DNA of 64,000 nucleotides from Ceratodon purpureus (Eukaryota; Streptophyta; Bryopsida; Pseudoditrichales; Ditrichaceae). The DNA lies in contig CM026426.1 of the NCBI GenBank assembly GCA_014871385.1, positions 84,970,927 to 85,034,926 of the forward strand, given 5' to 3'. The position numbers and the translations under genes are program-made. The notes beneath the pieces are model-generated. The model did no database searches. It saw only the letters and a list, made by a program, of their open reading frames with translations, and had not been told where the DNA came from. Each line of letters opens with the position of its first letter. Position 1 is the first letter of the stretch. Positions 1 to 64,000 of this stretch are shown here, one piece after another.

Positions 1-38
1 GTTTCTTTTGGGGCTTACCATACTTCACCCACAATTTT

Positions 39-924
39 CTAGAGGCAAGTATTGCTCGCCCAAGTTGGCTTAAAGGGTGCCAGATGGTTCACCCGATTAT
101 AGAATGCTGAGATCTTTCGCAGCTTATCTATATCAAGCGTCCAAACGATGTACACATCCCCTCTGAAGTCCCTCACCAACTCCTCACTGGCGTTATCCTC
201 GATGAGTGATTTGGACGCCGCCACGCTGTGTTGCCCGTTGATGATGTGGAATGTACAGCCCCTCAGATCCTCTTCTTGAGGTCGTGCCTTCGTGTCTGGC
301 ATCAGACACAGGGTTTGCTTCTGTGTCCTATCCGGCATGTTGACCAAGTAATTCTTCATCTCCTCCATGCCCCGCTTCTCATATGCACGGATAGTCCAAT
401 GGGCCGGTGCGGGCTTGCACCGCGTCACGTCCACACTGAACTTCTTTGGTTGCCCATTCGTTTTGAAGACGAACTCGTCTGGCAATCAGCAAAGAAATTC
501 TGGTAAATGCGATTGGCGTTATCGAAGTCCACGACCTCTCCAACCTTGTTCACCTTTGGGAGTTCCACGAGAACAGAGTTCAAACATGTTGCCAAGTCCT
601 CCGAGATAAGAGCAAGTCCTTCTTGGGCTTTGGCTTGTCAGTTTTCTTCTCAAGGCCTTTCTTCTTCAATGGTGAGTGGGGCGTGGGAGTTGCAGAAGCG
701 CCTCGGCTTTGGGATGGAACTATTGCTCTCCCCCTACTGCGTCCTGTCTGTTGGCTCCCCATTTGACTCCCGGTTGCTGTCACTCCAGAAACGTCAACAT
801 GAGATTTTCCGAGGTTCTGCTTCACCTTTGCCTCCGTTGCGCGGAGAGCAAGGTGCTGACAACATTCCTCAGTTTCCACGCTAGGGATTTCGCCGGGAGA
901 GTTCGTCCATCTTTGGTTGCCCAT
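39..924 (-). pseudogene. Decayed ParB-like (GQHS) gene fragment
   Basis: Leftward coding remnant spread over at least three reading frames. The most complete piece (39-485) contains a hydrophobic strand followed by NGQHS and an alanine-rich helix start, then a strand with VYIVWTLD. The same order (IIGGQHT, helix, DIIPVYAD) is seen in the larger E1 gene at 9.7-13.85 kb. This resembles the GxHR/DGQHR box of the ParB/sulfiredoxin superfamily. Upstream pieces are a lysine/proline-rich linker (580-924, leftward) and a segment near 470-600 reading EDLATCLNSVLVELPKV, which joins the 39-485 frame only by frameshifts near 480 and 600. The 3' end may continue beyond the window edge. It is probably part of another E1-related element. 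The homology to the E1 gene is a reading by eye; the ParB assignment is inferred from the motif. Confidence 0.5.
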
Positions 925-999
925 TCCTTGTCCAGTATTCTTGCCTCATCGTGGATACTATCTCGTCGTAAGGTGAATTGGACATTCCATTAAGGAAAT

Positions 1000-2009
1000 G
1001 GAGTCGAAGAGATTCTCCGCTACGTCTACTACTATGGAGAAAGGTATGGATGAGCCCCCATAGATGAGCAGAGGATCTTTATTTGCTCTTTCCCCTTATG
1101 GTCAAACTCGGTGAACCTTTGTATCCATGTCGATGACGTGGGATCATTGACATCACCCTTGAAAATGGTTGCGAAAACTGAGAGAACACTCGGATACGCA
1201 CAGACAGACAGGGATAGGTTTTTCTTTCCAATCACTCACACAACAGACAGGTTTATTTCCAATCACCAAGGTTTTATACGAATGGAAAATAAAAATCAAA
1301 CAGCAAATATGGCTTACAGTATGATGCACAAACATGCAGGATGGAGGCTCCGAATGAAGAAAAGTCCACGCTCCATAAACTGGACGCGCCCGTTGTCGAG
1401 GTCTCCACTCCCAAACGGCACGGGACGAACTCTGCCACTTGCAAATTGCAAATCCTTCGAGGATAGTACGTGAGTATAACCCTAAAACCCTCAAACAATA
1501 TGAGCAGGTCTGCCGAAACTCGCTTCTGAAACCCTAACCGTGGATCACTCTTTCTACTCTTGAAGGCAAATAAAAGAAACACAAACCCCAGCAATGAACA
1601 CCTGAAACGAAAGGCGCGCAATAACACTTCTAACCATCCGAGGAAAACATAAACCCTGCAGACCGCAGTCTATGTCAATGAAGAACTCGCACTCTCTGGC
1701 AAAGAAAGAACGAAACAAACTATATCCCTCGAACTTGCGCGATGAAACTATTTCACTGTAGCACTGTGGCGCATATAACTCAACTCTCACAAACTCGATT
1801 CCCACACACGGAAACACAGACGCAGTGAGCAAGACACAGACACAGAAAACAAGGAAGACGATGAAGAAGACCTTTGTGGACGAGGTATTGGGCGGACCAG
1901 TTCCTCTCTCGCGGGGGCCAGTGACCGCGCGCCAAAAGGCGGATCCCTGTACCGTGGGTTTGGATTCGTCCTATGCCCACGGGTTAAAATGTTTTCATTC
2001 TTTATAGAC
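1000..2009. other. No gene recognised
   Basis: Mixed-composition DNA with several short frames on both strands, none with recognisable motifs or consistent coding character. Composition changes sharply to very AT-rich DNA at about 2010. Confidence 0.4.
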
Positions 2010-3474
2010 CTTGAAATTTAAACTAGTAGAACTAATTTATATACTTAGTAATTTAAACTACTAGAAATAATGTTTCACAGTGTAGGCTAAATCTTGAAAT
2101 ATATTAAAATTAATCCATTCAATTAAAATTGGCACTCCAAGTATTATTTATGTATTGATGAATGGTATAAGATATTTAATCAAATTGAGTTCTACTTAAT
2201 TCATATAATTCAAATATTTTATATTATTTGAATATGAGACGTTCTAAAAATTTGATTAACATGATAATCCTTTCAAATATATGAAGTTCATATTTTTTCA
2301 AAGTCGAATTTAATTTGAATACATAAGATTAGAGTTTAAATAATAGTTTGTAATTATATAACGAAAGCATCAAATATGAATACACTATAGTTCTTGAAAT
2401 GAATTTACTATACTCTAATTGGAAACATATTACATAAATGTTATCATCATATGCATAAAGTACATGTTAGTATCATAATTTATCTATTATATAATAAATT
2501 ATGATAGTATACTAAGGTACTAATATATTTCATTTAGAATATCATTTTTAATTAATGATTATAGTACTAGAATAATAATCTATATTTAGGTATATAAAAA
2601 TCTTAAAATGATATACAAATATATTCAAGTATGTATTATACGAAATACATTGTGTGTATATAAAACTTTTGTGTATATATACTGAATTAGAATTCTATTC
2701 CAAATAAATTCCATGCCATTTCAAAGATTTTGATAATTCAGAATTCATATACAAGCATGTTACATAGATACTACAATTTAAAAATTTGATTTTCAGTACG
2801 AAATAATAATTTTAGTAATATCAGATACACTGAATGGTATTATTAATATTTGTAAGAATTGCGAGTTAAATATTACTGGCCCTTTTTTATTTCATTTTTA
2901 TGAACCTGATTCGGGTTGTGAGAAAGTGAAAATAACTTTTTATAGGAATTTACTTTAAAGATAATTACTGCGATTCAGTCTAAATATTGTTAACCCCATA
3001 TGGTTTGGTAAACCTGCTCTTTCTTACCTTAAGAAGAATTCACCATGATGGCTCCAATAACTCACATGGGATTGGAGAACCATGACCCTTAATGTGTACT
3101 GTGAATGGAGTTGAGGTTACCAACCCAATGTGAGTTTCAATGAAACCTAAACAGGATAGGGAACTCGTTTTTTTAGGGTTCTGATGAAAAGTATTGGTAA
3201 TATTTTACAATGCTTCACAACATGCTTGCATTATTTGAAGTTGGTTTAGGGTTTTGATTGTATTTGCATTTATATACATTTCTAAATCTACATTAGATTT
3301 TGATTTTTGAGTTTTTTGAATTAACTAAATTTTAATCAATTCAATAATGCTTCTTCCAATTTTGTAATAATAATTTGTAGTTATTTGACTAAGCATCAAA
3401 TTTAAATACACTATTTGCAATGATAATGAATTTCATATACTCAAATTGGAAACATATTTACCTAAATATAATCA
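2010..3474. repeat. AT-rich dispersed repeat, no genes
   Basis: Strongly AT-rich, without coding frames. The part around 2400-2680 resembles 3440-3680 in direct orientation and 21,660-21,900 and 5400-5660 in inverted orientation. Shared words include AAAGTACATG-T/A-TAGTATCATAA and ACTAATATATTTCATTTA. Four diverged copies of one AT-rich repeat family therefore flank the E1-type elements. A stretch near 3000-3180 is less AT-rich and has no clear function. Confidence 0.6.
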
Positions 3475-3925
3475 TCATATTCCTAAAGTACATGATAGTA
3501 TCATAATTTAATTATAATATAATAATATAGTATAGTATACCAAGGCTCTAATATATTCATTTACAATTTTATATTTAATTATTGATTATAATACGAGAAT
3601 AATAATCTATATTCAAGTATATACAAATCTAAAAATGATATACAAACATATTCAAGTATATATACGAAGTCCATTGTTAAAAATAAAAGTATTAAATTAT
3701 AGAAATGAATTCATTTATTATGGCAAATTCTTTATATTTTTTAAAAGGTTTATGGTTTTTTATATTTATTCATGAGAAGCGAATATTTAAACCATGGTAT
3801 GCCTTGTATGATTGGCATGGAAATTACACAAACCTTAATCAATTCATTAATGTTCTACCTTGACTTCTATTTGTACAATTTTATTACATTCTAATAAGAA
3901 AGTGGAATGTTTGGTTCATTTGCAT
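3475..3925 (+). repeat. Left arm of long inverted repeat
   Basis: This ~450-bp AT-rich segment recurs in reverse complement at about 5208-5661 with high identity, including the conserved run ACCATGGTATGCCTTGTATG and the adjoining ATTGGCATGGAAATTACACA. The two arms enclose ~1.3 kb holding one small ORF, which is the layout of a compact DNA transposon with long terminal inverted repeats. No target-site duplication was identified. Confidence 0.7.
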
Positions 3926-4514
3926 AATTTTAAAATACAAAATTCATAATTCATAGATTCAAACGAAATTTACTACTACATTTATTAGATAGCATGGACA
4001 TATTAGAATACAAAATATACAAATATGAAAGCATCAGATGAAACACTGGTTTTCGTCTAGAAGAACCCTGTTTTGAAGTCATTCCATTTCAAAAATAGTT
4101 TACAATCCACACGGGGAACACCATCAGCGAAAGTTACCAAAAGATGAAAGTCATCTGTTTTTACATCTATGGTTTCCAAATATTGTATAATCTAACGGTC
4201 CTGCTAACTACTCCTGAAGTCCCCATTCCATATCTGAGGTGATTAGCAGCAAAAAGTAAAATCGTAGAAGTTTATCGAAGATGCCTACAAGTTCAGGAGC
4301 AAAGAGAAAAACAGGATCAGATGGTATGATGTTTAGGGTTTAAAACGGAAAAGTGCATGTCAAAAGCAAGGACTCATCCTCCTGACAATCAGGACAAACT
4401 CAGCATCAGCCATTAAAATTCTGCGCAATACATACAGCAAACGCAATCTATTATTATGAAAACATCAAACTGAAGACAAGGTTAAGGTTTCTATGGGGAT
4501 AACAATTCACCTAC

Positions 4515-4853
4515 TCACTCATGTGGTGGACTCCCCAAATCCACGCTCGCCTCCTCATTAGAATCAGGCATAGAGAAGCCCTCGCCGGAGGTGAGGGGAA
4601 ACTTGATGTTGGAAGCGTTCATAATCTCCAGTTGCTCTAGACCATGTGCAATAGTCCAATCCCACTCCACACCAGGCTGCATTAGGCGTACAATGAGGTT
4701 CCACGGGGGAATCTCTACGCCGCGACCACGGGCGCGTTCCACCGCCATAAACCAGGGACGAAGCTCCTTCACTCCTTGTGGGGAAACAACCACCTCCCAC
4801 TCGTCTGGTGGGTAACTTGACACCCTAAAACCACGGCCCGACCTCCTTATCAC
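4515..4853 (-). CDS. Small conserved element ORF (112 aa)
   Basis: Intact 112-aa frame starting with MIRRSGRGF. Its core (ELRPWFMAVERARGR, then LIVRLMQPGVEWDWTIAHGLE, then EIMNASNIKFPLT) aligns without large gaps to the ORF at 20,085-20,606 (ELRPWYRAVVARSR, then ITRLLQPGAEWFWSIAH, then EISDASGIAFPLT). This conservation between two separate elements argues that it is a real protein. The W/H-rich core could be a small compact fold. No known domain was recognised, and no membrane segment or signal peptide is apparent. It is the only ORF between the long inverted repeats, so it may be an accessory protein of E1-type elements. Upstream, GC-rich DNA near 4900-5050 could hold its promoter; no TATA box was assigned. 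Confidence 0.6.
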   Translation of the reverse strand: MIRRSGRGFRVSSYPPDEWEVVVSPQGVKELRPWFMAVERARGRGVEIPPWNLIVRLMQPGVEWDWTIAHGLEQLEIMNASNIKFPLTSGEGFSMPDSNEEASVDLGSPPHE

Positions 4854-5207
4854 AGCAAATGAACTACAAGTAGATGAAACACAAGGGAACTAAGAATGAA
4901 ACAACTGTTTCGTCGCCCAAAGGAACTTATGCTTATGAAGCGGCATGGGCGGGAAGCCGAATGTTCCAGAGTAACGAAGGGGACTTTGACCAGAGTCGAT
5001 AACGGGACTTTGACCGATGTGGGCTTTCGAAAGTCCAGATTTACTTAAATGTGTCATTTTAATTTATTATTTAAGAATTGATTAATGGGATTGTATGCTT
5101 AGACAAGCATCTAGAGCCTTTCCCGATATTATATATTAATACTACAATTATAATTATGATCATTGGTTTAATACGTTTCATTTGAATCCATAATTTATGA
5201 GTTTTTT

Positions 5208-5661
5208 TAAAAAAATGAATGAACCAAACTTTCCACTTTCTTATTAGAATGTAATAAAATTGTACAAATAGAAGTCAAGGTAGAACATTAATGAATTGAT
5301 TATGGTTTGTGTAATTTCCATGCCAATCATACAAGGCATACCATGGTTTAAATATTTGCTTCTGATGAATAAATATAAAAAATTCAATCTTCTCAAAATT
5401 GTATATAATTTTCCATGATAAATGAATTGAATTCTATAATTTAATACTATTATTTTTAACAATGTACTTCGTATATATACTTGAATATATTTGTATATCA
5501 TTTTTAGATTTGAATATACTTGAATATAGATTATTATTCTCGTATTATAATCAATAATTAAATATAAAATTGTAAATGAATATATTAGAGCCTTGGTATA
5601 CTATACCGTATTATTATATTATAATTAAATTATGATACTATCATGTACTTTAAGAATATTA
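5208..5661 (-). repeat. Right arm of long inverted repeat
   Basis: Reverse complement of 3475-3925. The words ACCATGGTTTAAATATTTGC and CATGCCAATCATACAAGG occur here and again, in the same orientation, at about 5670-5720. A partial second copy therefore lies directly outside the arm, next to the E1 boundary. Confidence 0.7.
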
Positions 5662-5758
5662 GGCTTACACCCCATGCCAATCATACAAGGTATACCATGG
5701 TTTAAATATTTGCTTCTCATGATTAAATATTAAAAATTCAATCTTCTAAAAAACAAGG

Positions 5759-5782
5759 GATATTTAGGTAATTCTGGACAAA
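5759..5782 (-). repeat. Candidate left terminal repeat of E1
   Basis: Read on the minus strand, the terminal bases TTTGTCCAGAATTACC then TAAATAT match TTTGTCCATAATTACT then TAAATAC at 21,618-21,643 in about 22 of 25 positions. The pair brackets all copies of the GTCGGC palindrome and all E1 genes. I take it as the E1 ends or part of longer AT-rich ends; no target duplication was confirmed. Confidence 0.45.
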
Positions 5783-6345
5783 AAAAAGTCCGAAATTCAA
5801 AAATGACCAATGCGAACTCAGCGGACCGCCGATGGATGGAGACCACAGATGAACAGTGTCATTGTACATGAATACCACAGAATATGGAATGCAAAACTAG
5901 ACATCCAGATGTGCATGGGCGGAATTTGCCACTGATGGATATATGAACCCGAAGATTGCGACATATAATGCAGAATAAGAGTTACAATGAATACTTTAAA
6001 GAATATCATGTTGATTCAAGTAATGAAATGTACAATACAGAGTCGGCGACCCGCCGATAATAGAACACGCTAAACTAACTAGTCCCGTAGCACTTTGAGT
6101 CATGAAGTCCTACAACATTAAGTCTACACCCAGCACTATGTACCAAGTTGACGTAAATCCTATCACATTATAACCTACTCGGAAAACTATTTCCCTGAAA
6201 GCATAGCCGTAAGGTCAATGAGTAAATCATATATTTGAAGGCCGCACAAACGGGTCGACCAAGTCGGCGGGCAGCCGATGGAAGGTGTTCTGTTGGTCAG
6301 GAGGAGGGAAGAAGTGCAAGTTGGAGGCGAAAAAGTCCGCCTAAC

Positions 6346-7020
6346 TCAGTCCCAGCAAACTTCAGTCCAGTCCACTCGTGCACGTCCAAACTTTCTCGCA
6401 GCTTCAATTGCCCAGTGCACTTGCCCCGGCCTACACGCCTGCGCCATATACTCCGGTAGAGATCCGAACTTGTGCAAGGGATAAACCAGAGGAAGGATAT
6501 CTGTAGCAATGTTAGGTATAACGCCGTCATCGTTCGGAAAGTTTAGATGACCCTGAAAAGGCCAAGGAATGTAGCACATACAGTTTGGTGTCCTCCTCAA
6601 TGACCTCGAGTCAACATCTACAAATAGCACCTGATCTAGTTTGCAGACGTTTCTAGACTGTACCTTGGAGCAAACTTGACCTAACGTCTTATAACTCCAG
6701 GGGAAATTCTCCCGGTTGATAAGGTCACTTCTGCTATACACGAAGGACAGCCTCTCCATTACACCGGCCGGCAGAATATGTGTGAGTAAAGGCTTCAGTT
6801 CTCCCAAGGGCATCTTCCACCACAGACCAACATGGAAATGCAAGAAAAGCATGTCGAAAAGCTTCTTCAAACCTGGGCGCTTCACTACATTCCGATGCGT
6901 ATCCCATGGCAAAGCCTCTATCCTGGGATCCACTTAGCAGAGAAGGCCATTGACGCATAGGACAATACTTTTCTTGACATGATGAGGTGGACCGTGAAGG
7001 CATTTGAAATAAAACGAGGA
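6346..7020 (-). pseudogene. FCP1/NIF-like gene, third copy, broken
   Basis: Leftward frame with the layout of an FCP1/NIF (HAD-type CTD phosphatase) domain. A strand reading KKSIVLCVNGLLC sits where the two intact-looking neighbours have LVLDINGLL and LVLDIKGLL. It is followed by an in-frame TAA near 6934-6936, then VVKRPGLKKLFDMLF, and later LFVDVDSRSL, HLNFPNDDG and a C-terminal helix. The first catalytic aspartate is cysteine and the frame has a nonsense codon, so an active phosphatase is not expected. The stretch downstream of the stop stays open for 195 codons. E1 palindromes flank it at 6263 and 7106. Family assignment comes from alignment by eye to the copies at 7333-8462 and 8687-9487. 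Confidence 0.55.
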
Positions 7021-7332
7021 ACCCTGAAGAATATGAAATGCAATCAGTGAAGGAAATCAAGGAACAGGACGAAGTATATGAAAGAAATGGACTACATTCA
7101 AAGTCGTCGGCGACCCGCCGACAAAACGATGCATTGAAGAAACCTCAAAGGTAAATGTGCAGCAAGTGAAATGCCATGCATGCATCTACAAAAAGAAGTA
7201 CCGAATTGCAGCACTGGAAACAATTGTGTGGTGCAGGGAAGTTCAGAAAGGGAACAGTCTTAGCGTATTAAACTAAAGAGTGCAGAGTATCATATGTGAT
7301 TTTTAAAACTAGTGGCGCCGCTGATATAGGCT

Positions 7333-8462
7333 CTAATCAGTCGGCTGCCCGCCGATGATGGAACTACCAGGGGCCTCCGGAGGACAAGGTAAATTCACAA
7401 ACCAAGATCCAGGATCACCCGGGACGTCGAACCCGCATGCATGAGAAGGAATAACCTCCCTATACTTCTGGTATTCGCGAGATCCTGGAAAAAGACGTGG
7501 CTTCCCCACGCTAGAATTCTTCCTACAATACTCCTGGACATCCAATCCAGACTGCTTAAGTCCTGCAAGGAATGGTGTACCTACCCTAGTTAAATAGGGA
7601 TTGGGGGTGGGTTGAGGTTCTTTGCACTCTGCAGAGTCCCAGAAAAAAGAATTAGGATGGACAGCGCTAAATGGATGATTAAGTACATTCCTATAAGGGC
7701 GGTGGTCTACCAGTAGGGTATTCTGGACAGTGGCACCTGATCGAGCCAGTAGCCTAGTGTCGCAGAAAAGTCTATCCTGACGCTTCAACAAGTACTCCCG
7801 TTTCCCATTCGGATTAGTCCTTGTTGAGATATCACACCAGAATCCTGGAAGGCGTCTGTAATTGCTCCTGAGAAAAGGATGAATGGCTAACAGCTTCTGG
7901 AAGTGACGATCGAGATTCTTTTCAGAAACCGTGGACCAAAAGACTACCTCGAAATTCGCCGTGCAGAACTCTAGAAATGAAAGAAGTCCTGGTCTAGCCC
8001 GGATATGAATTTTTGTCTTCTGGTCATCACCGATATACCCTGGTGCTCCGCGATGAGCAATCCCTTAATGTCAAGGACAAGGTAGTATCGTTGGAGAGGT
8101 ACCTCAATATTACGCGCAATAATATCAGTGCTGACACTGACGGAATCATCGCGCGGGGAACCGGTGCGCGGGATCGCGACGTTGGTCTCGACGAACGAGG
8201 TGGAAGCCATCGCACACCGGCCAGAGCTATGTGCAGCAGACAGCGTCGGCGGCCCGCCGACTGGATAGTCGTACTCGTCCTCCCCATCACTTTCATTCTC
8301 GGCTTCCGCTCCCGGAGACTCTCCTCTGTGAGCATCACCATCAGGAGATGTTGGGTACTCCTCCAAGAGCATACTAAGAAGGGAAGGTCCCTGGTGCACT
8401 TCAATTTCAGCGTCATCCTCCAGTGACTCCTGAAAAATGAAGGACACATTCCAAGAAAACAT
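7333..8462 (-). pseudogene. FCP1/NIF-like gene, second copy, frameshifted
   Basis: Leftward gene. An acidic N-terminal region (ENESDGEDEYDYP) precedes RYYLVLDIKGLLIAEHQG, equivalent to the first HAD motif; the frame then shifts near 8030. The continuing frame reads IHIRARPGLLSFLEFC, FEVVFWSTVSEKN, ISTRTNPNGKREYLLKRQ and LLVDHRPYRNVLNHP, ending PGSSIIGGQPTD at 7333. The order of motifs equals that of the 8687-9487 protein. Changes at key sites (DxK for DxD; DH for the later DD) suggest that any ancestral phosphatase activity is lost. The final residues are the translation of an E1 palindrome (7340-7356). One single-base indel explains the break, so a sequencing error is an alternative. Confidence 0.6.
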
Positions 8463-8686
8463 GGGTGATCAATCGCATGCTCACAATTCATACTTGCTCT
8501 AGTGTACAAATGGAGACACAATAAGACACCCACGACAGAACACAGAGTCTCAACACTGAGTTCCGTTCTCATATATTTAAAAGGAGGAAAACTTTATTTA
8601 CTGAAAAAGTCTAAATACATGAAGATCCCATCGGCGGGCAGCCGACTGAATCATGTGCATGCTCTCTAAAACAGTTTCTACATCTA

Positions 8687-9487
8687 CTATGTTCTCTTTC
8701 GTTTAGGGCAATCAATGTGTGGAGAGAAGAGACTATAAGCTTCATCCCCCGGAAACAGACGACGCTGACCGAATTCGGAGTGTTTCTGGCAGTACTCGGG
8801 CACGGGGAGTTTGGATTCTTTCAAACTGGTAAGCCAAGGAATCAATTCTCCAAGCAGATAATTCCTCTTATTTTCCGACTCCTTCGACTCGAAGGTATAT
8901 GGTGTAGGGTGCACAGCGTTCCAAGGAGTGTTTGCGACATTCTTATAAGGGGAATCATCAACCAAGAGAGTGTTAATTGAAGACGCCCCCGTCCCCTTCA
9001 GCCCGTCATCGAGGTCAAAGAGGGTCTGGAGTCTCTTCAAATAAAACTCCCTACTAGCCTTATGTACGCAAGTCTCGCAGAAACTCTGGTCGAACTTGTA
9101 GCGCACTTCGGCATCTAGACGAGGACAGCGCTGCTGCAACGCTGTCCACAGAATCTGGAACCTCTTTTCCTGAACGCAGCTCCAGAAGACCACCTCGAAA
9201 TTGTCCAGGCAGAACTCTAGGAACTTCTCTAAACCCGGTCTAAGTTTAGTATTCCACCTAGTACCCTGCTTCGTCTGGACTAATAGCAGGCCGTTAATAT
9301 CCAGAACCAGAAAGTACTTCAGCACTGGATCGTGTACCTGAGTACCAGCCTGTTCCGGGGCTATGTGAAGTGGATTCAGAGGTGGAGGTCCCTGCTCCAG
9401 AACTGCACTGGGTCTATCTTCGTGAAGTTTTCCATGGACTTCCTTGTCCGCGGACTCTGGAGTGACAGAAAACGAAGCAGAGGACAA
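8687..9487 (-). CDS. FCP1/NIF-like domain protein (266 aa)
   Basis: Uninterrupted 266-aa leftward frame. After ~55 residues of unstructured sequence comes LKYFLVLDINGLLLVQ (Asp at about residue 63), then LRPGLEKFLEFCLDNFEVVF, WSCVQEKRF, an insert, and NTLLVDDSPYKNVANTPWNA, ending CPKRKRT. This is the motif order of the FCP1 homology/NIF domain of the HAD superfamily, which removes phosphate from proteins such as the RNA polymerase II tail. The usual DxDxT nucleophile motif is DIN here (second Asp to Asn), so it may bind rather than hydrolyse, or use a relaxed mechanism. The basic tail could be a nuclear signal. It is flanked by E1 palindromes at 8630 and 9508. Two further copies follow downstream on the same strand, so this is a tandem family inside a transposon. 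Confidence 0.7.
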   Translation of the reverse strand: MSSASFSVTPESADKEVHGKLHEDRPSAVLEQGPPPLNPLHIAPEQAGTQVHDPVLKYFLVLDINGLLLVQTKQGTRWNTKLRPGLEKFLEFCLDNFEVVFWSCVQEKRFQILWTALQQRCPRLDAEVRYKFDQSFCETCVHKASREFYLKRLQTLFDLDDGLKGTGASSINTLLVDDSPYKNVANTPWNAVHPTPYTFESKESENKRNYLLGELIPWLTSLKESKLPVPEYCQKHSEFGQRRLFPGDEAYSLFSPHIDCPKRKRT

Positions 9488-9688
9488 ACGTGACGGTTAG
9501 GATGACGGTCGGCGGACAGCCGACTTGCAAGCAACATTATTTGAAAAAAGGGAAAGCGAACAACTTGGAATTTACCGAAAATTTATTCATATTTGGCAGT
9601 ATAAACATCTAACACAATCCTAGCGCCCGATCACTACACTAAATTATCAATGCAGGCATTTAAAAGATGGACTGGGCCACCGCCTGAT

Positions 9689-12600
9689 TCACTGACCTCC
9701 ACCTTTGTGCTTCTTCGGCCTAGGCTCCCGTTTGGATGCCCGCACAGGTGACAGAACGTCCTCTGGAGCGTCCACATTCCTGGGACTCATGAGCAGATCC
9801 CCAGATGTGCCCTTCTTGGAGGAAGTCTTCTTCGAAGCAGCCTTCCGTTTGCCCTTCCCAGAGGACTCCTCCCCTTCCTGAACCCCTGAGGAATCACGGG
9901 ATAAGTTACCCACAAGAGAGGAATCCTGCGCAGTACCATCGGTCTTACTTCTCTTCATTGATCGTGTCTTGACCAGAGGGTTCTCATCTGGGCCAATCAT
10001 CCGAGTTGCGCCCTTCACACCTTGAGTGACGAATGTGATTGACTTCCCTGTCAACTTGGTCTTGGCAGAGGGGTTAGATGAGGTTTGCTCGTCTGCCGTC
10101 GGCTGCCCGCCGACGGCAGCAGGAGGAACATGCCCTTCAATGCTCACTGCAGGCTCCTGGGTTGGCTTCAAGACACGGAGAACCACTTCATCGTCAGGCC
10201 TCGATGCTAGAGGAACCTGCATCTTCTTTGGACGCCCCGCCTGGTCTACATCACGTTCTGGCTTGGCGGGAGGAGTCTCCTGCTCTTGAAATGTAGGAGA
10301 AATAATACCGAAGCTGAGGGAGTCAGTTCCGGTCTCCCGTAGAACTTGCGACAGCGGTGGGTTCACGTAACGAGGATTCGATTCTTCCAGTGGTAATACG
10401 TCGGGTTCTGGTTCATAGTCTAAGTCCTCCGTGTCTCGCTCCTCTACCTCTGCATCTCCAGTTGGAATGAAAGCCTCAGCTTGGTCCTCCTCGTTTCTTG
10501 GCTGTTCCTCAGCATCTCCAGCTTCATCTTCAACGTCTGGGTCGGGTACATCTGGTGGCTCCTCGTCGACATCGTCGTCGGAGTCCAGATAACTCTGTGA
10601 GCGAACCCCCGCAGTCTTCCCCGAACCCATACATCCACCCTTTCCGACCAAATGGGCCTCCTCCGCATTCACACCCAAGTCGGCAGCCGTGAGAGAGCCA
10701 GTCCTGCCTCTAGCAGAGGCGGGGGCAGACGGCCCGGCCCCAGACTGCGTGGTCTGAACTGGAGCTTCGACGGGCATGTTATAAACGCCCAGAATGAACG
10801 TCATATTCCGAACCCGACAGTGCGCTTCGTATCTCTCTTCCTCGGTACGCACGATCTCAATTACAGTCAAATGGTTTTTCTGCAGTAGAACAAGACGAAA
10901 CGGTTAAGGAAATCTTCTACCCAAGAAACACGAAGGATTCAATCAGCGTCGGCTGCCCGCCGACGATCGGTGAGCAAACAGCGAAGGCACCAGAAGAGAC
11001 TGCAGTAACTTATCAGAGCGAGGGCCGTGACGTTCCCCCCTCCCCAGCAATTGATCACCCGAACGTCCTCAATCTGCATCGCTTTCTCCAGAAGAGATTG
11101 GAGGAAAGAGTAACTAGCGTGGCAGTGTCCATTTGACCAATCCTCCCCAAGATGATCTTCTCCTTCGTCCGCATAGGGAGGAGGCGGACGTTTCAAACCA
11201 GTGAAGTCCGAGAAGGTATTCCATGCATCCCCGGGCGTTGTTTTTGGATACATAACGGACACATGAACCTTGGGTCTAGAGTCAATGAGAGAACTCCTTT
11301 GAAACCCGGCGGAACTATCAGGAAGTACTGCATAGTATGAACCGTCCACGAATTACTCGTCAGCCTTGACACGCCTTGAAGAGTGTGATTACACTCAGCA
11401 TCGAGTAGCCACAAGGATGGGGTGACAAGCTTATTCACCTTAATTGTATCTACCTCCCCATCCAGAATGACCTCCTCCTCCACCTCAAGGTGAATCCTCT
11501 CAGCGACAGTTATAACGTGTTGTTGTCGCAAGTTCGGCATCTCCTTTCCCGCTGGATCGTAGCCAAAGACCACGAACATCTCATACTGCGCCTTGTTGAA
11601 GGAGAACGCTCCGCGAACGTCAAGAGCTGTGCACACTTCACCCAGGTCCTGTGCAATCCGAACATCGAACTGTACAGACGACTGCGAAGACTGGTCCACA
11701 TCCGACTTCCAGTACTTTTGCACAATGTCTTTGAAGAATTCTGGTGTTGGCCCGTGCGACGGCCCGTCCCTTAAGCCACTCCTTCCCCTCAGGACTATCT
11801 TCCAAGTCAGCCCGAATATTACTAACGATTGTATCATTGAACCCCTTCTCGACTTCAAGGGAATTCCAGTCATCCATGCTCCACTCAATATGCTTCCCAG
11901 TCCCTGGTTTCTTCAGTGCAAAGCCCCTGTAAATACACATGAGCTCGTTCCGGACAACATACTCGTATTTCACATGCTTACACCAATTCTCCACTGATGT
12001 TCCATCCAGTTGAACCACCTCTTTCCCAGTGACCTTGACGTACACTTTAAGGTCTAGAACTTCCTTGGCCAGCCTCTTGCATTCGTGGTCCCGAAGACCG
12101 ATCACGTACTGCATGTCGTTGAGTGTTATGTCCCAGCGGGCTGGCTTTGGGGGAAATCCTGGTTTTAAACCGTCCTCCCCGATGATCCTCCCCTCCTCCC
12201 AGGCGTTGAAGACCAGTTGCCACTCGTTGTATGTTTCGTCAGACACGAAGACTAAGGGCAGCTTCAAGGTTTGGGACGTAGGGGTCTTTCCGAGAATCGA
12301 ACTGAGGTACTCCTTGCAGAACTCCTGCAAGGAGGAAGAAAATGAAATCGATAAATAAATCCCACAATTACAATACGGAAAACCACCTGAGCGTCGGCGG
12401 GCCGCCGACGACTTTCAACTACATGTAGACAACAGGAAAAGAGGAAGATGTGAATTACCTTCCATGCGCTGAAGTCATCTTTCTTGTCGATCCTCCCCCG
12501 CTCGATCCATTTTGCGCGCATCTTCGCCAGCTGGGACCTGAAACTTACTTCGGCGACTTTATCCTTCACCTCGATGTTTAATGCGTTAGAGACCTTAATG

Positions 12601-13850
12601 AGGGTATCCTTGTTATCAGCATATACAGGAATGATGTCGTGGTTAAGGTAATACTGCCGCATAGGAGAGTCCAGTGGTTCCTTCTCTCCCAGTTCTCGAC
12701 AAGCCTCAAACGTGTGCTGACCCCCAATTATGTACCAGTGGATGCCCTCATCTTCATACCAAGGTACCAGCTTAGATGTACCGTCATCCAGTGTAAGTGA
12801 ATACTTGATATTTAGGGCATGCCAAGGTCGAAGAAGTCCTTCCAAGCCTTTAAGCTTAATCTCGCCCGTCACTGGATCCTTTACTCTGGGGTCACCACTC
12901 ATAGGAAGGCAGTACAGCTCGGGCTTCTTCCGGATTGCTCCAAGTCCTTTGTAGAAAAGACTTATCTGATCCTGCCTCTTCCTGAATATCGCTCTGTACT
13001 TAAATTCGTCGGGAGCTATGTGTATCCTGTTATATGGAATCTGACAAGGAAGGGCACGTTGCCCGTTGGGGAAGCAGTGCCCAAGTCCCTCCTCCAACGT
13101 CTGGTACATGGCAAGGACGTCGGTGTCCTTTGTTTTGGAAGTGAGATTGTTTGCGAGCATGAGAGCTTCCGCCACGGTCTGCTTCTTCTCTTCCTTCTTC
13201 CCACCTTTCTTCTTCCCACCCTCGCCCTCAGCAGCCGCTGCCTTTCCCTTCTTCCTTCTCGATGACTCCCCTGTCGTCTGTGTCTCTCCGGTCTCGGGGG
13301 TGACTGTACCAGTGCCCGCTTCTACAGCAGACTTGCGGCCGCCTCTTTTCTTTGCTGAAGGCTTAACCGAGTTCTTCGTCTTCTCTTCCATCACTTTGTC
13401 CCCGAGCGTATCAATCACGTCGAGTATTTGATCAACAGCTATGTTCTCACCCCTGCCCCAAGTAGCCGCATCCTGTACTTCTTTAGAGCACAAGCCGTCC
13501 ATGCACTTCTCAACCGGAATTACAACCGCGAAGCAGTCCACTCGTGTGCCCTCCGCGACAGGAACCGATGCAAACACCAAGCACACGTTGTCGTTATCCT
13601 CGCATTCCCTGGCACCAATAATCTCAAATCTTGGTCCACCTGCCATTTGCTTCTGACCTATTTTGGTCACAAAGCCCAGCGACGTGGGAGTGTCACGCCA
13701 GGTGATGCCCCACTCCGTTATCTTCAGATCAACGAGGAATGTCACCCTCGGTTTCAAGCCCCGTGCTTGTATTCTTCCTTCAGGATCAACAACCTTGTCA
13801 CAGAGCCACCGTAACCCATTTGGTTGTGCGGTGGGGTCGACCATCGCCCT
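9689..13850 (-). pseudogene. ParB-like gene with possible MTase-like region
   Basis: Leftward multi-exon gene. Exon 1 (13,844-12,459; an acceptor-like site just before the first ATG suggests an upstream non-coding exon) encodes an N-terminal region, a Lys/Glu-rich linker (~residues 150-225), an extended domain and, near residue 373, WYIIGGQHTFEACREL followed by DIIPVYADN. This resembles the ParB/sulfiredoxin GxHR box. A GT-AG intron (about 12,458 to 12,325) holds an E1 palindrome. Exon 2 changes frame near 11,765 and again near 11,352. Its end reads EDVRVINCWGGGN and the last exon (10,881-9689) starts KNHLTVIEIVRTEEER. The pair is reminiscent of motif I and the following acidic strand of a class I methyltransferase, but no clear (D/N)PPY was found. 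The last exon is otherwise acidic, then Lys/Arg-rich (nuclear-protein-like). The two frameshifts suggest it is broken. Confidence 0.55.
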
Positions 13851-13889
13851 GCAAAATCAGAATCACAAGATTAGACCATCAGATTCTCA

Positions 13890-14485
13890 CTCCATCGGCG
13901 GACAACCGACGAGGGGGATGGACACTCCCTCCCCATCGGCGGACAGCCGACGAGGGGATGGACACTCCCTTCAATCGGCGGACAGCCGACGAGGGGGATA
14001 AACCCAAATCAGAAACCCTACATCGGCGGACAGCCGACGGGGGAAATAACCCATGTGAGAAAATAGAAAATTGAAGGACTCAGAAAGGGGTGGCGTTGGC
14101 GGTCAGCCGACGGGAGGAACAAACCCATGCGAGAGAACACAAAACTTGAAGGACAAAAGAAGGGGTGGCGTCGGCGGACAGCCGACGCCACGGGACAAAC
14201 CCATGCGAGAAAACAGAAACATGAAGGACAAAAGAAGGAGTGGCGTCGGCGGACAGCCGACGGGAGGGACAAACCCATGCGAGAAAACAAAAACATGAAG
14301 GACAAAAGAAGGAGTGGCGTCGGCGGACAGCCGACGGGAGGGACAAATTCATGCGAGAAAACGGAAACATGAAGGACAAAAGAAGGGGTGGCGTCGGCGG
14401 ACAGCCGACGGGAGGGACAAACCCATGCGAGAAAACGGAAACATGAAGGACTCAAGAAGGGGAGCGTCGGCGGACAGCCGACTTG
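13890..14485. repeat. Tandem repeats built around the E1 palindrome
   Basis: Three units of about 40-48 bp (palindromes starting near 13,893, 13,934 and 13,974) lead into a ~74-bp array with palindromes at 14,022, 14,095, 14,170, 14,245, 14,319, 14,393 and 14,466. Each unit carries GTCGGCGGACAGCCGAC plus a purine-rich filler. The array lies between the divergent ParB-like and transposase genes, upstream of both, where an operator or transposase-loading array would be expected. Confidence 0.9.
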
Positions 14486-15328
14486 ACAACTTACCCACTC
14501 TCGGAGGCTGCCATAACGTCGGCGGATGGCCTTTCACCGTCGGCGAATGACCTTCGAACAGCAGCCGACGCGCGCAGGTGAAGGAGCCGACGCCCTCAAC
14601 CCTAGCAGCCGACGCAGAAAAACCTAGCAGCCGACGCGACCTCTGCGGAGCACTGAGAAGAGGACAAAAGAGAGCTGAAAAAGAGAAGGCTGGAAATGAG
14701 GAGGAAATGTCGGGGGTGGCGGGTGTATACCCTGCAGACCCCCACCTCCCGAGACTGAATCGTCACGCCCGATGGGTCATGACGTATGGCTATGTACATA
14801 CCATCCATGCATGGATGGTCATCCCTAACATCTGTCCCATCACGCCACGTAGGATGATGATGGGACGTCTTTTGACCTTTTTTCAATCCGTCACCAAGTC
14901 ATGATGGCGTGGGCATGTGATGTGACAGCTGCTCCAATCGCCACGTTCAAATTCGTAATAATGAACTAACATTGTTGTGTGACGGTGGGGGTATCTCGCC
15001 GCCATGATGGGATCTTGATCTGTCCAAGGCGCGCAAAATTGAATTCGATTCTGGCGCCAATTTGTACTCCTGGGAATTCATAACTAACCCCCCGTCAGAT
15101 GCGCATACTTCATTCTATTTCTGTCATTGCACTTTCGATTCCCTCTGAGAGTGCTCCTGACGCACACGTTTCTTGAGAGGACCGTTATTATTCCCGCATG
15201 TGCTTAACTGTCCCGCACCTTCTGTTGCCGTTTCTGTTGTCTTCGTCTATCGTTTCTGATTGGACGGTTGAGAGGAGTCTCTGATTGGACAGGTTAGGGA
15301 CAGCATACTGCTTCTCAACTAAGGTCCC
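14486..15328. promoter_or_regulatory. Divergent spacer between the two main E1 genes
   Basis: About 0.85 kb with no supported gene, separating the leftward ParB-like gene from the rightward transposase. It starts with half-palindromes (GCCGACGC, CAGCCGACGC) around 14,560-14,640 and ends with half-sites at 15,340 and 15,361. Both promoters must lie here if the genes are transcribed as drawn. No TATA box or start site was assigned. Confidence 0.45.
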
Positions 15329-18300
15329 GTGCAATTTCTGTCGGCGGACGTGGCCGTCATCGTCGGCGGATGCTATTTCTGTGCACACTCCGAGTCGTAC
15401 GACTCGCGTCGGCTGCCCGCCGAGTCGTCTTCGTTGTCGGCGGATACATTTTACTCCGTCGGCGGGGACACTTCCTGTCGACCCTGTCGGCTGTCCGCCG
15501 ACGAGGTCTTCATCTTTTATCCAATAGAAGTAGAGCCGATCCAGACGTTTCTAAGGAATGGCCGATCCGGGCGGTGGAAGGTTAAAAAGGGCGTTGTCGT
15601 GGCCCTTACTCATTCTGGGCTCTATTATGCAGGCAGGGCAGTGATCCAACGTGTTGTAGAATTTGATCCTATAGTGGTGGTGGTAAAAGTGATTGACGTT
15701 TCAGACAACATGGAAATGAATATACCATTTCCGGATGAGGGTGTGAAGTCCTTGAGCAATTGCTTAGGACAAATGATATTGTGGGAGGCGGCCGACCTCA
15801 GGCCTTTCGGAGAGGTGGAAGACGATGACATCAACGCCGTCGGCTGCCCGCCGACGGATGTTGAAGAAGATGTCAAGCCCGTTCAAGAATTCCTGGACCT
15901 CGCAGAGCAGATGGAAGTTGCGCTCCTCGAGGAATCCGGAGGCTCAAAGCGTTGTGTAGCCGCTGGAGTCATTATGGAATGCTCTCCTAAAGGAACGTGG
16001 GAGGGGTTCTTGATTCCTCACAACTTCTTTCTAATAGTGAGAGTGTCGTCCGTCAATCCAGAATTCTCTGAAACACCTGCTTTCTGCGAGTTACCGGATG
16101 TGTTAACGATCGGGTGTGCTGTGGGGCGATTGGTACTTTGGAGTGGATACAAGGTATGTCCACTTGTGAACGGCGCGTTGGCTGGCACATGTCCCGTCGG
16201 CTGCCCGCCGACGGAACCTCACTTGGGGAACGAAGATGAAGAAATTGATGAAAGCAACTCCGCTCCGTCTGAGCAGGATCTGGGGACTAGGTCTCCAATG
16301 AATATCAGCAGTGACGACGATGTGTCTAAACAAGGGGAATCCGACGTAGAAACAGATGATCATTGTTGGGGTCCGGATTCCGGGACCTCGGGTACTCCTT
16401 CCACTCCAGATGCTTCTTATCCTGACCGCCACCTCTGGAGAAATCGGTATGTCGAACTTCTTAATGATGATCTATCAGTCCGTGGTAGAGCAATGATTCA
16501 AGTATGTTTACCGGACGAGGCATGTGATGATGAAGTCCTAGGGGATACAGAGGTTGGGGTTCTCTTCGTCTCTGAAGACGATCATCTGCAGATGACAACT
16601 CTCAGATGGCGTCTGACTCACACTCGGTTAGAAGGGGGTCACCTTCTCTCTGATATAATTACTTACTGCTCCGAGAATTTAGCAGACGCCGACGCGGACG
16701 ATGGTCAGGATGGTGTCCCGAAGAATGCCTATCGATCGGTGCGGAGGAAAGTTCGCGAAAAAGATGATGTCTCTTCCACTAAGCTTTGTCGAATGGTTGT
16801 CCCTGCTGAATGCCGCTTAGTGAGCTCAAAGCGCTGTTGCAAGGACCGATGTTGCCAGACTTTTAGATGGGAAGATACTGTGAGTATTCGTCGTAAATTT
16901 TACGCAACAACATTCGAGGCGAGGCGAGAGATGTCCTTCGCTGTGCAAGGGCACTTACATACTGTACCCGGCAAGCGGAAGCTCTATGTTACTCTTGCGA
17001 ACGTTGACGTATGTGAAGTGGCGTGGTATATCATTCACGGAGTATCGAAATCCGCGTACTACAGCTACAAGGCTTCGGCCCGAAGTGGTCGTGTCAATGG
17101 GAGTCACGGAAATTCCGGTGTACATCGTCCCCAGATTCACACAATCCAGGCCCGCACAACGTTGACCACTATCGTTAATGAGAATGCCGACCAAATGCCC
17201 AATGAGTTTCGGATGATTGGCAAGAAGAGAGTGGCCGCGCTCAAAGTACTCCCGTCTGCGATGAACTGGAATCACATGCGCGAAATGGCCAACGCCGTAA
17301 GTTCCTCCTCATCTTCTTTCACTTTGGATAGTTTACTGAATTGTAGTGATTACTATCGTGGGCTGCCCGCCGACTGGATGACGAACTTCCCAACTGATCG
17401 ACCTCACTCTGTGCTATTCAGGTCAATGAGCAGTGCAACGCGAAGCTGATTTCGCAGTCCTCCGTTAGTCGCATGAGGAAGGAGTACTTCCGCAACGTTG
17501 AGGTCAAGGCAGTAGGAAGTAATTTCTCCAAGTGCACTGAGTGTGACTTCCTCGTTGAACTCATTGCCAAGTATCCAAGAGGGTCGGACGAGTGGCAGAG
17601 CTTGACAGAGGATAGGACCAGGCATTTGAACTATCAGCGAGCTTGTCGCAACATTTATTACGGATGGACAACCCAATCTATACAGAGTCCTACTGAGTTC
17701 CTATGCATCATACATGATAAGATGGACACATCGAAAACAGCGATCCCCCGCATGCAACGTATCACGAAGGCTACGGCAGGGCTTGGTCAAATTCCGATTT
17801 CCTGTACTGGAATGCTGACTCACGGTCACGGAGATGGCGCCTACGCACACTATGCAACTGCCCTGTGGCCAGGAGACCCAAATTTCACAATCTCCTCGTT
17901 GTGCAGGGTATTCCGTGCCTTGGAGAGACTACCTGTCCGGGAGTCAAAAGCACTCTTCGAGGCACCGCCACAGAATGAATTCTTTGCAGCGCTAATGCAT
18001 GGATCGTCACGTTGCATCCCCTCAATTCCACCTTCTAGAGATGAGCCACTCACTCCACCTCTGCCTGGTAGGCCTGTTGTTCCTTTGCCGAAGAAGTTGT
18101 ATCTCCAGCTTGACAATTCTGCGAAGGACAACAAGAACCGGTTTCTTCTAGCATTCTGCTCGTTGCTGACAGCGAGGCGAATATTCAAGGAAGTTACAGT
18201 TGGTTTCCTGATTGTGGGACACACACATGAGGACATCGACGCCCACTTCAGTCACCTATCGAAGCTCATTAAGCAAAAGAACACATACTGCCTTGCCGAC

Positions 18301-19434
18301 CTTATGAAGGCATTCATGGATTCTCAGAAGACAGTTGCCTTTATTCCAGAGGTTGTTCAGGAAGTGGCAGACTTCAAAAGTTATGTTGCTGATTTTCATC
18401 ACGACGGAGGTAATGCGATAGAAGGTCACAGTGAAATGCATCTTTTTAAGTTCTATGTAGTGGAGGATGGGGAGGATGCGGGGTGGCCCGTGATGAGGTA
18501 CAAGAAGCGTGCAACTGATCCGTCATGGCTTCCACCTGGCAAACCCGTGAAAATGTGGAGGGCAGACAAAGAGGGTAAACCACGTTTGCCCGTCGGTGAT
18601 CCCAAACCGGTTCCTCATAAGCACTTATGGGGTAGTGTTGAAGTCGATGAGGGCAAGAAGAACGCGGATAAAGAGGTGGCAAGGGCAGCGGAGTGTTCAG
18701 AGAAGAGAAATTTCATCAAAAGTGGATTATCTAAGTACATTGAGTACTGGAGAACTGGCATGGCTCGGGATAAGAAATACGCACAAGACATGTTACCATA
18801 TGTACTGTATTGGGAGCGAATTTTAAAGGAGGTCAACGAGCCACTGCCCTCCAATTCCGCCACCTTACAGGAAGGATTCTGGCCTATCTCAGACTGGAAG
18901 CGGGACCACGTCACCACATTCGATGCAGAGGACGAATATATACCGGATGCGGATATTCATCCCGGTGACGAGGATGAGGTGGAGCCCTATCCTTTCTGTG
19001 GTCCGAAAAACTCTAGGCCGAAGTCTGTGTTTAACCCATATCGTGACGTTTTACGTGGCGATTGGGTTTTCTGTCGTCCGTGTAAGGAAGACCACCTACC
19101 CATTTGGATGGGTAGGGCGATAGAGCATGTTATAACAGAGCCTGGTCCTAATTACGGTAAGTTCAAGGTTGAATGGTGGACTCCGATGAAGGGCAAGAAG
19201 GAAGGTAAGAAGAAGGTTGCGAGAGAGTGCTGGACAAGACGGTGGGAAAGGGAGTTGACTCTTGCGGAGTGGGTGGAGTGTAAATCCGTTGTATACACTC
19301 ATAGGACCAAGAAAACTACGCATGAGGGGCCCCCAAATTCCCATCTAATACCCGAAGATGTTGTGATTGCTGCCATGGCAAACTTCGAATCGCATGGAAT
19401 CTCGATGAACTGGAATGACGAGGAGGAAGACTAG
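15329..19434 (+). CDS. DUF7869-type transposase of E1 (1326 aa, 2 exons)
   Basis: Exon 1 is 15,329-17,296 and exon 2 is 17,422-19,434; the 125-nt GT-AG intron joins ...MANA to VNEQC... in phase 0. The open frame has no break. Around residue 489 is a Cys-rich stretch (CRLVSSKRCCKDRCC), followed by VDVCEVAWYIIHGVSKSAYY, typical of the region preceding DUF7869. Then come IIHDKMDTSKT (~753), LYLQLDNSAKDNKNRF (~885) and VGHTHEDIDAHFS (~921). These three acidic clusters have the spacing of a DDE/D RNase-H-like nuclease; that role is an inference. The C-terminal part (VFCRPCKEDHLPIWMGRAIE) resembles a chromatin-reader-like barrel and is shared with E2. The start is uncertain: the first ~70 residues are largely translated palindrome DNA, and in-frame copies at 15,839 and 16,196 encode VGCPPT. 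It is 381 residues longer than the E2 homologue, mostly N-terminally. Confidence 0.8.
15408..17374. repeat. E1 palindromes inside the transposase gene
   Basis: Copies at 15,408-15,424, 15,486-15,502, 15,839-15,855 and 16,196-16,212 lie in the open frame. A diverged copy at 17,358-17,374 lies in the intron. The two at 15,839 and 16,196 are identical (GTCGGCTGCCCGCCGAC) and in the same frame, each adding the peptide VGCPPT to a low-complexity acidic region. Confidence 0.85.
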
Positions 19435-20084
19435 TCGGCTGCCCGCCGACGATTGTGATCTTAGCTGAAGAAGATGTAGCTAGTGATGGTTTCCTCTGTA
19501 AACGTTATAGTTGAATATTGTAAACACTGTGATTCCTTCGAATAAGAATTGTATTCTACCATAGACCCAATACTAGTCATGTATTACGCTTTGTCTTCTA
19601 TTTGTTGATCTGATGCCTTACTTTTCCTTCTTCGGTGGTCGTCGGCTGTCCGCCGATGCCTCTAACCATGTTAGATAAGCATCATGAACGGTGACTTTGT
19701 GAGGCTGGTCTATATTGTATGGCCTGTGATTTTTACGGTGGACACTGTTACTCTAGTCGGCTGCCCGCCGACGCTTTCCACAAAATTGGTAGAACCACTA
19801 TGCGCTTTGATAAACTGATCAAAAATATTTATCCATTTCATTATATTCTTATCGGAGTACAACGGTAGTGTTCCGCCCTTTACATGTTACTTTGTATTGT
19901 GTATACATCAGAGATGCCACTACTCCTAAAGCCTCAGTAACAAATGCTAACCATGAATTCTACAACTATCCGAGTGTCTGAAGCAGCTCTATTGAAAACG
20001 AGCTGGACAATTCTAACACACACTAATTCACCCTAAAGCCAAAAAACCAAAAAGCTGCATATGGTCGCCAACGCCATGTAGCGA
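19434..20084. other. 3' spacer of the E1 transposase with palindromes
   Basis: No gene seen. A perfect E1 palindrome starts at 19,434, the last base of the transposase stop codon. Further copies are at 19,641-19,657 and 19,756-19,772. The ~650-bp stretch presumably holds the convergent 3' ends of the transposase and the small leftward ORF. Confidence 0.55.
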
Positions 20085-20606
20085 TCAGTCCTTCGCAGTA
20101 GATTTGGCTCGGACAGCACTACACCCAGTATCGACGGATGGATGCACGGATCCAAACGACGAATACGTGGACTGCGGGCTTGCGTTCCCTCCGCACCACT
20201 GATCTTGGCCAGAGCACCGACTTCCAGCACCCTCCGAGATGTCGTAAGCTTCGTCAACAATGCGGAGCCACCCTGCAGTTGACATGGTTTGCGTTGACAC
20301 TTCCCCTGTGTGACTGAAGTGAACGCTACCAACACTCTCGGACTCCTCAGACTCCTCGGACTCCTCGAATGTCAGTGGGAAGGCGATGCCGGAAGCGTCA
20401 GAGATCTCCAACAACTCAATGGTGTGAGCAATACTCCAAAACCACTCCGCACCTGGCTGCAGAAGGCGTGTGATGTATTTGAAAGCTGGAATGGTGGTGT
20501 TGCGAGAACGGGCGACCACCGCCCTATACCATGGTCGGAGCTCCTCGAGGTCAGCCGGTGACTCCTGATAACCCAGGCATCTCACATTGCTACCCCGCCT
20601 CCCCAT
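20085..20606 (-). CDS. Small conserved element ORF (173 aa)
   Basis: Intact leftward frame, MGRRGSNVRCLGYQ at its start. The central ~75 residues (ELRPWYRAVVARSR, ITRLLQPGAEWFWSIAH, EISDASGIAFPLT) match the ORF at 4515-4853. An acidic Ser/Glu repeat (EESEESEESESVGS) and a C-terminal extension follow; the extension is absent from the shorter relative and may be non-conserved. No known family was recognised. Its place at the right flank of E1, convergent with the transposase, and the relative in a compact element suggest an accessory transposon protein. Confidence 0.6.
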   Translation of the reverse strand: MGRRGSNVRCLGYQESPADLEELRPWYRAVVARSRNTTIPAFKYITRLLQPGAEWFWSIAHTIELLEISDASGIAFPLTFEESEESEESESVGSVHFSHTGEVSTQTMSTAGWLRIVDEAYDISEGAGSRCSGQDQWCGGNASPQSTYSSFGSVHPSVDTGCSAVRAKSTAKD

Positions 20607-20779
20607 AACGACAAAATATTGGACAATATGCGACTAACTTCTACAGTATGCGACCTGCTTCTACAGTATGCGACCTTCTTCTACAGTGGACAGCCGACGA
20701 GTTTGTCTAGTAAACTGGTAAACGTTCTAGTAATCCACTTCTCTAGGGTTTTCGGGACGACTAATTGCCAACGTCGACC

Positions 20780-21080
20780 TAGTCTAGTAGCCCCTACTCC
20801 CCTACTCGGCTGGTAGCCGACTAGGACTAGCCTACTCATCATTTGCATTATTAGGACTAGGACTTATTTACTCATCATTAGGACTAGTAGCCCCTACTCT
20901 CCTACTCGGCTGGTAGCCGACTAGGACTACCTTACTCATCATTTGCATCATTAGGACTAGGACTTATTTACTCATCATTAGGACTAGTAGCCCCTACTCT
21001 CCTACTCGGCTGATAGCCGATTAGGACTAGCTTACTCATCATTTTTATCAGTAGGACTAGGACTTATTTCCTCATCATTT
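20780..21080. repeat. Three 100-bp tandem repeats
   Basis: Units begin with GTAGCCCCTACTC at 20,787, 20,887 and 20,987, exactly 100 bp apart. Each holds a degenerate E1 palindrome (CTCGGCTGGTAGCCGAC or close) and repeats of TTAGGACTAG. A better palindrome copy follows at 21,138-21,154, and half-sites occur near 20,690 and 21,270. This is the right subterminal part of E1. Confidence 0.85.
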
Positions 21081-21617
21081 TTATATGTATTTCAGATTCC
21101 AGAGGTCGGTTCAGTGAGGAAGAGGTTGGCTCTCCTAGTCGGCGGCCAGCCGACTACAAAGGACTTCCATTCGTTGTGACCGTGAATACTGTTCATTCTA
21201 AACGACGACTCCGGAGTCCTCACAGACGGACACCCCAATGTGAGATGCCTGGCAGTCGTGTCCACTCAGCGGGTCGCCGACGATCTTCCCTTCACCCGCT
21301 TCACTTCACAGATCCACATTTTGGAGAGCAAGTATTTCCTTTTATTAGAACAGATAGATTTCTAAGGATAGGGTTTCTAGGGTTTAGGGTTTCTAGGGTT
21401 TAGGGTTCTCAGTCAGCCACTCGCCGAGAGATTCGGCCATGATAGTGGGACTGGGATGTCCTCTATTCAACATTATAATAAATTCACTCAAATGATTTTA
21501 TCCCTTGTAAACGGAATGCATTTTTTCATAAATATTTGACATCTTTGTCTTTAAATTTGAGGGATAACACATGAATTGGACGTCTACATATGATGCAAAG
21601 TAGTCCATAATTGAGCG
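21081..21617. other. Right end region of E1, no gene
   Basis: No supported coding region. It contains one E1 palindrome (21,138-21,154), half-sites near 21,270 and 21,420, and a TTTAGGG-like tract at 21,363-21,410. It becomes AT-rich after ~21,470. Confidence 0.5.
21363..21410 (+). repeat. Telomere-like TTTAGGG tract
   Basis: Contains GGGTTTCTAGGGTTTAGGGT twice in slightly varied form, i.e. degenerate plant telomere units (TTTAGGG). It is too short and degenerate to be a chromosome end. Confidence 0.6.
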
Positions 21618-21643
21618 TTTTGTCCATAATTACTTAAATACCC
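21618..21643 (+). repeat. Candidate right terminal repeat of E1
   Basis: TTTTGTCCATAATTACTTAA then ATACCC, the inverted partner of 5759-5782 (about 22 of 25 bases). AT-rich DNA of the same repeat family as 5400-5660 follows directly outside it. Confidence 0.45.
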
Positions 21644-22900
21644 GATAAACGTATATAATTGGCCATGAGAAATGAATTAAATTCTATAATCTAATACTAT
21701 TATTTTTAACAACGTAATTTGTATATACTTGAATATACTTGTATATCATTTTAAGATTTGTATACATTAGATTATAGTTTATTATTCTCGTACTATTCTT
21801 AATTGGACATTAAATTGTTAATGAATATATTAGTACCTACTTGTAAATGAATTTATAATTATATTATACATATTATAATACTAACATGTATATTAAAAAT
21901 ATACATGTTAAGATGTAGAGTACCAGAAACGAAAGAACAAATCTACACCAGTCACGGCGTAAAGAACACATTATGAAATAAATAGAGACATAAATAAAAG
22001 TACATGAATATATATACATGATAATTATATCTGACTAAATTTGTAGTATAAATAAATAATTCTAATTTTAAAAACATATCTACCAAGGTCTATCAAGAAC
22101 TATTCATGAACTCACATATAATGATTTGATTTCATATATCATATATAATAATGAAATTGAGCAAAAATACATATTTGATAAATGGAGGTATGAATATTTG
22201 CAACGACATATTTAATGTCCCTAGAAATGCCTTAACCCTATACCCTAAACCCTTGACCCTGGACCTAAGACCCTAAACCCTTAACCCTGAACCCTATACC
22301 CTAAACCCTGAACCCTGATAGAGGAAGAAAAGTTCGCGGCCAAAAGTCAACACTCTGTCTGGCGCTATAGGGACTTCCAACCCATCCCATTTGATTTAAT
22401 GCACCAATTATTTCGCATCTGCATCTATCTAAAGGGCCGAGAAGTATGGAAAGTGGTAATTCTTGCGCATTCTCACACCCCGAAATGTGGAGGGTCGAAT
22501 GGTCATGCATGATTCCCGCCTATTTTCAAAACTGAAGCGGCATGAAAACGGTCAGAGAATGACCTCTGGAATCGTCCCCGCTCGAAGTCTTTTCTCTACT
22601 CACTTGCTTCTCTCGCTTGTAGGAGCTCTCGGCGCTCACTTGGAGGTGGTTGTTTTCTAGGCGGAAGCTGTATTGCGCCGTTTCTGTTGTACGTCTTCTC
22701 TTTAGTTTTCTCCGATCATCAGTACACTTCATTCATTTCAGGTTGTTGTATGCTTTCCATTGTTTCAAGTCATGGTGTATTTGCAGTGTCTCTCTTTACT
22801 TCTTACAGACGTTTTAGAGCGGACACCGTAAGCATACTCTGAGTCTGCGACTCAGAATCCCGAAGATGCAAGCACCTATTAAAGCGCCGCTTTTTGCGGA
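21644..22900. other. AT-rich repeat and spacer, no supported gene
   Basis: 21,644-22,210 is AT-rich and includes a copy of the repeat family seen at 2400, 3500 and 5500. 22,225-22,320 is telomere-like. 22,320-22,900 is of mixed composition with only short unconvincing frames, and includes pyrimidine-rich and CAG acceptor-like sites that may belong to a 5' untranslated intron of the E2 gene. Confidence 0.5.
22225..22320 (-). repeat. Telomere-like CCCTAAA tract
   Basis: About 95 bp of degenerate CCCTAAACCCT/CCCTGAACCCT units, opposite in orientation to the tract at 21,363. Probably an interstitial telomere-like sequence between E1 and E2. Confidence 0.65.
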
Positions 22901-22907
22901 CGGATGA

Positions 22908-23117
22908 TTAGCTCGAGTCGAGCTAAACTGCTGCATCCAAAGGGCATCATGAGTTTAGCTCGAGTCGAGCTAAACTTCTGCATCTACACGGCAGCAGAAT
23001 TTTAGCTCGACTCGAGCTAATCTCATGCCGGACTATGGGCAGCATAAGTTTAGCTCGACTCGAGCTAAACTTATGCTGCCCATAGTCCAGGAACAGTTTA
23101 GCTCGACTCGAGCTAAA
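22908..23117. repeat. E2 palindrome array upstream of the gene
   Basis: Five copies of an odd-length palindrome, arm TTTAGCTCGA, one central G or C, then TCGAGCTAAA: 22,908-22,926 (one base short at each end), 22,954-22,974, 23,001-23,020, 23,049-23,069 and 23,097-23,117. The first two have G at the centre and the last three C, i.e. opposite orientations. They lie within 310 bp of the transposase start codon, so they could be promoter operators, transposase sites or both. Confidence 0.92.
23030..23088. repeat. 59-bp palindrome with 29-nt arms
   Basis: Centred on C23,059. Arms 23,030-23,058 and 23,060-23,088 are perfect reverse complements by base-by-base check and contain one E2 motif at the middle plus the extension GGACTATGGGCAGCATAAG. 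It could extrude as a cruciform or form an RNA hairpin in the leader. Confidence 0.92.
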
Positions 23118-23213
23118 CTGCGCCTGGGGATAAGTTCTCAAATTCAAAGATGAATTCTCTTTAAGGAGGATAATATTTTCTCATAAAATTGGGTCTGTTG
23201 CATTCCAGGTACA

Positions 23214-26051
23214 ATGGACTATGTCTCAGATGACGAGGTACGGGTTGAAGTGCCCGTAAACCCAGACCTTCAAGACTTCGTGGTTGTACCCTCAAGACAA
23301 TGGCAGAACAAGACTGTAACAATATATAGTGACGACAATATCCCGTTAGTAGAGGGTTTGATCCGGAACCCACGGTCCAGCTTGGTATCTGACACGGTTG
23401 GTCCCCTTGGTGATTTCGTTGTTGTCGTCCAGGTATCACGTTCTTTGGTCGAAGAAGAGTCAGAGGATGATTGGAGGTACTCCTTCAAAACGTGGCCTAT
23501 CAGCCACCTCTATCTGGATGGAGTTAGCCTAGAGCACCATAGTCAATGTGATGTGTATAATCGTTGGCTTGCGGAGCGTAACCGATCCCTGGGAGATCGT
23601 ACCCGATCGTATGATAACTCCTCTAGGAATACGCCCCCACCTATATCACGTCACGCTGAGTATCTGATGACCCAGCCATCTATAAAATCTGTAGCAGCAA
23701 ACACGTGCTGCGCTCACCTATGCGTCCAACACTATCCCAGAGATAAAATCTCTACTCTACGGTCGCGTATGTACGACAAGACCACAGTGCAGTTCCGTAA
23801 CCACATAAAACTCGACGTGCATAGACAGATCCACAAGAATTCAGCGGGGAGGAGTGTGGTGACTGTGGAGGGCATAGATGTTTGCCCCTTCGCCTGGATG
23901 AAGATTATGGGAGAGAGCTCCAGTACATTGTATAGAAATGCCAAGTATGTTGTTGCTGGTTTCGAAGCTCAATTTCACGGTAATACTCGTTTACGTAAAT
24001 CTAGAAATCACATAGTGGTGGTAACTGCCGTCCTAGGGGCCATCCTTGACAGGCATGCCGACCACATGCCCCACAAGAGTCGTGTTTTGCCCACAGGGGA
24101 GACAGTTGTAGCTAAAGTTCTGCCTTCCAACTTCAAATGGAAGGAACAGATTCCGATCCTCGATGAGCATTTTGCGGACTGTGGATTGCCTCCTATGTCC
24201 GCTTCTAACTTGAGCAAGATCAGGAGGCTTAGCTATCTAGAATATTACGCCAAACGGGCAGGAGACAAATTCGCTCGTTGCTCAAAATATGATGAGTTCC
24301 AGTCGCAAAAGAAGTTGACGGTTACAGGATCTCAGGCGTCCCTGTTGTGGTCTAAGAAAATGAGGCTGCACAATGACTCTGCAATGGCGCATAGGGACTT
24401 GTACTACCTAAATCGATTCAGGTCGAAGGCTACTCCGCATGAAGTTCTTACAATTATGCATGACAAGATGGACCACTCAAAGACGGCGTCGCCGGCCTTA
24501 TCCCACAAGGTCAAACACTTAGACGGTCTCATGAAGCTTCCTCTCGCTGTCACGGGAATGCTTGCTCATGGGCATGTGGACCAACGTTACGCCCATTATG
24601 GCCTTGACATTTACTCACACGACGCTAATTACACGGTTGGATCGTTTGCGAAGCTCCTTCGGGACCTTGAGTCACCCCCTAAATCCACCTCTAGAGAACT
24701 CTTTCAAGAGAATCCTTCCCACCCATTGTATGCCGCGCTTTTGCATGGTTCAGAGATGTGTTTGGATCCTCTTGGCCCTCCTCCTAAGTTTCCTGTTGCT
24801 GCTAAACCCTTGCCTCCCATTCTTAACGTCCAAATGGATAACGCTGTCAGTGATAACAAGAATAGGTTTGTATTTTCATTCTGGTCCCTATTAGTCGCGA
24901 AGCGGGTGTTTCGCGAAGTGTACGTGAATTTCATGCTGGTCGGCCATACTCATGACGATATTGATGCCCTTTTTGGGCGATGGAGCATGGCTTTGCGGAG
25001 GGAGGACTTCTCCACAGTACCTCTCCTCATGAAGTCCTTCATGAAACATGAAGCAGTACCAACAATTCCGCATCTTATTCAGGAGGTCCCAGATTTCAAG
25101 AAATTCATCGCGGAGTGGATGCTTGATGGCGACGATACGTTAATGGGTCACACTAAAGCTCATCAGTTCAAATTCTATGTAGATTCTTCGCGATGCCCAG
25201 TCATGAAGTATAAAATCTTCTGTCACGACGACGACTGGTTGTCAAAAGGAGATGGTTGTGGCATCAAGTTGTGGAAGGAGGATTCAGAAGGTCGGTCTTT
25301 ATGGCCCCGTGGTGTTCCTGGTGCCGTGGCGCCTCGCGAGATGCGGCACCTGCCTGATGTGATTAAGGGCTTGTCGGGTTTTGTAGATCATTGGGAGAGG
25401 CTATCTTCGGAGTCAGTCCAGTCCAGAAGAATCTATGAGCCACTCTCATACTATTGGAACGATGTTAAAGAGGCTCTTTCCATCCCCTTTGATGCTGTCC
25501 CCGCCTTGGAGCATGGTTTTTGGCCATCCACGCGGCTCGCTCACTCCGTCGAAGACGAGTTTCAGGAAGATGGAACTTTGCGCGAGGAGTTCGCAGAGGA
25601 TGATCACTTTGTTGGTCACAAACGAGATCGCCCAGGACCGTCATTCCGTGTTGCGCGAGACCATTTTGCAGGGTACTTCTTAGCATTACGACCCTGCGAT
25701 GAAGACAATCGTCCTTTCTGGCTTGCGAGGGCCTTGACTGACCCTAATTCGAACCCTGACCTCCCGAACACTCTCCAAGTAGAGTTCTACCGCCCAATTT
25801 CCCGAGATGAAAATGTTTTGAAATTCTATACCAGCTGGGATGTGGATGGGAGACTTTGTTGGACAGTTGAGAAGGATGTACCCGAGTCGTGGCAGAGTAC
25901 TGATGCAGTCATAACAGCTTGGAAATCCAAAGTTAAAAAAAATGTCAAGGAGCGGGGCGTTGGCAAGGATCCAACGCTGAAGATCCCATTGAAACAACTA
26001 GACATTATAAAGGCCTCCTTGGAGAGATTTGTGTCTCCGGATTCTGAATAA
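23214..26051 (+). CDS. DUF7869-type transposase of E2 (945 aa)
   Basis: Single uninterrupted 945-codon frame. An acceptor-like TTGCATTCCAG sits just before the start codon, hinting at a 5' untranslated intron. Features mirror the E1 protein: a Cys-rich N-terminal stretch (NTCCAHLC, ~residue 163) and VEGIDVCPFAWMKIMGESSS; LTIMHDKMDHSKT (~415), LNVQMDNAVSDNKNRF (~540) and LVGHTHDDIDALF (~576); and a C-terminal FLALRPCDEDNRPFWLARAL module. All acidic positions of the three clusters are kept, so the protein is probably functional. The E1 homologue has a longer, acidic N-terminal extension that E2 lacks. DUF7869 membership is from family memory; the nuclease role is inferred from the D/DN/HTH-(D/E)DID pattern. 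The gene sits between two sets of E2 palindromes. Confidence 0.85.
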   Translation: MDYVSDDEVRVEVPVNPDLQDFVVVPSRQWQNKTVTIYSDDNIPLVEGLIRNPRSSLVSDTVGPLGDFVVVVQVSRSLVEEESEDDWRYSFKTWPISHLYLDGVSLEHHSQCDVYNRWLAERNRSLGDRTRSYDNSSRNTPPPISRHAEYLMTQPSIKSVAANTCCAHLCVQHYPRDKISTLRSRMYDKTTVQFRNHIKLDVHRQIHKNSAGRSVVTVEGIDVCPFAWMKIMGESSSTLYRNAKYVVAGFEAQFHGNTRLRKSRNHIVVVTAVLGAILDRHADHMPHKSRVLPTGETVVAKVLPSNFKWKEQIPILDEHFADCGLPPMSASNLSKIRRLSYLEYYAKRAGDKFARCSKYDEFQSQKKLTVTGSQASLLWSKKMRLHNDSAMAHRDLYYLNRFRSKATPHEVLTIMHDKMDHSKTASPALSHKVKHLDGLMKLPLAVTGMLAHGHVDQRYAHYGLDIYSHDANYTVGSFAKLLRDLESPPKSTSRELFQENPSHPLYAALLHGSEMCLDPLGPPPKFPVAAKPLPPILNVQMDNAVSDNKNRFVFSFWSLLVAKRVFREVYVNFMLVGHTHDDIDALFGRWSMALRREDFSTVPLLMKSFMKHEAVPTIPHLIQEVPDFKKFIAEWMLDGDDTLMGHTKAHQFKFYVDSSRCPVMKYKIFCHDDDWLSKGDGCGIKLWKEDSEGRSLWPRGVPGAVAPREMRHLPDVIKGLSGFVDHWERLSSESVQSRRIYEPLSYYWNDVKEALSIPFDAVPALEHGFWPSTRLAHSVEDEFQEDGTLREEFAEDDHFVGHKRDRPGPSFRVARDHFAGYFLALRPCDEDNRPFWLARALTDPNSNPDLPNTLQVEFYRPISRDENVLKFYTSWDVDGRLCWTVEKDVPESWQSTDAVITAWKSKVKKNVKERGVGKDPTLKIPLKQLDIIKASLERFVSPDSE

Positions 26052-26988
26052 ACATGTAGCTTTGAAGTTGGTGGTCTTGAAGTTCTGAATTTAGTCAGAT
26101 CGCTTATATTCGTTTGAAGACAACTGAACTGAATACCGTTCGTCCCTTCATCCAACATTATGTTTTCAAGACAAAGGTAGATGTTTAGCTCGAGTCGACC
26201 TAATCAGTTATAGCGTATTAGTTCTAGCGTATTTATGTTTTGAATACTAGCTAATTACATATATTTAATTGGAGGGAACACTACTTAAGTGTTTCAGTCC
26301 ATTCCTTATTTATCATGTGTACCACATTATAGGCCGCAGTTTAGGTCGAGGCGACCTAAACTGCATTTGGCGTTGAAGTTCGTACTTTACGAGTGCGGGA
26401 TACCACCAGGTCACCTATAGTTCTTAGTGTAGATTTTTACTTAGTACCCTAAAGCGTTGATTCTATATCATATGTAGTGCCACATAACAGCCATTTAGGT
26501 CCAGGCAACCTAAACGACATCTAGCGTTGAAGTTCCTAGTTTGGATCTCTGAAGTAGAGCCGATAACATACATTTGTTGGCATGGGACTATACTTAAGTC
26601 CGTATGTTCTTGGATTGCATATCATATTCTGGAAACTGTAGGCAGCTATGTTAGTCGAACAACTTGATTGTTTGTACAGGTCTGAAAGAGCCTGTCACGG
26701 ATTCAACATTTAAGGAGTGTCGACCTAATTTGTATTTCCACACATATATATAATATAAGATTTCCCAGCATATCCATTGTGTCCATTTCTTGTTATTTGT
26801 TTGATGTTCATTTAGGGTGGTTCGACCTACCTTGTATATTTTCAAGTATTTTTAGTAAACCACTACGTTCTTTCATTTCCCATTACTACTGTGTGATCAT
26901 GTCCCAAATTAATGGAAATTGCTTATAAGCTTTTCCTTGCCAAGTATGGGACCATTGTGCCCATTTTAACTCGACCTGACCTAATGCA
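26052..26988. repeat. Downstream E2 palindromes, diverged but still symmetric
   Basis: No gene. Copies at about 26,184-26,203 (half changed), 26,340-26,360 and 26,494-26,514, and further half-sites near 26,710, 26,815 and 26,970. The 26,340 copy is TTTAGGTCGAG-G-CGACCTAAA-like: the fourth and fifth bases of the arm changed on both sides, so symmetry was kept. The copies occur every ~110-160 bp. Confidence 0.75.
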
Positions 26989-27021
26989 TTATTTTGGGAG
27001 ATGATAAATCTCCCAAAATAA
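26989..27021. repeat. Perfect hairpin (14-nt arms, 5-nt loop)
   Basis: Arms 26,989-27,002 (TTATTTTGGGAGAT) and 27,008-27,021 are perfect reverse complements around GATAA. It lies where E2 palindromes end and the 171-bp tandem repeats begin, so it may mark an element end, a small foldback insertion or a junction. Confidence 0.85.
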
Positions 27022-27029
27022 CGAATATG

Positions 27030-27745
27030 GTGTTACACTCTTACGGTCCATACTGTGTACAAACAAACAAATGACTCGTAGCTTAACTGCCCACTGCAAC
27101 TCTGCTAGGGGCCCCTCACTCTCCCACAGCCCGCATTAGTCATCACCCGAGCCTTCAAAAAACCAATGAATCCACTGCCACTACTACTCTGATCGGGGCC
27201 AACCACTCTCATACGATCCATACGTTGTAGAAGAATTCAAAAGAATTGAAGCTTAACTAACATGTGCAACTCTGCTAGGGGCCGATCACTCTCCCAAAGC
27301 CTACGTTAGTCCTCACCCGAGCCTTCAAAAAACCAATTCATCCACTGCCCATTGCAAGTCTGATCGGGGCCAACCACTCTCATACAGTCCATGCCTTGTA
27401 GAAGAATTCAAAAGAATTGAAGCTTAACTGACCACTGCAACTCTGCTAGGGGCCGATCACTCTCCCACAGCCCACATTAGTCCTCACCCGAGCCTTCAAA
27501 AAACCAATGCATCCACTGCCCATTGCAAGTTTGATCGGGGCCTACGACACTCTTACGGTCCATACTTTGTACAAACAAACAAATGACTCGTAGCTTAACT
27601 GCCCACTGCAACTCTGCTAGAGCCCCATCACTCTCCCACGGCCCTCATTAGTCCACACCCAAGCGTACAAAAAACCAATCGATCCACTGCCACTAAGACT
27701 CTGATCGGGGCCTACCACACTCTTACAACCCTCATTAGTTCTAAC
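27030..27745. repeat. Four ~171-bp tandem repeats
   Basis: TCTGCTAG recurs at 27,101, 27,271, 27,442 and 27,613 (period 170-171), in units sharing AGCTTAACT, CACTCTCCCACAGCC, CCGAGCCTTCAAAAAACCAA and TCTGATCGGGGCC. Copies are clearly diverged. No coding frame. They precede E3 and may be its left subterminal region or an independent satellite. Confidence 0.9.
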
Positions 27746-28005
27746 CTGTGCCTCACTTGATAAGATAAATTGCCCAACACCTTCTACTCACTGAAAGAGA
27801 ATGGACTGACGTACCAATCACTTGGATGGAGTGACCTGAATCATCATGTAGTTCAAATACAGATTGAATTTCAGTAATGATGCATTTTGGAAACCTGTCG
27901 GTACAGCTCATCCATGTCACTGCAGCCTGTGCTCTCCTTAAAGTTGATGCATACAAGAGCAAAGTCGTTTACTGACCTACAAGATTGCTCGGCACAGTTC
28001 AAGGA

Positions 28006-28756
28006 CTAATAGATGCTAGGTTTCAGATTTACCTCGTCGACTTCCATACGTTCCTCATCTCCTAGGGCCCTTGCAGCTGCCAGGTCCTCCATTCCTTGAT
28101 TCTGCAAACCTGAAGTGGATTCCGACACGGATTTGAGACTCCGTGAAGTCTTAGAACCTTGTACTCGTTCAGGCCGCTGCTGCCTCGTCTGACCCAAAGA
28201 GGAGTCTTCGGACCCGGATCTTACATCCTGCGCACATAATCCACCCAGTGGCATTACTTTCGACGAGACAAGTTCAAATTAGAATCGCAGGCAAGAGAGG
28301 GTCGTGGAGCGTACGAGCATGCGGACCGTGGGAGGGTTTGAAGAGACTCAGGCACTGGACTGCCTTCGACCGTTGAACCCTAGATTCAACACCCGAATTG
28401 CAAGCATTTCAATAGCTGCCCAGAAAATGCGACACAAAATATATGCTTTGACTACAATGATAACCAGTGGCATCGCAGTCGCTTACCTCCTTTGTACTTT
28501 CTTTCTGACGTGAAGAAGCCTCTCTGTCTAAAAATGCCAATTTAACTGGGTGATCCTCTCCATCGTCAAACCCGTCGCCGTCTCCCATTTCCTTGCTAAC
28601 ACCAGCCTGATTAGACTTCCCTTCCTTCCTTCCCATTGTTGAACGCAAGTTGTATGGAGTACCTAAACCGTCCCTGCACGCTAGCTTACGTAACCTCTCT
28701 TGACGTCGCTCTCTTCTAAATTCGAGCTTAGCTTTTGCACTCGATCTGATTATCAT
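28006..28756 (-). CDS. Possible two-exon E3 accessory gene
   Basis: Leftward. A first frame (from 28,756) starts IIRSSAKAKLEFRRERRQER, rich in Arg/Lys, then an acidic GDGDGFDDGEDHP, and reaches a good donor (AAGGAG/GTAAGC) near 28,488. A matching phase-0 acceptor (TGCGCAG/GATGTAAG) near 28,231 continues as DVRSGSEDSSLGQTRQQRPE to an acidic end at 28,006. A further exon may lie at 27,880-27,970 (VNDFALVCINFKES in another phase). No domain recognised; charged, probably nuclear. Position beside the E3 transposase suggests an accessory protein, but coding status is uncertain. Confidence 0.35.
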
Positions 28757-29161
28757 CTCTGTGAATGCTACTACGAGAGTCTGAGATTAATCCATGACAT
28801 TGCCGCCTCAACAATCTATGAACTGACTAAATGTTCAGTATTCCTCGAAGGCACCAAGACATAAATGTCGTAAGATTTTCATATCCTGGACTTCATTGTT
28901 GGTCCAAGGAAGTTGGTTCAACTTCCACACTGTCAGTAACTTACTGTATGTTAGCCTCTCTGTTTAAAAAACTGCCGTCTTTTATTAGCGGCGTCCATCA
29001 ATGTAACCCTCTTCAAAAAATAAAGAAAATAACTTAAAAGAAAGCAACTCCATGCTTAATACTATCATTCTCTATATAAGTGACCTGGATGTCTCATTTG
29101 GTATCAGATTTGATTTTTAGACTTCCCTTCTCTGGGTAGATACTCGTATGTTTCGGAGGGG
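28757..29161. other. Spacer between divergent E3 genes
   Basis: No gene recognised; likely holds promoters of the leftward and rightward E3 frames. Confidence 0.35.
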
Positions 29162-29606
29162 ATGGACAGCAACCCGCTTCATCCCCGTAGTCACCTCGCT
29201 TCAGGATCAGAGCAGGAGACAGATCAGGTCGTGTCCATAGATGAATTTCATGGTCCATTTGAACCAGTTCCTAAATGCAACATTCCGGAGTGCAGCAAAT
29301 CTGATGCCCCCATCGATGAAGTCCATGCTGTAGATGGGAAGGGCTGTGGCGAGTCGCTTCATTCAGCTGTGGCTGAAGTAGAGCGCACCCAGGGCAATTC
29401 ATGTAAAGCATCCCATTCCTATGCAAGAGTAGGGGTCATCAAACCTGGAACGTACTCTAGGCTTTTATTAAGAAGTACCCCCCCGCCCTAGAGGTCGTAA
29501 GTTAAAGAGTATGGGATGTTGGGCAGTTGAGAGCATCGAAGGGCCACAGGAAGATAGTATCAAGGATTCAAACAGTGTTGAGGGATCTAAAAAGCGCAGC
29601 CGCCAG
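29162..29606 (+). pseudogene. Small rightward ORF split at a poly-C run
   Basis: Frame starting MDSNPLHPRSHLASG and reading through KPGTYSRLLLRS stops after a run of seven C at about 29,477-29,483. In the next frame the sequence continues RGRKLKSMGCWAVES to KKRSRQG and a stop at 29,606. Total about 150 residues, acidic then basic, with an NLS-like end. No family recognised. The break is at a homopolymer, so it may be a genuine slip or a sequencing error. Confidence 0.35.
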
Positions 29607-30067
29607 GGCTGATATAGATTAGTGGCCTCATATAGATTAGTAGGCCGTGCAGTAATTAGATACTTCTACATTATGAAGATGTAGATGGTTCCAATGTACT
29701 CTTCACGGTTTTATTTTATCGAAGATGCTGCAATTTATTGGCGGTTTGCCGTCATTTCATGTAATGGCTCTGTTATCGCAGCACTTGTCATAATTATTGT
29801 GATTAGGCTAGCCTATCCCACCACCATGTCCAGAGTTGGAGTACTTCTCACCTAAGTAATTTCAATACAGGTACATACAGTTCAGCAATGACTCAAGTTA
29901 AACCAACGATGATGATGCCTCTCATTCTCTGAACTTGTGATTGTTAATTGGTTTCCATCGAATTTGTATTCTTAGTACTCCAATACTCATATGTTTTTGT
30001 GTAATCTGCTTTGCTTTCTTTCTGCTATCTCATCTCACTGTTGCGAGTGCCACTTAATCTGCTCAGG
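29607..30067. other. Spacer upstream of the E3 transposase
   Basis: No gene recognised. A short purine/pyrimidine-balanced stretch ends in an acceptor-like CTGCTCAG just before the transposase ATG at 30,068. Confidence 0.35.
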
Positions 30068-33000
30068 ATGGCCTACCTTTGTGCGGACTCGCACTCTGTT
30101 CCAATTACCTTTCCATTGGGTGCAGATGGGTGTGCTATGATCAGTTCCACAACTCTGAGTCTTCGATTTTGGTTTCGAGAGGACTCCCTCCATGTAGAAG
30201 AGGAATTTTTCGACGACATTACTGGTAGACTCTCGCATGCAGTGGGTCATTTACCAACTCAGAATGAGATTGAAACATTCTGGATGCTGAAACCTGGGAA
30301 GTATAGAGTTTACGGAGTTACGGAGTCTGGCCTAGGTGGCTCTACTGAATTGCTTACTCTCCGTTCGTCCACAACAGTTTGCATAGAGTCTGAACCACTG
30401 TTGAGGAAGGTAAAAACCGAGCCAGGTCTTCAGACAATCAATGAGTTGAGTGATGGTTCCGATAGTGAGAACGCAGAAGACACCACTGTAATTCATGAGA
30501 GCAAGGGTAAGACATTGCCAATTCTAGATGATAATTGTGAAGAAGTGCTTGTCTCTGCAAAGTCCTCGGTTGCGTCTACGGTTGTTGTCTCCTCATCAGA
30601 GAGCGTCGTTCAGTGCCTCATGAAGCTTAGCGTCCGTAAGAGGTCCAAGAGTGTTCTGTCGCGCATTGATTTCAATGCAATTAGAATGCAGGAAGTTCAA
30701 TTCCTCCCACCAGTGTACAATGGCGATGTAATTTTCGAGTTCCCACCCCTAGGTGCACACGGCCATCACTCTGCTGCAAAGCAGTTACGGGGGATGGATA
30801 GGATATACGATGGCCACCCCTGGACTCGAACGGTGACCTCTAACATTCAGAACGACCTGAAGCTAACATTCCGATCTTCATAGTGCCTTGGCCATCTCCG
30901 TTGTGACAATTCCAACTCTGAGTTCTTGACACGTAAGAATAGGACCACGCTAGTGAACGAGACTGAGAGGGATGGAATTTCCGAGAAACTGTTTGAGGTT
31001 GGTTCCACTCCGCCGCACAATTCCACTGTAGTCTGTAAATCTTGCGGTACTCCACCGACCTGCGTTGCACTATGCCCTGCAAAGATTTACTATGTCACTG
31101 CAGGACCTCACATGACGAGGGCCTGCGTTCACCTGGGAACTCATGACCACCCAGTGAAGTCCGGAGAGAACCGAGACTTTGTCGACCACACGGAGAACTT
31201 GATCAGGGAGCAGGTGGACCGAACTCCGTCCGCCACCAATTCCGCCATCGTCCTTGAAACAGCGAAGGAGCTGCTTGGACCGTTATTTCTGGCCAAGGAG
31301 GGTGAGTCGCAAACGATTCTGGAATTGGAGGAGCTGGAACCAATATTCGACCGCTGTAAGCACCTCTCTTCCCCAAACATTCGAAATTGCATTACATTGT
31401 CCAAGAATGTTAGGCGCTTTGGGACCATGGATGGCATCAGGCTGTTGCGAGGCTTCAGCAACTGGAAGTTCATCCAAAACAACATGTTCCCGGGGCAAGG
31501 CGATGATGCGGCGAAGGTGTATGTCTTCAAGATGTATGAGGTAGGGCCGGGGAGTGGAGTCGATTTAGTTAAGCGTATGCAGGCTGGCGGTGACTTGGAG
31601 GATGCGTGGATCATGTTTGACCACGTGAGGCGAGTTCAGGACTGAGTAACAATGGCCTGCCACGTCTACGACCCCACCTATTGTCGGATAATGACAATCG
31701 CAGCGTGCGACATGCAGTCGGAGGACACGGCAGCCCAGTCCGTCCTGTGGAAGAATTTGAATGCCGTCATGGAGACTCACGGGGTCGTGAGAGTTAACTT
31801 TAAGGGCTATATGGCGGATGGTGCCCAAGCGAACTGGAACGCGGTTCGAATTATCTATGGGAGCGATAACGCCTCCGAGAGGATGATTGATAGGGAGAGG
31901 ACATGCTTATTCCATTGGAGGCAGTCTTTGGAGCAACATACAAATGCTAACATCCGCCAGGACCTACGAGCACAGCACATCAAACTCTGCCAGCAGTACA
32001 AGGACGCGACGACACTCGCTGAAGCTGAAACAAAATTCTTGGCAATCCGAGCATGGTGGATGTCATCCTGCGCTGCCACAGAGAAAGGGCTCTCAAATCT
32101 GGAAACGTGGCTCGCATACTGGCACCACCGGTACCGCCAGTGGGGAGGCTTCATGGAATTGGTAATCAAACTCTCCCCCTTTCAATCTTTGTCACATCTA
32201 AGGCAACTTGCTCTACAGTCAGTTATCCAACACTGAGCTATCTGACCTAATCATCGATGTGTGCAGAATCACAGCGAAGATGAACTTGCGGAGATGCCGT
32301 CCTGCAACCTTGCTGAATCAATCCACAACAGATGGAAGCAGCAGTCTGGAGATCGGGGCAGCGACTTGTATGTCGCAGCTATTGACGACTTTGTACGGGC
32401 CTTCATGCAATGCGTTGCCTACTTCCAGTTCCTGAAGGGGGAGCGTCCTGGGAAAGGTCCATCAAAAGAGGAGCTGAAGCTCCGACGGGCACAGAGATCT
32501 GCAGCAAGAACAGGAAACCCGAAAGTTCTACACGAAGCAATTCTGAACATGCCAGGAGGAGACGAATGGTGCACCTGGAACCGACATCTTGAAGGGGAGG
32601 AGGTCTGTGTCTTTCTGAAACAAAAACCTGATGTTACATTCGGAGATGAACGGGAGTCTCATAGGCCAGATAAGATCACTGTGTCCAGACCTCGTGTCCA
32701 CACCCGAGCTGCACGCCTAGAGAGCGAATATCCTCCGACGGTGGTAATAGTAGAGTCCCCTACAAGCAGCAAAGAGGTCCAAGCTAACGATCACCCTCAC
32801 CACTCTCCACCTCCAGTTGACTACCATCACGTCACTTCAGTGGAGGAGACCGCCTGCAGCCCTTCCGAGTGGCACATTGCACGACTTCCTAAGACATCCG
32901 CCAAGGCGTGCTTCGCCCAACATGCTGTGACTAAGAAGAAATGCGTGGCTCGGATCGTGCAGCACGGGAAGAGCACTGTGGCGCTGACATACACGGGCCC

Positions 33001-33718
33001 CATGAAGAACTATAGGAAAGACAGAATAGAGACTCATCAGTTCTTTTTCTGCAACGACGACATTGACAGGTGCGTAAAGGGTAGCAAACGGAAGTGGGTC
33101 CTATCAGTGCCAAAGGTACCTGAGGTGTGGCCCGTGAAGCTTGGCACCAAGTTAACGAAGAAAGAAATCCAATCTCTAGTGAGTGCCGGCTTCAGACTCC
33201 CACAGCAGAAGGAGATGTCGCCGAGAAGACTCTTTCAAGACCGGGCAGCGGCAGTGGACTTATTTGCCTACCCTACGCTGGCAAATCCGGATGAATTCCC
33301 TACCCGGCGATCACGAAAGCTTATCCGACGGAACAAGAAGGCCCCGTCAACGAAGCATAGCAATAATTGTGCCTCTGCCTTGTCGTTGAATGCGAAGGTG
33401 AGCAAGTTGTGCATGCTGCCAGCCCCAGCCCTGGGATGCATCGTCACATTGGACTCCGAAAGGGTTCTGAAGGTACTGCAGTATTACTTGACCATTTCGC
33501 AACACCCTTCCTGCACTTGCCCAAATTTCAAGGAGATGGCAATGCAGGCACTTGGGAAGCGGGGTCAATGGGCTAATTGTAAGCATCTGTACTATGTCTT
33601 CACTGTAGTTTGCGGTCTTGAATCAGAGTCGGATACATTCATTCATGCACCTAGTTTTAGCTGCAACGAAGTGAAGCGAGTCCTGGAGAGTGGCCTTCTC
33701 AAGTACTTGGACAACTAG
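30068..33718 (+). pseudogene. E3 Mutator-like transposase with SWIM finger, two stops
   Basis: One long frame, 30,068-32,161 joined to 32,267-33,718 across a 105-nt GT-AG intron in phase 0. In-frame TAG at 30,881-30,883 and TGA at 31,643-31,645 break it; the TGA stands where a Trp would fit (RRVQD-stop-VTMACHVYD). Domains in order: an N-terminal region; a Cys-rich zinc-binding-like region (CKSCGTPPTCVALCPAKIYY, then HMTRACVHLGTHDHPV); the core, with candidate acidic triad D in TIAACDMQSED, D in YMADGAQANW and E in CNLAESIHNRW, and a HWRQSLEQH element; a linker; and near the C-terminus a SWIM zinc finger CTCPNFKEMAM...CKHLYYVF (CxC...CxH). This architecture is that of MULE-type transposases; the triad is inferred. 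Only two codons stop an otherwise open ~1180-residue frame. Confidence 0.65.
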
Positions 33719-33944
33719 TGATATCTGATTTGTTGTTTGTACATGTGTCGCCTGAAATCATTTCAATGGTGAAGTAGTGAGACTAAAAGGGCCACTACCA
33801 AAAAATTGGAGTAGCACTGGATTCCATTTCTCCAACTTCGTGTGAATTTCGCTCTGAATATATATAAGCACTATAAAGAACTGTTTAGAGAGCAATGTAA
33901 AGAACTATTTAATTCCTAGAGAGGTCTGGATAATCCGGTTTAAG

Positions 33945-34305
33945 AGGGAGTCACCTAAGTGTGTTCGGGCCCAAACAAACCTTTTTCAGGGATTAGGAGG
34001 GAGTCACCTAAGTGTGTTCGGGCCCAAACAAACCTTTTTCAGGGTTTAGGAGGGAGTCACCTAAGTGTGTTCGGGCCCGAACAAACCTTTTTCAGGGTTT
34101 AGGAGGGAGTCACCTAAGTGTGTTCGGGCCCGAACAAACCTTTTTCAGGGTTTAGGAGGGAGTCACCCAAGTGTGTTCGGGCCCGAACAAACCTTTTTCA
34201 AGGTTTAGGAGGGAGTCACCCAAGTGTGTTCGGGCCCGAACAAACCATTTTGAGGGTTTAGGAGGGAGTCTCCTAAGCGCGCCCGGACCCGAACAAACCT
34301 TTTTA
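33945..34305. repeat. Seven 53-bp CACTA subterminal repeats
   Basis: GGGAGTCAC recurs at 33,947, 34,000, 34,052, 34,105, 34,158, 34,211 and (as GGGAGTCTC) 34,264, a period of 52-53 bp. Inner copies contain the perfect 16-bp palindrome TGTTCGGGCCCGAACA; the outermost copies have one-sided changes (GGGCCCAAACA). Tandem short motifs next to a CACTA end are the usual binding sites of the TNPA-type protein. Confidence 0.92.
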
Positions 34306-34559
34306 CAGACTCCGTAAACCTATTGCACTCTCAGTCAAAGGGAGGTACAATAATGACCAGGGTAAAAGCCTTTGACCATATCACACTGACCACGAGGTTA
34401 ATGCACGACCTTGGAGATCCTAAACCGTTTTCAATTGACGGTCCGCTACAGTAATCTATATCCTCGTCGGAACCGCTCTTTCAAATTGCTATACGTGTGA
34501 ACGAGTGTATGCTATGTTGCATATGCATGTTCTAATCACTTTCCTTTTGTGCACAGTAG

Positions 34560-35432
34560 TCAGAATTCATCAAATTCCAGTTTTTGACACTTGCTTCGAT
34601 TTTCATCATCCACATAGGACGTTGGATGACGGTCCTCCACATCCACTGCTGCCAAACAACGTCTAATCCAATCAAATTGTTTTATCCAGTCAGGGCTGTT
34701 CTGATTACAGCTTCTTCTATCCCAAAAAATACCACTGTCATCTGCTTTTGAAGAGCAATCAATAGACATCAAGGGATCATCTGGGTCATCACGAGGTATC
34801 CATAGGATCACATCCTCGCGGAATCGCCTTGTTGCAAGTAGAATGAACTTGCACATCCATTTCCTAATAACATGTGAATGTGTAGCTCTCCTTAAAATAA
34901 CCGGCTGGTGTACGTTCATTCCTAGCTTCTCTCTGAAGACGGGATGGAAATATTCTGACTCTTCTAGCACCATTTATTGGTCTGTAAACCAGCATCAATT
35001 TGTGGTCGAGGTAATTAGGTATTGAAACAAAGTAGTCCGCAAGTGCATCAATCAATCCCTAGGTGTATGGATTTATCCCAAAGTGTCCCTTCCTCAGAAA
35101 GTACCCTAAACCTCGGGGAGGACTGAATTGAAAGACATATACTCCATCTGCTTGAATCTTCCAACGACACTGAGGTTCCTTGGTATGCGGCCATTCATCA
35201 CAGATTGGACAGTCATCGCGCAAGTACCCTGCCAACTTGTTTCGCTTGCTCAACAGTTTTGGATGGTCCTAAACTTAGAGAGGTTCAACAGTATAGGATT
35301 GCACGCAATCCCATCTTCTTGTTTCATACGAAAATTTGCGGAATAGATTGTTTCTTTTACATTTACTAATTTATACGTTGTCAAAGCAAAGAACCTAATA
35401 GAGCTACCAATAGAACCTAATAGAGCTACCAA
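34560..35432 (-). pseudogene. Decayed leftward CACTA gene, unknown product
   Basis: Coding-like pieces in changing frames. 35,432-35,250 is joined by a frameshift to 35,253-35,059 (CPICDEWPHTKEPQC, then YVFQFSPPRGLGYFLRKGHF). An in-frame TAG precedes LIDALADYFVSIPNYLDHKLMLVYRPI. After another shift, near 34,975, follows the 137-codon frame to 34,560. The pieces make a continuous Trp/Asp-rich protein if repaired conceptually; no family was recognised. Possible third CACTA gene. Confidence 0.4.
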
Positions 35433-35954
35433 ATGTTCTGGTAAAAGAAGGATGACAATGTATTCAACTCAAATTTAAGCAGTCATTCATTTGGTTGGAT
35501 GTAGGCAAAAAATGATCAGTAATTGTAGTTTGATGATTTGAATCGTCGGAGGCATGTGAGGAGTTGTCCGGTTGAAAGTTTGTTGTAATATGTAAGGTCT
35601 CTTTAGCATGTTCACAAAGATACAAAGTCTACACTGTCATACAACAGTGACAATATTTGTACCTAAATCAAAATCATAATTAGAACAGAAGGCCGCTTCC
35701 GTGTGACCGTCACCTTAGTACACGTCCCCAAAATAAGCCCTTGTTAAATAGTTTTTATTACACCGTCCCACGGCTGCAAGCCCGTACTGCCCACTCATCC
35801 CAACAACGAGATTTTCCACGGCCATAGATCCAGGTCCTTCAGTCATTTCACTGAAATGGACCACGGCCATAGGTCACATTACGAACTATATTTAGAATTT
35901 TAAAAAATAAAAACATTGTTAGTCCATAAAATACCGTAATCTTATCGCTTTAAA
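35433..35954. other. No gene recognised
   Basis: Non-coding; contains the short palindrome CATTTCACTGAAATG near 35,843 and repeated CCACGGCCATAG, of unknown meaning. Confidence 0.4.
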
Positions 35955-38463
35955 TCATATTCTCATCAAAATTTCCGCAAAGTTACCGCTCACCGCTCTC
36001 CGCTCACCGCTCAAGGCTCGCACTTTAGCATCATCCGGAATGAAGACAAATACGAAGCAGAGTTTCTTCTTCTTCACAATGCGTCCACTCCTACGCGTAG
36101 TTGCCACTGGTGCGTCGGTTTCGGGTCCAAGAGTTTCGTTTACATCCTTCATGAGAGAAACATTTATTATAATCTCAAAGCATGATTTATCACACAGAGA
36201 TGTAAACGAAAAGTAATCAAATGAAGGCCAAAACAGATTTAGTCAAAGAGGTTTGTCGGAATGGTCTGTAAATCATCATTTAATTTACTGTAACTGATTA
36301 TTCTAATTGTATAACGGAGAGGGTTATTAGTGGATAACTCACCTGTGACGAGCATGCAGCCGCTGTATCTAGACACGTTGGTTTCGTATGTGAATCATGG
36401 ACGCCTTGAGAATTCAGAGTACGATTATTACCTGCAGCATTCACTGCTGATTCAGTCACCCAAGTCGGCACCTGCTCAGCGTTTTTTCTCAATGTTTTGA
36501 TTTGTGATATAAGAGAGTCCAAAACCATCTGCACGTTTTCAGGTTTCACAGCTTGGAGTTCAGCCATTTGCTTCAGAAGAATTTTGCCAAGTGGATGTTC
36601 CCAAGCAAAGTCCAGATCTTCCTCATTCAAGTGAGATGAAGTACTCCTCGTTGTCATGGGAACTTCGTTACGTTTGTCGCTCACCATCGGTATTTCAGCC
36701 GCACAGTTCACATTCTGACTGACCTTGTTCGAAGCCGGGGCTGTTTCTCCGATGGCTGCTTCCGAATTCTCTTCAGGAAGGATATTTGCAGTTTCTCCTA
36801 GGTCACCCTCCACACCGTCTATAGTACGGGTCCGTGACCTCATGTCTCCGCTCTTGTCTCTTCTCGACTCCTCTTACACCTCTTCTAGATCTGGTGTACG
36901 TCCAAGGCGTAGTCGTAGCTTTTTGGTTATACCTACAATTCCTATGAGTCCCATCCGTCCTTTGGATTTTCTACAGGCGTTGGCACGCTTCATCTGTTCG
37001 GATATTTTTTTATATTTTCCGCTCCCTGCCATAGCCACAAGCCGTGACCATATGTCTTCACTGACCCATACAGGTCGTTCTCCACGTGCATCAATTATTT
37101 TCATGAGGTCATGCTGGTAGGAGCTCAATGCGCTGCCAATGCGTCCCTGCAACCAAGAACAGTTGACGGTATTGGAGTAATCGAAGTCATCGTTCAATCA
37201 GGCGATCATAGTCTCCATAAGGTGAAAAGGTTGGTGACATATGTCAATATATAACGGGTCCAGCCCACGCACCTGTTTACCAAGGGTCTGCAGCCATTTC
37301 CCAACTCCGAGCCCATAACAGCGTCCATCATCGCTCACATGAACCAAGTATTTTTTTGTTCCTGCTTCAACCCTCTTAGCTGCAATGCTGTCTCGTGTCT
37401 TCTCTCTATCCTGACGGTCTTTTCGATCCGCGCTTTCCTTCCTTAAACTGAAGGGGTTAATTGTGCACGCATCACCTCCTGTGTGTTTGACAATCCGTTC
37501 ACTGTTGTCTTGAGAAGGGACGTCGTGATCATCTGATGAAATACCCGTCAGAGGATTCTTCAGCTCATTACCATGCGAGGGCGGAACGTTAGCATCAGAT
37601 CGACGTGGAGTTAACCTTCCACTCGAGTATGCTCTGGCTATGGCTTCAGAGTCTTGGAATACATTGGCATTGTGTGAGTGCCCTAGCACCTCGTCTCTCG
37701 GGAGCCGACCGTAGCTCCAAGACTTGCGATAATCCACTTCTGACTGAAAGCTCCGCCGCCCTCCACCACGATCAAAAGACGACCTGGACGTGGAGCGAGA
37801 GGTGGACCTCCTGCTCCTATGTCTACTGCTCCTGTGAAAACGTCTCCATCTCCGATCACTCTGTAAGAAATAATTTTGATATCAATAGGAAAAAATGCGT
37901 TTAAATAGAATTCAGTTATAAACAAAGAAAGTGGAATAACTTCCAGATTGTTTATAAGTCCCTAAGTTAAATAGATGAAGCGGTTTAGGGTAATTCCTGG
38001 AGTTGAAATACATAAACGTCATTAGTTAGATTGAAATGTAACTAAAAAAAATTGATTAATGTGACCTCTGTTGTACTGAACATAATGGCAAAGGTTTATA
38101 TGTGCCAGTAAAGAATAGTTACCTCCTCAGAATCAGATGTATTGTACCGTCGACCTCAGTGACTTCTTCTGTGAAATCGGGGTGGACTTTGGATGGCAAC
38201 TTCTCTTCTCTGATGCCTGTATTCGTAAACTTCACTGTATGGTTCGTAGGGGGAAATGTACGCTGGGTACGCAGCTCCGGTTCATCGAATTCTGCGTCCG
38301 CCAAATGATCAGATACTGAATTATGCTTACCTTGCGGGTTTTCGGCCAAAAACTTATCTCCACCTTCAGCACGTGGAGGTGGAGGAGACGGGGACCTCAT
38401 ATCCTGTCTTTTCTCTTCACCTCCCAAGACAGGTGCCAATTCAGAGACATTCTCTGCATGCAT
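35955..38463 (-). pseudogene. Ptta/En/Spm-like CACTA accessory gene, two stops
   Basis: Leftward multi-exon gene. A possible first exon (38,463 to ~38,120) is Ser/Pro-rich. The main exon starts after an acceptor near 37,862 with an Arg/Ser-rich stretch (RRWRRFHRSSRHRSRRSTS) and runs open to ~36,344 except for TGA at 37,198-37,200 and TAA at 36,874-36,876. Between the two stops lies WLQGRIGSALSSYQHDLMKI, ERPVWVSEDIWSRLV, KKISEQMKRANACRKSKG and GITKKLRLRLGRTPDLEEV, the pattern of the plant transposase Ptta/En/Spm family (TNP1/TNPA-type). A donor CAG/GTGAGT near 36,344 leads to a last exon (~36,150-35,955) with RRSGRIVKKKK, a likely nuclear signal. TNPA-type proteins bind subterminal repeats such as those at 33,945-34,305. 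Confidence 0.6.
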
Positions 38464-40069
38464 TACAGTATAGTACCATTTAAGACCGCGGAGGTTAGAT
38501 CATCATACACACATTAGACTGGAATGAAAAGTGAGAACGATCTTTGGATACTTACAGTATGTGGAGATCTGCTGGTCTTAAAGCGAGAACTTACCTGTTT
38601 CGGATGACGCATGAATTTGTGATGATCCAGCACCCCGAGATGCTGTACACGATGTCTTTGTATTAGACTTGGTTGGTGGCAATCTAAAAAATTCGTCGGT
38701 GACAGCTGTTGCAGAATCTGGACCCGGGCGAAACTTGGTGCGAGCATTCGCTTAGTCCCCAGGCATACGGTCATCTCCTTCTCGCGGATCCTCTACAAGG
38801 TTTTTTTTTTTCCTCGGATTCCAATGTTCAGGAGCTCTTTTTGTCTTCGTGTTTGCTCGTGGAGCCATGAGCTAGATGGCGAAGAGATGAACCTGCGTAG
38901 GAGATCATAAGAGCCAAAGACAAAGTAAGTGGGTTAAGCTTGCTGAAGTAAATGCGGGGTTGAAGTGGGACTTCTGTTGCACTGAAATAAACAATGGATC
39001 CAAAAACCGTAAAAGGATGTACAGCAAGGACTTAATTTCCATGGGTCGTGTAGTTACATTGCTAAACTATTACTCAGGGAATAATACCTAAGCAAGGACT
39101 CTATCGCTGCACATACATAAGACAGCTTATTGCAAACACCTTGAAATTACATTGACGGGCACCAACAGTGCTTGGTTTTCACAGATACGAGTTATTGTAC
39201 GCCATTTAACGAAGTACAAGGGTTCGCTGATCACGAATTAAACCCAACCAAACCTAAATGCAGCAGACGAACATGCTTACTAACAAAAACTAGAGGTCCT
39301 CTGTCTACTTCACGAAGCACATGCAGTCTAATAGGGTAGAAGAAACTGAAATCTCACCTGTGAGTATGCGGGAGCCGCATGCGCAACCAAAGAACAAAGA
39401 GGTGTTACAGAACGACTCCCTGCAAAGCACATGCGGAATTAGTAAGTCACGGTAATACAAAAAGCATGATTTCGTGAGATTATACTTAAAACAACTCCCT
39501 TGAGTCGTGAGACCTACCGAGACAATGACACGATAAGGGACTGAGGAACTCTGGAACATTCAGTAGAATGACAACGTAAGGGGGAGCATACAATTGGGTC
39601 CAGGTGTGATTCCGAATCAGGGTTAGAAAACCAATGCGAGGAGTCCTTGGGCGATGCCTGTGGGACTTCAGGATGGTGGCTCGAACGCGCTTTCATTGGC
39701 AATAAATTCTCCATGCACTCATAGACAACTGCAGTCATGACTCAGTTAGGTGATGCTTTCCGTGACATATGTACATTTCTGATCAACCCTAATTATGGAA
39801 TCATTAACTGATCATGTTGTACCTTAGAATTTCCGAACCTCAGTTCATCAAGGACTCCCTGATTTCTAGTGGACATTCCAGTTTAGAGCATGCTTTCCAT
39901 ATTGTCTTCATTGATGACAAACAATAACGGCACAAAAAAGCTACTACTGTCGTGTAGACCTGCTATTGAACATGTGAACTAATATCATTGCTCTCCTGGT
40001 TACTCCAAACCGTCTCCTCCTATTATCGCCAAGTATACTCTCATTCATTTCTCTCTTACGCACTATGAG
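38464..40069. other. No gene recognised
   Basis: Scattered short frames on the minus strand (38,514-38,774; 39,305-39,738) without motifs or consistent splicing. May be introns or spacer of the CACTA element. Confidence 0.4.
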
Positions 40070-40947
40070 ATGGAGAAGAGCCTGGCGAGTCACGTGGAGG
40101 GTACTCGAAACAGTGAGGACAGGATAAAGATGGGTCCAGAAACGTCCCCTGTCCGTGAGCGTCGCAGGGGAAAGCGTCGGAGAGAAGTACTTGCGAATGC
40201 ATTCGACCCTGACCGTTTTGAAGCTGACTGTTTGCAACTAGAGCAAGAGTTAGAGGATCCGGAGAAGGCGTTCAAAGCAGACTATTTTCGCAGACACTGG
40301 TTCACAGGGATTCGTATATTCATATCCCCACCAATTCATTCCTCGTGAGTTCTTCTGGATTTATCATTTCTGAAAATCAGCATTTACAGAAATTGACCCA
40401 ATTCCATTATTAGCCCATCAATTTTCATGCACATATTTCTTTCGGATATATGTGGACTGACTATTCTAGGGTTCCATGGTTTCTCTTTTATGCAGACCTC
40501 GGATTCACGCACGATTGCGAATGTAGATTTGAGGAGGAGCATAATGGAGGCTACGTACATTGGTGCAACTGAGGCAGAGACAGTCTTCGATAGGGTCACT
40601 CACATAGTAGTTTACCGAAGGCCTGGGCAACACATACCGCCAAAAAACATACTGCGCAAGTAAGTTTGTCTTTACCTTTGGAATTTGGTGACACACAAAG
40701 CATGATGCCCTATTCAGTTGTTGAAAAAAAAAGAGTTTGGTATATGCCATAGAGGATCTTAATACGGTATGTGATGCATGTGAAAAAACTGCAGCCTAGG
40801 AGGACAAGCGGAACAGGACCTCGTCAAGTTCTCTAACTTCTTGTGTTCAACGGTGGATAAAATCAACGTCGTCTACTACGACAAGCTTGAAGACTGCCTG
40901 AGCAAGAAGACAGTTCTCCCAGTTGCAGAGTACCTTGCCATGTCGTA
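40070..40947 (+). CDS. Small three-exon gene, unknown product
   Basis: Exon 1 from the ATG at 40,070 (MEKSLASHVEGTRNSEDRIK; basic RERRRGKRRREV; then LEQELEDPEKAFKADYFRRH) to a donor near 40,346. Exon 2 from ~40,497 (TSDSRTIANVDLRRSIMEAT, VFDRVTHIVVYRRPGQHIPP) to a GTAAGT donor near 40,659. Exon 3 from ~40,795 (LGGQAEQDLVKFSNFLCSTV, KINVVYYDKLEDCL) to TAA near 40,947. Exons 2 and 3 join in phase; the exon 1-2 junction phase is not settled. Unlike its CACTA neighbours it has no stop within exons. No family recognised. It lies inside the CACTA element, so it could be an accessory gene or a captured host gene. Confidence 0.45.
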
Positions 40948-42131
40948 AACTAGGAGTGAAGTGAAGTATAAATGACGGTCATGGTTGTACATGTAGCTCA
41001 CTCTAAACAGTCGAGAATGTACTGCAATTTCTTGCAATCCGGGCATTTCGACATAGTGCCCTGTAAGTTGTTTCTTCTTCAAAAATAAAAGTATACTTAT
41101 ACTATCTTCTTTTTAATTTTTGTCCGGACTGTAATCCATCTAGTAATTACCATACCGAGAACCCCGGGAGCTGAAACACCTGTGGTCATCCAGAGACTAG
41201 AGGGACTAATATGAAGGGAACACCGCCAATGCATTCCCAAAGTAAAGACATGTTATGATTCTCTATCTAGAATAGATGCACTCTTTTCAGATTATCAGCA
41301 TGTCAGACTTAAAAATGGAAGATTTAATCAAGAATGTATGAGTTGAAGGAGCGAATTTATGATCATATAGTAGATCTGATTACTTTTTCTTGTAGAATGG
41401 CCTGTAGATGTCGTGGGGGCGGCATTGCAAGAGCGGCGACCGTATTTCTCGGCAGAGTCACACGGTTCACTGCTATTTGGTTGTACATAACGGAAGTTCC
41501 ATGCCATGACTGTAGTCGGTAACTGAATCCAACAGCCACTACTTTTATTACAGGACGCGTTTTGGAGCACATTCATTTATGCTGAGTCCTCAGGGAGGTC
41601 TACCACGCTGTCCTCTAACAGTGGAATCGTCTTGTGGCTCTATGAGCCCGTCTCTCACCGAACCAAGCAGAACCGGAGGTCTTCAGGGTCTACGGAGGTA
41701 AGTTACCTAATTCTTCCACTTCGTGTCGCAAATTGTATACAGAGTCTTAGCATGGCAGGCTCTTGTTACAATCCAAGTGTATTCTGAGTGTAATATGAGA
41801 TTGCTACTCTACATAGTGCTATCGAGCTAGGGTTCCAGACGTTGTTGCCGAAGGACAGAGATCACATGAGGGCTTTTGTATGAAATTCTAACGAATGAAA
41901 TTGTACATAACTAGGAACTCGACCCGATGTGCAGAATTTGTGTCTATTCACGAAGAAGGAGATGGTTGCGCTGGTTTTTTTCCGAGTACTACCGACTCTT
42001 CGAAATGTCCGCTTTTCACATGCGAAGGTATGCTCAAACACCTTTTTCTGTTTCAGTATGGATCACACGATGTTAATTTACTCTAATTTATGCTGTCTTC
42101 TAGTGCGACCTAACGTTTTAATGCCTGACGA
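40948..42131. other. No gene recognised
   Basis: Spacer of the CACTA element up to the MULE insertion. Short frames only; some intron-like AT-rich stretches. Confidence 0.4.
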
Positions 42132-42140
42132 CAGGAATTC
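42132..42140 (+). repeat. Target-site duplication of the MULE, left copy
   Basis: CAGGAATTC, identical to 55,250-55,258. A 9-bp duplication is characteristic of Mutator-superfamily insertion. Confidence 0.95.
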
Positions 42141-42450
42141 GGAGAACGCTATTTCGCATGTAGGAATGGTGGGTCCCGTCGCGTCGTGCGCCGTGGCCCG
42201 CCACGGTGGCCACCTGCGTTTTCCTCGATCCGGCGGTTTCGGTAACTCGCGAATCCGGTAAAATCCACCTCACGCGTGACACTACGAGCCCCGAGACACT
42301 CCGCCCGTCGAGGCGCATGTGACACTAAACACTGCCTGACCCCGAGACACTGGAACCGACGATCTGGCCGTGAGCCCGAAAAATATGACGTCACACCGAC
42401 GTCATAAACCCGCATCGCCCAACATGTCTCGACTAGGGTTTCCAGTGTCT
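42141..42450 (+). repeat. MULE left terminal inverted repeat (310 bp)
   Basis: Begins GGAGAACGCTATTTCGCATG. It matches the reverse complement of 54,940-55,249 with about nine mismatches in 310 bases (about 97%). Contains GTGACACT at two places and a GACGTCA pair. Confidence 0.95.
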
Positions 42451-42869
42451 CATCAGGGCATTGTTGACGACGGAGGACAATGAGAAATCATGGCGCATTG
42501 AGGTTCAGGCAGGAGGTGTGTGGTTTGTAGGGTTTAGTGATCATTCAATTAGAGTGTAGGATATGGGGTTGTTTTGAGGATCAGGGTAGAATGTTTGTCG
42601 CAGGAAGTCACGTCTCGCCAAGTTGGAGAGGAATTCATCATTGGGCCATCAATATGATAATTGCTGCAGATTTGACACCTTCGAAAACGCGCTGGGGTAG
42701 AGCCTTCAAGGAGTCCAGGGCTTGTTGCAGCTGCTACCGGTGGTATGGAGGTATGGATTTTAGAGGTTTCTGAGAGTATTTCGTGTTCTCTGTTTCGGTT
42801 TAGGGTTCTCTTTTTTGTTGCATTGAAACCTTCACAACCCATCTGACTGACATCTGCATTGTGAGCAGG

Positions 42870-45800
42870 AGCTCCGCGGAAGCGCCGCTCGAATCGGAGT
42901 CTATTTTCTGGAGCATACCACGGTAAGTTACCTTGGACTCCGTTCCCTTCTTTTGAGTGTTGCATTGATTCATTTGGGTTTCATGTGTGTTTACCGTATC
43001 CCGTAGAACTTGTGTTCCTCGTGGCATCTTCTATTCCACAGCTTGTGTTCTTCTCATACGTTTAGGGAGACAGTTTGCAGGAGGTTTAGGGTTTTATTTT
43101 TGAGGGTTTTCTGGACAGTACTAATCCCTTAGTGCGCAGGGACGACGTGGAAAACAACGACGAGAACTGGTTTTACAAGCCCGTCCACTGCCAACATAAT
43201 TGTGGGGTTCCTATTGGAGTAGTGAACAAGTTGTGCTTTCTTTGCTTTTTTCCTTCCGTTTGTCCAAGGTGCAAGTCGGATACGCAGGTTTACAGGTCCA
43301 GCGATATGGCAGAGGAGCCAGTGACACTGAAGAGCGTTATGTATGGGATAGTTTACGAAGTCACTTATCCAAGCCAGAGGCGTGTACAGGATCTTCAGGA
43401 GGAGTTCGCTACCTTCTGCAAGGGGAAGAAGAAGTTTGGACAGAATAGAAAATATTTCATCTGTATCCATTGCGGGGAAGGCTGCTTCAGCAACAAGATG
43501 ATGCTGAACAGGCATTGATACGTGGAGGGGTGTAAAAGCGCGAAACATCCGGATGGAACACTGGCGTTACTTCTACCCTATCCGGATTTTAAAGAGGTGG
43601 AGGGAAAGAAAGTGGAGGTTCTAGGGAAGAAGGCGGGTGCTTCAAAAGAGAAGGATGTTGCAGGGAGTACGAAGACAGGAAAGGGAGGACCTAAGGGAGT
43701 GAAGAGTCCAGCGTAGACGAAGATGCCTAAGGATGATGGGAAGGGTGTGCATCACGCGGCAGAGAAGCCAGAACAGGGGTTGAAGATTCCACCATCACCG
43801 GATATTCTCTGTGAGAAGGTCTCCCGCGTCTGGAAAGACGGCGACGGCGGGGTTGAGGCGAATAGGAAACGTAAACCATTAGTTTCTGGAGCAGCACCTC
43901 CTTTCCGTAGTTGTAGGAAGTTTGCGTCGACAGAGGAGTTCACGGATCGTAGTGTCACGGAGGTCGGCAACGACTGTCACGTCATTCCAGACGCGGAAGA
44001 GGACAACACGGTTGGACAGGAGGGCGGGGACGCCTCGGGAATGAAGAGAAGGCGTGTAGTGTCATTCCAGGTAAACGCGGTGAAGCGATTACTACCAGTC
44101 GGGGACTCACAGAGATCGAAGGGGAAGGTGGGGGATGCTGTGTCACAGAAGAGACGGGGGAGAGGGACAAGATCATTAACCACGATGACCTGTGACACTA
44201 ATGCTCAGCATGAGTCCCCGCCCAGTGATGATGATGCCGGCGCTCTTCTCGAAGACCGGGAGTTCCTGGGGCGAAATGAAGGGACTACATCAGAAGAGCC
44301 AAATTTCCATGTGGCATACCGAGAGACCGAGGAACAAGAATCGGTACTTCCGAAGTCTGTTTCCACTATATCTGAGACCGAGGTAAGTGACAAACAAACG
44401 GCTATTGACCTTTTACGTGATAGGTTCAATACAGTTGTACAGAATGTGGTTCAAAGTCAATATGCACGGTACTATACTAGGACATGTTCGCATTCAGCTT
44501 GTAGTAGTCACTGCACGTTCTCTACTGTACGTGATTCGGCATGTGACACTACGGTAGCACTCAGCGATAGAACTCAGTTGCAGAAACATTGTCCTGTCGA
44601 GCATGAGGGAATCTGTGACACTGAGGCGATACAAGGGGACGAGCCTCTTCTGCCGGATTTTCCGTCCCCTGTTCTTCACTCCAAATTTTCCGCACCCACT
44701 ATAGAGAGGGTACGGGAAGAAATTGTGTGGGGCTCTGATGTACGGAATACTAGAATTCTCCATCAGTACTGGGCCGACGGAAAGGGATGCGATGGGCCTT
44801 TCACGTTTCAACCGGAAGCCCTGGTCAGATTCAATGCTCGATCTAAATTAATGACGGAGCTGGAGGAAACAACAGTCGCAATATGGTGTAAGGAAGCTTC
44901 ATCCGCTGAAGGTCAACCACCTCCGCCCAAGTGTCCAGCGGAACCTACGATGCCCGGCCTGTACCACCTCCGCCACATTGGAGGGGACGTGACACTGCCA
45001 TGGAGCTGGGAGTGTCAGAGTGGGGATGATTTCGGGGACAAGTGGAATGAAGCAGTCAAGGAGACGGAGTTCAAGATGAGGCTAATGCACTGTACCTACT
45101 GGTGGATTAGTCGGAAGGCGAGTGTCATAGCTTCTCGTATACTATGATTTTATTTAAATTAATTTGTCATTGCTATGACTATGCGAGAACTTACTAATTT
45201 TTTTCAGGAAACACAAATTGTGCAGTGTGACACAAATGCGCCAATACAGACGGATGTCGTGGATAAAGTCTCCAGAGCGTTTGATGCACTCGTACATAGT
45301 GTCGAGAAAGGCTACGAATACGGAGATCTCCAACCGCTGAAAGAGTACGTCCAATGGACTTTGGATTACAGAAATTACGAAGTCGCCCTCGCCAAATACA
45401 AAGATCTATTGCGTACCGCACAGGCTGCAAGGGAAGCCGGAGCCCTCGCTGATTTCAGAGCTAGAAACGGACGGCTCTATGAAGAGGTCGGATGGGATTG
45501 GTCACCCATTTGGAGGGTGCTCTCCAAGGAAGACGACTTTTATGTACACTACTTGAACTCCCCTGGCGGCACGACGGTGAGATGCTGTCCGATATTCTTT
45601 ACGATATCTCCCTTTCTCCCGACTTCGTATTGTAATCATTGTTAAATCTCTAACGTCTTTCTTGAATACTTTCTTCCGTAGTTCTGGAGTCGAAGAAGGT
45701 CAGGGAAGTGCTCTGCGCTAGTAGACTCAAATGCGCACCTCCGACACCCTTGGTTTACATATTACGAATACTGTTCAAGAGTCAATTTGGGCAGTTCAGA

Positions 45801-48418
45801 TTACTTTGCTGCCCTATGCACGGCTTAACGGAGGAGGTAATTAGAGAAGAGTGCAGAAGACGTATCAATCTCGAGAGGGCGCTCACTACATTTCTAGCTG
45901 AGGGTACTTATCTTCACGGTGGGATTCAGTTTGGATTAGGAGACACGCTGCGTCTCAGAGTCCAAGATGAAGTGGACAGAATAACAGGAGGAGACGGATG
46001 TGATATAATCCAGGGCGTGATGGCGTGGGTAAGGAGGGTACAGTTACGGGCATTATAGGACTTGGCGGTGTGCCACGCAGTGGCATTCAGCACTGCATGG
46101 TGTACGGTGCGACACGAGATGTGGTTAGAAATATCACCAACTTGGAGGTGGGTGCTGCGAACGAGAGAAGAGCACGACATCGGATGGGTTCCTTCTATAG
46201 ATACACCCAACTGGAATCCCCGAGTCGGTGCTTTACGTATGGCAATTCAGAAGCGGGTCAGCAAGGTGGGGGACGCTCTCACGCGTGCGGATATCGCAGA
46301 CTGGACAGTGTGTGCTCGGGAGTCCGACGGCGCGGATACGTTGCCACTAGATGAGCCGACGAAGGTATGTTCACTTGCAGAAGACTCGGGGCCAAAGGAA
46401 GACAATAGCGACACAACGCTGAAGGTCGTAGAAGAATCCATGGGGACGGTGGCCAGTGTCACAGACGATGAGTTGGTTCAAGAAGATTTAAAGGATGTTG
46501 GTGACATTGGCGCCTGTGACACCAACAGTGTCACTGTGAATATGGAGGTCAGTGACACAGTGTTAGAGACGAAAGTCGACTTTGGCTCTGGTTCGTTTGC
46601 CAAAACCGGTACTGATTCAGAGACCGTCTTGGAGATTAGCCACGTGGATGTCCAGGATAAGGGGACACTGAAAATATTACCTTCTGACAGTACTGTGGTC
46701 AGCACAATCAAGAGTCAGGCCGATGATACGGTCGGACACATAGGGAATACCGGAGAAGTTCCCGACGAGCTTACGCGATATAGTTCGGTGAAGGGTGTGG
46801 GTTGCGTAGAGACCACTGGTATGGAGAAGATACCTACTGCTGCCTCTCCTACGACATCTACTGGACCACGTACGAGGAGCCTGACAGAGTGTACTACCGC
46901 GGGTACGGTGTTTCCGGAAATAAGGAACATACTCGAGGAATCAGACGCTTCTCAGGGACCTCCTCCACTCTTGACACTGAGCCAATTTCAGAATACAGCC
47001 CACGCCGGTGACGATATGGTGGAAGAAGACTCCCTCCGATTTTCCCAAGACCCTAGCTTTGTACAGTGGATGAAGGCTCCACAGGACTTACCTCTTCAAA
47101 CACCGTACAAAGGTGTGTCTATAGTGACAAGGCATTCGGGTGTGGAAGCTGAGGTCACGGAAGGGAACGAAGTGGATGTTGAAGGACCGGTGAAGGATTC
47201 GGCAGTTCGGAATCTACATGAAGCCTTTGAGGAGGAACAGCAGCTTGAATCAACAGCGGAGCAGCTGGTGGACCTCTCCCAACGGACTGACCCACAGAGT
47301 AAAGAGCAGATAAACCCGGTCCCTCGAAGGCAGAAAGAATTCGACCGTGCCATGGCATTAGCCCCATGGGCCGGCGGTGCTATTGTAGGAGTGGAAGATG
47401 TTAGGCTAATGTCACTACCCGAGGCATATAACTTCTTACACGTAGATGAATTCTTGCAGAGTTTGCCAGGACGAGGAGGTCGTAGGGACGGTGCTACGGA
47501 GGTCGTTTTCTACAACAAAAAGCAGAAAGAGGTCGAGGTCCGATTCGAGGCGATTAGGGCACTTAAACGTGTGAGAGATAGATTGGGGAACGATATTGTG
47601 GACTTTGCGATGTCCCGGCTGTACTTGCAGTATCCTGCTACTCATCGTCACGAAATATTATTCGTGACATCACGGGTTAGTTCTGCTGCACGACCCGAGT
47701 TATCTAAGGAAGACAGCGTACTGAAGTGGGCATCTGTCTTTTTGCAGCCACCCGCCCCTGTTCAAGTGCATCAGATTAAGGAAATACTTCTGCCTTGGGT
47801 AGTGCGGGATCACTGGTCTCTATTAGTGTTCAGGTTCGATAAGGTGTTCCATTTAGATTCTAGGAAAGGTAATCACCTCAATGCGAGGTTTAAGGATACG
47901 GATTTTGTGAAGGGAATCTATCATGCGTGGCAGCACGTTAGAGGGGTGGAGTTCTACGAAGTGCCGATTGTCACACTGGATGTCACTCGTCAGAAAGGGA
48001 CATATGAATGTGGGCACCACACTTTACACAACGCCATGTTGTATTTGAAGGTAACTCTATCCTCTTATTGATCTTTTATACTGATTGATATGTCTGTATT
48101 TGCCTCTAGTGTAAAACGATGCACATGTTGACCTCGTAAAGTCCTATACCAGAACCGTGCCTGTAGTATGTGACTGTTATATGTGACACTGGAATGCAGT
48201 TCAGGGCATGGCGGTTTGGCCAGCGGGATGAGTTGCTGAAGGTAGCGCTGTTGGAGCCGTACAAGCCGAAGGTTCTAAACCAGGAGCTTCTATGCCTACT
48301 CGCCCGCGAACTCAACCCCAACAGACGTGACACTCGGTATAAGGCGCCTTTCTCTGTCCCGGAGAACAGGAAATCATTTTCCCCGGAGGAAGGGGCGGAC
48401 GATGTGCAGTTACTCTGA
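42870..48418 (+). pseudogene. ULP1-like cysteine protease gene of the MULE, broken
   Basis: Exons visible: ~42,870-42,922 (SSAEAPLESESIFWSIPR); ~43,139-45,120 (VENNDENWFYKPVHCQHNCG, then VYEVTYPSQRRVQDLQ, a finger-like CIHCGEGCFSNKMMLNRH, and a long acidic/basic variable region); ~45,209-45,577; ~45,681-48,050; and 48,200-48,418. In-frame TGA at 43,516 and TAG at 43,714 and 46,056 interrupt it. The ~45,120 donor reads AAG/GCGAGT, perhaps a decayed GTGAGT. The C-terminal ULP1 (C48) domain shows RDHWSLLVFRF (His), VFHLDSRKGNHLN (Asp) and GTYECGHHTLHNAML (Cys), i.e. an intact His-Asp-Cys triad. C48 proteases cleave SUMO-like modifiers. Several GTGACAC motifs fall within exons. The phase at the 45.6-kb junction is not resolved. 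Confidence 0.7.
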
Positions 48419-50658
48419 ATGAAGTAGGCTACTCTATGATTTACGGGGAATGACGTATGAAGATCTAACAAAGATTCTCACTGTACTTTACGTTTCACTG
48501 ACTCTACTTAAATATATGACAATTCCAATTCCCTCCCCGTGACACAGAAGTGTAAACTTGTGACACTGAACTTCTGTGACCTGTGATGTCCGTAGTTGTC
48601 AGTGACTAGAATGTGACACTGCATATCATATCATCGCGTGTTAGTATAGACAGATATCTTCCGTTAAAGTGTTTATTTTAGACACTCACTATTGATTCAG
48701 CGATTACTTTCACTATCGAAGACGAACAAAACCGTACTACCAAAATGATTAACGCACATTATCGGAAATACCAATAACCGACAGTGTCACTAGTTATTCT
48801 AAATCTGATGTTTTATATATTGCATAGGATAAATGTACAAATGTCGTACAAGATCCAAATATTACATACTGTTTAAGTATTTTTTTCGGAAAGTATTTCG
48901 AATAATTATATAATAGTGGAATATAAGCCTAACGTCTGGAATATATTCACGTAGTTAGAGAAAAAAATACGTGTACAGTATTATGCCAATATTTTTATTT
49001 ATTCATTTAAATAACTTATTCTCATATCTCAAAACTAATCATGCTATTATAATAATTGAATATAAATTTTATTATATATCACACTACATGTAATAGGGAG
49101 TATTAGAATTCAAATTGAAGTAATATTTACTTCCTGAAATAAAATTTCGTGGCGTACATATTTAGAACATATGTATAAACCCCTATAACACAAATTTAAC
49201 ATTTTTTTTCCCAATAATAAAATACCTACGCTATTTTTTTTTTTTTAAACAGGAAACAACATAAAAGTTTGGGTCGACATTCAACATAATCATTTTATAA
49301 ATCACAATCACTTCGTCACACTCAACCGCGATAAAAAAATATGATATGTATATCTTATTATACTGTGGTTTTCATCTAACATAGAATGTTCAGATGAAAA
49401 CTAAATCTCAATTTCATGCAATGAGTATTTAAAAAACTAAAATAAAATAAAATGACATCCTGTCATCTTAGTGAATACGGTTACAGTATAATATATATTT
49501 TGTATTAATTCCGAGGTATATTGCTTTACTTTGAGTTGTACCGTGGAAAGTGATTATATCTAAAATTTTCATTTAGAAAGATGTTTGCACTAAGCATTAT
49601 AAGACTCACGTCTTGTAAGAAAATGTATTCCACCTTTGTCTTAACGATATTTAGGACTAGGTTCTTGTTATAAGATAAACGTACATGCAGAGGATGCTTC
49701 CAACTACGATAAGTTAACGATTTTCTGCAGTGGAATATGTGAGATAATTCAAAATTGAAAGGAGCGTTCAGTATTTGGATCTTTTATGGTGATGAAACTG
49801 CACCGATTCTTGGTGACACTGACTGCGCGAGACTCATATTCGTATATCATTCAGTATTCGTACCGTCAACGTCACAACTTTGTGCAATCTTTACTTATTA
49901 GATACTAACATCGTATAATTCGTCGATGTACATGGTAAGCTATTAATCAAGACTGAACCCAGTGTCACCAAGAGATAAAATATCAGTGTCACAATCTCAG
50001 TTCTTCGTACTACATATTTTTAACAGAGCATTTCTAAATATTCAATACCCACACACACTGAACTGAGTACGATTACACTACTTACCACTATAGTCACTTA
50101 TGTTACACTCCGCCTCCTCGCCTAGTCCGCTATAATACTGCTTCAAAATCCACGATGAATCATCGAGAGTCTTCTCAGGTAACTATTGAAATAACTCCGG
50201 ATGGACCTCGCCTTCTTGATTGCCTATCCCCTCGTCACGTGAACAGCACATGTTGTCCTTCATGCGGTTATGTTGCCGGCAGCGGAAGCAACATTGCGAA
50301 GAGGATGGTGGATCAAAAGGAACATCTACAGCACTAGGATCCGGGGAGTTACTTAGAGGTCGACATGCTTGCCGGATCGTGGATACATTGCGAAAACACC
50401 CACCGAAAACACATACGAACAGAAAAGTACACCCCAGGATTGCTACCTCTACAGAACCCAACTCGAGCCTCACTTCAAAAGTAAACATATTTGCAGATCA
50501 ATCAAAACAACAAATGAAGACTCTAACATTTGAAGACAGTCGTTTACCCAAGGAGAGGAATCCCTAAAGTACCCTATCACACCCTATGAAATTCGAATAT
50601 TCCAGGAAGAGTGACTAAGAAGTTTCAATCCTAACCCGGATTGCTTGCACTGCCTTGG
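48419..50658. other. Convergent intergenic region of the MULE
   Basis: No gene supported. 48,540-48,620 and 49,810-49,990 carry clustered GTGACAC motifs. The centre (48,650-49,700) is very AT-rich. A short frame at 50,155-50,337 is not convincing. It separates the 3' ends of the two MULE genes. Confidence 0.55.
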
Positions 50659-53600
50659 TCAAAGTTTACGGGCGACTGGCGGACCTGAATGCTCTAGGAA
50701 GTCCTTTCTCCGACCCAATTTGAACCCTAACCCGTCATTTACACTGAAAAAAGCAGGTTCTCCTACTACCGGATGCACTATTCCTTCTCGCCTCTCTGCC
50801 TTCATTCTCCTCAAGCGCCCGAGTGTCAAGTTGAACTCAGCAACGAGGTGCTCCATCATAAAGGAATCCCCATTAACCTCCTCGGACAAGAGCATCACTT
50901 GCTGATACAAAGTGTTAGGCAGATCTTCTGTTCGACACCTTTGAGGGGCTTGATTTGGTGTAACGGGTACGCTGGCAGAATCCCCGGATGGCGTGAAAGG
51001 GAAGTGTGACTCTACATTAGTTTGTCGACGAGGGGTCAGTAGCTGTTGTAGGCCTCTGTTCACAGTCCCGGCCATTCTCCCACAACATCGTGCAATAGTT
51101 CCTTCAGCAAGGTCTGGGTTCATCATGGTGAGGACCTTCACATGATGTTTGCACATGTTACCCCGTTGTGCCCAAACGCAGTTGCACACTCCCCATTCCA
51201 AGTCAGGGTTATGTACCGTGTAACGTAGATGCCGATGCTCAGTGGAGGTTACCAAAGCGAATCCACCCTCTACCTCCGGCAGTGTCATGTCAGTATCTGG
51301 TATTTCTCTCGCTTTAAGAATAGATTCAACTGTGATGTCTTGGAGTTTCTTATTGTCCACGAAGCCGTTCTCCTTGCAAAGGTCCTTGAACCAATAGTGG
51401 TCGAGCACATCCTCCGTTAATGCAGTGATGCACCAATCCACTCGTCGCCCGGTCATCCTACTCCTTTCATACCGTAATATGGACTTCGCAAATCCGTGGT
51501 AACCCTCAATGGCCGCATTTGTGTCTTGACCGCAGTATTTAAGGTTCCTGAATCCCACAACCCACATGTGGGCCTTCTCGACCCAGTACTCTTTCATGTA
51601 TTCCCAGAACTCCATCTCCTGAGGATATTTTTTCTCTAATTCTTCAATGCGTGACTTTGCCCATTCTTGTCCCTCCACCCCAGGTCGAGAACTTTTGTCA
51701 TACATCATTCCACCGAGCTCTTTCATAATAGCTGCTCTTCTAGCATGATCAGGTATTTTATAACATGAATTTTTCTGCCACGCCCTTCTCACATGCCAGA
51801 GACATAGCAAAATCGACGTTTCTGGCCATACCTCGCTGCAGGCAGTGTCACGATACGGAATTAAGGATACATAACCGCATAGCACATATGGGACTTGAAT
51901 CAACATGTGCAAAAGAAGTTATTGTTTCGACATAACACTTCGTGACACTGACGCGGAAGCCGTGACATTCAGGTGACAGAACGTGACGTTTTTAACCATG
52001 GACCACTAAATAGTTCTATTGCAGTTGTGTTATAGAAATGTGCGACATTGTGCATCAGAGATGTAGGAAAGGGTGGACTCACTTTATCGCATTGATTTCC
52101 CCTTGTGCGCAGTCCACAATGAACGCAGCCGGTTTCCAATCAGGCTTATCTTCCACCATTCGTGCATTCGGTGCCCTCATCCACGGAGTGAGGTCCACTT
52201 CAGCACACTTTGACGTAAGGATGAATGCCACTCGGATTCCATTGTGCCATTCGTCGAAGACCATGAGTGTGTACAGTGGGAACTATGTCAAACAAACAAT
52301 CCCAACCAGCCGGAGTTCAAGCAATTCTGAAAAAGAGATCAGTAAAAAATGAGCGTACAACAGTTCACACAAATTACAGTCACCCGTTTGAGCTTCATTT
52401 GCCGCGTATTGAGCACAACTCTGACGAATCACATAGTGGGTTACATAATGCTGACCTTTCTCTCGTTCGTTCCGAACGAGGCGTCTACTGAAACTGGCCA
52501 TGCTGCAACATCATCTCTCGCTGCCACTCCGTTTGTATTCCAATTGTGAAAGGCATGTTCGAGCCAGTGAGTTCTCCGGGAACTATAGTGGGCTTCTCTT
52601 TATTTGGTTCGGTGTAGTAGAACACATTCTTGGGATTTCTCTGTACCCACATACGGACACTCTGAGCGTCGTTTTTGTGCAACATGTAAGTCTCTTGGGC
52701 CAACTTACCTGAGATATTGCGAATGTCCTTTGTCGTGAGAAACAAGTCCCGCGTGATGTCCTTCCCTTCCGCCTTATACTGCTTCAGCAGGTCAATATGC
52801 TTCCTTATGATCTGGTTTGGAGTGTCTCTACGCCGCAAACAGTCCTCGACAAACGACCTTATCTCAGGAGATAGATGAGCAGAAAACGCGCTCCGATCTC
52901 CGATCTTCATACCTCCATGTACTATAAAACCGTCTTGGTTTACGTGCTTCTCCTGAATAATACAAATCTCCGAAATGTGCGGTAAATAAAGGAGCCGCTT
53001 CACTGTGAATTGTGCTTGGCAGTCGCTCTTGATTGAGTTCCCCCATCTCTTCTTGGAGTCACGTTTGATCTTTGGTCGTGGAATCGAGGCGTTGGTCTTC
53101 TTTTTTGGATCTGGAAATTCCGCATCCGGAACATCTTGACCCGGGTCCACGACTTCCCTCGGTCCTACATTGCCGTCCTCCCCCGACTCCGGTGTCACAG
53201 ATGCAGCAATCTCTTCCCTGAGCGCGTCTGCAGTGTCACAGAGTATTGATAGCAATGGTGGGAGACCTTGGGAGACACCTATACAATCGACTACGGAGGG
53301 ACTGTCTGAAATCGGTAGAGCAGTCTGTGCTATAGGTGGCAGAGGTAATTGTTCCACAGTACAGCACCCACCTGACAACCCGCTGACGGAACTATGCGCG
53401 TGACACTGATGCCTGTCTGTCTGTGTCACAGGAGTCTGTTTTTTTTTTGCGGGGAGCATATTTCCGCGTTGGTTTTTTAGACACCTTTCCAGTAGGGGGA
53501 AGTGAAGGCTCGCAATGTTTCGCAATTCCAGGTAGAGCAGAAGGAAACTGGGGCTCCCCGGATTGAGGATGTACTGAAGCAGCTTCGGTGCTAGCAGTAA

Positions 53601-54297
53601 GAGGTGCACAAGGCAAACAGCCCCCTGCAGCTCCCTGCAGAAGATCTAGGAATCCCTTCTTTTTCCTCGGGGCTCTCTTCTTCGGCGGTGCGACATCCGT
53701 TACACAGCCAGAGTCCGACGTAGCAGGACATTCAGAACATGCGTCTGCCTTCCCTTTTGCGCGTGACACTCTCTTCCTAGGTTTTATCGAAGGTGTCCCC
53801 TTGACGGTGACACTGGTCCCATTTGAAATTGGTACAGTCTTCTTCCTACTAGGCTTCTTCCTCGCAGGTACAGAAGCGGTACTGGTGTGATCTTCGTCCA
53901 CTGGCAGCGCATTCAGGTCCGGAATGTCACGTACATTAGCAGTTTCAGCAGAGCCCTCACATGCCACTGCAGACAGAGTCTGTCCCTTCGCCTTCCTAGG
54001 ACTTCGCCTCTTCGGAGAAGGAACCGGGTCCTGTACCATGCAGTCCATTGCGTCCGTGACAGGTGTCTTCGACTTGAATTTGCGTCTCCGCTTCCTTCCC
54101 GGTGAACTCTTAGTCCTTTTCGCTCTAGCTTTCCGGGTCGGGGCGAGTGTGCTGCCCTCAGGAACACAGTCGGGAACCCTAAGTTTTTTTTTAGGCTTAG
54201 GGAGGAGGTCCTCAGAGATTGGCTTCACAATATTTGAAAAATCCTTCGGTCCGTATTCGCATCTGAACCTGTGAAGGCAACAATAGTATTTGTCCAT
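50659..54297 (-). pseudogene. MULE transposase, frameshifted
   Basis: Leftward. N-terminal part (54,297 inward) is Lys/Pro-rich with repeated RKK blocks (NLS-like). The frame changes at a run of ten T at about 53,438-53,447, then runs to ~52,500 (RWGNSIKSDCQAQFTVKRL, YYTEPNKEKPTIV), where a one-base shift precedes SVDASFGTNERK, holding the likely first catalytic Asp. After an intron, FPLYTLMVFDEWHNGIRVAF, then PDWKPAAFIVDCAQGEINAI (second Asp), to ~52,081. After another intron the exon from ~51,840 gives ILLCLWHVRRAWQKN, then TNAAIEGYHGFAKSILRYER (candidate Glu), and a SWIM finger GVCNCVWAQRGNMCKHHVKV, ending at 50,659. Motif order and SWIM finger identify a MULE transposase. The two frameshifts suggest inactivity, though the first is in a homopolymer. 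Confidence 0.8.
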
Positions 54298-54939
54298 CTC
54301 GACTCATGTTGGGCTTACGGTTCTCCTTGTTAGCACGGAATTTGCACTGTGCACCTTCTCGACCACACTGCATACCTTCAATGAAGTCCCGAACTCTATC
54401 AGTGGGAACATAGCATTGTTGAACTACGTGAGATTTCTTGTGCTCACCTCGTGGGGGACGATATTCGAGCTCCCAGCTCAGATCGCGCGGTCCGAAAATG
54501 CCTACAGGAGGGTACTGAACGCGGTCCTCGATTGCCTATAATAAGAGTTTATGGTTGTCAATGCCACAGGGATCTACATCTAACCTAACACCATCGACGT
54601 CCATTGCACCTGGTAACACTGCGTTAATGCCCTCCTGGCTGCCCATCGAGATGACGATGTTATAGTCCACAGACGTAGACAATCACCCGGATCCTAAATG
54701 CCGCAACCGAGGAATGGGCTTTGGGTGGTATCACAGAAACCCTACAGAGGAACCGTAGTGACATTGATCATCTGCAGAGACGGCGTACATCTCGTGAGTA
54801 CCAAACGACCCCACAAACATTACAATCACAATGCATTCCCGGTATCAGAGAAGAAGAATACGTCGACAAAGAAAAACGATCGAAGCCATCAATCGACAAC
54901 TGACGAGGAGCGAAGCGAATACAAAAACACTAGAAACCT
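54298..54939. other. Upstream region of the MULE transposase gene
   Basis: No supported gene; presumably the promoter and leader of the leftward transposase gene, next to the right inverted repeat. Confidence 0.4.
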
Positions 54940-55249
54940 AGACACTGGAAACCCTAGTCGAGACATGTTGGGCGATGCGGGTTTATGACGTCAGTGTGAC
55001 GTCATATTTTTCGGGCTCACAGTGAGATCGTCGGTTCCAGTGTCTCAGGGTCAGGCAGTGTTTAGTGTCACATGCGTCTCGACGGGCGGAGTGTCTCGGG
55101 GCTCGTAGTGTCACGCGTGAGGTGGATTTTACCGGATTCGCGAGTTACGGAATCCGTCGGATCGAGGAAAACGCAGGTGGCCACCGTGGCGGGCCACGGC
55201 GCACGACGCGACGGGACCCACCATTCCTACATGCGAAATAGCGTTCTCC
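54940..55249 (-). repeat. MULE right terminal inverted repeat (310 bp)
   Basis: Inverted partner of 42,141-42,450, ending GCGTTCTCC at the right edge. Differences are clustered in three small blocks. Confidence 0.95.
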
Positions 55250-55258
55250 CAGGAATTC
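55250..55258 (+). repeat. Target-site duplication of the MULE, right copy
   Basis: CAGGAATTC, identical to 42,132-42,140. Confidence 0.95.
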
Positions 55259-55604
55259 GTAGCCCTTGAAACCCTGACCAATACACTTTGAGAGCGGAAA
55301 CAATGCCCAGGCAGCGCGAGGTTCCGGCATTTCACATAGAGCGGTCCATTTCAAATCATTTGGGATTACAAGAATATCCTTGTGGGTGTTTCTGATGTTG
55401 CGGTGGCCGGATAAGACAAGCAAACACAATAGGGAAACATCACAGGCAGTATGGTCGAAACTCATACTTGCCTTACCCCCTTATGGTATGATTTGAATTT
55501 CAGCCTCAACGTGAATTCGTATCCATTTGTTTTATTAGCATGTAGATTTTGAGTATTCGAGATGCACTTTCTTTTATTAAGGTTCATTTATCTCCGACTT
55601 GGCA
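55259..55604. other. CACTA spacer right of the MULE
   Basis: No coding region recognised. It ends at an acceptor-like TTGGCAG directly before the first recognised TNP2 exon, so it probably is 5' intron or leader sequence of TNP2. Confidence 0.4.
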
Positions 55605-56141
55605 GAGTGTGGATGGTCGAAATGTGAGAGGCCTTGTGCAGCAACCAGAATTCGGAGAAGAGTTCTACCATAGAGACAGGGAGAATCCTTAGTCCCCGGA
55701 TTTTGTGTGGCCAAATGTGGATGGTGTAGAATACCAGCAAATGATGTATTCCGCCTTCCGGCATGCAAACGCATTGCATGCAGACTCTGCGGGGGACCCA
55801 AGAAATTTTGGAGCTGAAGCGGAAATGGAAGAAGAGGAATGCGATGACGTTCACTTTGAGAATCTCATCAAGGAGACTCTCGACCCCGTTTATCCTGGTT
55901 GTCGTGAGAACAGACTGCAGTCCAGAATTGTTTTGATGAGTCTAGCTTCCGTATATGGTGTGTCAGACGCCTTTCTGTTGGCTCTACTCACATACTTGGC
56001 AGGGAGTTTACTGCCGAAAACAAACTGCTTACCTAGGACCGCGTATGAGCTGAAAACAATGATCTTGAAGCTCGGACTACAACATCAGCGAATTCATAGC
56101 TGCCGCAAGGGTCACATTCTCTACGAAGGCCTCGACAACGG

Positions 56142-56466
56142 TCTGTTGAACTCCTGTCCTAAATGCAACCGCAAGTCTTTGGTCAACACATCTTTGTATT
56201 TTTCAATAACTTTCATTATGTTTCGAGGCACCTTAGGCCCAATTACACCGGGTTGCTTAGTGTCATCAACATAAGCTTCCTTCAGCACGAACACAAAATG
56301 AACATCTCCTAACTCTTCAGGAGTTTGTACCAAACAAATTGCCTTACCCGTCAAAACAGGGAGAGTTGTATGTGGGACCGTCGTCGACCCTGGAATATAC
56401 CTTGATCGGTTGCATTTAGGACAGGAGTTCAACAGACCAAGGTATATTCCGGGGTCGACGACGGTC
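56142..56466. mobile_element. Chimeric insertion with inverted TNP2 duplication
   Basis: The TNP2 zinc-ribbon coding sequence is interrupted after CPKCNR. The inserted ~265 bp ends with an inverted copy of the flanking TNP2 DNA: 56,142-56,172 matches 56,407-56,438 in reverse, and 56,375-56,404 is the reverse of 56,438-56,466. Read on the minus strand, the insert is TNP2 (NSCPKCNRSRYIPGSTTVP) fused to TPEELGDVHFVFVLKEAYV then PRNIMKVIEKYKDVLTKDL, the latter like the pol linker just before reverse transcriptase in Ty3/gypsy elements. A template-switch or retro-mediated chimera is the likely origin. Confidence 0.7.
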
Positions 56467-57328
56467 CCAGCTTCTATTACTAGGTATTTTCCTCTGGTGC
56501 CCAAACTTGTACGAATTTACCGATGTCCCAAACTGTCAGAGTTGTTGGAGCATCATGCGAATGCTCCTTTTGATGGGAGAAACATGACGTCTGTTGCACA
56601 TAGTTTTCAGTGGCAAGAAATAACAAGGATGTACCCTGAGTTTGCGGATTACTCATCTCATCTCCAACTTGCTTTGATAGTTGATGGTGTCTGTCCTCAC
56701 AGCCACCAAAATTCAAACCACTCTACATGGATTGTATTAGTGGCAGTTTACAATCTCCCTAGTTGGCTTACTACAAAGAAGTTTTTCCTGAATTTGTCAT
56801 TGTTGATCCCCGGTCCACGAGCACCGACTTCGGAGACATTTGATGTCTATTTGAAACCGCTAGTAATGGATTTATTAAAGCTCTGGCATGGAGTTCCGGC
56901 AATCAATGTGTCTCGGCCCATAGGAGAGCGGGCTTTTACCTTAAGGGCGATGTTGATGTGGACAGTTAGCGATTTCCCAGCCCTCGGTCTTCTCTCGGGT
57001 CACACACTTAAGGGATACTTGGCCTGCTTTGTGTGCGGGGCTGAAGCCTGCGCGGAGCACTCAAGGTTTCTGTCCAAGATGATTTACCTTGGCGCGCGTC
57101 GGTTTCTTCATCCTGCTCACAGGTTTCAGCGTTGTAGAGCCGCATTTAAGGGAGATGCGGAACATCGGCCGCCGCTCGTGAGACGTTCTGGTGCTCAGAT
57201 TCTGGCTGAGGGAAGAATGCGGGACGAATTTCTTCGGAATGGCGGTGTAGAAGACTCAGTTGCAGATCCCGTCAAGGAGCATGGCGTTAAGAGGGCCAGC
57301 GTCTTATTTGCACTTCCTTACTGGAAGG

Positions 57329-58410
57329 TATGTGAAGTGCATATTTTATTTCGTTTTTCATTACTTTGCTTGGTGTCGTTATTGAGCTTCGTCTTATTTA
57401 CGTGGTTGGTCTTATTTAGGTGCTCTGCTTTATTTATGTGATATATCAGCATTCCGCGTTTGGTGTCATTACTGAATTCTGTTTAGTTTACGTCGGTGGT
57501 TTGGATCTTAAAGCATGGATCTCAATCTGGAGGTTCGTTTAATTTATGTGATTCGGCTCATTCAGGTGCTTTTTTTCATATATGTGATTGATCAACATTC
57601 TGTGTTTGGTGGAATTACTGTTTTCGGACTAATTTATGTGCCTGACTTGCATTTCTAGGATTGGTTTTTCTATAATTCTCTCATACTCTTCAGGAGTTCT
57701 GAGAATCCATTAAACGACATACGTAGAAGTCCATGTCTAGTTTAGGAAGATAGTCCTTTTTAAAATTCTCACCAAAATGTATGTCTGTGGGTGCCATCGA
57801 CAGAAGCCTCTGGTACGACTATAGATAGCCCGGATGAAGGGAATTTAATGACCTCTTGAATGCACCGCGGATCACGTTTCATTAGTTCAGAATGATGTCC
57901 ATCTTCGAATGTACTAAAATCAGATAAATGTGGCATTCTTTTCGATGGTCCGTTTCACAATACATACGTAACGTCACTGTCTTTAACTGTTGTCAGTGGC
58001 TTCATGTGTTTATGCAATTTCGAAACTTATATTATACGGTGAGGGGCTATTCTTCAAGTATAGGTCACGATGTAGTTTAATGTCACGTACCTCTAGCAAC
58101 GACCTGAGTGTTCTCGAATTCTTAATTTTTTTCGTTTTTGATTTATTTTTTGTGTTATGACCTGTAGGCGAATACTGTAATTTCTGATTCCGTGTATCTA
58201 ATACAGGGGATGTGTATTTGTTAATGAGGTTGATGTATACCTGTCTGAAACGTCAAGCATACACATGGGATTCATTCATGTTTTAAGTGGACGTAGATTA
58301 TGACTATATGTTTTATCAGTGATGCACGGTATTCTCCCAGTTGTTGCATTATTCCGAAACTGAACCACATTGGAACTGAAATGTTGATCCTGTATGTTTT
58401 CTATGCAGGA
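57329..58410 (+). other. Long TNP2 intron
   Basis: Donor AAG/GTATGT after PYWK and acceptor TCTATGCAG before DLPVKNTVDVTHTEKN. T-rich, with no coding frame or recognised insertion inside. Confidence 0.65.
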
Positions 58411-60414
58411 TCTCCCTGTCAAAAACACAGTTGATGTCACGCACACGGAGAAAAACATAGCCAAAAATCTAATTAGAACTCTTTTCGGAGAAAAGGACAC
58501 ACCCAAGGTTAGGCTGGATTTGCAGTCAAGAATCATCTGGCCTCATCTATGGCTTCGACAAATGAGGGACGACGCCAACAAATCATACATGCCTGATGCT
58601 AAGTATGTTCTTTCGAAACCTGATCGTGAGAAGTTTCTGAAAATTTTAAAGTCTTTGAAAATGCCACGTCACTGCTGCAGTTCACTGTATTCGAAGATAA
58701 GTAAAGGCAAGTTGAGTGGGTTGAAGTCACACGACTACCATGTACTATTATAGGACATCCTTTCACTTTGTCTCAGAGATGTTGGAGATCCACGTACCAC
58801 CGCAACCATAGTTAGACTCAGTAGAATATTCCGTAAAATATGCAGTAAATATGTAGATGTCGAGACACGTGAGACTCTGTTTTTAGAGTGTGCCGAGACA
58901 TTGTGTTTGTTAGAGAAGGAATTCCCCCCTGCTTTCTTTAACGTCATGGTGCATCTGACAATACATGTTGTCGAAGAGCTTTTTCTGTGTGGTCCAGTTC
59001 ACGTTAGGTGGATGTACCCATACGAACGTTATTTCCAAACTCTGAAGGGGTTCGTGAGAAATCTGGCCAAGCCAGAGGGCTGCATGGCAAAGGGCTATGA
59101 AGTGGAGTAGGCCTGCGGGTTCGTGGGGGAATTTGTATCGGATGATGTGGGGAGCTTCAGGAGGGTGTGGGATTCAGAGGAGGATCCTATCCAGAATGAT
59201 GTTGTTCTCGAAGGGAATCCAAAATGCCGCGTCCTTGACTTGCTTCTACAGCGTCACATGCATTCGTTTGTGCTCAAAAATGCAGATGCCATCGAACCTT
59301 ACAGACTGTACGTTTTTTTATTCCTCTTTCATTATCCTGATGCTGTTTGAAGTCAGTGGAGTTGTTTGTTTCCTTCAAGTTCTGGTTATCCTATATACAG
59401 TTAACGTCCTTCATGACCGACACGACATGAAACTTCTACGTATGACCTATTCTTCGCACTCTGCATGCTTACATATTTATGTTCACAACTTCTAATTCAG
59501 GCTCTAATTTACTGCAACGTCGTTTTTGCTTTGGCAGTCGTTATGCTTCGTTGGCACAGGAACGAACTCAAGCACGTCAGCAGTGGCGCTCTCGGCATGG
59601 TGGTCGCGGTGGATCTCGGGCTCCCAATTACCCTATAAACGTAAGTGAGTTACAACCTTTCCCGGATTGGCTGAGGGATACGGTCCAGAATGAGATTGAT
59701 ACAGGAGCCTATGTTGACAAAATGGTTGAAGCGACCTCTAAATTCCCTTCTATGGTCGCCCAAAAATACAAAAGTATGTACTGTTACGGATACCACCTGA
59801 GAGTGAAAAGTGCAGAGACAGGTTTGAAGACATGCGACTCTGGTATAGCAGGAACTTTCATGAGAGATTGCAGAGCAGGTGTTGGAGATCGCAACATTGT
59901 TACTGCACCTGTAGAGTATGTCGGCAATTTGGATGAAATAATTGAATTAGATTATGGCATATTCACTCAAGTAGTTTTAGTTGCTTCTTGGGTAAAAGCA
60001 AACTACATAGGACAGAATGCTACCGTCAAAAAGGATAAGTGGGGATTTACCTTGGCGAACTTCAACAGAATGATAGAATTTGGACAAGATTCGTTTGCTC
60101 TTCCCTCCCATGTGCAGCAGGTATGCTACTCTGATTGTACTGATTCACCCGGCTGGCGTGTTGTTTTGAGGACGGAACCGCGTGGAAGAAGAGTCGTTGG
60201 CTCATTAGGAGACAGGGAAGAGGGATCGCTCTTCGAAGCAGGTGCGAACGAGGACTTCGAAGGACCAAGAGCTCCGGAAATAATATCTGAAAATCCATTT
60301 CGTCCTTCAGATGGAGGCAGGGTGCTTACCTGTGAGAATCTTTTTGAACATATTGAGGCAGAAATCCCCGAAGTTTTCGATAGGACACTCGGTGCGTCGT
60401 CTGAATTTGACTGA

Positions 60415-62461
60415 GGTTTTCCAAGCTTGGACGACATTCCCGCAAACAGTATGTGATACTTTTCTAACGCCATTTTCTGTTGTCGGTTGTTCTTGCATAT
60501 CTTGTTGTACCTTAAGGAGTATACTCTATATACATGTTTGTAAATTCCACTGAAGAGGTATCCCAATGTGGTTCTGATGCCTTTTTTATTTTTACCGCAG
60601 ACGTCTCAGAGAGAATCTAATTGGCCCAGCAATGGACTCGTAAGGGACCCTTAGTTCTCGGAACTGAACGTCACTCTAAGATACAGTATGCAACTTTTCT
60701 CTTTGAGAGTCTGGCGTTATGTAGTACGACCTCATGCCCGAAAATTTACTATTTCTGACCGCATATCCCATGGTGCTTCAACTTTTTGGACCACAGCTGT
60801 GGTTGGATGTTCCACGTGTCTATAGTTGATGTTTTATGAATTTGTATTCCTTGACTTCCCAGAGTACTTGTTTGGAGTGTGTGTATTACTTTCATTTCAG
60901 TGATTAAGCTTTCGTGTCATTCTGTAACGACAAGTGTGGGAGTTGAGATTAAACAGTGCCTGGACACTGTTCCAAAGTATGATTATGCATTTTCCCTTTC
61001 TATCCTCAGTCAGAACTAATCAACTTTTTTAATTTGCAATCTTCAGTTCTTGTATTTATTATGATCTGATGTCCATATCTGTTTCACAATGCTGCACTTT
61101 GCAAATCCTGGAGGTGGTAGCATGTACTTGAATCTATTCAATCGTACCTGTTTTTGAAGATGTACGTGATAATCTATGCCCACGAAAACTAGATATCTGT
61201 CCTCTTCTTTCCACTAATGCGTTTTCACTCAGTACAGATAGTAATTGCTTTCAATGGGTACCACACACTAATTTGCAGCTACATCAGCTGTAATTAGGGT
61301 AATGGAGTGCTTTCCTATAAGAAGGCTGTACTACAATTTATGGGACCATTCAGTAAGGTATCTTTTGCATGCCTAGGAAATCAATCAATTTCTGATTAAT
61401 TTTATTTCTTCTTCTTCAAATATAGACTGATTTTTTTTTATTAATAAACATACTTGAGTCCGATGTCTGTGACGGTGTGCATACTCATGTAGAACCGTAT
61501 AAACCTATTGTGGATTATTGTCGTCATTGCATTTGTGCTTGAATCCGAGTATTTAGGCGTCTTAGGTCATTCAGGATGGTGTTAGTCATCTCCTCTACTC
61601 GGTTTGTGCTTCTTCCTGGGAATCACAATACTGCTGAGCTCCGCTCAGATGTTTCTTTAATTTAATTTTTTTTCCGACTCCCTGAAGTCATTGACGGAAC
61701 TTTTGTTACTTCACAGACAATATTATGTTTGGTCAGAACTTACCTGTTTTCGATTATAGAGTGCAGGGTATTCTGAAGATCTAACTTCTCCAGAGCCGCT
61801 ACTGTTTTCTCTTAGATGAACGGACAGTGGATCTCGTGGTAGCGGAGATTAGACTCATATGTTTTGGTAATATGTCGATGCATTATTTATTTTCAAAACT
61901 CCTTTAGTAATATTGTGTATTTTGGATAGGGACTCCGTTACCCAATGTATTTCTCATATGCACAAGCTTCCAATCATCGTTTGCTAACATAATCTTTTGT
62001 TAAAATCATTAATGTTTTTTTTTTGTTGTACAGGCATTATGGAGTTCAATTGAATCATCTTAATCACTTATCATGATTAAGATGTGATAATCTTACTCAT
62101 GATTTACGGCTCCCACAAACTTGGAGATAATCAGGTACAATCTTCCACACGCAGATATGGGACCTCCTGGGCAAAATCTGTAATCATTCTAATAAGTATG
62201 CCTACACTATGCTCTTTAGTCTAGAAACTGAGCACTCTCGCAGTAGGCAACTCCACCTTCTCAAAGCTTCAAGCCTGTTTCCTCATTTTCTGTATAAATG
62301 AGTTCTTTGCATCCTGTTAACGTGTCTCCCACTGCTACTTTCTCTGCTATCTCTACTGCTCTCATAATTCGTCTTTTTGAGTGTTTTCTTCTACTGTTTT
62401 TTCTCTGAACTTTCCATTGCACAATGTCTTACGATGTCATTGCCTGTCATGGGTTCTGCAG
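60415..62461. other. About 2 kb without recognised genes
   Basis: AT-rich spacer following TNP2. No long frames, no CACTA terminus, and no copies of the CACTA subterminal palindrome. It includes a short hairpin-like ATGATTAAGATG region near 62,060-62,090. Confidence 0.5.
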
Positions 62462-63027
62462 TCCCTCCTCAATGAGGTCGCTCAAGGGCCTGACCTCTGG
62501 GAGTCAATCTTTGCCGATCAGTCCTGGGAGGTTCCGTCAGTTTGCACATTCGCAGATATAAACAACACAAGAGAGGTGTGCAAGATGTGGCGCGACACCA
62601 TCGACGCATCTCGGAGTATGCTACCATCCGACTGGCGCGAGCTGATTACGTTGCGGTGGCGTCTCCGAACTGGGTGGTGAAGGAGGAGTACGAGGCGTAC
62701 GCCTTCAAAATATCCTGGAGCTCCTTCAACACTTCGTGGAAGATGGAGGTGCCTTTCTCCAATGCGCGCCTCCGAAACCAGCCACTTGCGAACCTCACCA
62801 TCTCCGAGCTTCGTCACTTGCGAGAGCGCCTATCCGGCCCTGGGAACACTCCCATCTGGATGGAAGTAGGCAGAAGCTGCAACCTCGCCCCGACATTTGG
62901 GTGGCTCAGTCTGCTCGTGCGTGATAATCCTTCTTCTAACAAGCTCAGGTGTTTCCAGAATGTACTCCCGTTTTTGCTATCCTCGTCAAACAGAGTAGGT
63001 GGTTGCCGTCCCGTTCGTACCTTATAG
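62462..63027 (+). pseudogene. Possible F-box-like gene fragment
   Basis: After an acceptor-like TTCTGCAG, a frame reads SLLNEVAQGPDLWESIFADQ, then SVCTFADINNTREVCKMWRD, similar to the LWxxIF...VCxxWRxxI signature of plant F-box domains. Near 62,640 the coding-like frame switches to ADYVAVASPNWVVKEEYEAY, AFKISWSSFNTSWKMEVPFS and LANLTISELRHLRERLSG, continuing to ~63,027. The switch may be a frameshift or an unseen intron. F-box proteins are substrate adaptors of SCF ubiquitin ligases. Whether this is a host gene remnant or cargo of the CACTA element is not known. Confidence 0.3.
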
Positions 63028-64000
63028 TGAGAGGTTGACCGCAGTTTCTGTAGCTTGGGAGACAGGAGGGACACGTAGGGGTTTTTTGTACTGAGATATG
63101 TAATGCATCAATACCTATGTGTTATGCGTGCAGTTATTCCGGATTGGCCCATACTTGTGCCGTTATAGTCACTGTAGTTTGTCGGCAATTTAGTACTGTT
63201 CAGAAGCATTTTGAACACGTGAATAGGGACAATTCGTCTGTAATACTGTCTCATTCATGTCGAAGCTCTAGTTGTTGCAGGACCTTTGCTGAGTACTTCT
63301 ACATATCCATAGTACTCCTGTCGGACATGTAATTTTAATTTTGGACATTCAATATATGTTCTGAGACATTTTAACTACCACCCTGCCTTTTTCATATTTG
63401 AATGTGAGTGGATGCATATAATGTGATGTACGAATTGTGAATAATTTTTACTTATGGTTTGAAATTATCAGTTGGACCTGATTTCTTTGGTATGTTGTAG
63501 TTGGGAATAAACCGTTATACTGCACACCATTACCTCAGTCAAAACCCTAGCACGAAGAACATGGGAAATCTTAGAGCTAGCTGGGATATGGTCATCTCAA
63601 ATCTACGAAAGCTTCCAGTATCCATCACATCCCCATATCGCAGACATGGACTACTCTATCTACGAAATCTAGGTCAAAATGTCGAAGTGTAAATCTACGA
63701 AACAGTTCCTGCTTCCAACATATCTACTTCAGTCTGCCACGTCGGACAAACGAAGAAGTAGAGAACAAATGTCTGGATTGTATCAAGACTTTTAAGTTGT
63801 AATTCACTACTGCTCTCTTGATATGCGAATTTGGTACCCAATTTTATGATCCTCTCTTGTAAGCAAGATTTTTTATTTGATTTTCTGTTGATGGCTGACG
63901 GATTTCCTTGTAGTGTCTCATTGTCTTCGTGGTTGTCCCAATACAAGCCTGAAAAGTGCGAGTTCACTAGTATCTTCCTACTTCAGCCTAGGCGGTCAGT
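63028..64000. other. No gene recognised
   Basis: Short frames only on both strands. CTTGTAGTG at about 63,908-63,915 superficially resembles a CACTA 3' end but has no matching inverted repeat. Confidence 0.45.

Follow-up and report, generated by a model that had tools for sequence, protein, structure and literature searches.

Transposons with a DUF7869 transposase carry short palindromic words that are private to their family, and these words are probably sites for a homodimeric protein that the element itself encodes, which would regulate or de-silence the element and perhaps mark its ends. The window, that is the whole 64,000-nucleotide stretch of Ceratodon purpureus DNA that was analysed, holds two such transposons, E1 and E2, both with short terminal inverted repeats (TIRs) and 4-bp target-site duplications (TSDs). 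An earlier note on the window had proposed that four neighbouring elements each repeat a short palindrome of their own. The short repeated palindromes are real and hold genome-wide; the E1 palindrome was counted 2,858 times in 362 Mb and the E2 palindrome 2,293 times, versus 3 and 0 for the respective controls, in which the word was reversed and thus likewise palindromic with identical letters.

Two DUF7869 transposons and their palindromic sites

E1 (5755..21646) is a 15.9-kb DUF7869 transposon lying inside E2, as delimited by its other copies and by two empty sites. It has an imperfect TIR, AAGGGATATTTARGTAATT, and a TSD of AAAC (5751-5754 and 21647-21650); TSDs of TTAT, ATAA and ACAT flank three further copies, and the 4-bp TSDs of these four copies, together with the two empty sites, are its features of mobility. 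E2 extends past the left edge of the window, so that its left end lies outside; the left part (1..5754) was recognized by alignment to copies at C1:0.30 Mb, C1:18.43 Mb and C2:0.62 Mb, and the right part (21647..27034) ends in the TIR ...ATCTCCCAAAATAACGAATATGGTGTT. One E2 copy is flanked by the TSD ACAA. The transposase of E1 is represented by reading frames of 708 and 678 aa (15323..19434, plus strand) with a DUF7869 domain at about 18082-18513 (PF25273, E=9.9e-44, 149.7 bits against a cut-off of 26), and that of E2 by an ORF of 954 aa (23187..26051, plus strand) with the domain at about 24801-25229 (E=2.6e-42, 145.1 bits, same cut-off). E1 also encodes, on the minus strand, an accessory protein of 530 aa (12264..13856) containing a GGQH-x6-EL stretch, to which a protein of E2 is 23% identical; profile and PDB searches with the accessory protein returned no credible relative, and the GGQH stretch presumably resembles ParB/DGQHR domains. 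A NIF/FCP1-like domain (PF03031) is encoded at 8687..9496 on the minus strand, with further matches over the cut-off at 7333-8064 and under it at 6346-6933.

Seventeen exact copies of GTCGGC-N5-GCCGAC were found in E1, with a constrained spacer, mostly KGNCM. When compared with GTCGGCKGNCMGCCGAC, 27 sites had at most one mismatch and 34 at most three, all of them within 5817-21281; at up to three mismatches there were none elsewhere in the window, and 200 dinucleotide shuffles of E1 yielded no exact palindrome. Part of the sites form an array of 40- and 74-bp tandem units (13894..14482) between the divergent accessory (minus) and transposase (plus) genes. The 18 sites with at most one mismatch outside this array stand in differing sequence contexts, and those within ORFs occur in more than one reading frame; one at 15839..15855 (plus strand) is translated as VGCPPT, and a second instance lies at 16196-16212. 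Near the two ends are variant sites, CTCAGCGGACCGCCGAT (5817..5833) and CTCAGCGGGTCGCCGAC (21265..21281), each identical in 4/4 copies.

The E2 word occurs in the window as three exact 21-mers, as five copies of its 15-bp core and as nine sites with at most five mismatches, none of which falls outside E2. Five copies in steps of 47-48 bp form an array (22907..23117) directly upstream of the transposase gene, and further E2 sites, at 2894, 3984-4055, 5514-5613 and 7147-7591, lie inside or upstream of minus-strand ORFs. The earlier note had put the copies at 25 or more in E1 and at about 10, full or diverged, in E2, and the counts bear both figures out. Copy number owes much to tandem amplification, a process by which even a functionless word can multiply. 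CpGs are present in the words of both E1 and E2.

E2 has a second class of site, TTTAGGTCGA-N3-GACCTAAA, which lies near both ends and differs from the internal class by one base per half-site. It was found at 336 places genome-wide, versus none for the control. In the window it is represented by TTTAGGTCGAGGCGACCTAAA (26340..26360) and by a decayed site at 26494. Sites of this terminal class flank 16 of the 17 scored E2 transposase matches in the listed range on both sides (two of these copies with a wider spacing of 23-27 kb) and the remaining one on one side only.

Within the E1 family, no significant constraint on the sites was detected among 23 copies at four sites; variable columns numbered 15/56 versus 212/933 (p=0.51), and variants common to at least two copies 1/56 versus 52/933 (p=0.36). 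One locus, L047 (C9:13.32 Mb), which is homologous over 198 bp only, was removed before the second E1 count, and the test including it was likewise not significant. A smaller test, on four copies and 18 sites picked by their match to the consensus, gave 3/240 at fixed positions versus 30/716 in the flanks (p=0.039).

Privacy of the words and covariation with the transposase

Among the places listed, 49 of 50 lay within E1 or E2 copies, and on contig C1 41 of 42 did; lone words outside the elements included an E1 word at C1:2805555 and an E2 word at C1:15616582. Four additional DUF7869 lineages, E3, E4, E5 and E6, were sampled. Across 13 sequences of E1-E5, the words of E1, E2, E3 and E5 were never found in another family (the table leaves out the word of E4). 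A scan for recurring palindromes with 6-bp arms gave 17 for E1, 23 for E2, 8-15 for E3, 8-13 for E6 and 4 for the CACTA stretch; the MULE and L020 gave 2 each, E4 and E5 1 each and seven other stretches at most 2, as did 20 shuffles of each of 20 sequences. L020 contains an E2 end, and its two palindromes are E2 terminal sites. The PF25273 domain gave 150 scored matches among 1,398 candidates in the genome, and none in 14 control genomes.

In the families sampled, the word changes with the transposase. E3 and E6, whose transposases are 88% identical, have a common word, TTTAGCTCA-N3-TGAGCTAAA; in E6 this E3 form is accompanied, downstream, by two sites with a hybrid centre. E2, at 45-47% identity over the N-terminal part of the transposase, has the same half-site, TTTAGCTC...GAGCTAAA, around a different centre, GANTC. 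E1, E4 and E5, at 40% identity or less over that part, have unrelated words. Sites upstream of the transposase gene were present in 6/6 families sampled. The covariation that the earlier note had asked about was thus observed in the families fetched; five different words enter into it, those of E4 (thin) and E5 being the weak ones. Within the 4.75 kb read, the E4 word occurs once, and 4 of its 9 loci in the genome adjoin scored DUF7869 matches; the E5 word sits in a long, diverged ~69-bp satellite, with 2 of 7 loci away from scored matches. Both had been missed by the recurring-palindrome scan and were picked up through a tandem-repeat listing and a near-palindrome scan; E5 was dropped as a clean case on account of its satellite.

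The retention of the word between E3 and E6 is not shared by its surroundings. Their ORFs are 79% identical in nucleotides, and their upstream and array regions gave 40-95 raw alignment matches, none of which persisted after the word was masked. The upstream regions of E2 and E3/E6 gave no match except six in one sequence, E3_980, the best of which, of 117 bp, overlaps an AT-repeat tract. Elements with the transposase and no motif had been named by the earlier note as evidence against its reading. Both scored E2 transposase copies on C1 have motif clusters (48 of 1,759 candidates were scored), and 7 of 9 scored matches in the E3/E6 range (profile match ending at 192; C1-C5) lie near an exact CWG or CAA form. 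Two matches, C2:9202855 and C2:21531229, had no exact site nearby with either centre, these being the only centres searched.

The CACTA end and the MULE

The palindrome of the CACTA end, TGTTCGGGCCCGAACA, is within the window confined to the element end, as had been claimed; four exact and two one-mismatch copies all lie in a single seven-unit, 53-bp tandem array (33937..34304), directly inside the terminus CACTACCAAAAAATT at 33793. Genome-wide it was counted 60 times, versus none for the reversed control. It is an ordinary subterminal array in the textbook arrangement, as the precedent cited in the earlier note would have it.

The MULE (42141..55249) has 310-bp TIRs (97%) and a 9-bp TSD, CAGGAATTC, features that it has in common with Mutator-like elements. 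About 30 copies of GTG-W-CAC had been reported in it, and GTGWCAC does occur 33 times inside the element; shuffles of the MULE gave a mean of 2.2 and a maximum of 6, so that here, as in E1, the enrichment over shuffled sequence holds. It is found twice in the remaining 50.9 kb of the window, one of these in E1, and is therefore not strictly private; in the 13-sequence table this 7-mer appears once per E1 copy. GTGWCAC as the MULE word is superseded by a directional 8-mer, AGTGTCAC, dispersed through the element (26 observed versus 0.7 expected, in the window only), and "palindrome" is therefore only partly right for the MULE.

This 8-mer brings the MULE closer to the VANDAL precedent than the earlier note foresaw. 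In the available parts of the published accounts (PMC5735166, PMC10398659), the VANC21 word YAGTATTAY and the VANC6 words AGTTGTCC and AGTTGTAC are not palindromes, and VANC21 words occur in one orientation and mainly in non-coding sequence. AGTGTCAC begins with AGT, as do AGTATTAY, AGTTGTCC and AGTTGTAC; unlike the VANC21 words, it occurs in both orientations and also within ORFs, and in this respect the precedent does not fit. The four MULE ORFs scanned gave no Pfam match, the MULE transposase domain and DUF1985 included, and DUF1985, the domain of the VANC protein, likewise gave no match in the ORFs scanned in E1 (10) and E2 (one).

Possible readers of the words

The name DUF7869 (PF25273) was not met in the literature searched, and there are therefore no described sites for comparison. 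As far as the portions of the VANDAL work consulted go, E1-E6 resemble the VANDAL MULEs of Arabidopsis in having a family-private short word, dense in the element and partly in tandem, with word and protein both varying between related families; they differ in that their words are palindromes of 17-24 bp in another transposon group, some E1 words lying in ORFs. With the CACTA TNPA/TNP1 systems they share repeated, element-specific words that diverge between subfamilies, the CACTA words being bound by an element protein; CACTA sites cluster at the ends (PMC2613891, in the part available), whereas E1 and E2 sites are mostly internal, E2 having in addition a terminal class of its own.

We reasoned that each DUF7869 family would have its own palindromic site for a homodimeric DNA-binding protein encoded by the element. 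Through arrays preceding the transposase gene, and likewise the accessory genes of E1 and E2, this protein may activate or de-silence its own family only, and the altered second class near both ends of E2, and possibly of E1, may mark the ends for transposition or self-limitation. Site and protein would diverge jointly, and related families would therefore keep the half-site first while the centre changes, until distant families have nothing in common. The address-code reading of the earlier note thus stands for the privacy of the E1 and E2 words and their covariation with the transposase; the part played by an element protein we infer. For two candidates, the E2 transposase (3 sequences) and the E1 accessory protein (1 sequence), AlphaFold gave mean pLDDT values of 34 and 36, and because of these low-confidence folds no DNA-binding domain was assigned.

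That the words serve transposition only, with a TNPA-like protein or the transposase pairing the ends, is unlikely. It would agree with the variant sites that lie near both ends of E2 in 16 of the 17 copies checked and near both ends of E1 in 4/4 copies, and with the recognition of subterminal repeats by TNPA of En/Spm (available part of PMC2613891); most E1 and E2 sites are, however, internal, with the arrays before genes many kb from the ends, and the internal and terminal classes of E2 differ by one base in each half-site. We consider it quite improbable that the words are host-factor sites or targets of host silencing by small RNA. The available part of the VANDAL work (PMC10398659) names tandem repeats as a possible source of siRNA and target of RdDM, and the CpGs of both words would suit such a role; yet a host factor gives no reason for the word to change with the transposase family, and small-RNA targeting predicts neither dyad symmetry nor the loss, between E3 and E6, of all but the word.

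An arbitrary, functionless palindrome spread by neutral tandem duplication and gene conversion would account for arrays whose repeat number varies from one element copy to another and for the roughly ordinary rate at which E1 sites decay after insertion, but it is very unlikely given the 18 E1 sites outside the array, in varied contexts and more than one ORF frame, and the survival of half-sites between families with unalignable flanks. Returning to sites for an element-encoded protein, we tentatively suggest, as a bolder version that may well not hold, a two-tier code in which a strict promoter palindrome serves de-silencing or activation and an end variant, changed by one base per half-site, serves transposition. 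A single element-encoded reader would serve both, its specificity repeatedly rewritten with the transposase; the VANC principle would then have been reinvented outside MULEs in a dimeric form, sometimes overriding coding sequence.

To our knowledge, VANDALs are the main case in which it has been worked out how selfish DNA locates and shields its own copies while leaving the host undisturbed. The DUF7869 elements are a second transposon group, unrelated to these, in which three private words are clear, half-site and centre change in a natural series, and each family has dozens of copies within a single moss-like genome. They make it possible to test how a DNA-binding protein and its site co-evolve, and they could yield new sequence-specific binders, and perhaps de-silencers.

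Words of the E1 and E2 transposons

E1 (window 5755-21646) and E2 (window 1-5754 and 21647-27034) are neighbouring transposons that each encode a PF25273/DUF7869 protein, and E1 is nested in E2, since two other E2 copies contain the empty site. E1 copies terminate in AAGGGATATTTAGG and are flanked by 4-bp duplications (AAAC for the window copy; TTAT, ATAA and ACAT for three further copies); E2 is ~18.9 kb long with the TIR AACACCATATTCGTTATTTTGGGAGAT, and its copy at C1:0.30 Mb is flanked by the 4-bp duplication ACAA. Further coding capacity in E1 comprises NIF/FCP1-like domains and an accessory protein of 530 aa with no fold assigned, of which E2 encodes a 23%-identical counterpart. The accessory-protein search yielded 81 scored matches among 622 candidates (91-100% identity), and the E2 transposase search 48 among 1,759 (94-100%).

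The earlier note held that each element repeats a private palindrome, and for E1 and E2 this was borne out by counts in the window, in shuffled sequence and genome-wide (362.5 Mb in 151 contigs; C6, which carries the window at 84970927-85034926, is 110.5 Mb). The E1 word occurred 17 times exactly in the window, as GTCGGC-N5-GCCGAC, and 27 times with ≤1 mismatch and 34 times with ≤3 mismatches to GTCGGCKGNCMGCCGAC, all inside E1; shuffled sequence contained no exact copy. Genome-wide the word was found 2,858 times versus 3 for the control, a palindrome of the same letters made by reversing the word; the E2 word was found 2,293 times versus 0. Among 50 listed places of the E1 word, 49 lay in three E1 copies, and the stretch surrounding the remaining one (C1:2805555) contained no E1 match; on C1, 41 of 42 E2 sites lay in the two copies found there by protein search. 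When any five central bases were allowed between the E2 half-sites, 3,532 sites were counted genome-wide, with the centres GANTC (2,293), ACWGT (439), ACAAT (157; 62 + 95, either strand) and others (643).

In E1 the accessory gene and the transposase gene point away from each other and the main array separates them; variant sites (CTCAGCGG...) lie near both ends in 4/4 copies; some E1 words fall in open frames of predicted gene models, read as VGCPPT, VGGQPT or RGLPAD. In the C1 copy of E2, arrays lie directly upstream of the accessory ORF (7147-7591; ORF 5646-7121, minus strand) and of the transposase ORF at 15102 (14639-15016), with exact or one-mismatch sites at 2894, 3984, 4055, 5514, 5582 and 5613. 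A second E2 site class near both ends, TTTAGGTCGA-N3-GACCTAAA, was found at 336 places genome-wide (control 0). Within the range listed on C1-C5, it stood on both sides of 16 of 17 scored E2 transposase hits, two of these with wider spacing (C5:206970 and C5:3574992), and on one side alone at C4:16947211.

Related families and their transposases

From 150 scored DUF7869 hits, 4.75 kb was fetched around six, along with two pieces of a seventh and the flanks of one E5, one of four further families (E3-E6). The E3 word is TTTAGCTCA-N3-TGAGCTAAA; its AGCTCA-N3-TGAGCT core recurs ahead of the transposase gene, 15 times in L025, 12 times in L026 and 5 times in L029. E6 (L031, L032) carries the E3 word in a 13-copy array, with two more sites shortly before the transposase gene; downstream of the transposase, L032 also has sites at 3447 and 3609 (TAGCTCGATGTGAGCTA) whose hybrid centre is half E2-type, half E3-type. 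In E4 (L028) a single perfect palindrome of 24 bp, TCCAGTAGTCAATTGACTACTGGA, lies 1.1 kb upstream of the transposase gene. Its 18-bp core occurred 13 times at 9 loci genome-wide (control 0); four loci had two copies 6.9-16.3 kb apart, and scored DUF7869 hits adjoined 4/9. Two E4-type loci with the same palindrome and DUF7869 layout, C2:22311570 and C2:22333753, are 22,183 bp apart, apparently through local duplication. The E5 word (L027, L030), GGGGAG-N-CATATG-N-CTCCCC, belongs to a long satellite. It was found in 17 places, which fall into 7 loci; at five of these it precedes one of the five top-scoring DUF7869 hits by ~2 kb. Upstream of one E5 DUF7869 gene, L033 (C6:87541450-87544449) consists of ~3 kb of a roughly 69-bp satellite containing CATATGCCTCCCC-like units. 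DUF7869 hits at C6:84407513, 84409825 and 84412137, exactly 2,312 bp apart, appear to be a tandem triplication of a 966-aa-type transposase. Among 13 sequences of E1-E5, the E1, E2, E3 and E5 words did not occur in any family but their own.

Transposase identities are given as two values, one for the stretch spanning the zinc-like cysteines and the HTH-like region and one for the catalytic part, domain names being assigned by eye. They were 88/88% between E3 and E6, 45-47/58-61% for E2 to E3/E6, 37-40/51-52% for E4 to E2, E3 and E6, 28-31/39-44% for E1 to E2-E4 and E6, and 16-22/29-34% for E5 to all others. The words followed this order, from identical at 88%, through a shared half-site with a new centre at 45-47%, to unrelated below.

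The ORFs of E3 and E6 share 79% DNA identity, and upstream of them only the word aligns (40-95 hits raw, 0 once masked). E2 did not align upstream with E3/E6 except for six hits of one E3 sequence, E3_980, the best of which (117 bp) overlaps its AT-repeat tract. Among four E1 copies, at 18 non-array sites chosen in a way that favours this outcome, 3/240 fixed, 5/51 degenerate and 30/716 flanking positions varied (fixed versus flank, p=0.039; fixed versus degenerate, p=0.005). At four sites in 23 E1 copies, word and other positions did not differ significantly, and shared variants were too few to be informative; changes unique to one copy were no rarer in the word than outside it, a pattern expected of changes that postdate insertion.

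The MULE and CACTA words

The enrichment claimed for the MULE (window 42141-55249) stood, but its palindrome gave way to AGTGTCAC (26 observed versus 0.7 expected), present in both orientations and partly within ORFs, where TGTGACAC was repeatedly read CDT. The C-terminus of MULE ORF 46059-48071 looks like what we take to be a Ulp1/C48 SUMO-protease; a Pfam scan of this ORF returned no hit. In PMC5735166, the VANC21 word is YAGTATTAY and the VANC6 words are AGTTGTCC/AGTTGTAC; AGTGTCAC resembles these, a likeness of words that by itself does not establish homology.

At the CACTA end (window 33793 onward), the palindrome proved to be a 53-bp subterminal array, in the same arrangement as TNPA-type sites (PMC2613891), in agreement with the precedent named in the earlier note. 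Window 55260-64000 contains a CACTA tnp2 transposase (PF02992, E=6e-55, 56302-57441) and a DUF4216-like ORF scoring slightly below cut-off (59446-60414); together with the terminus CACTACCAAAAAATT (33793), this region may form a single large CACTA that the MULE splits. Immediately left of the terminus (30005-33718) are broken SWIM-type transposase ORFs, their Cys/His pattern judged by eye; Pfam returned nothing in three of the four at E<=1, and the remaining ORF (31646-32236) likewise had no match at E<=10.

Candidate readers of the words

The words are dyad-symmetric and private, they lie ahead of genes, and they change as the transposase changes; together these features point to a dimeric, element-encoded binder. 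From covariation alone, the reader could be any one of the co-inherited element proteins. That the words serve transposition only is unlikely, that a host factor reads them is less likely still, and that they have no function we regard as the least probable of these. 'DUF7869' was absent from the literature searched, preprints and most subscription papers lying outside the search; among the matches listed, the VANC work came closest to family-specific or palindromic anti-silencing words. We think it probable, judging from sequence, that the words are sites of a putative dimer encoded by the element, which would recognise its own palindrome before its own genes and thereby regulate or de-silence the element.
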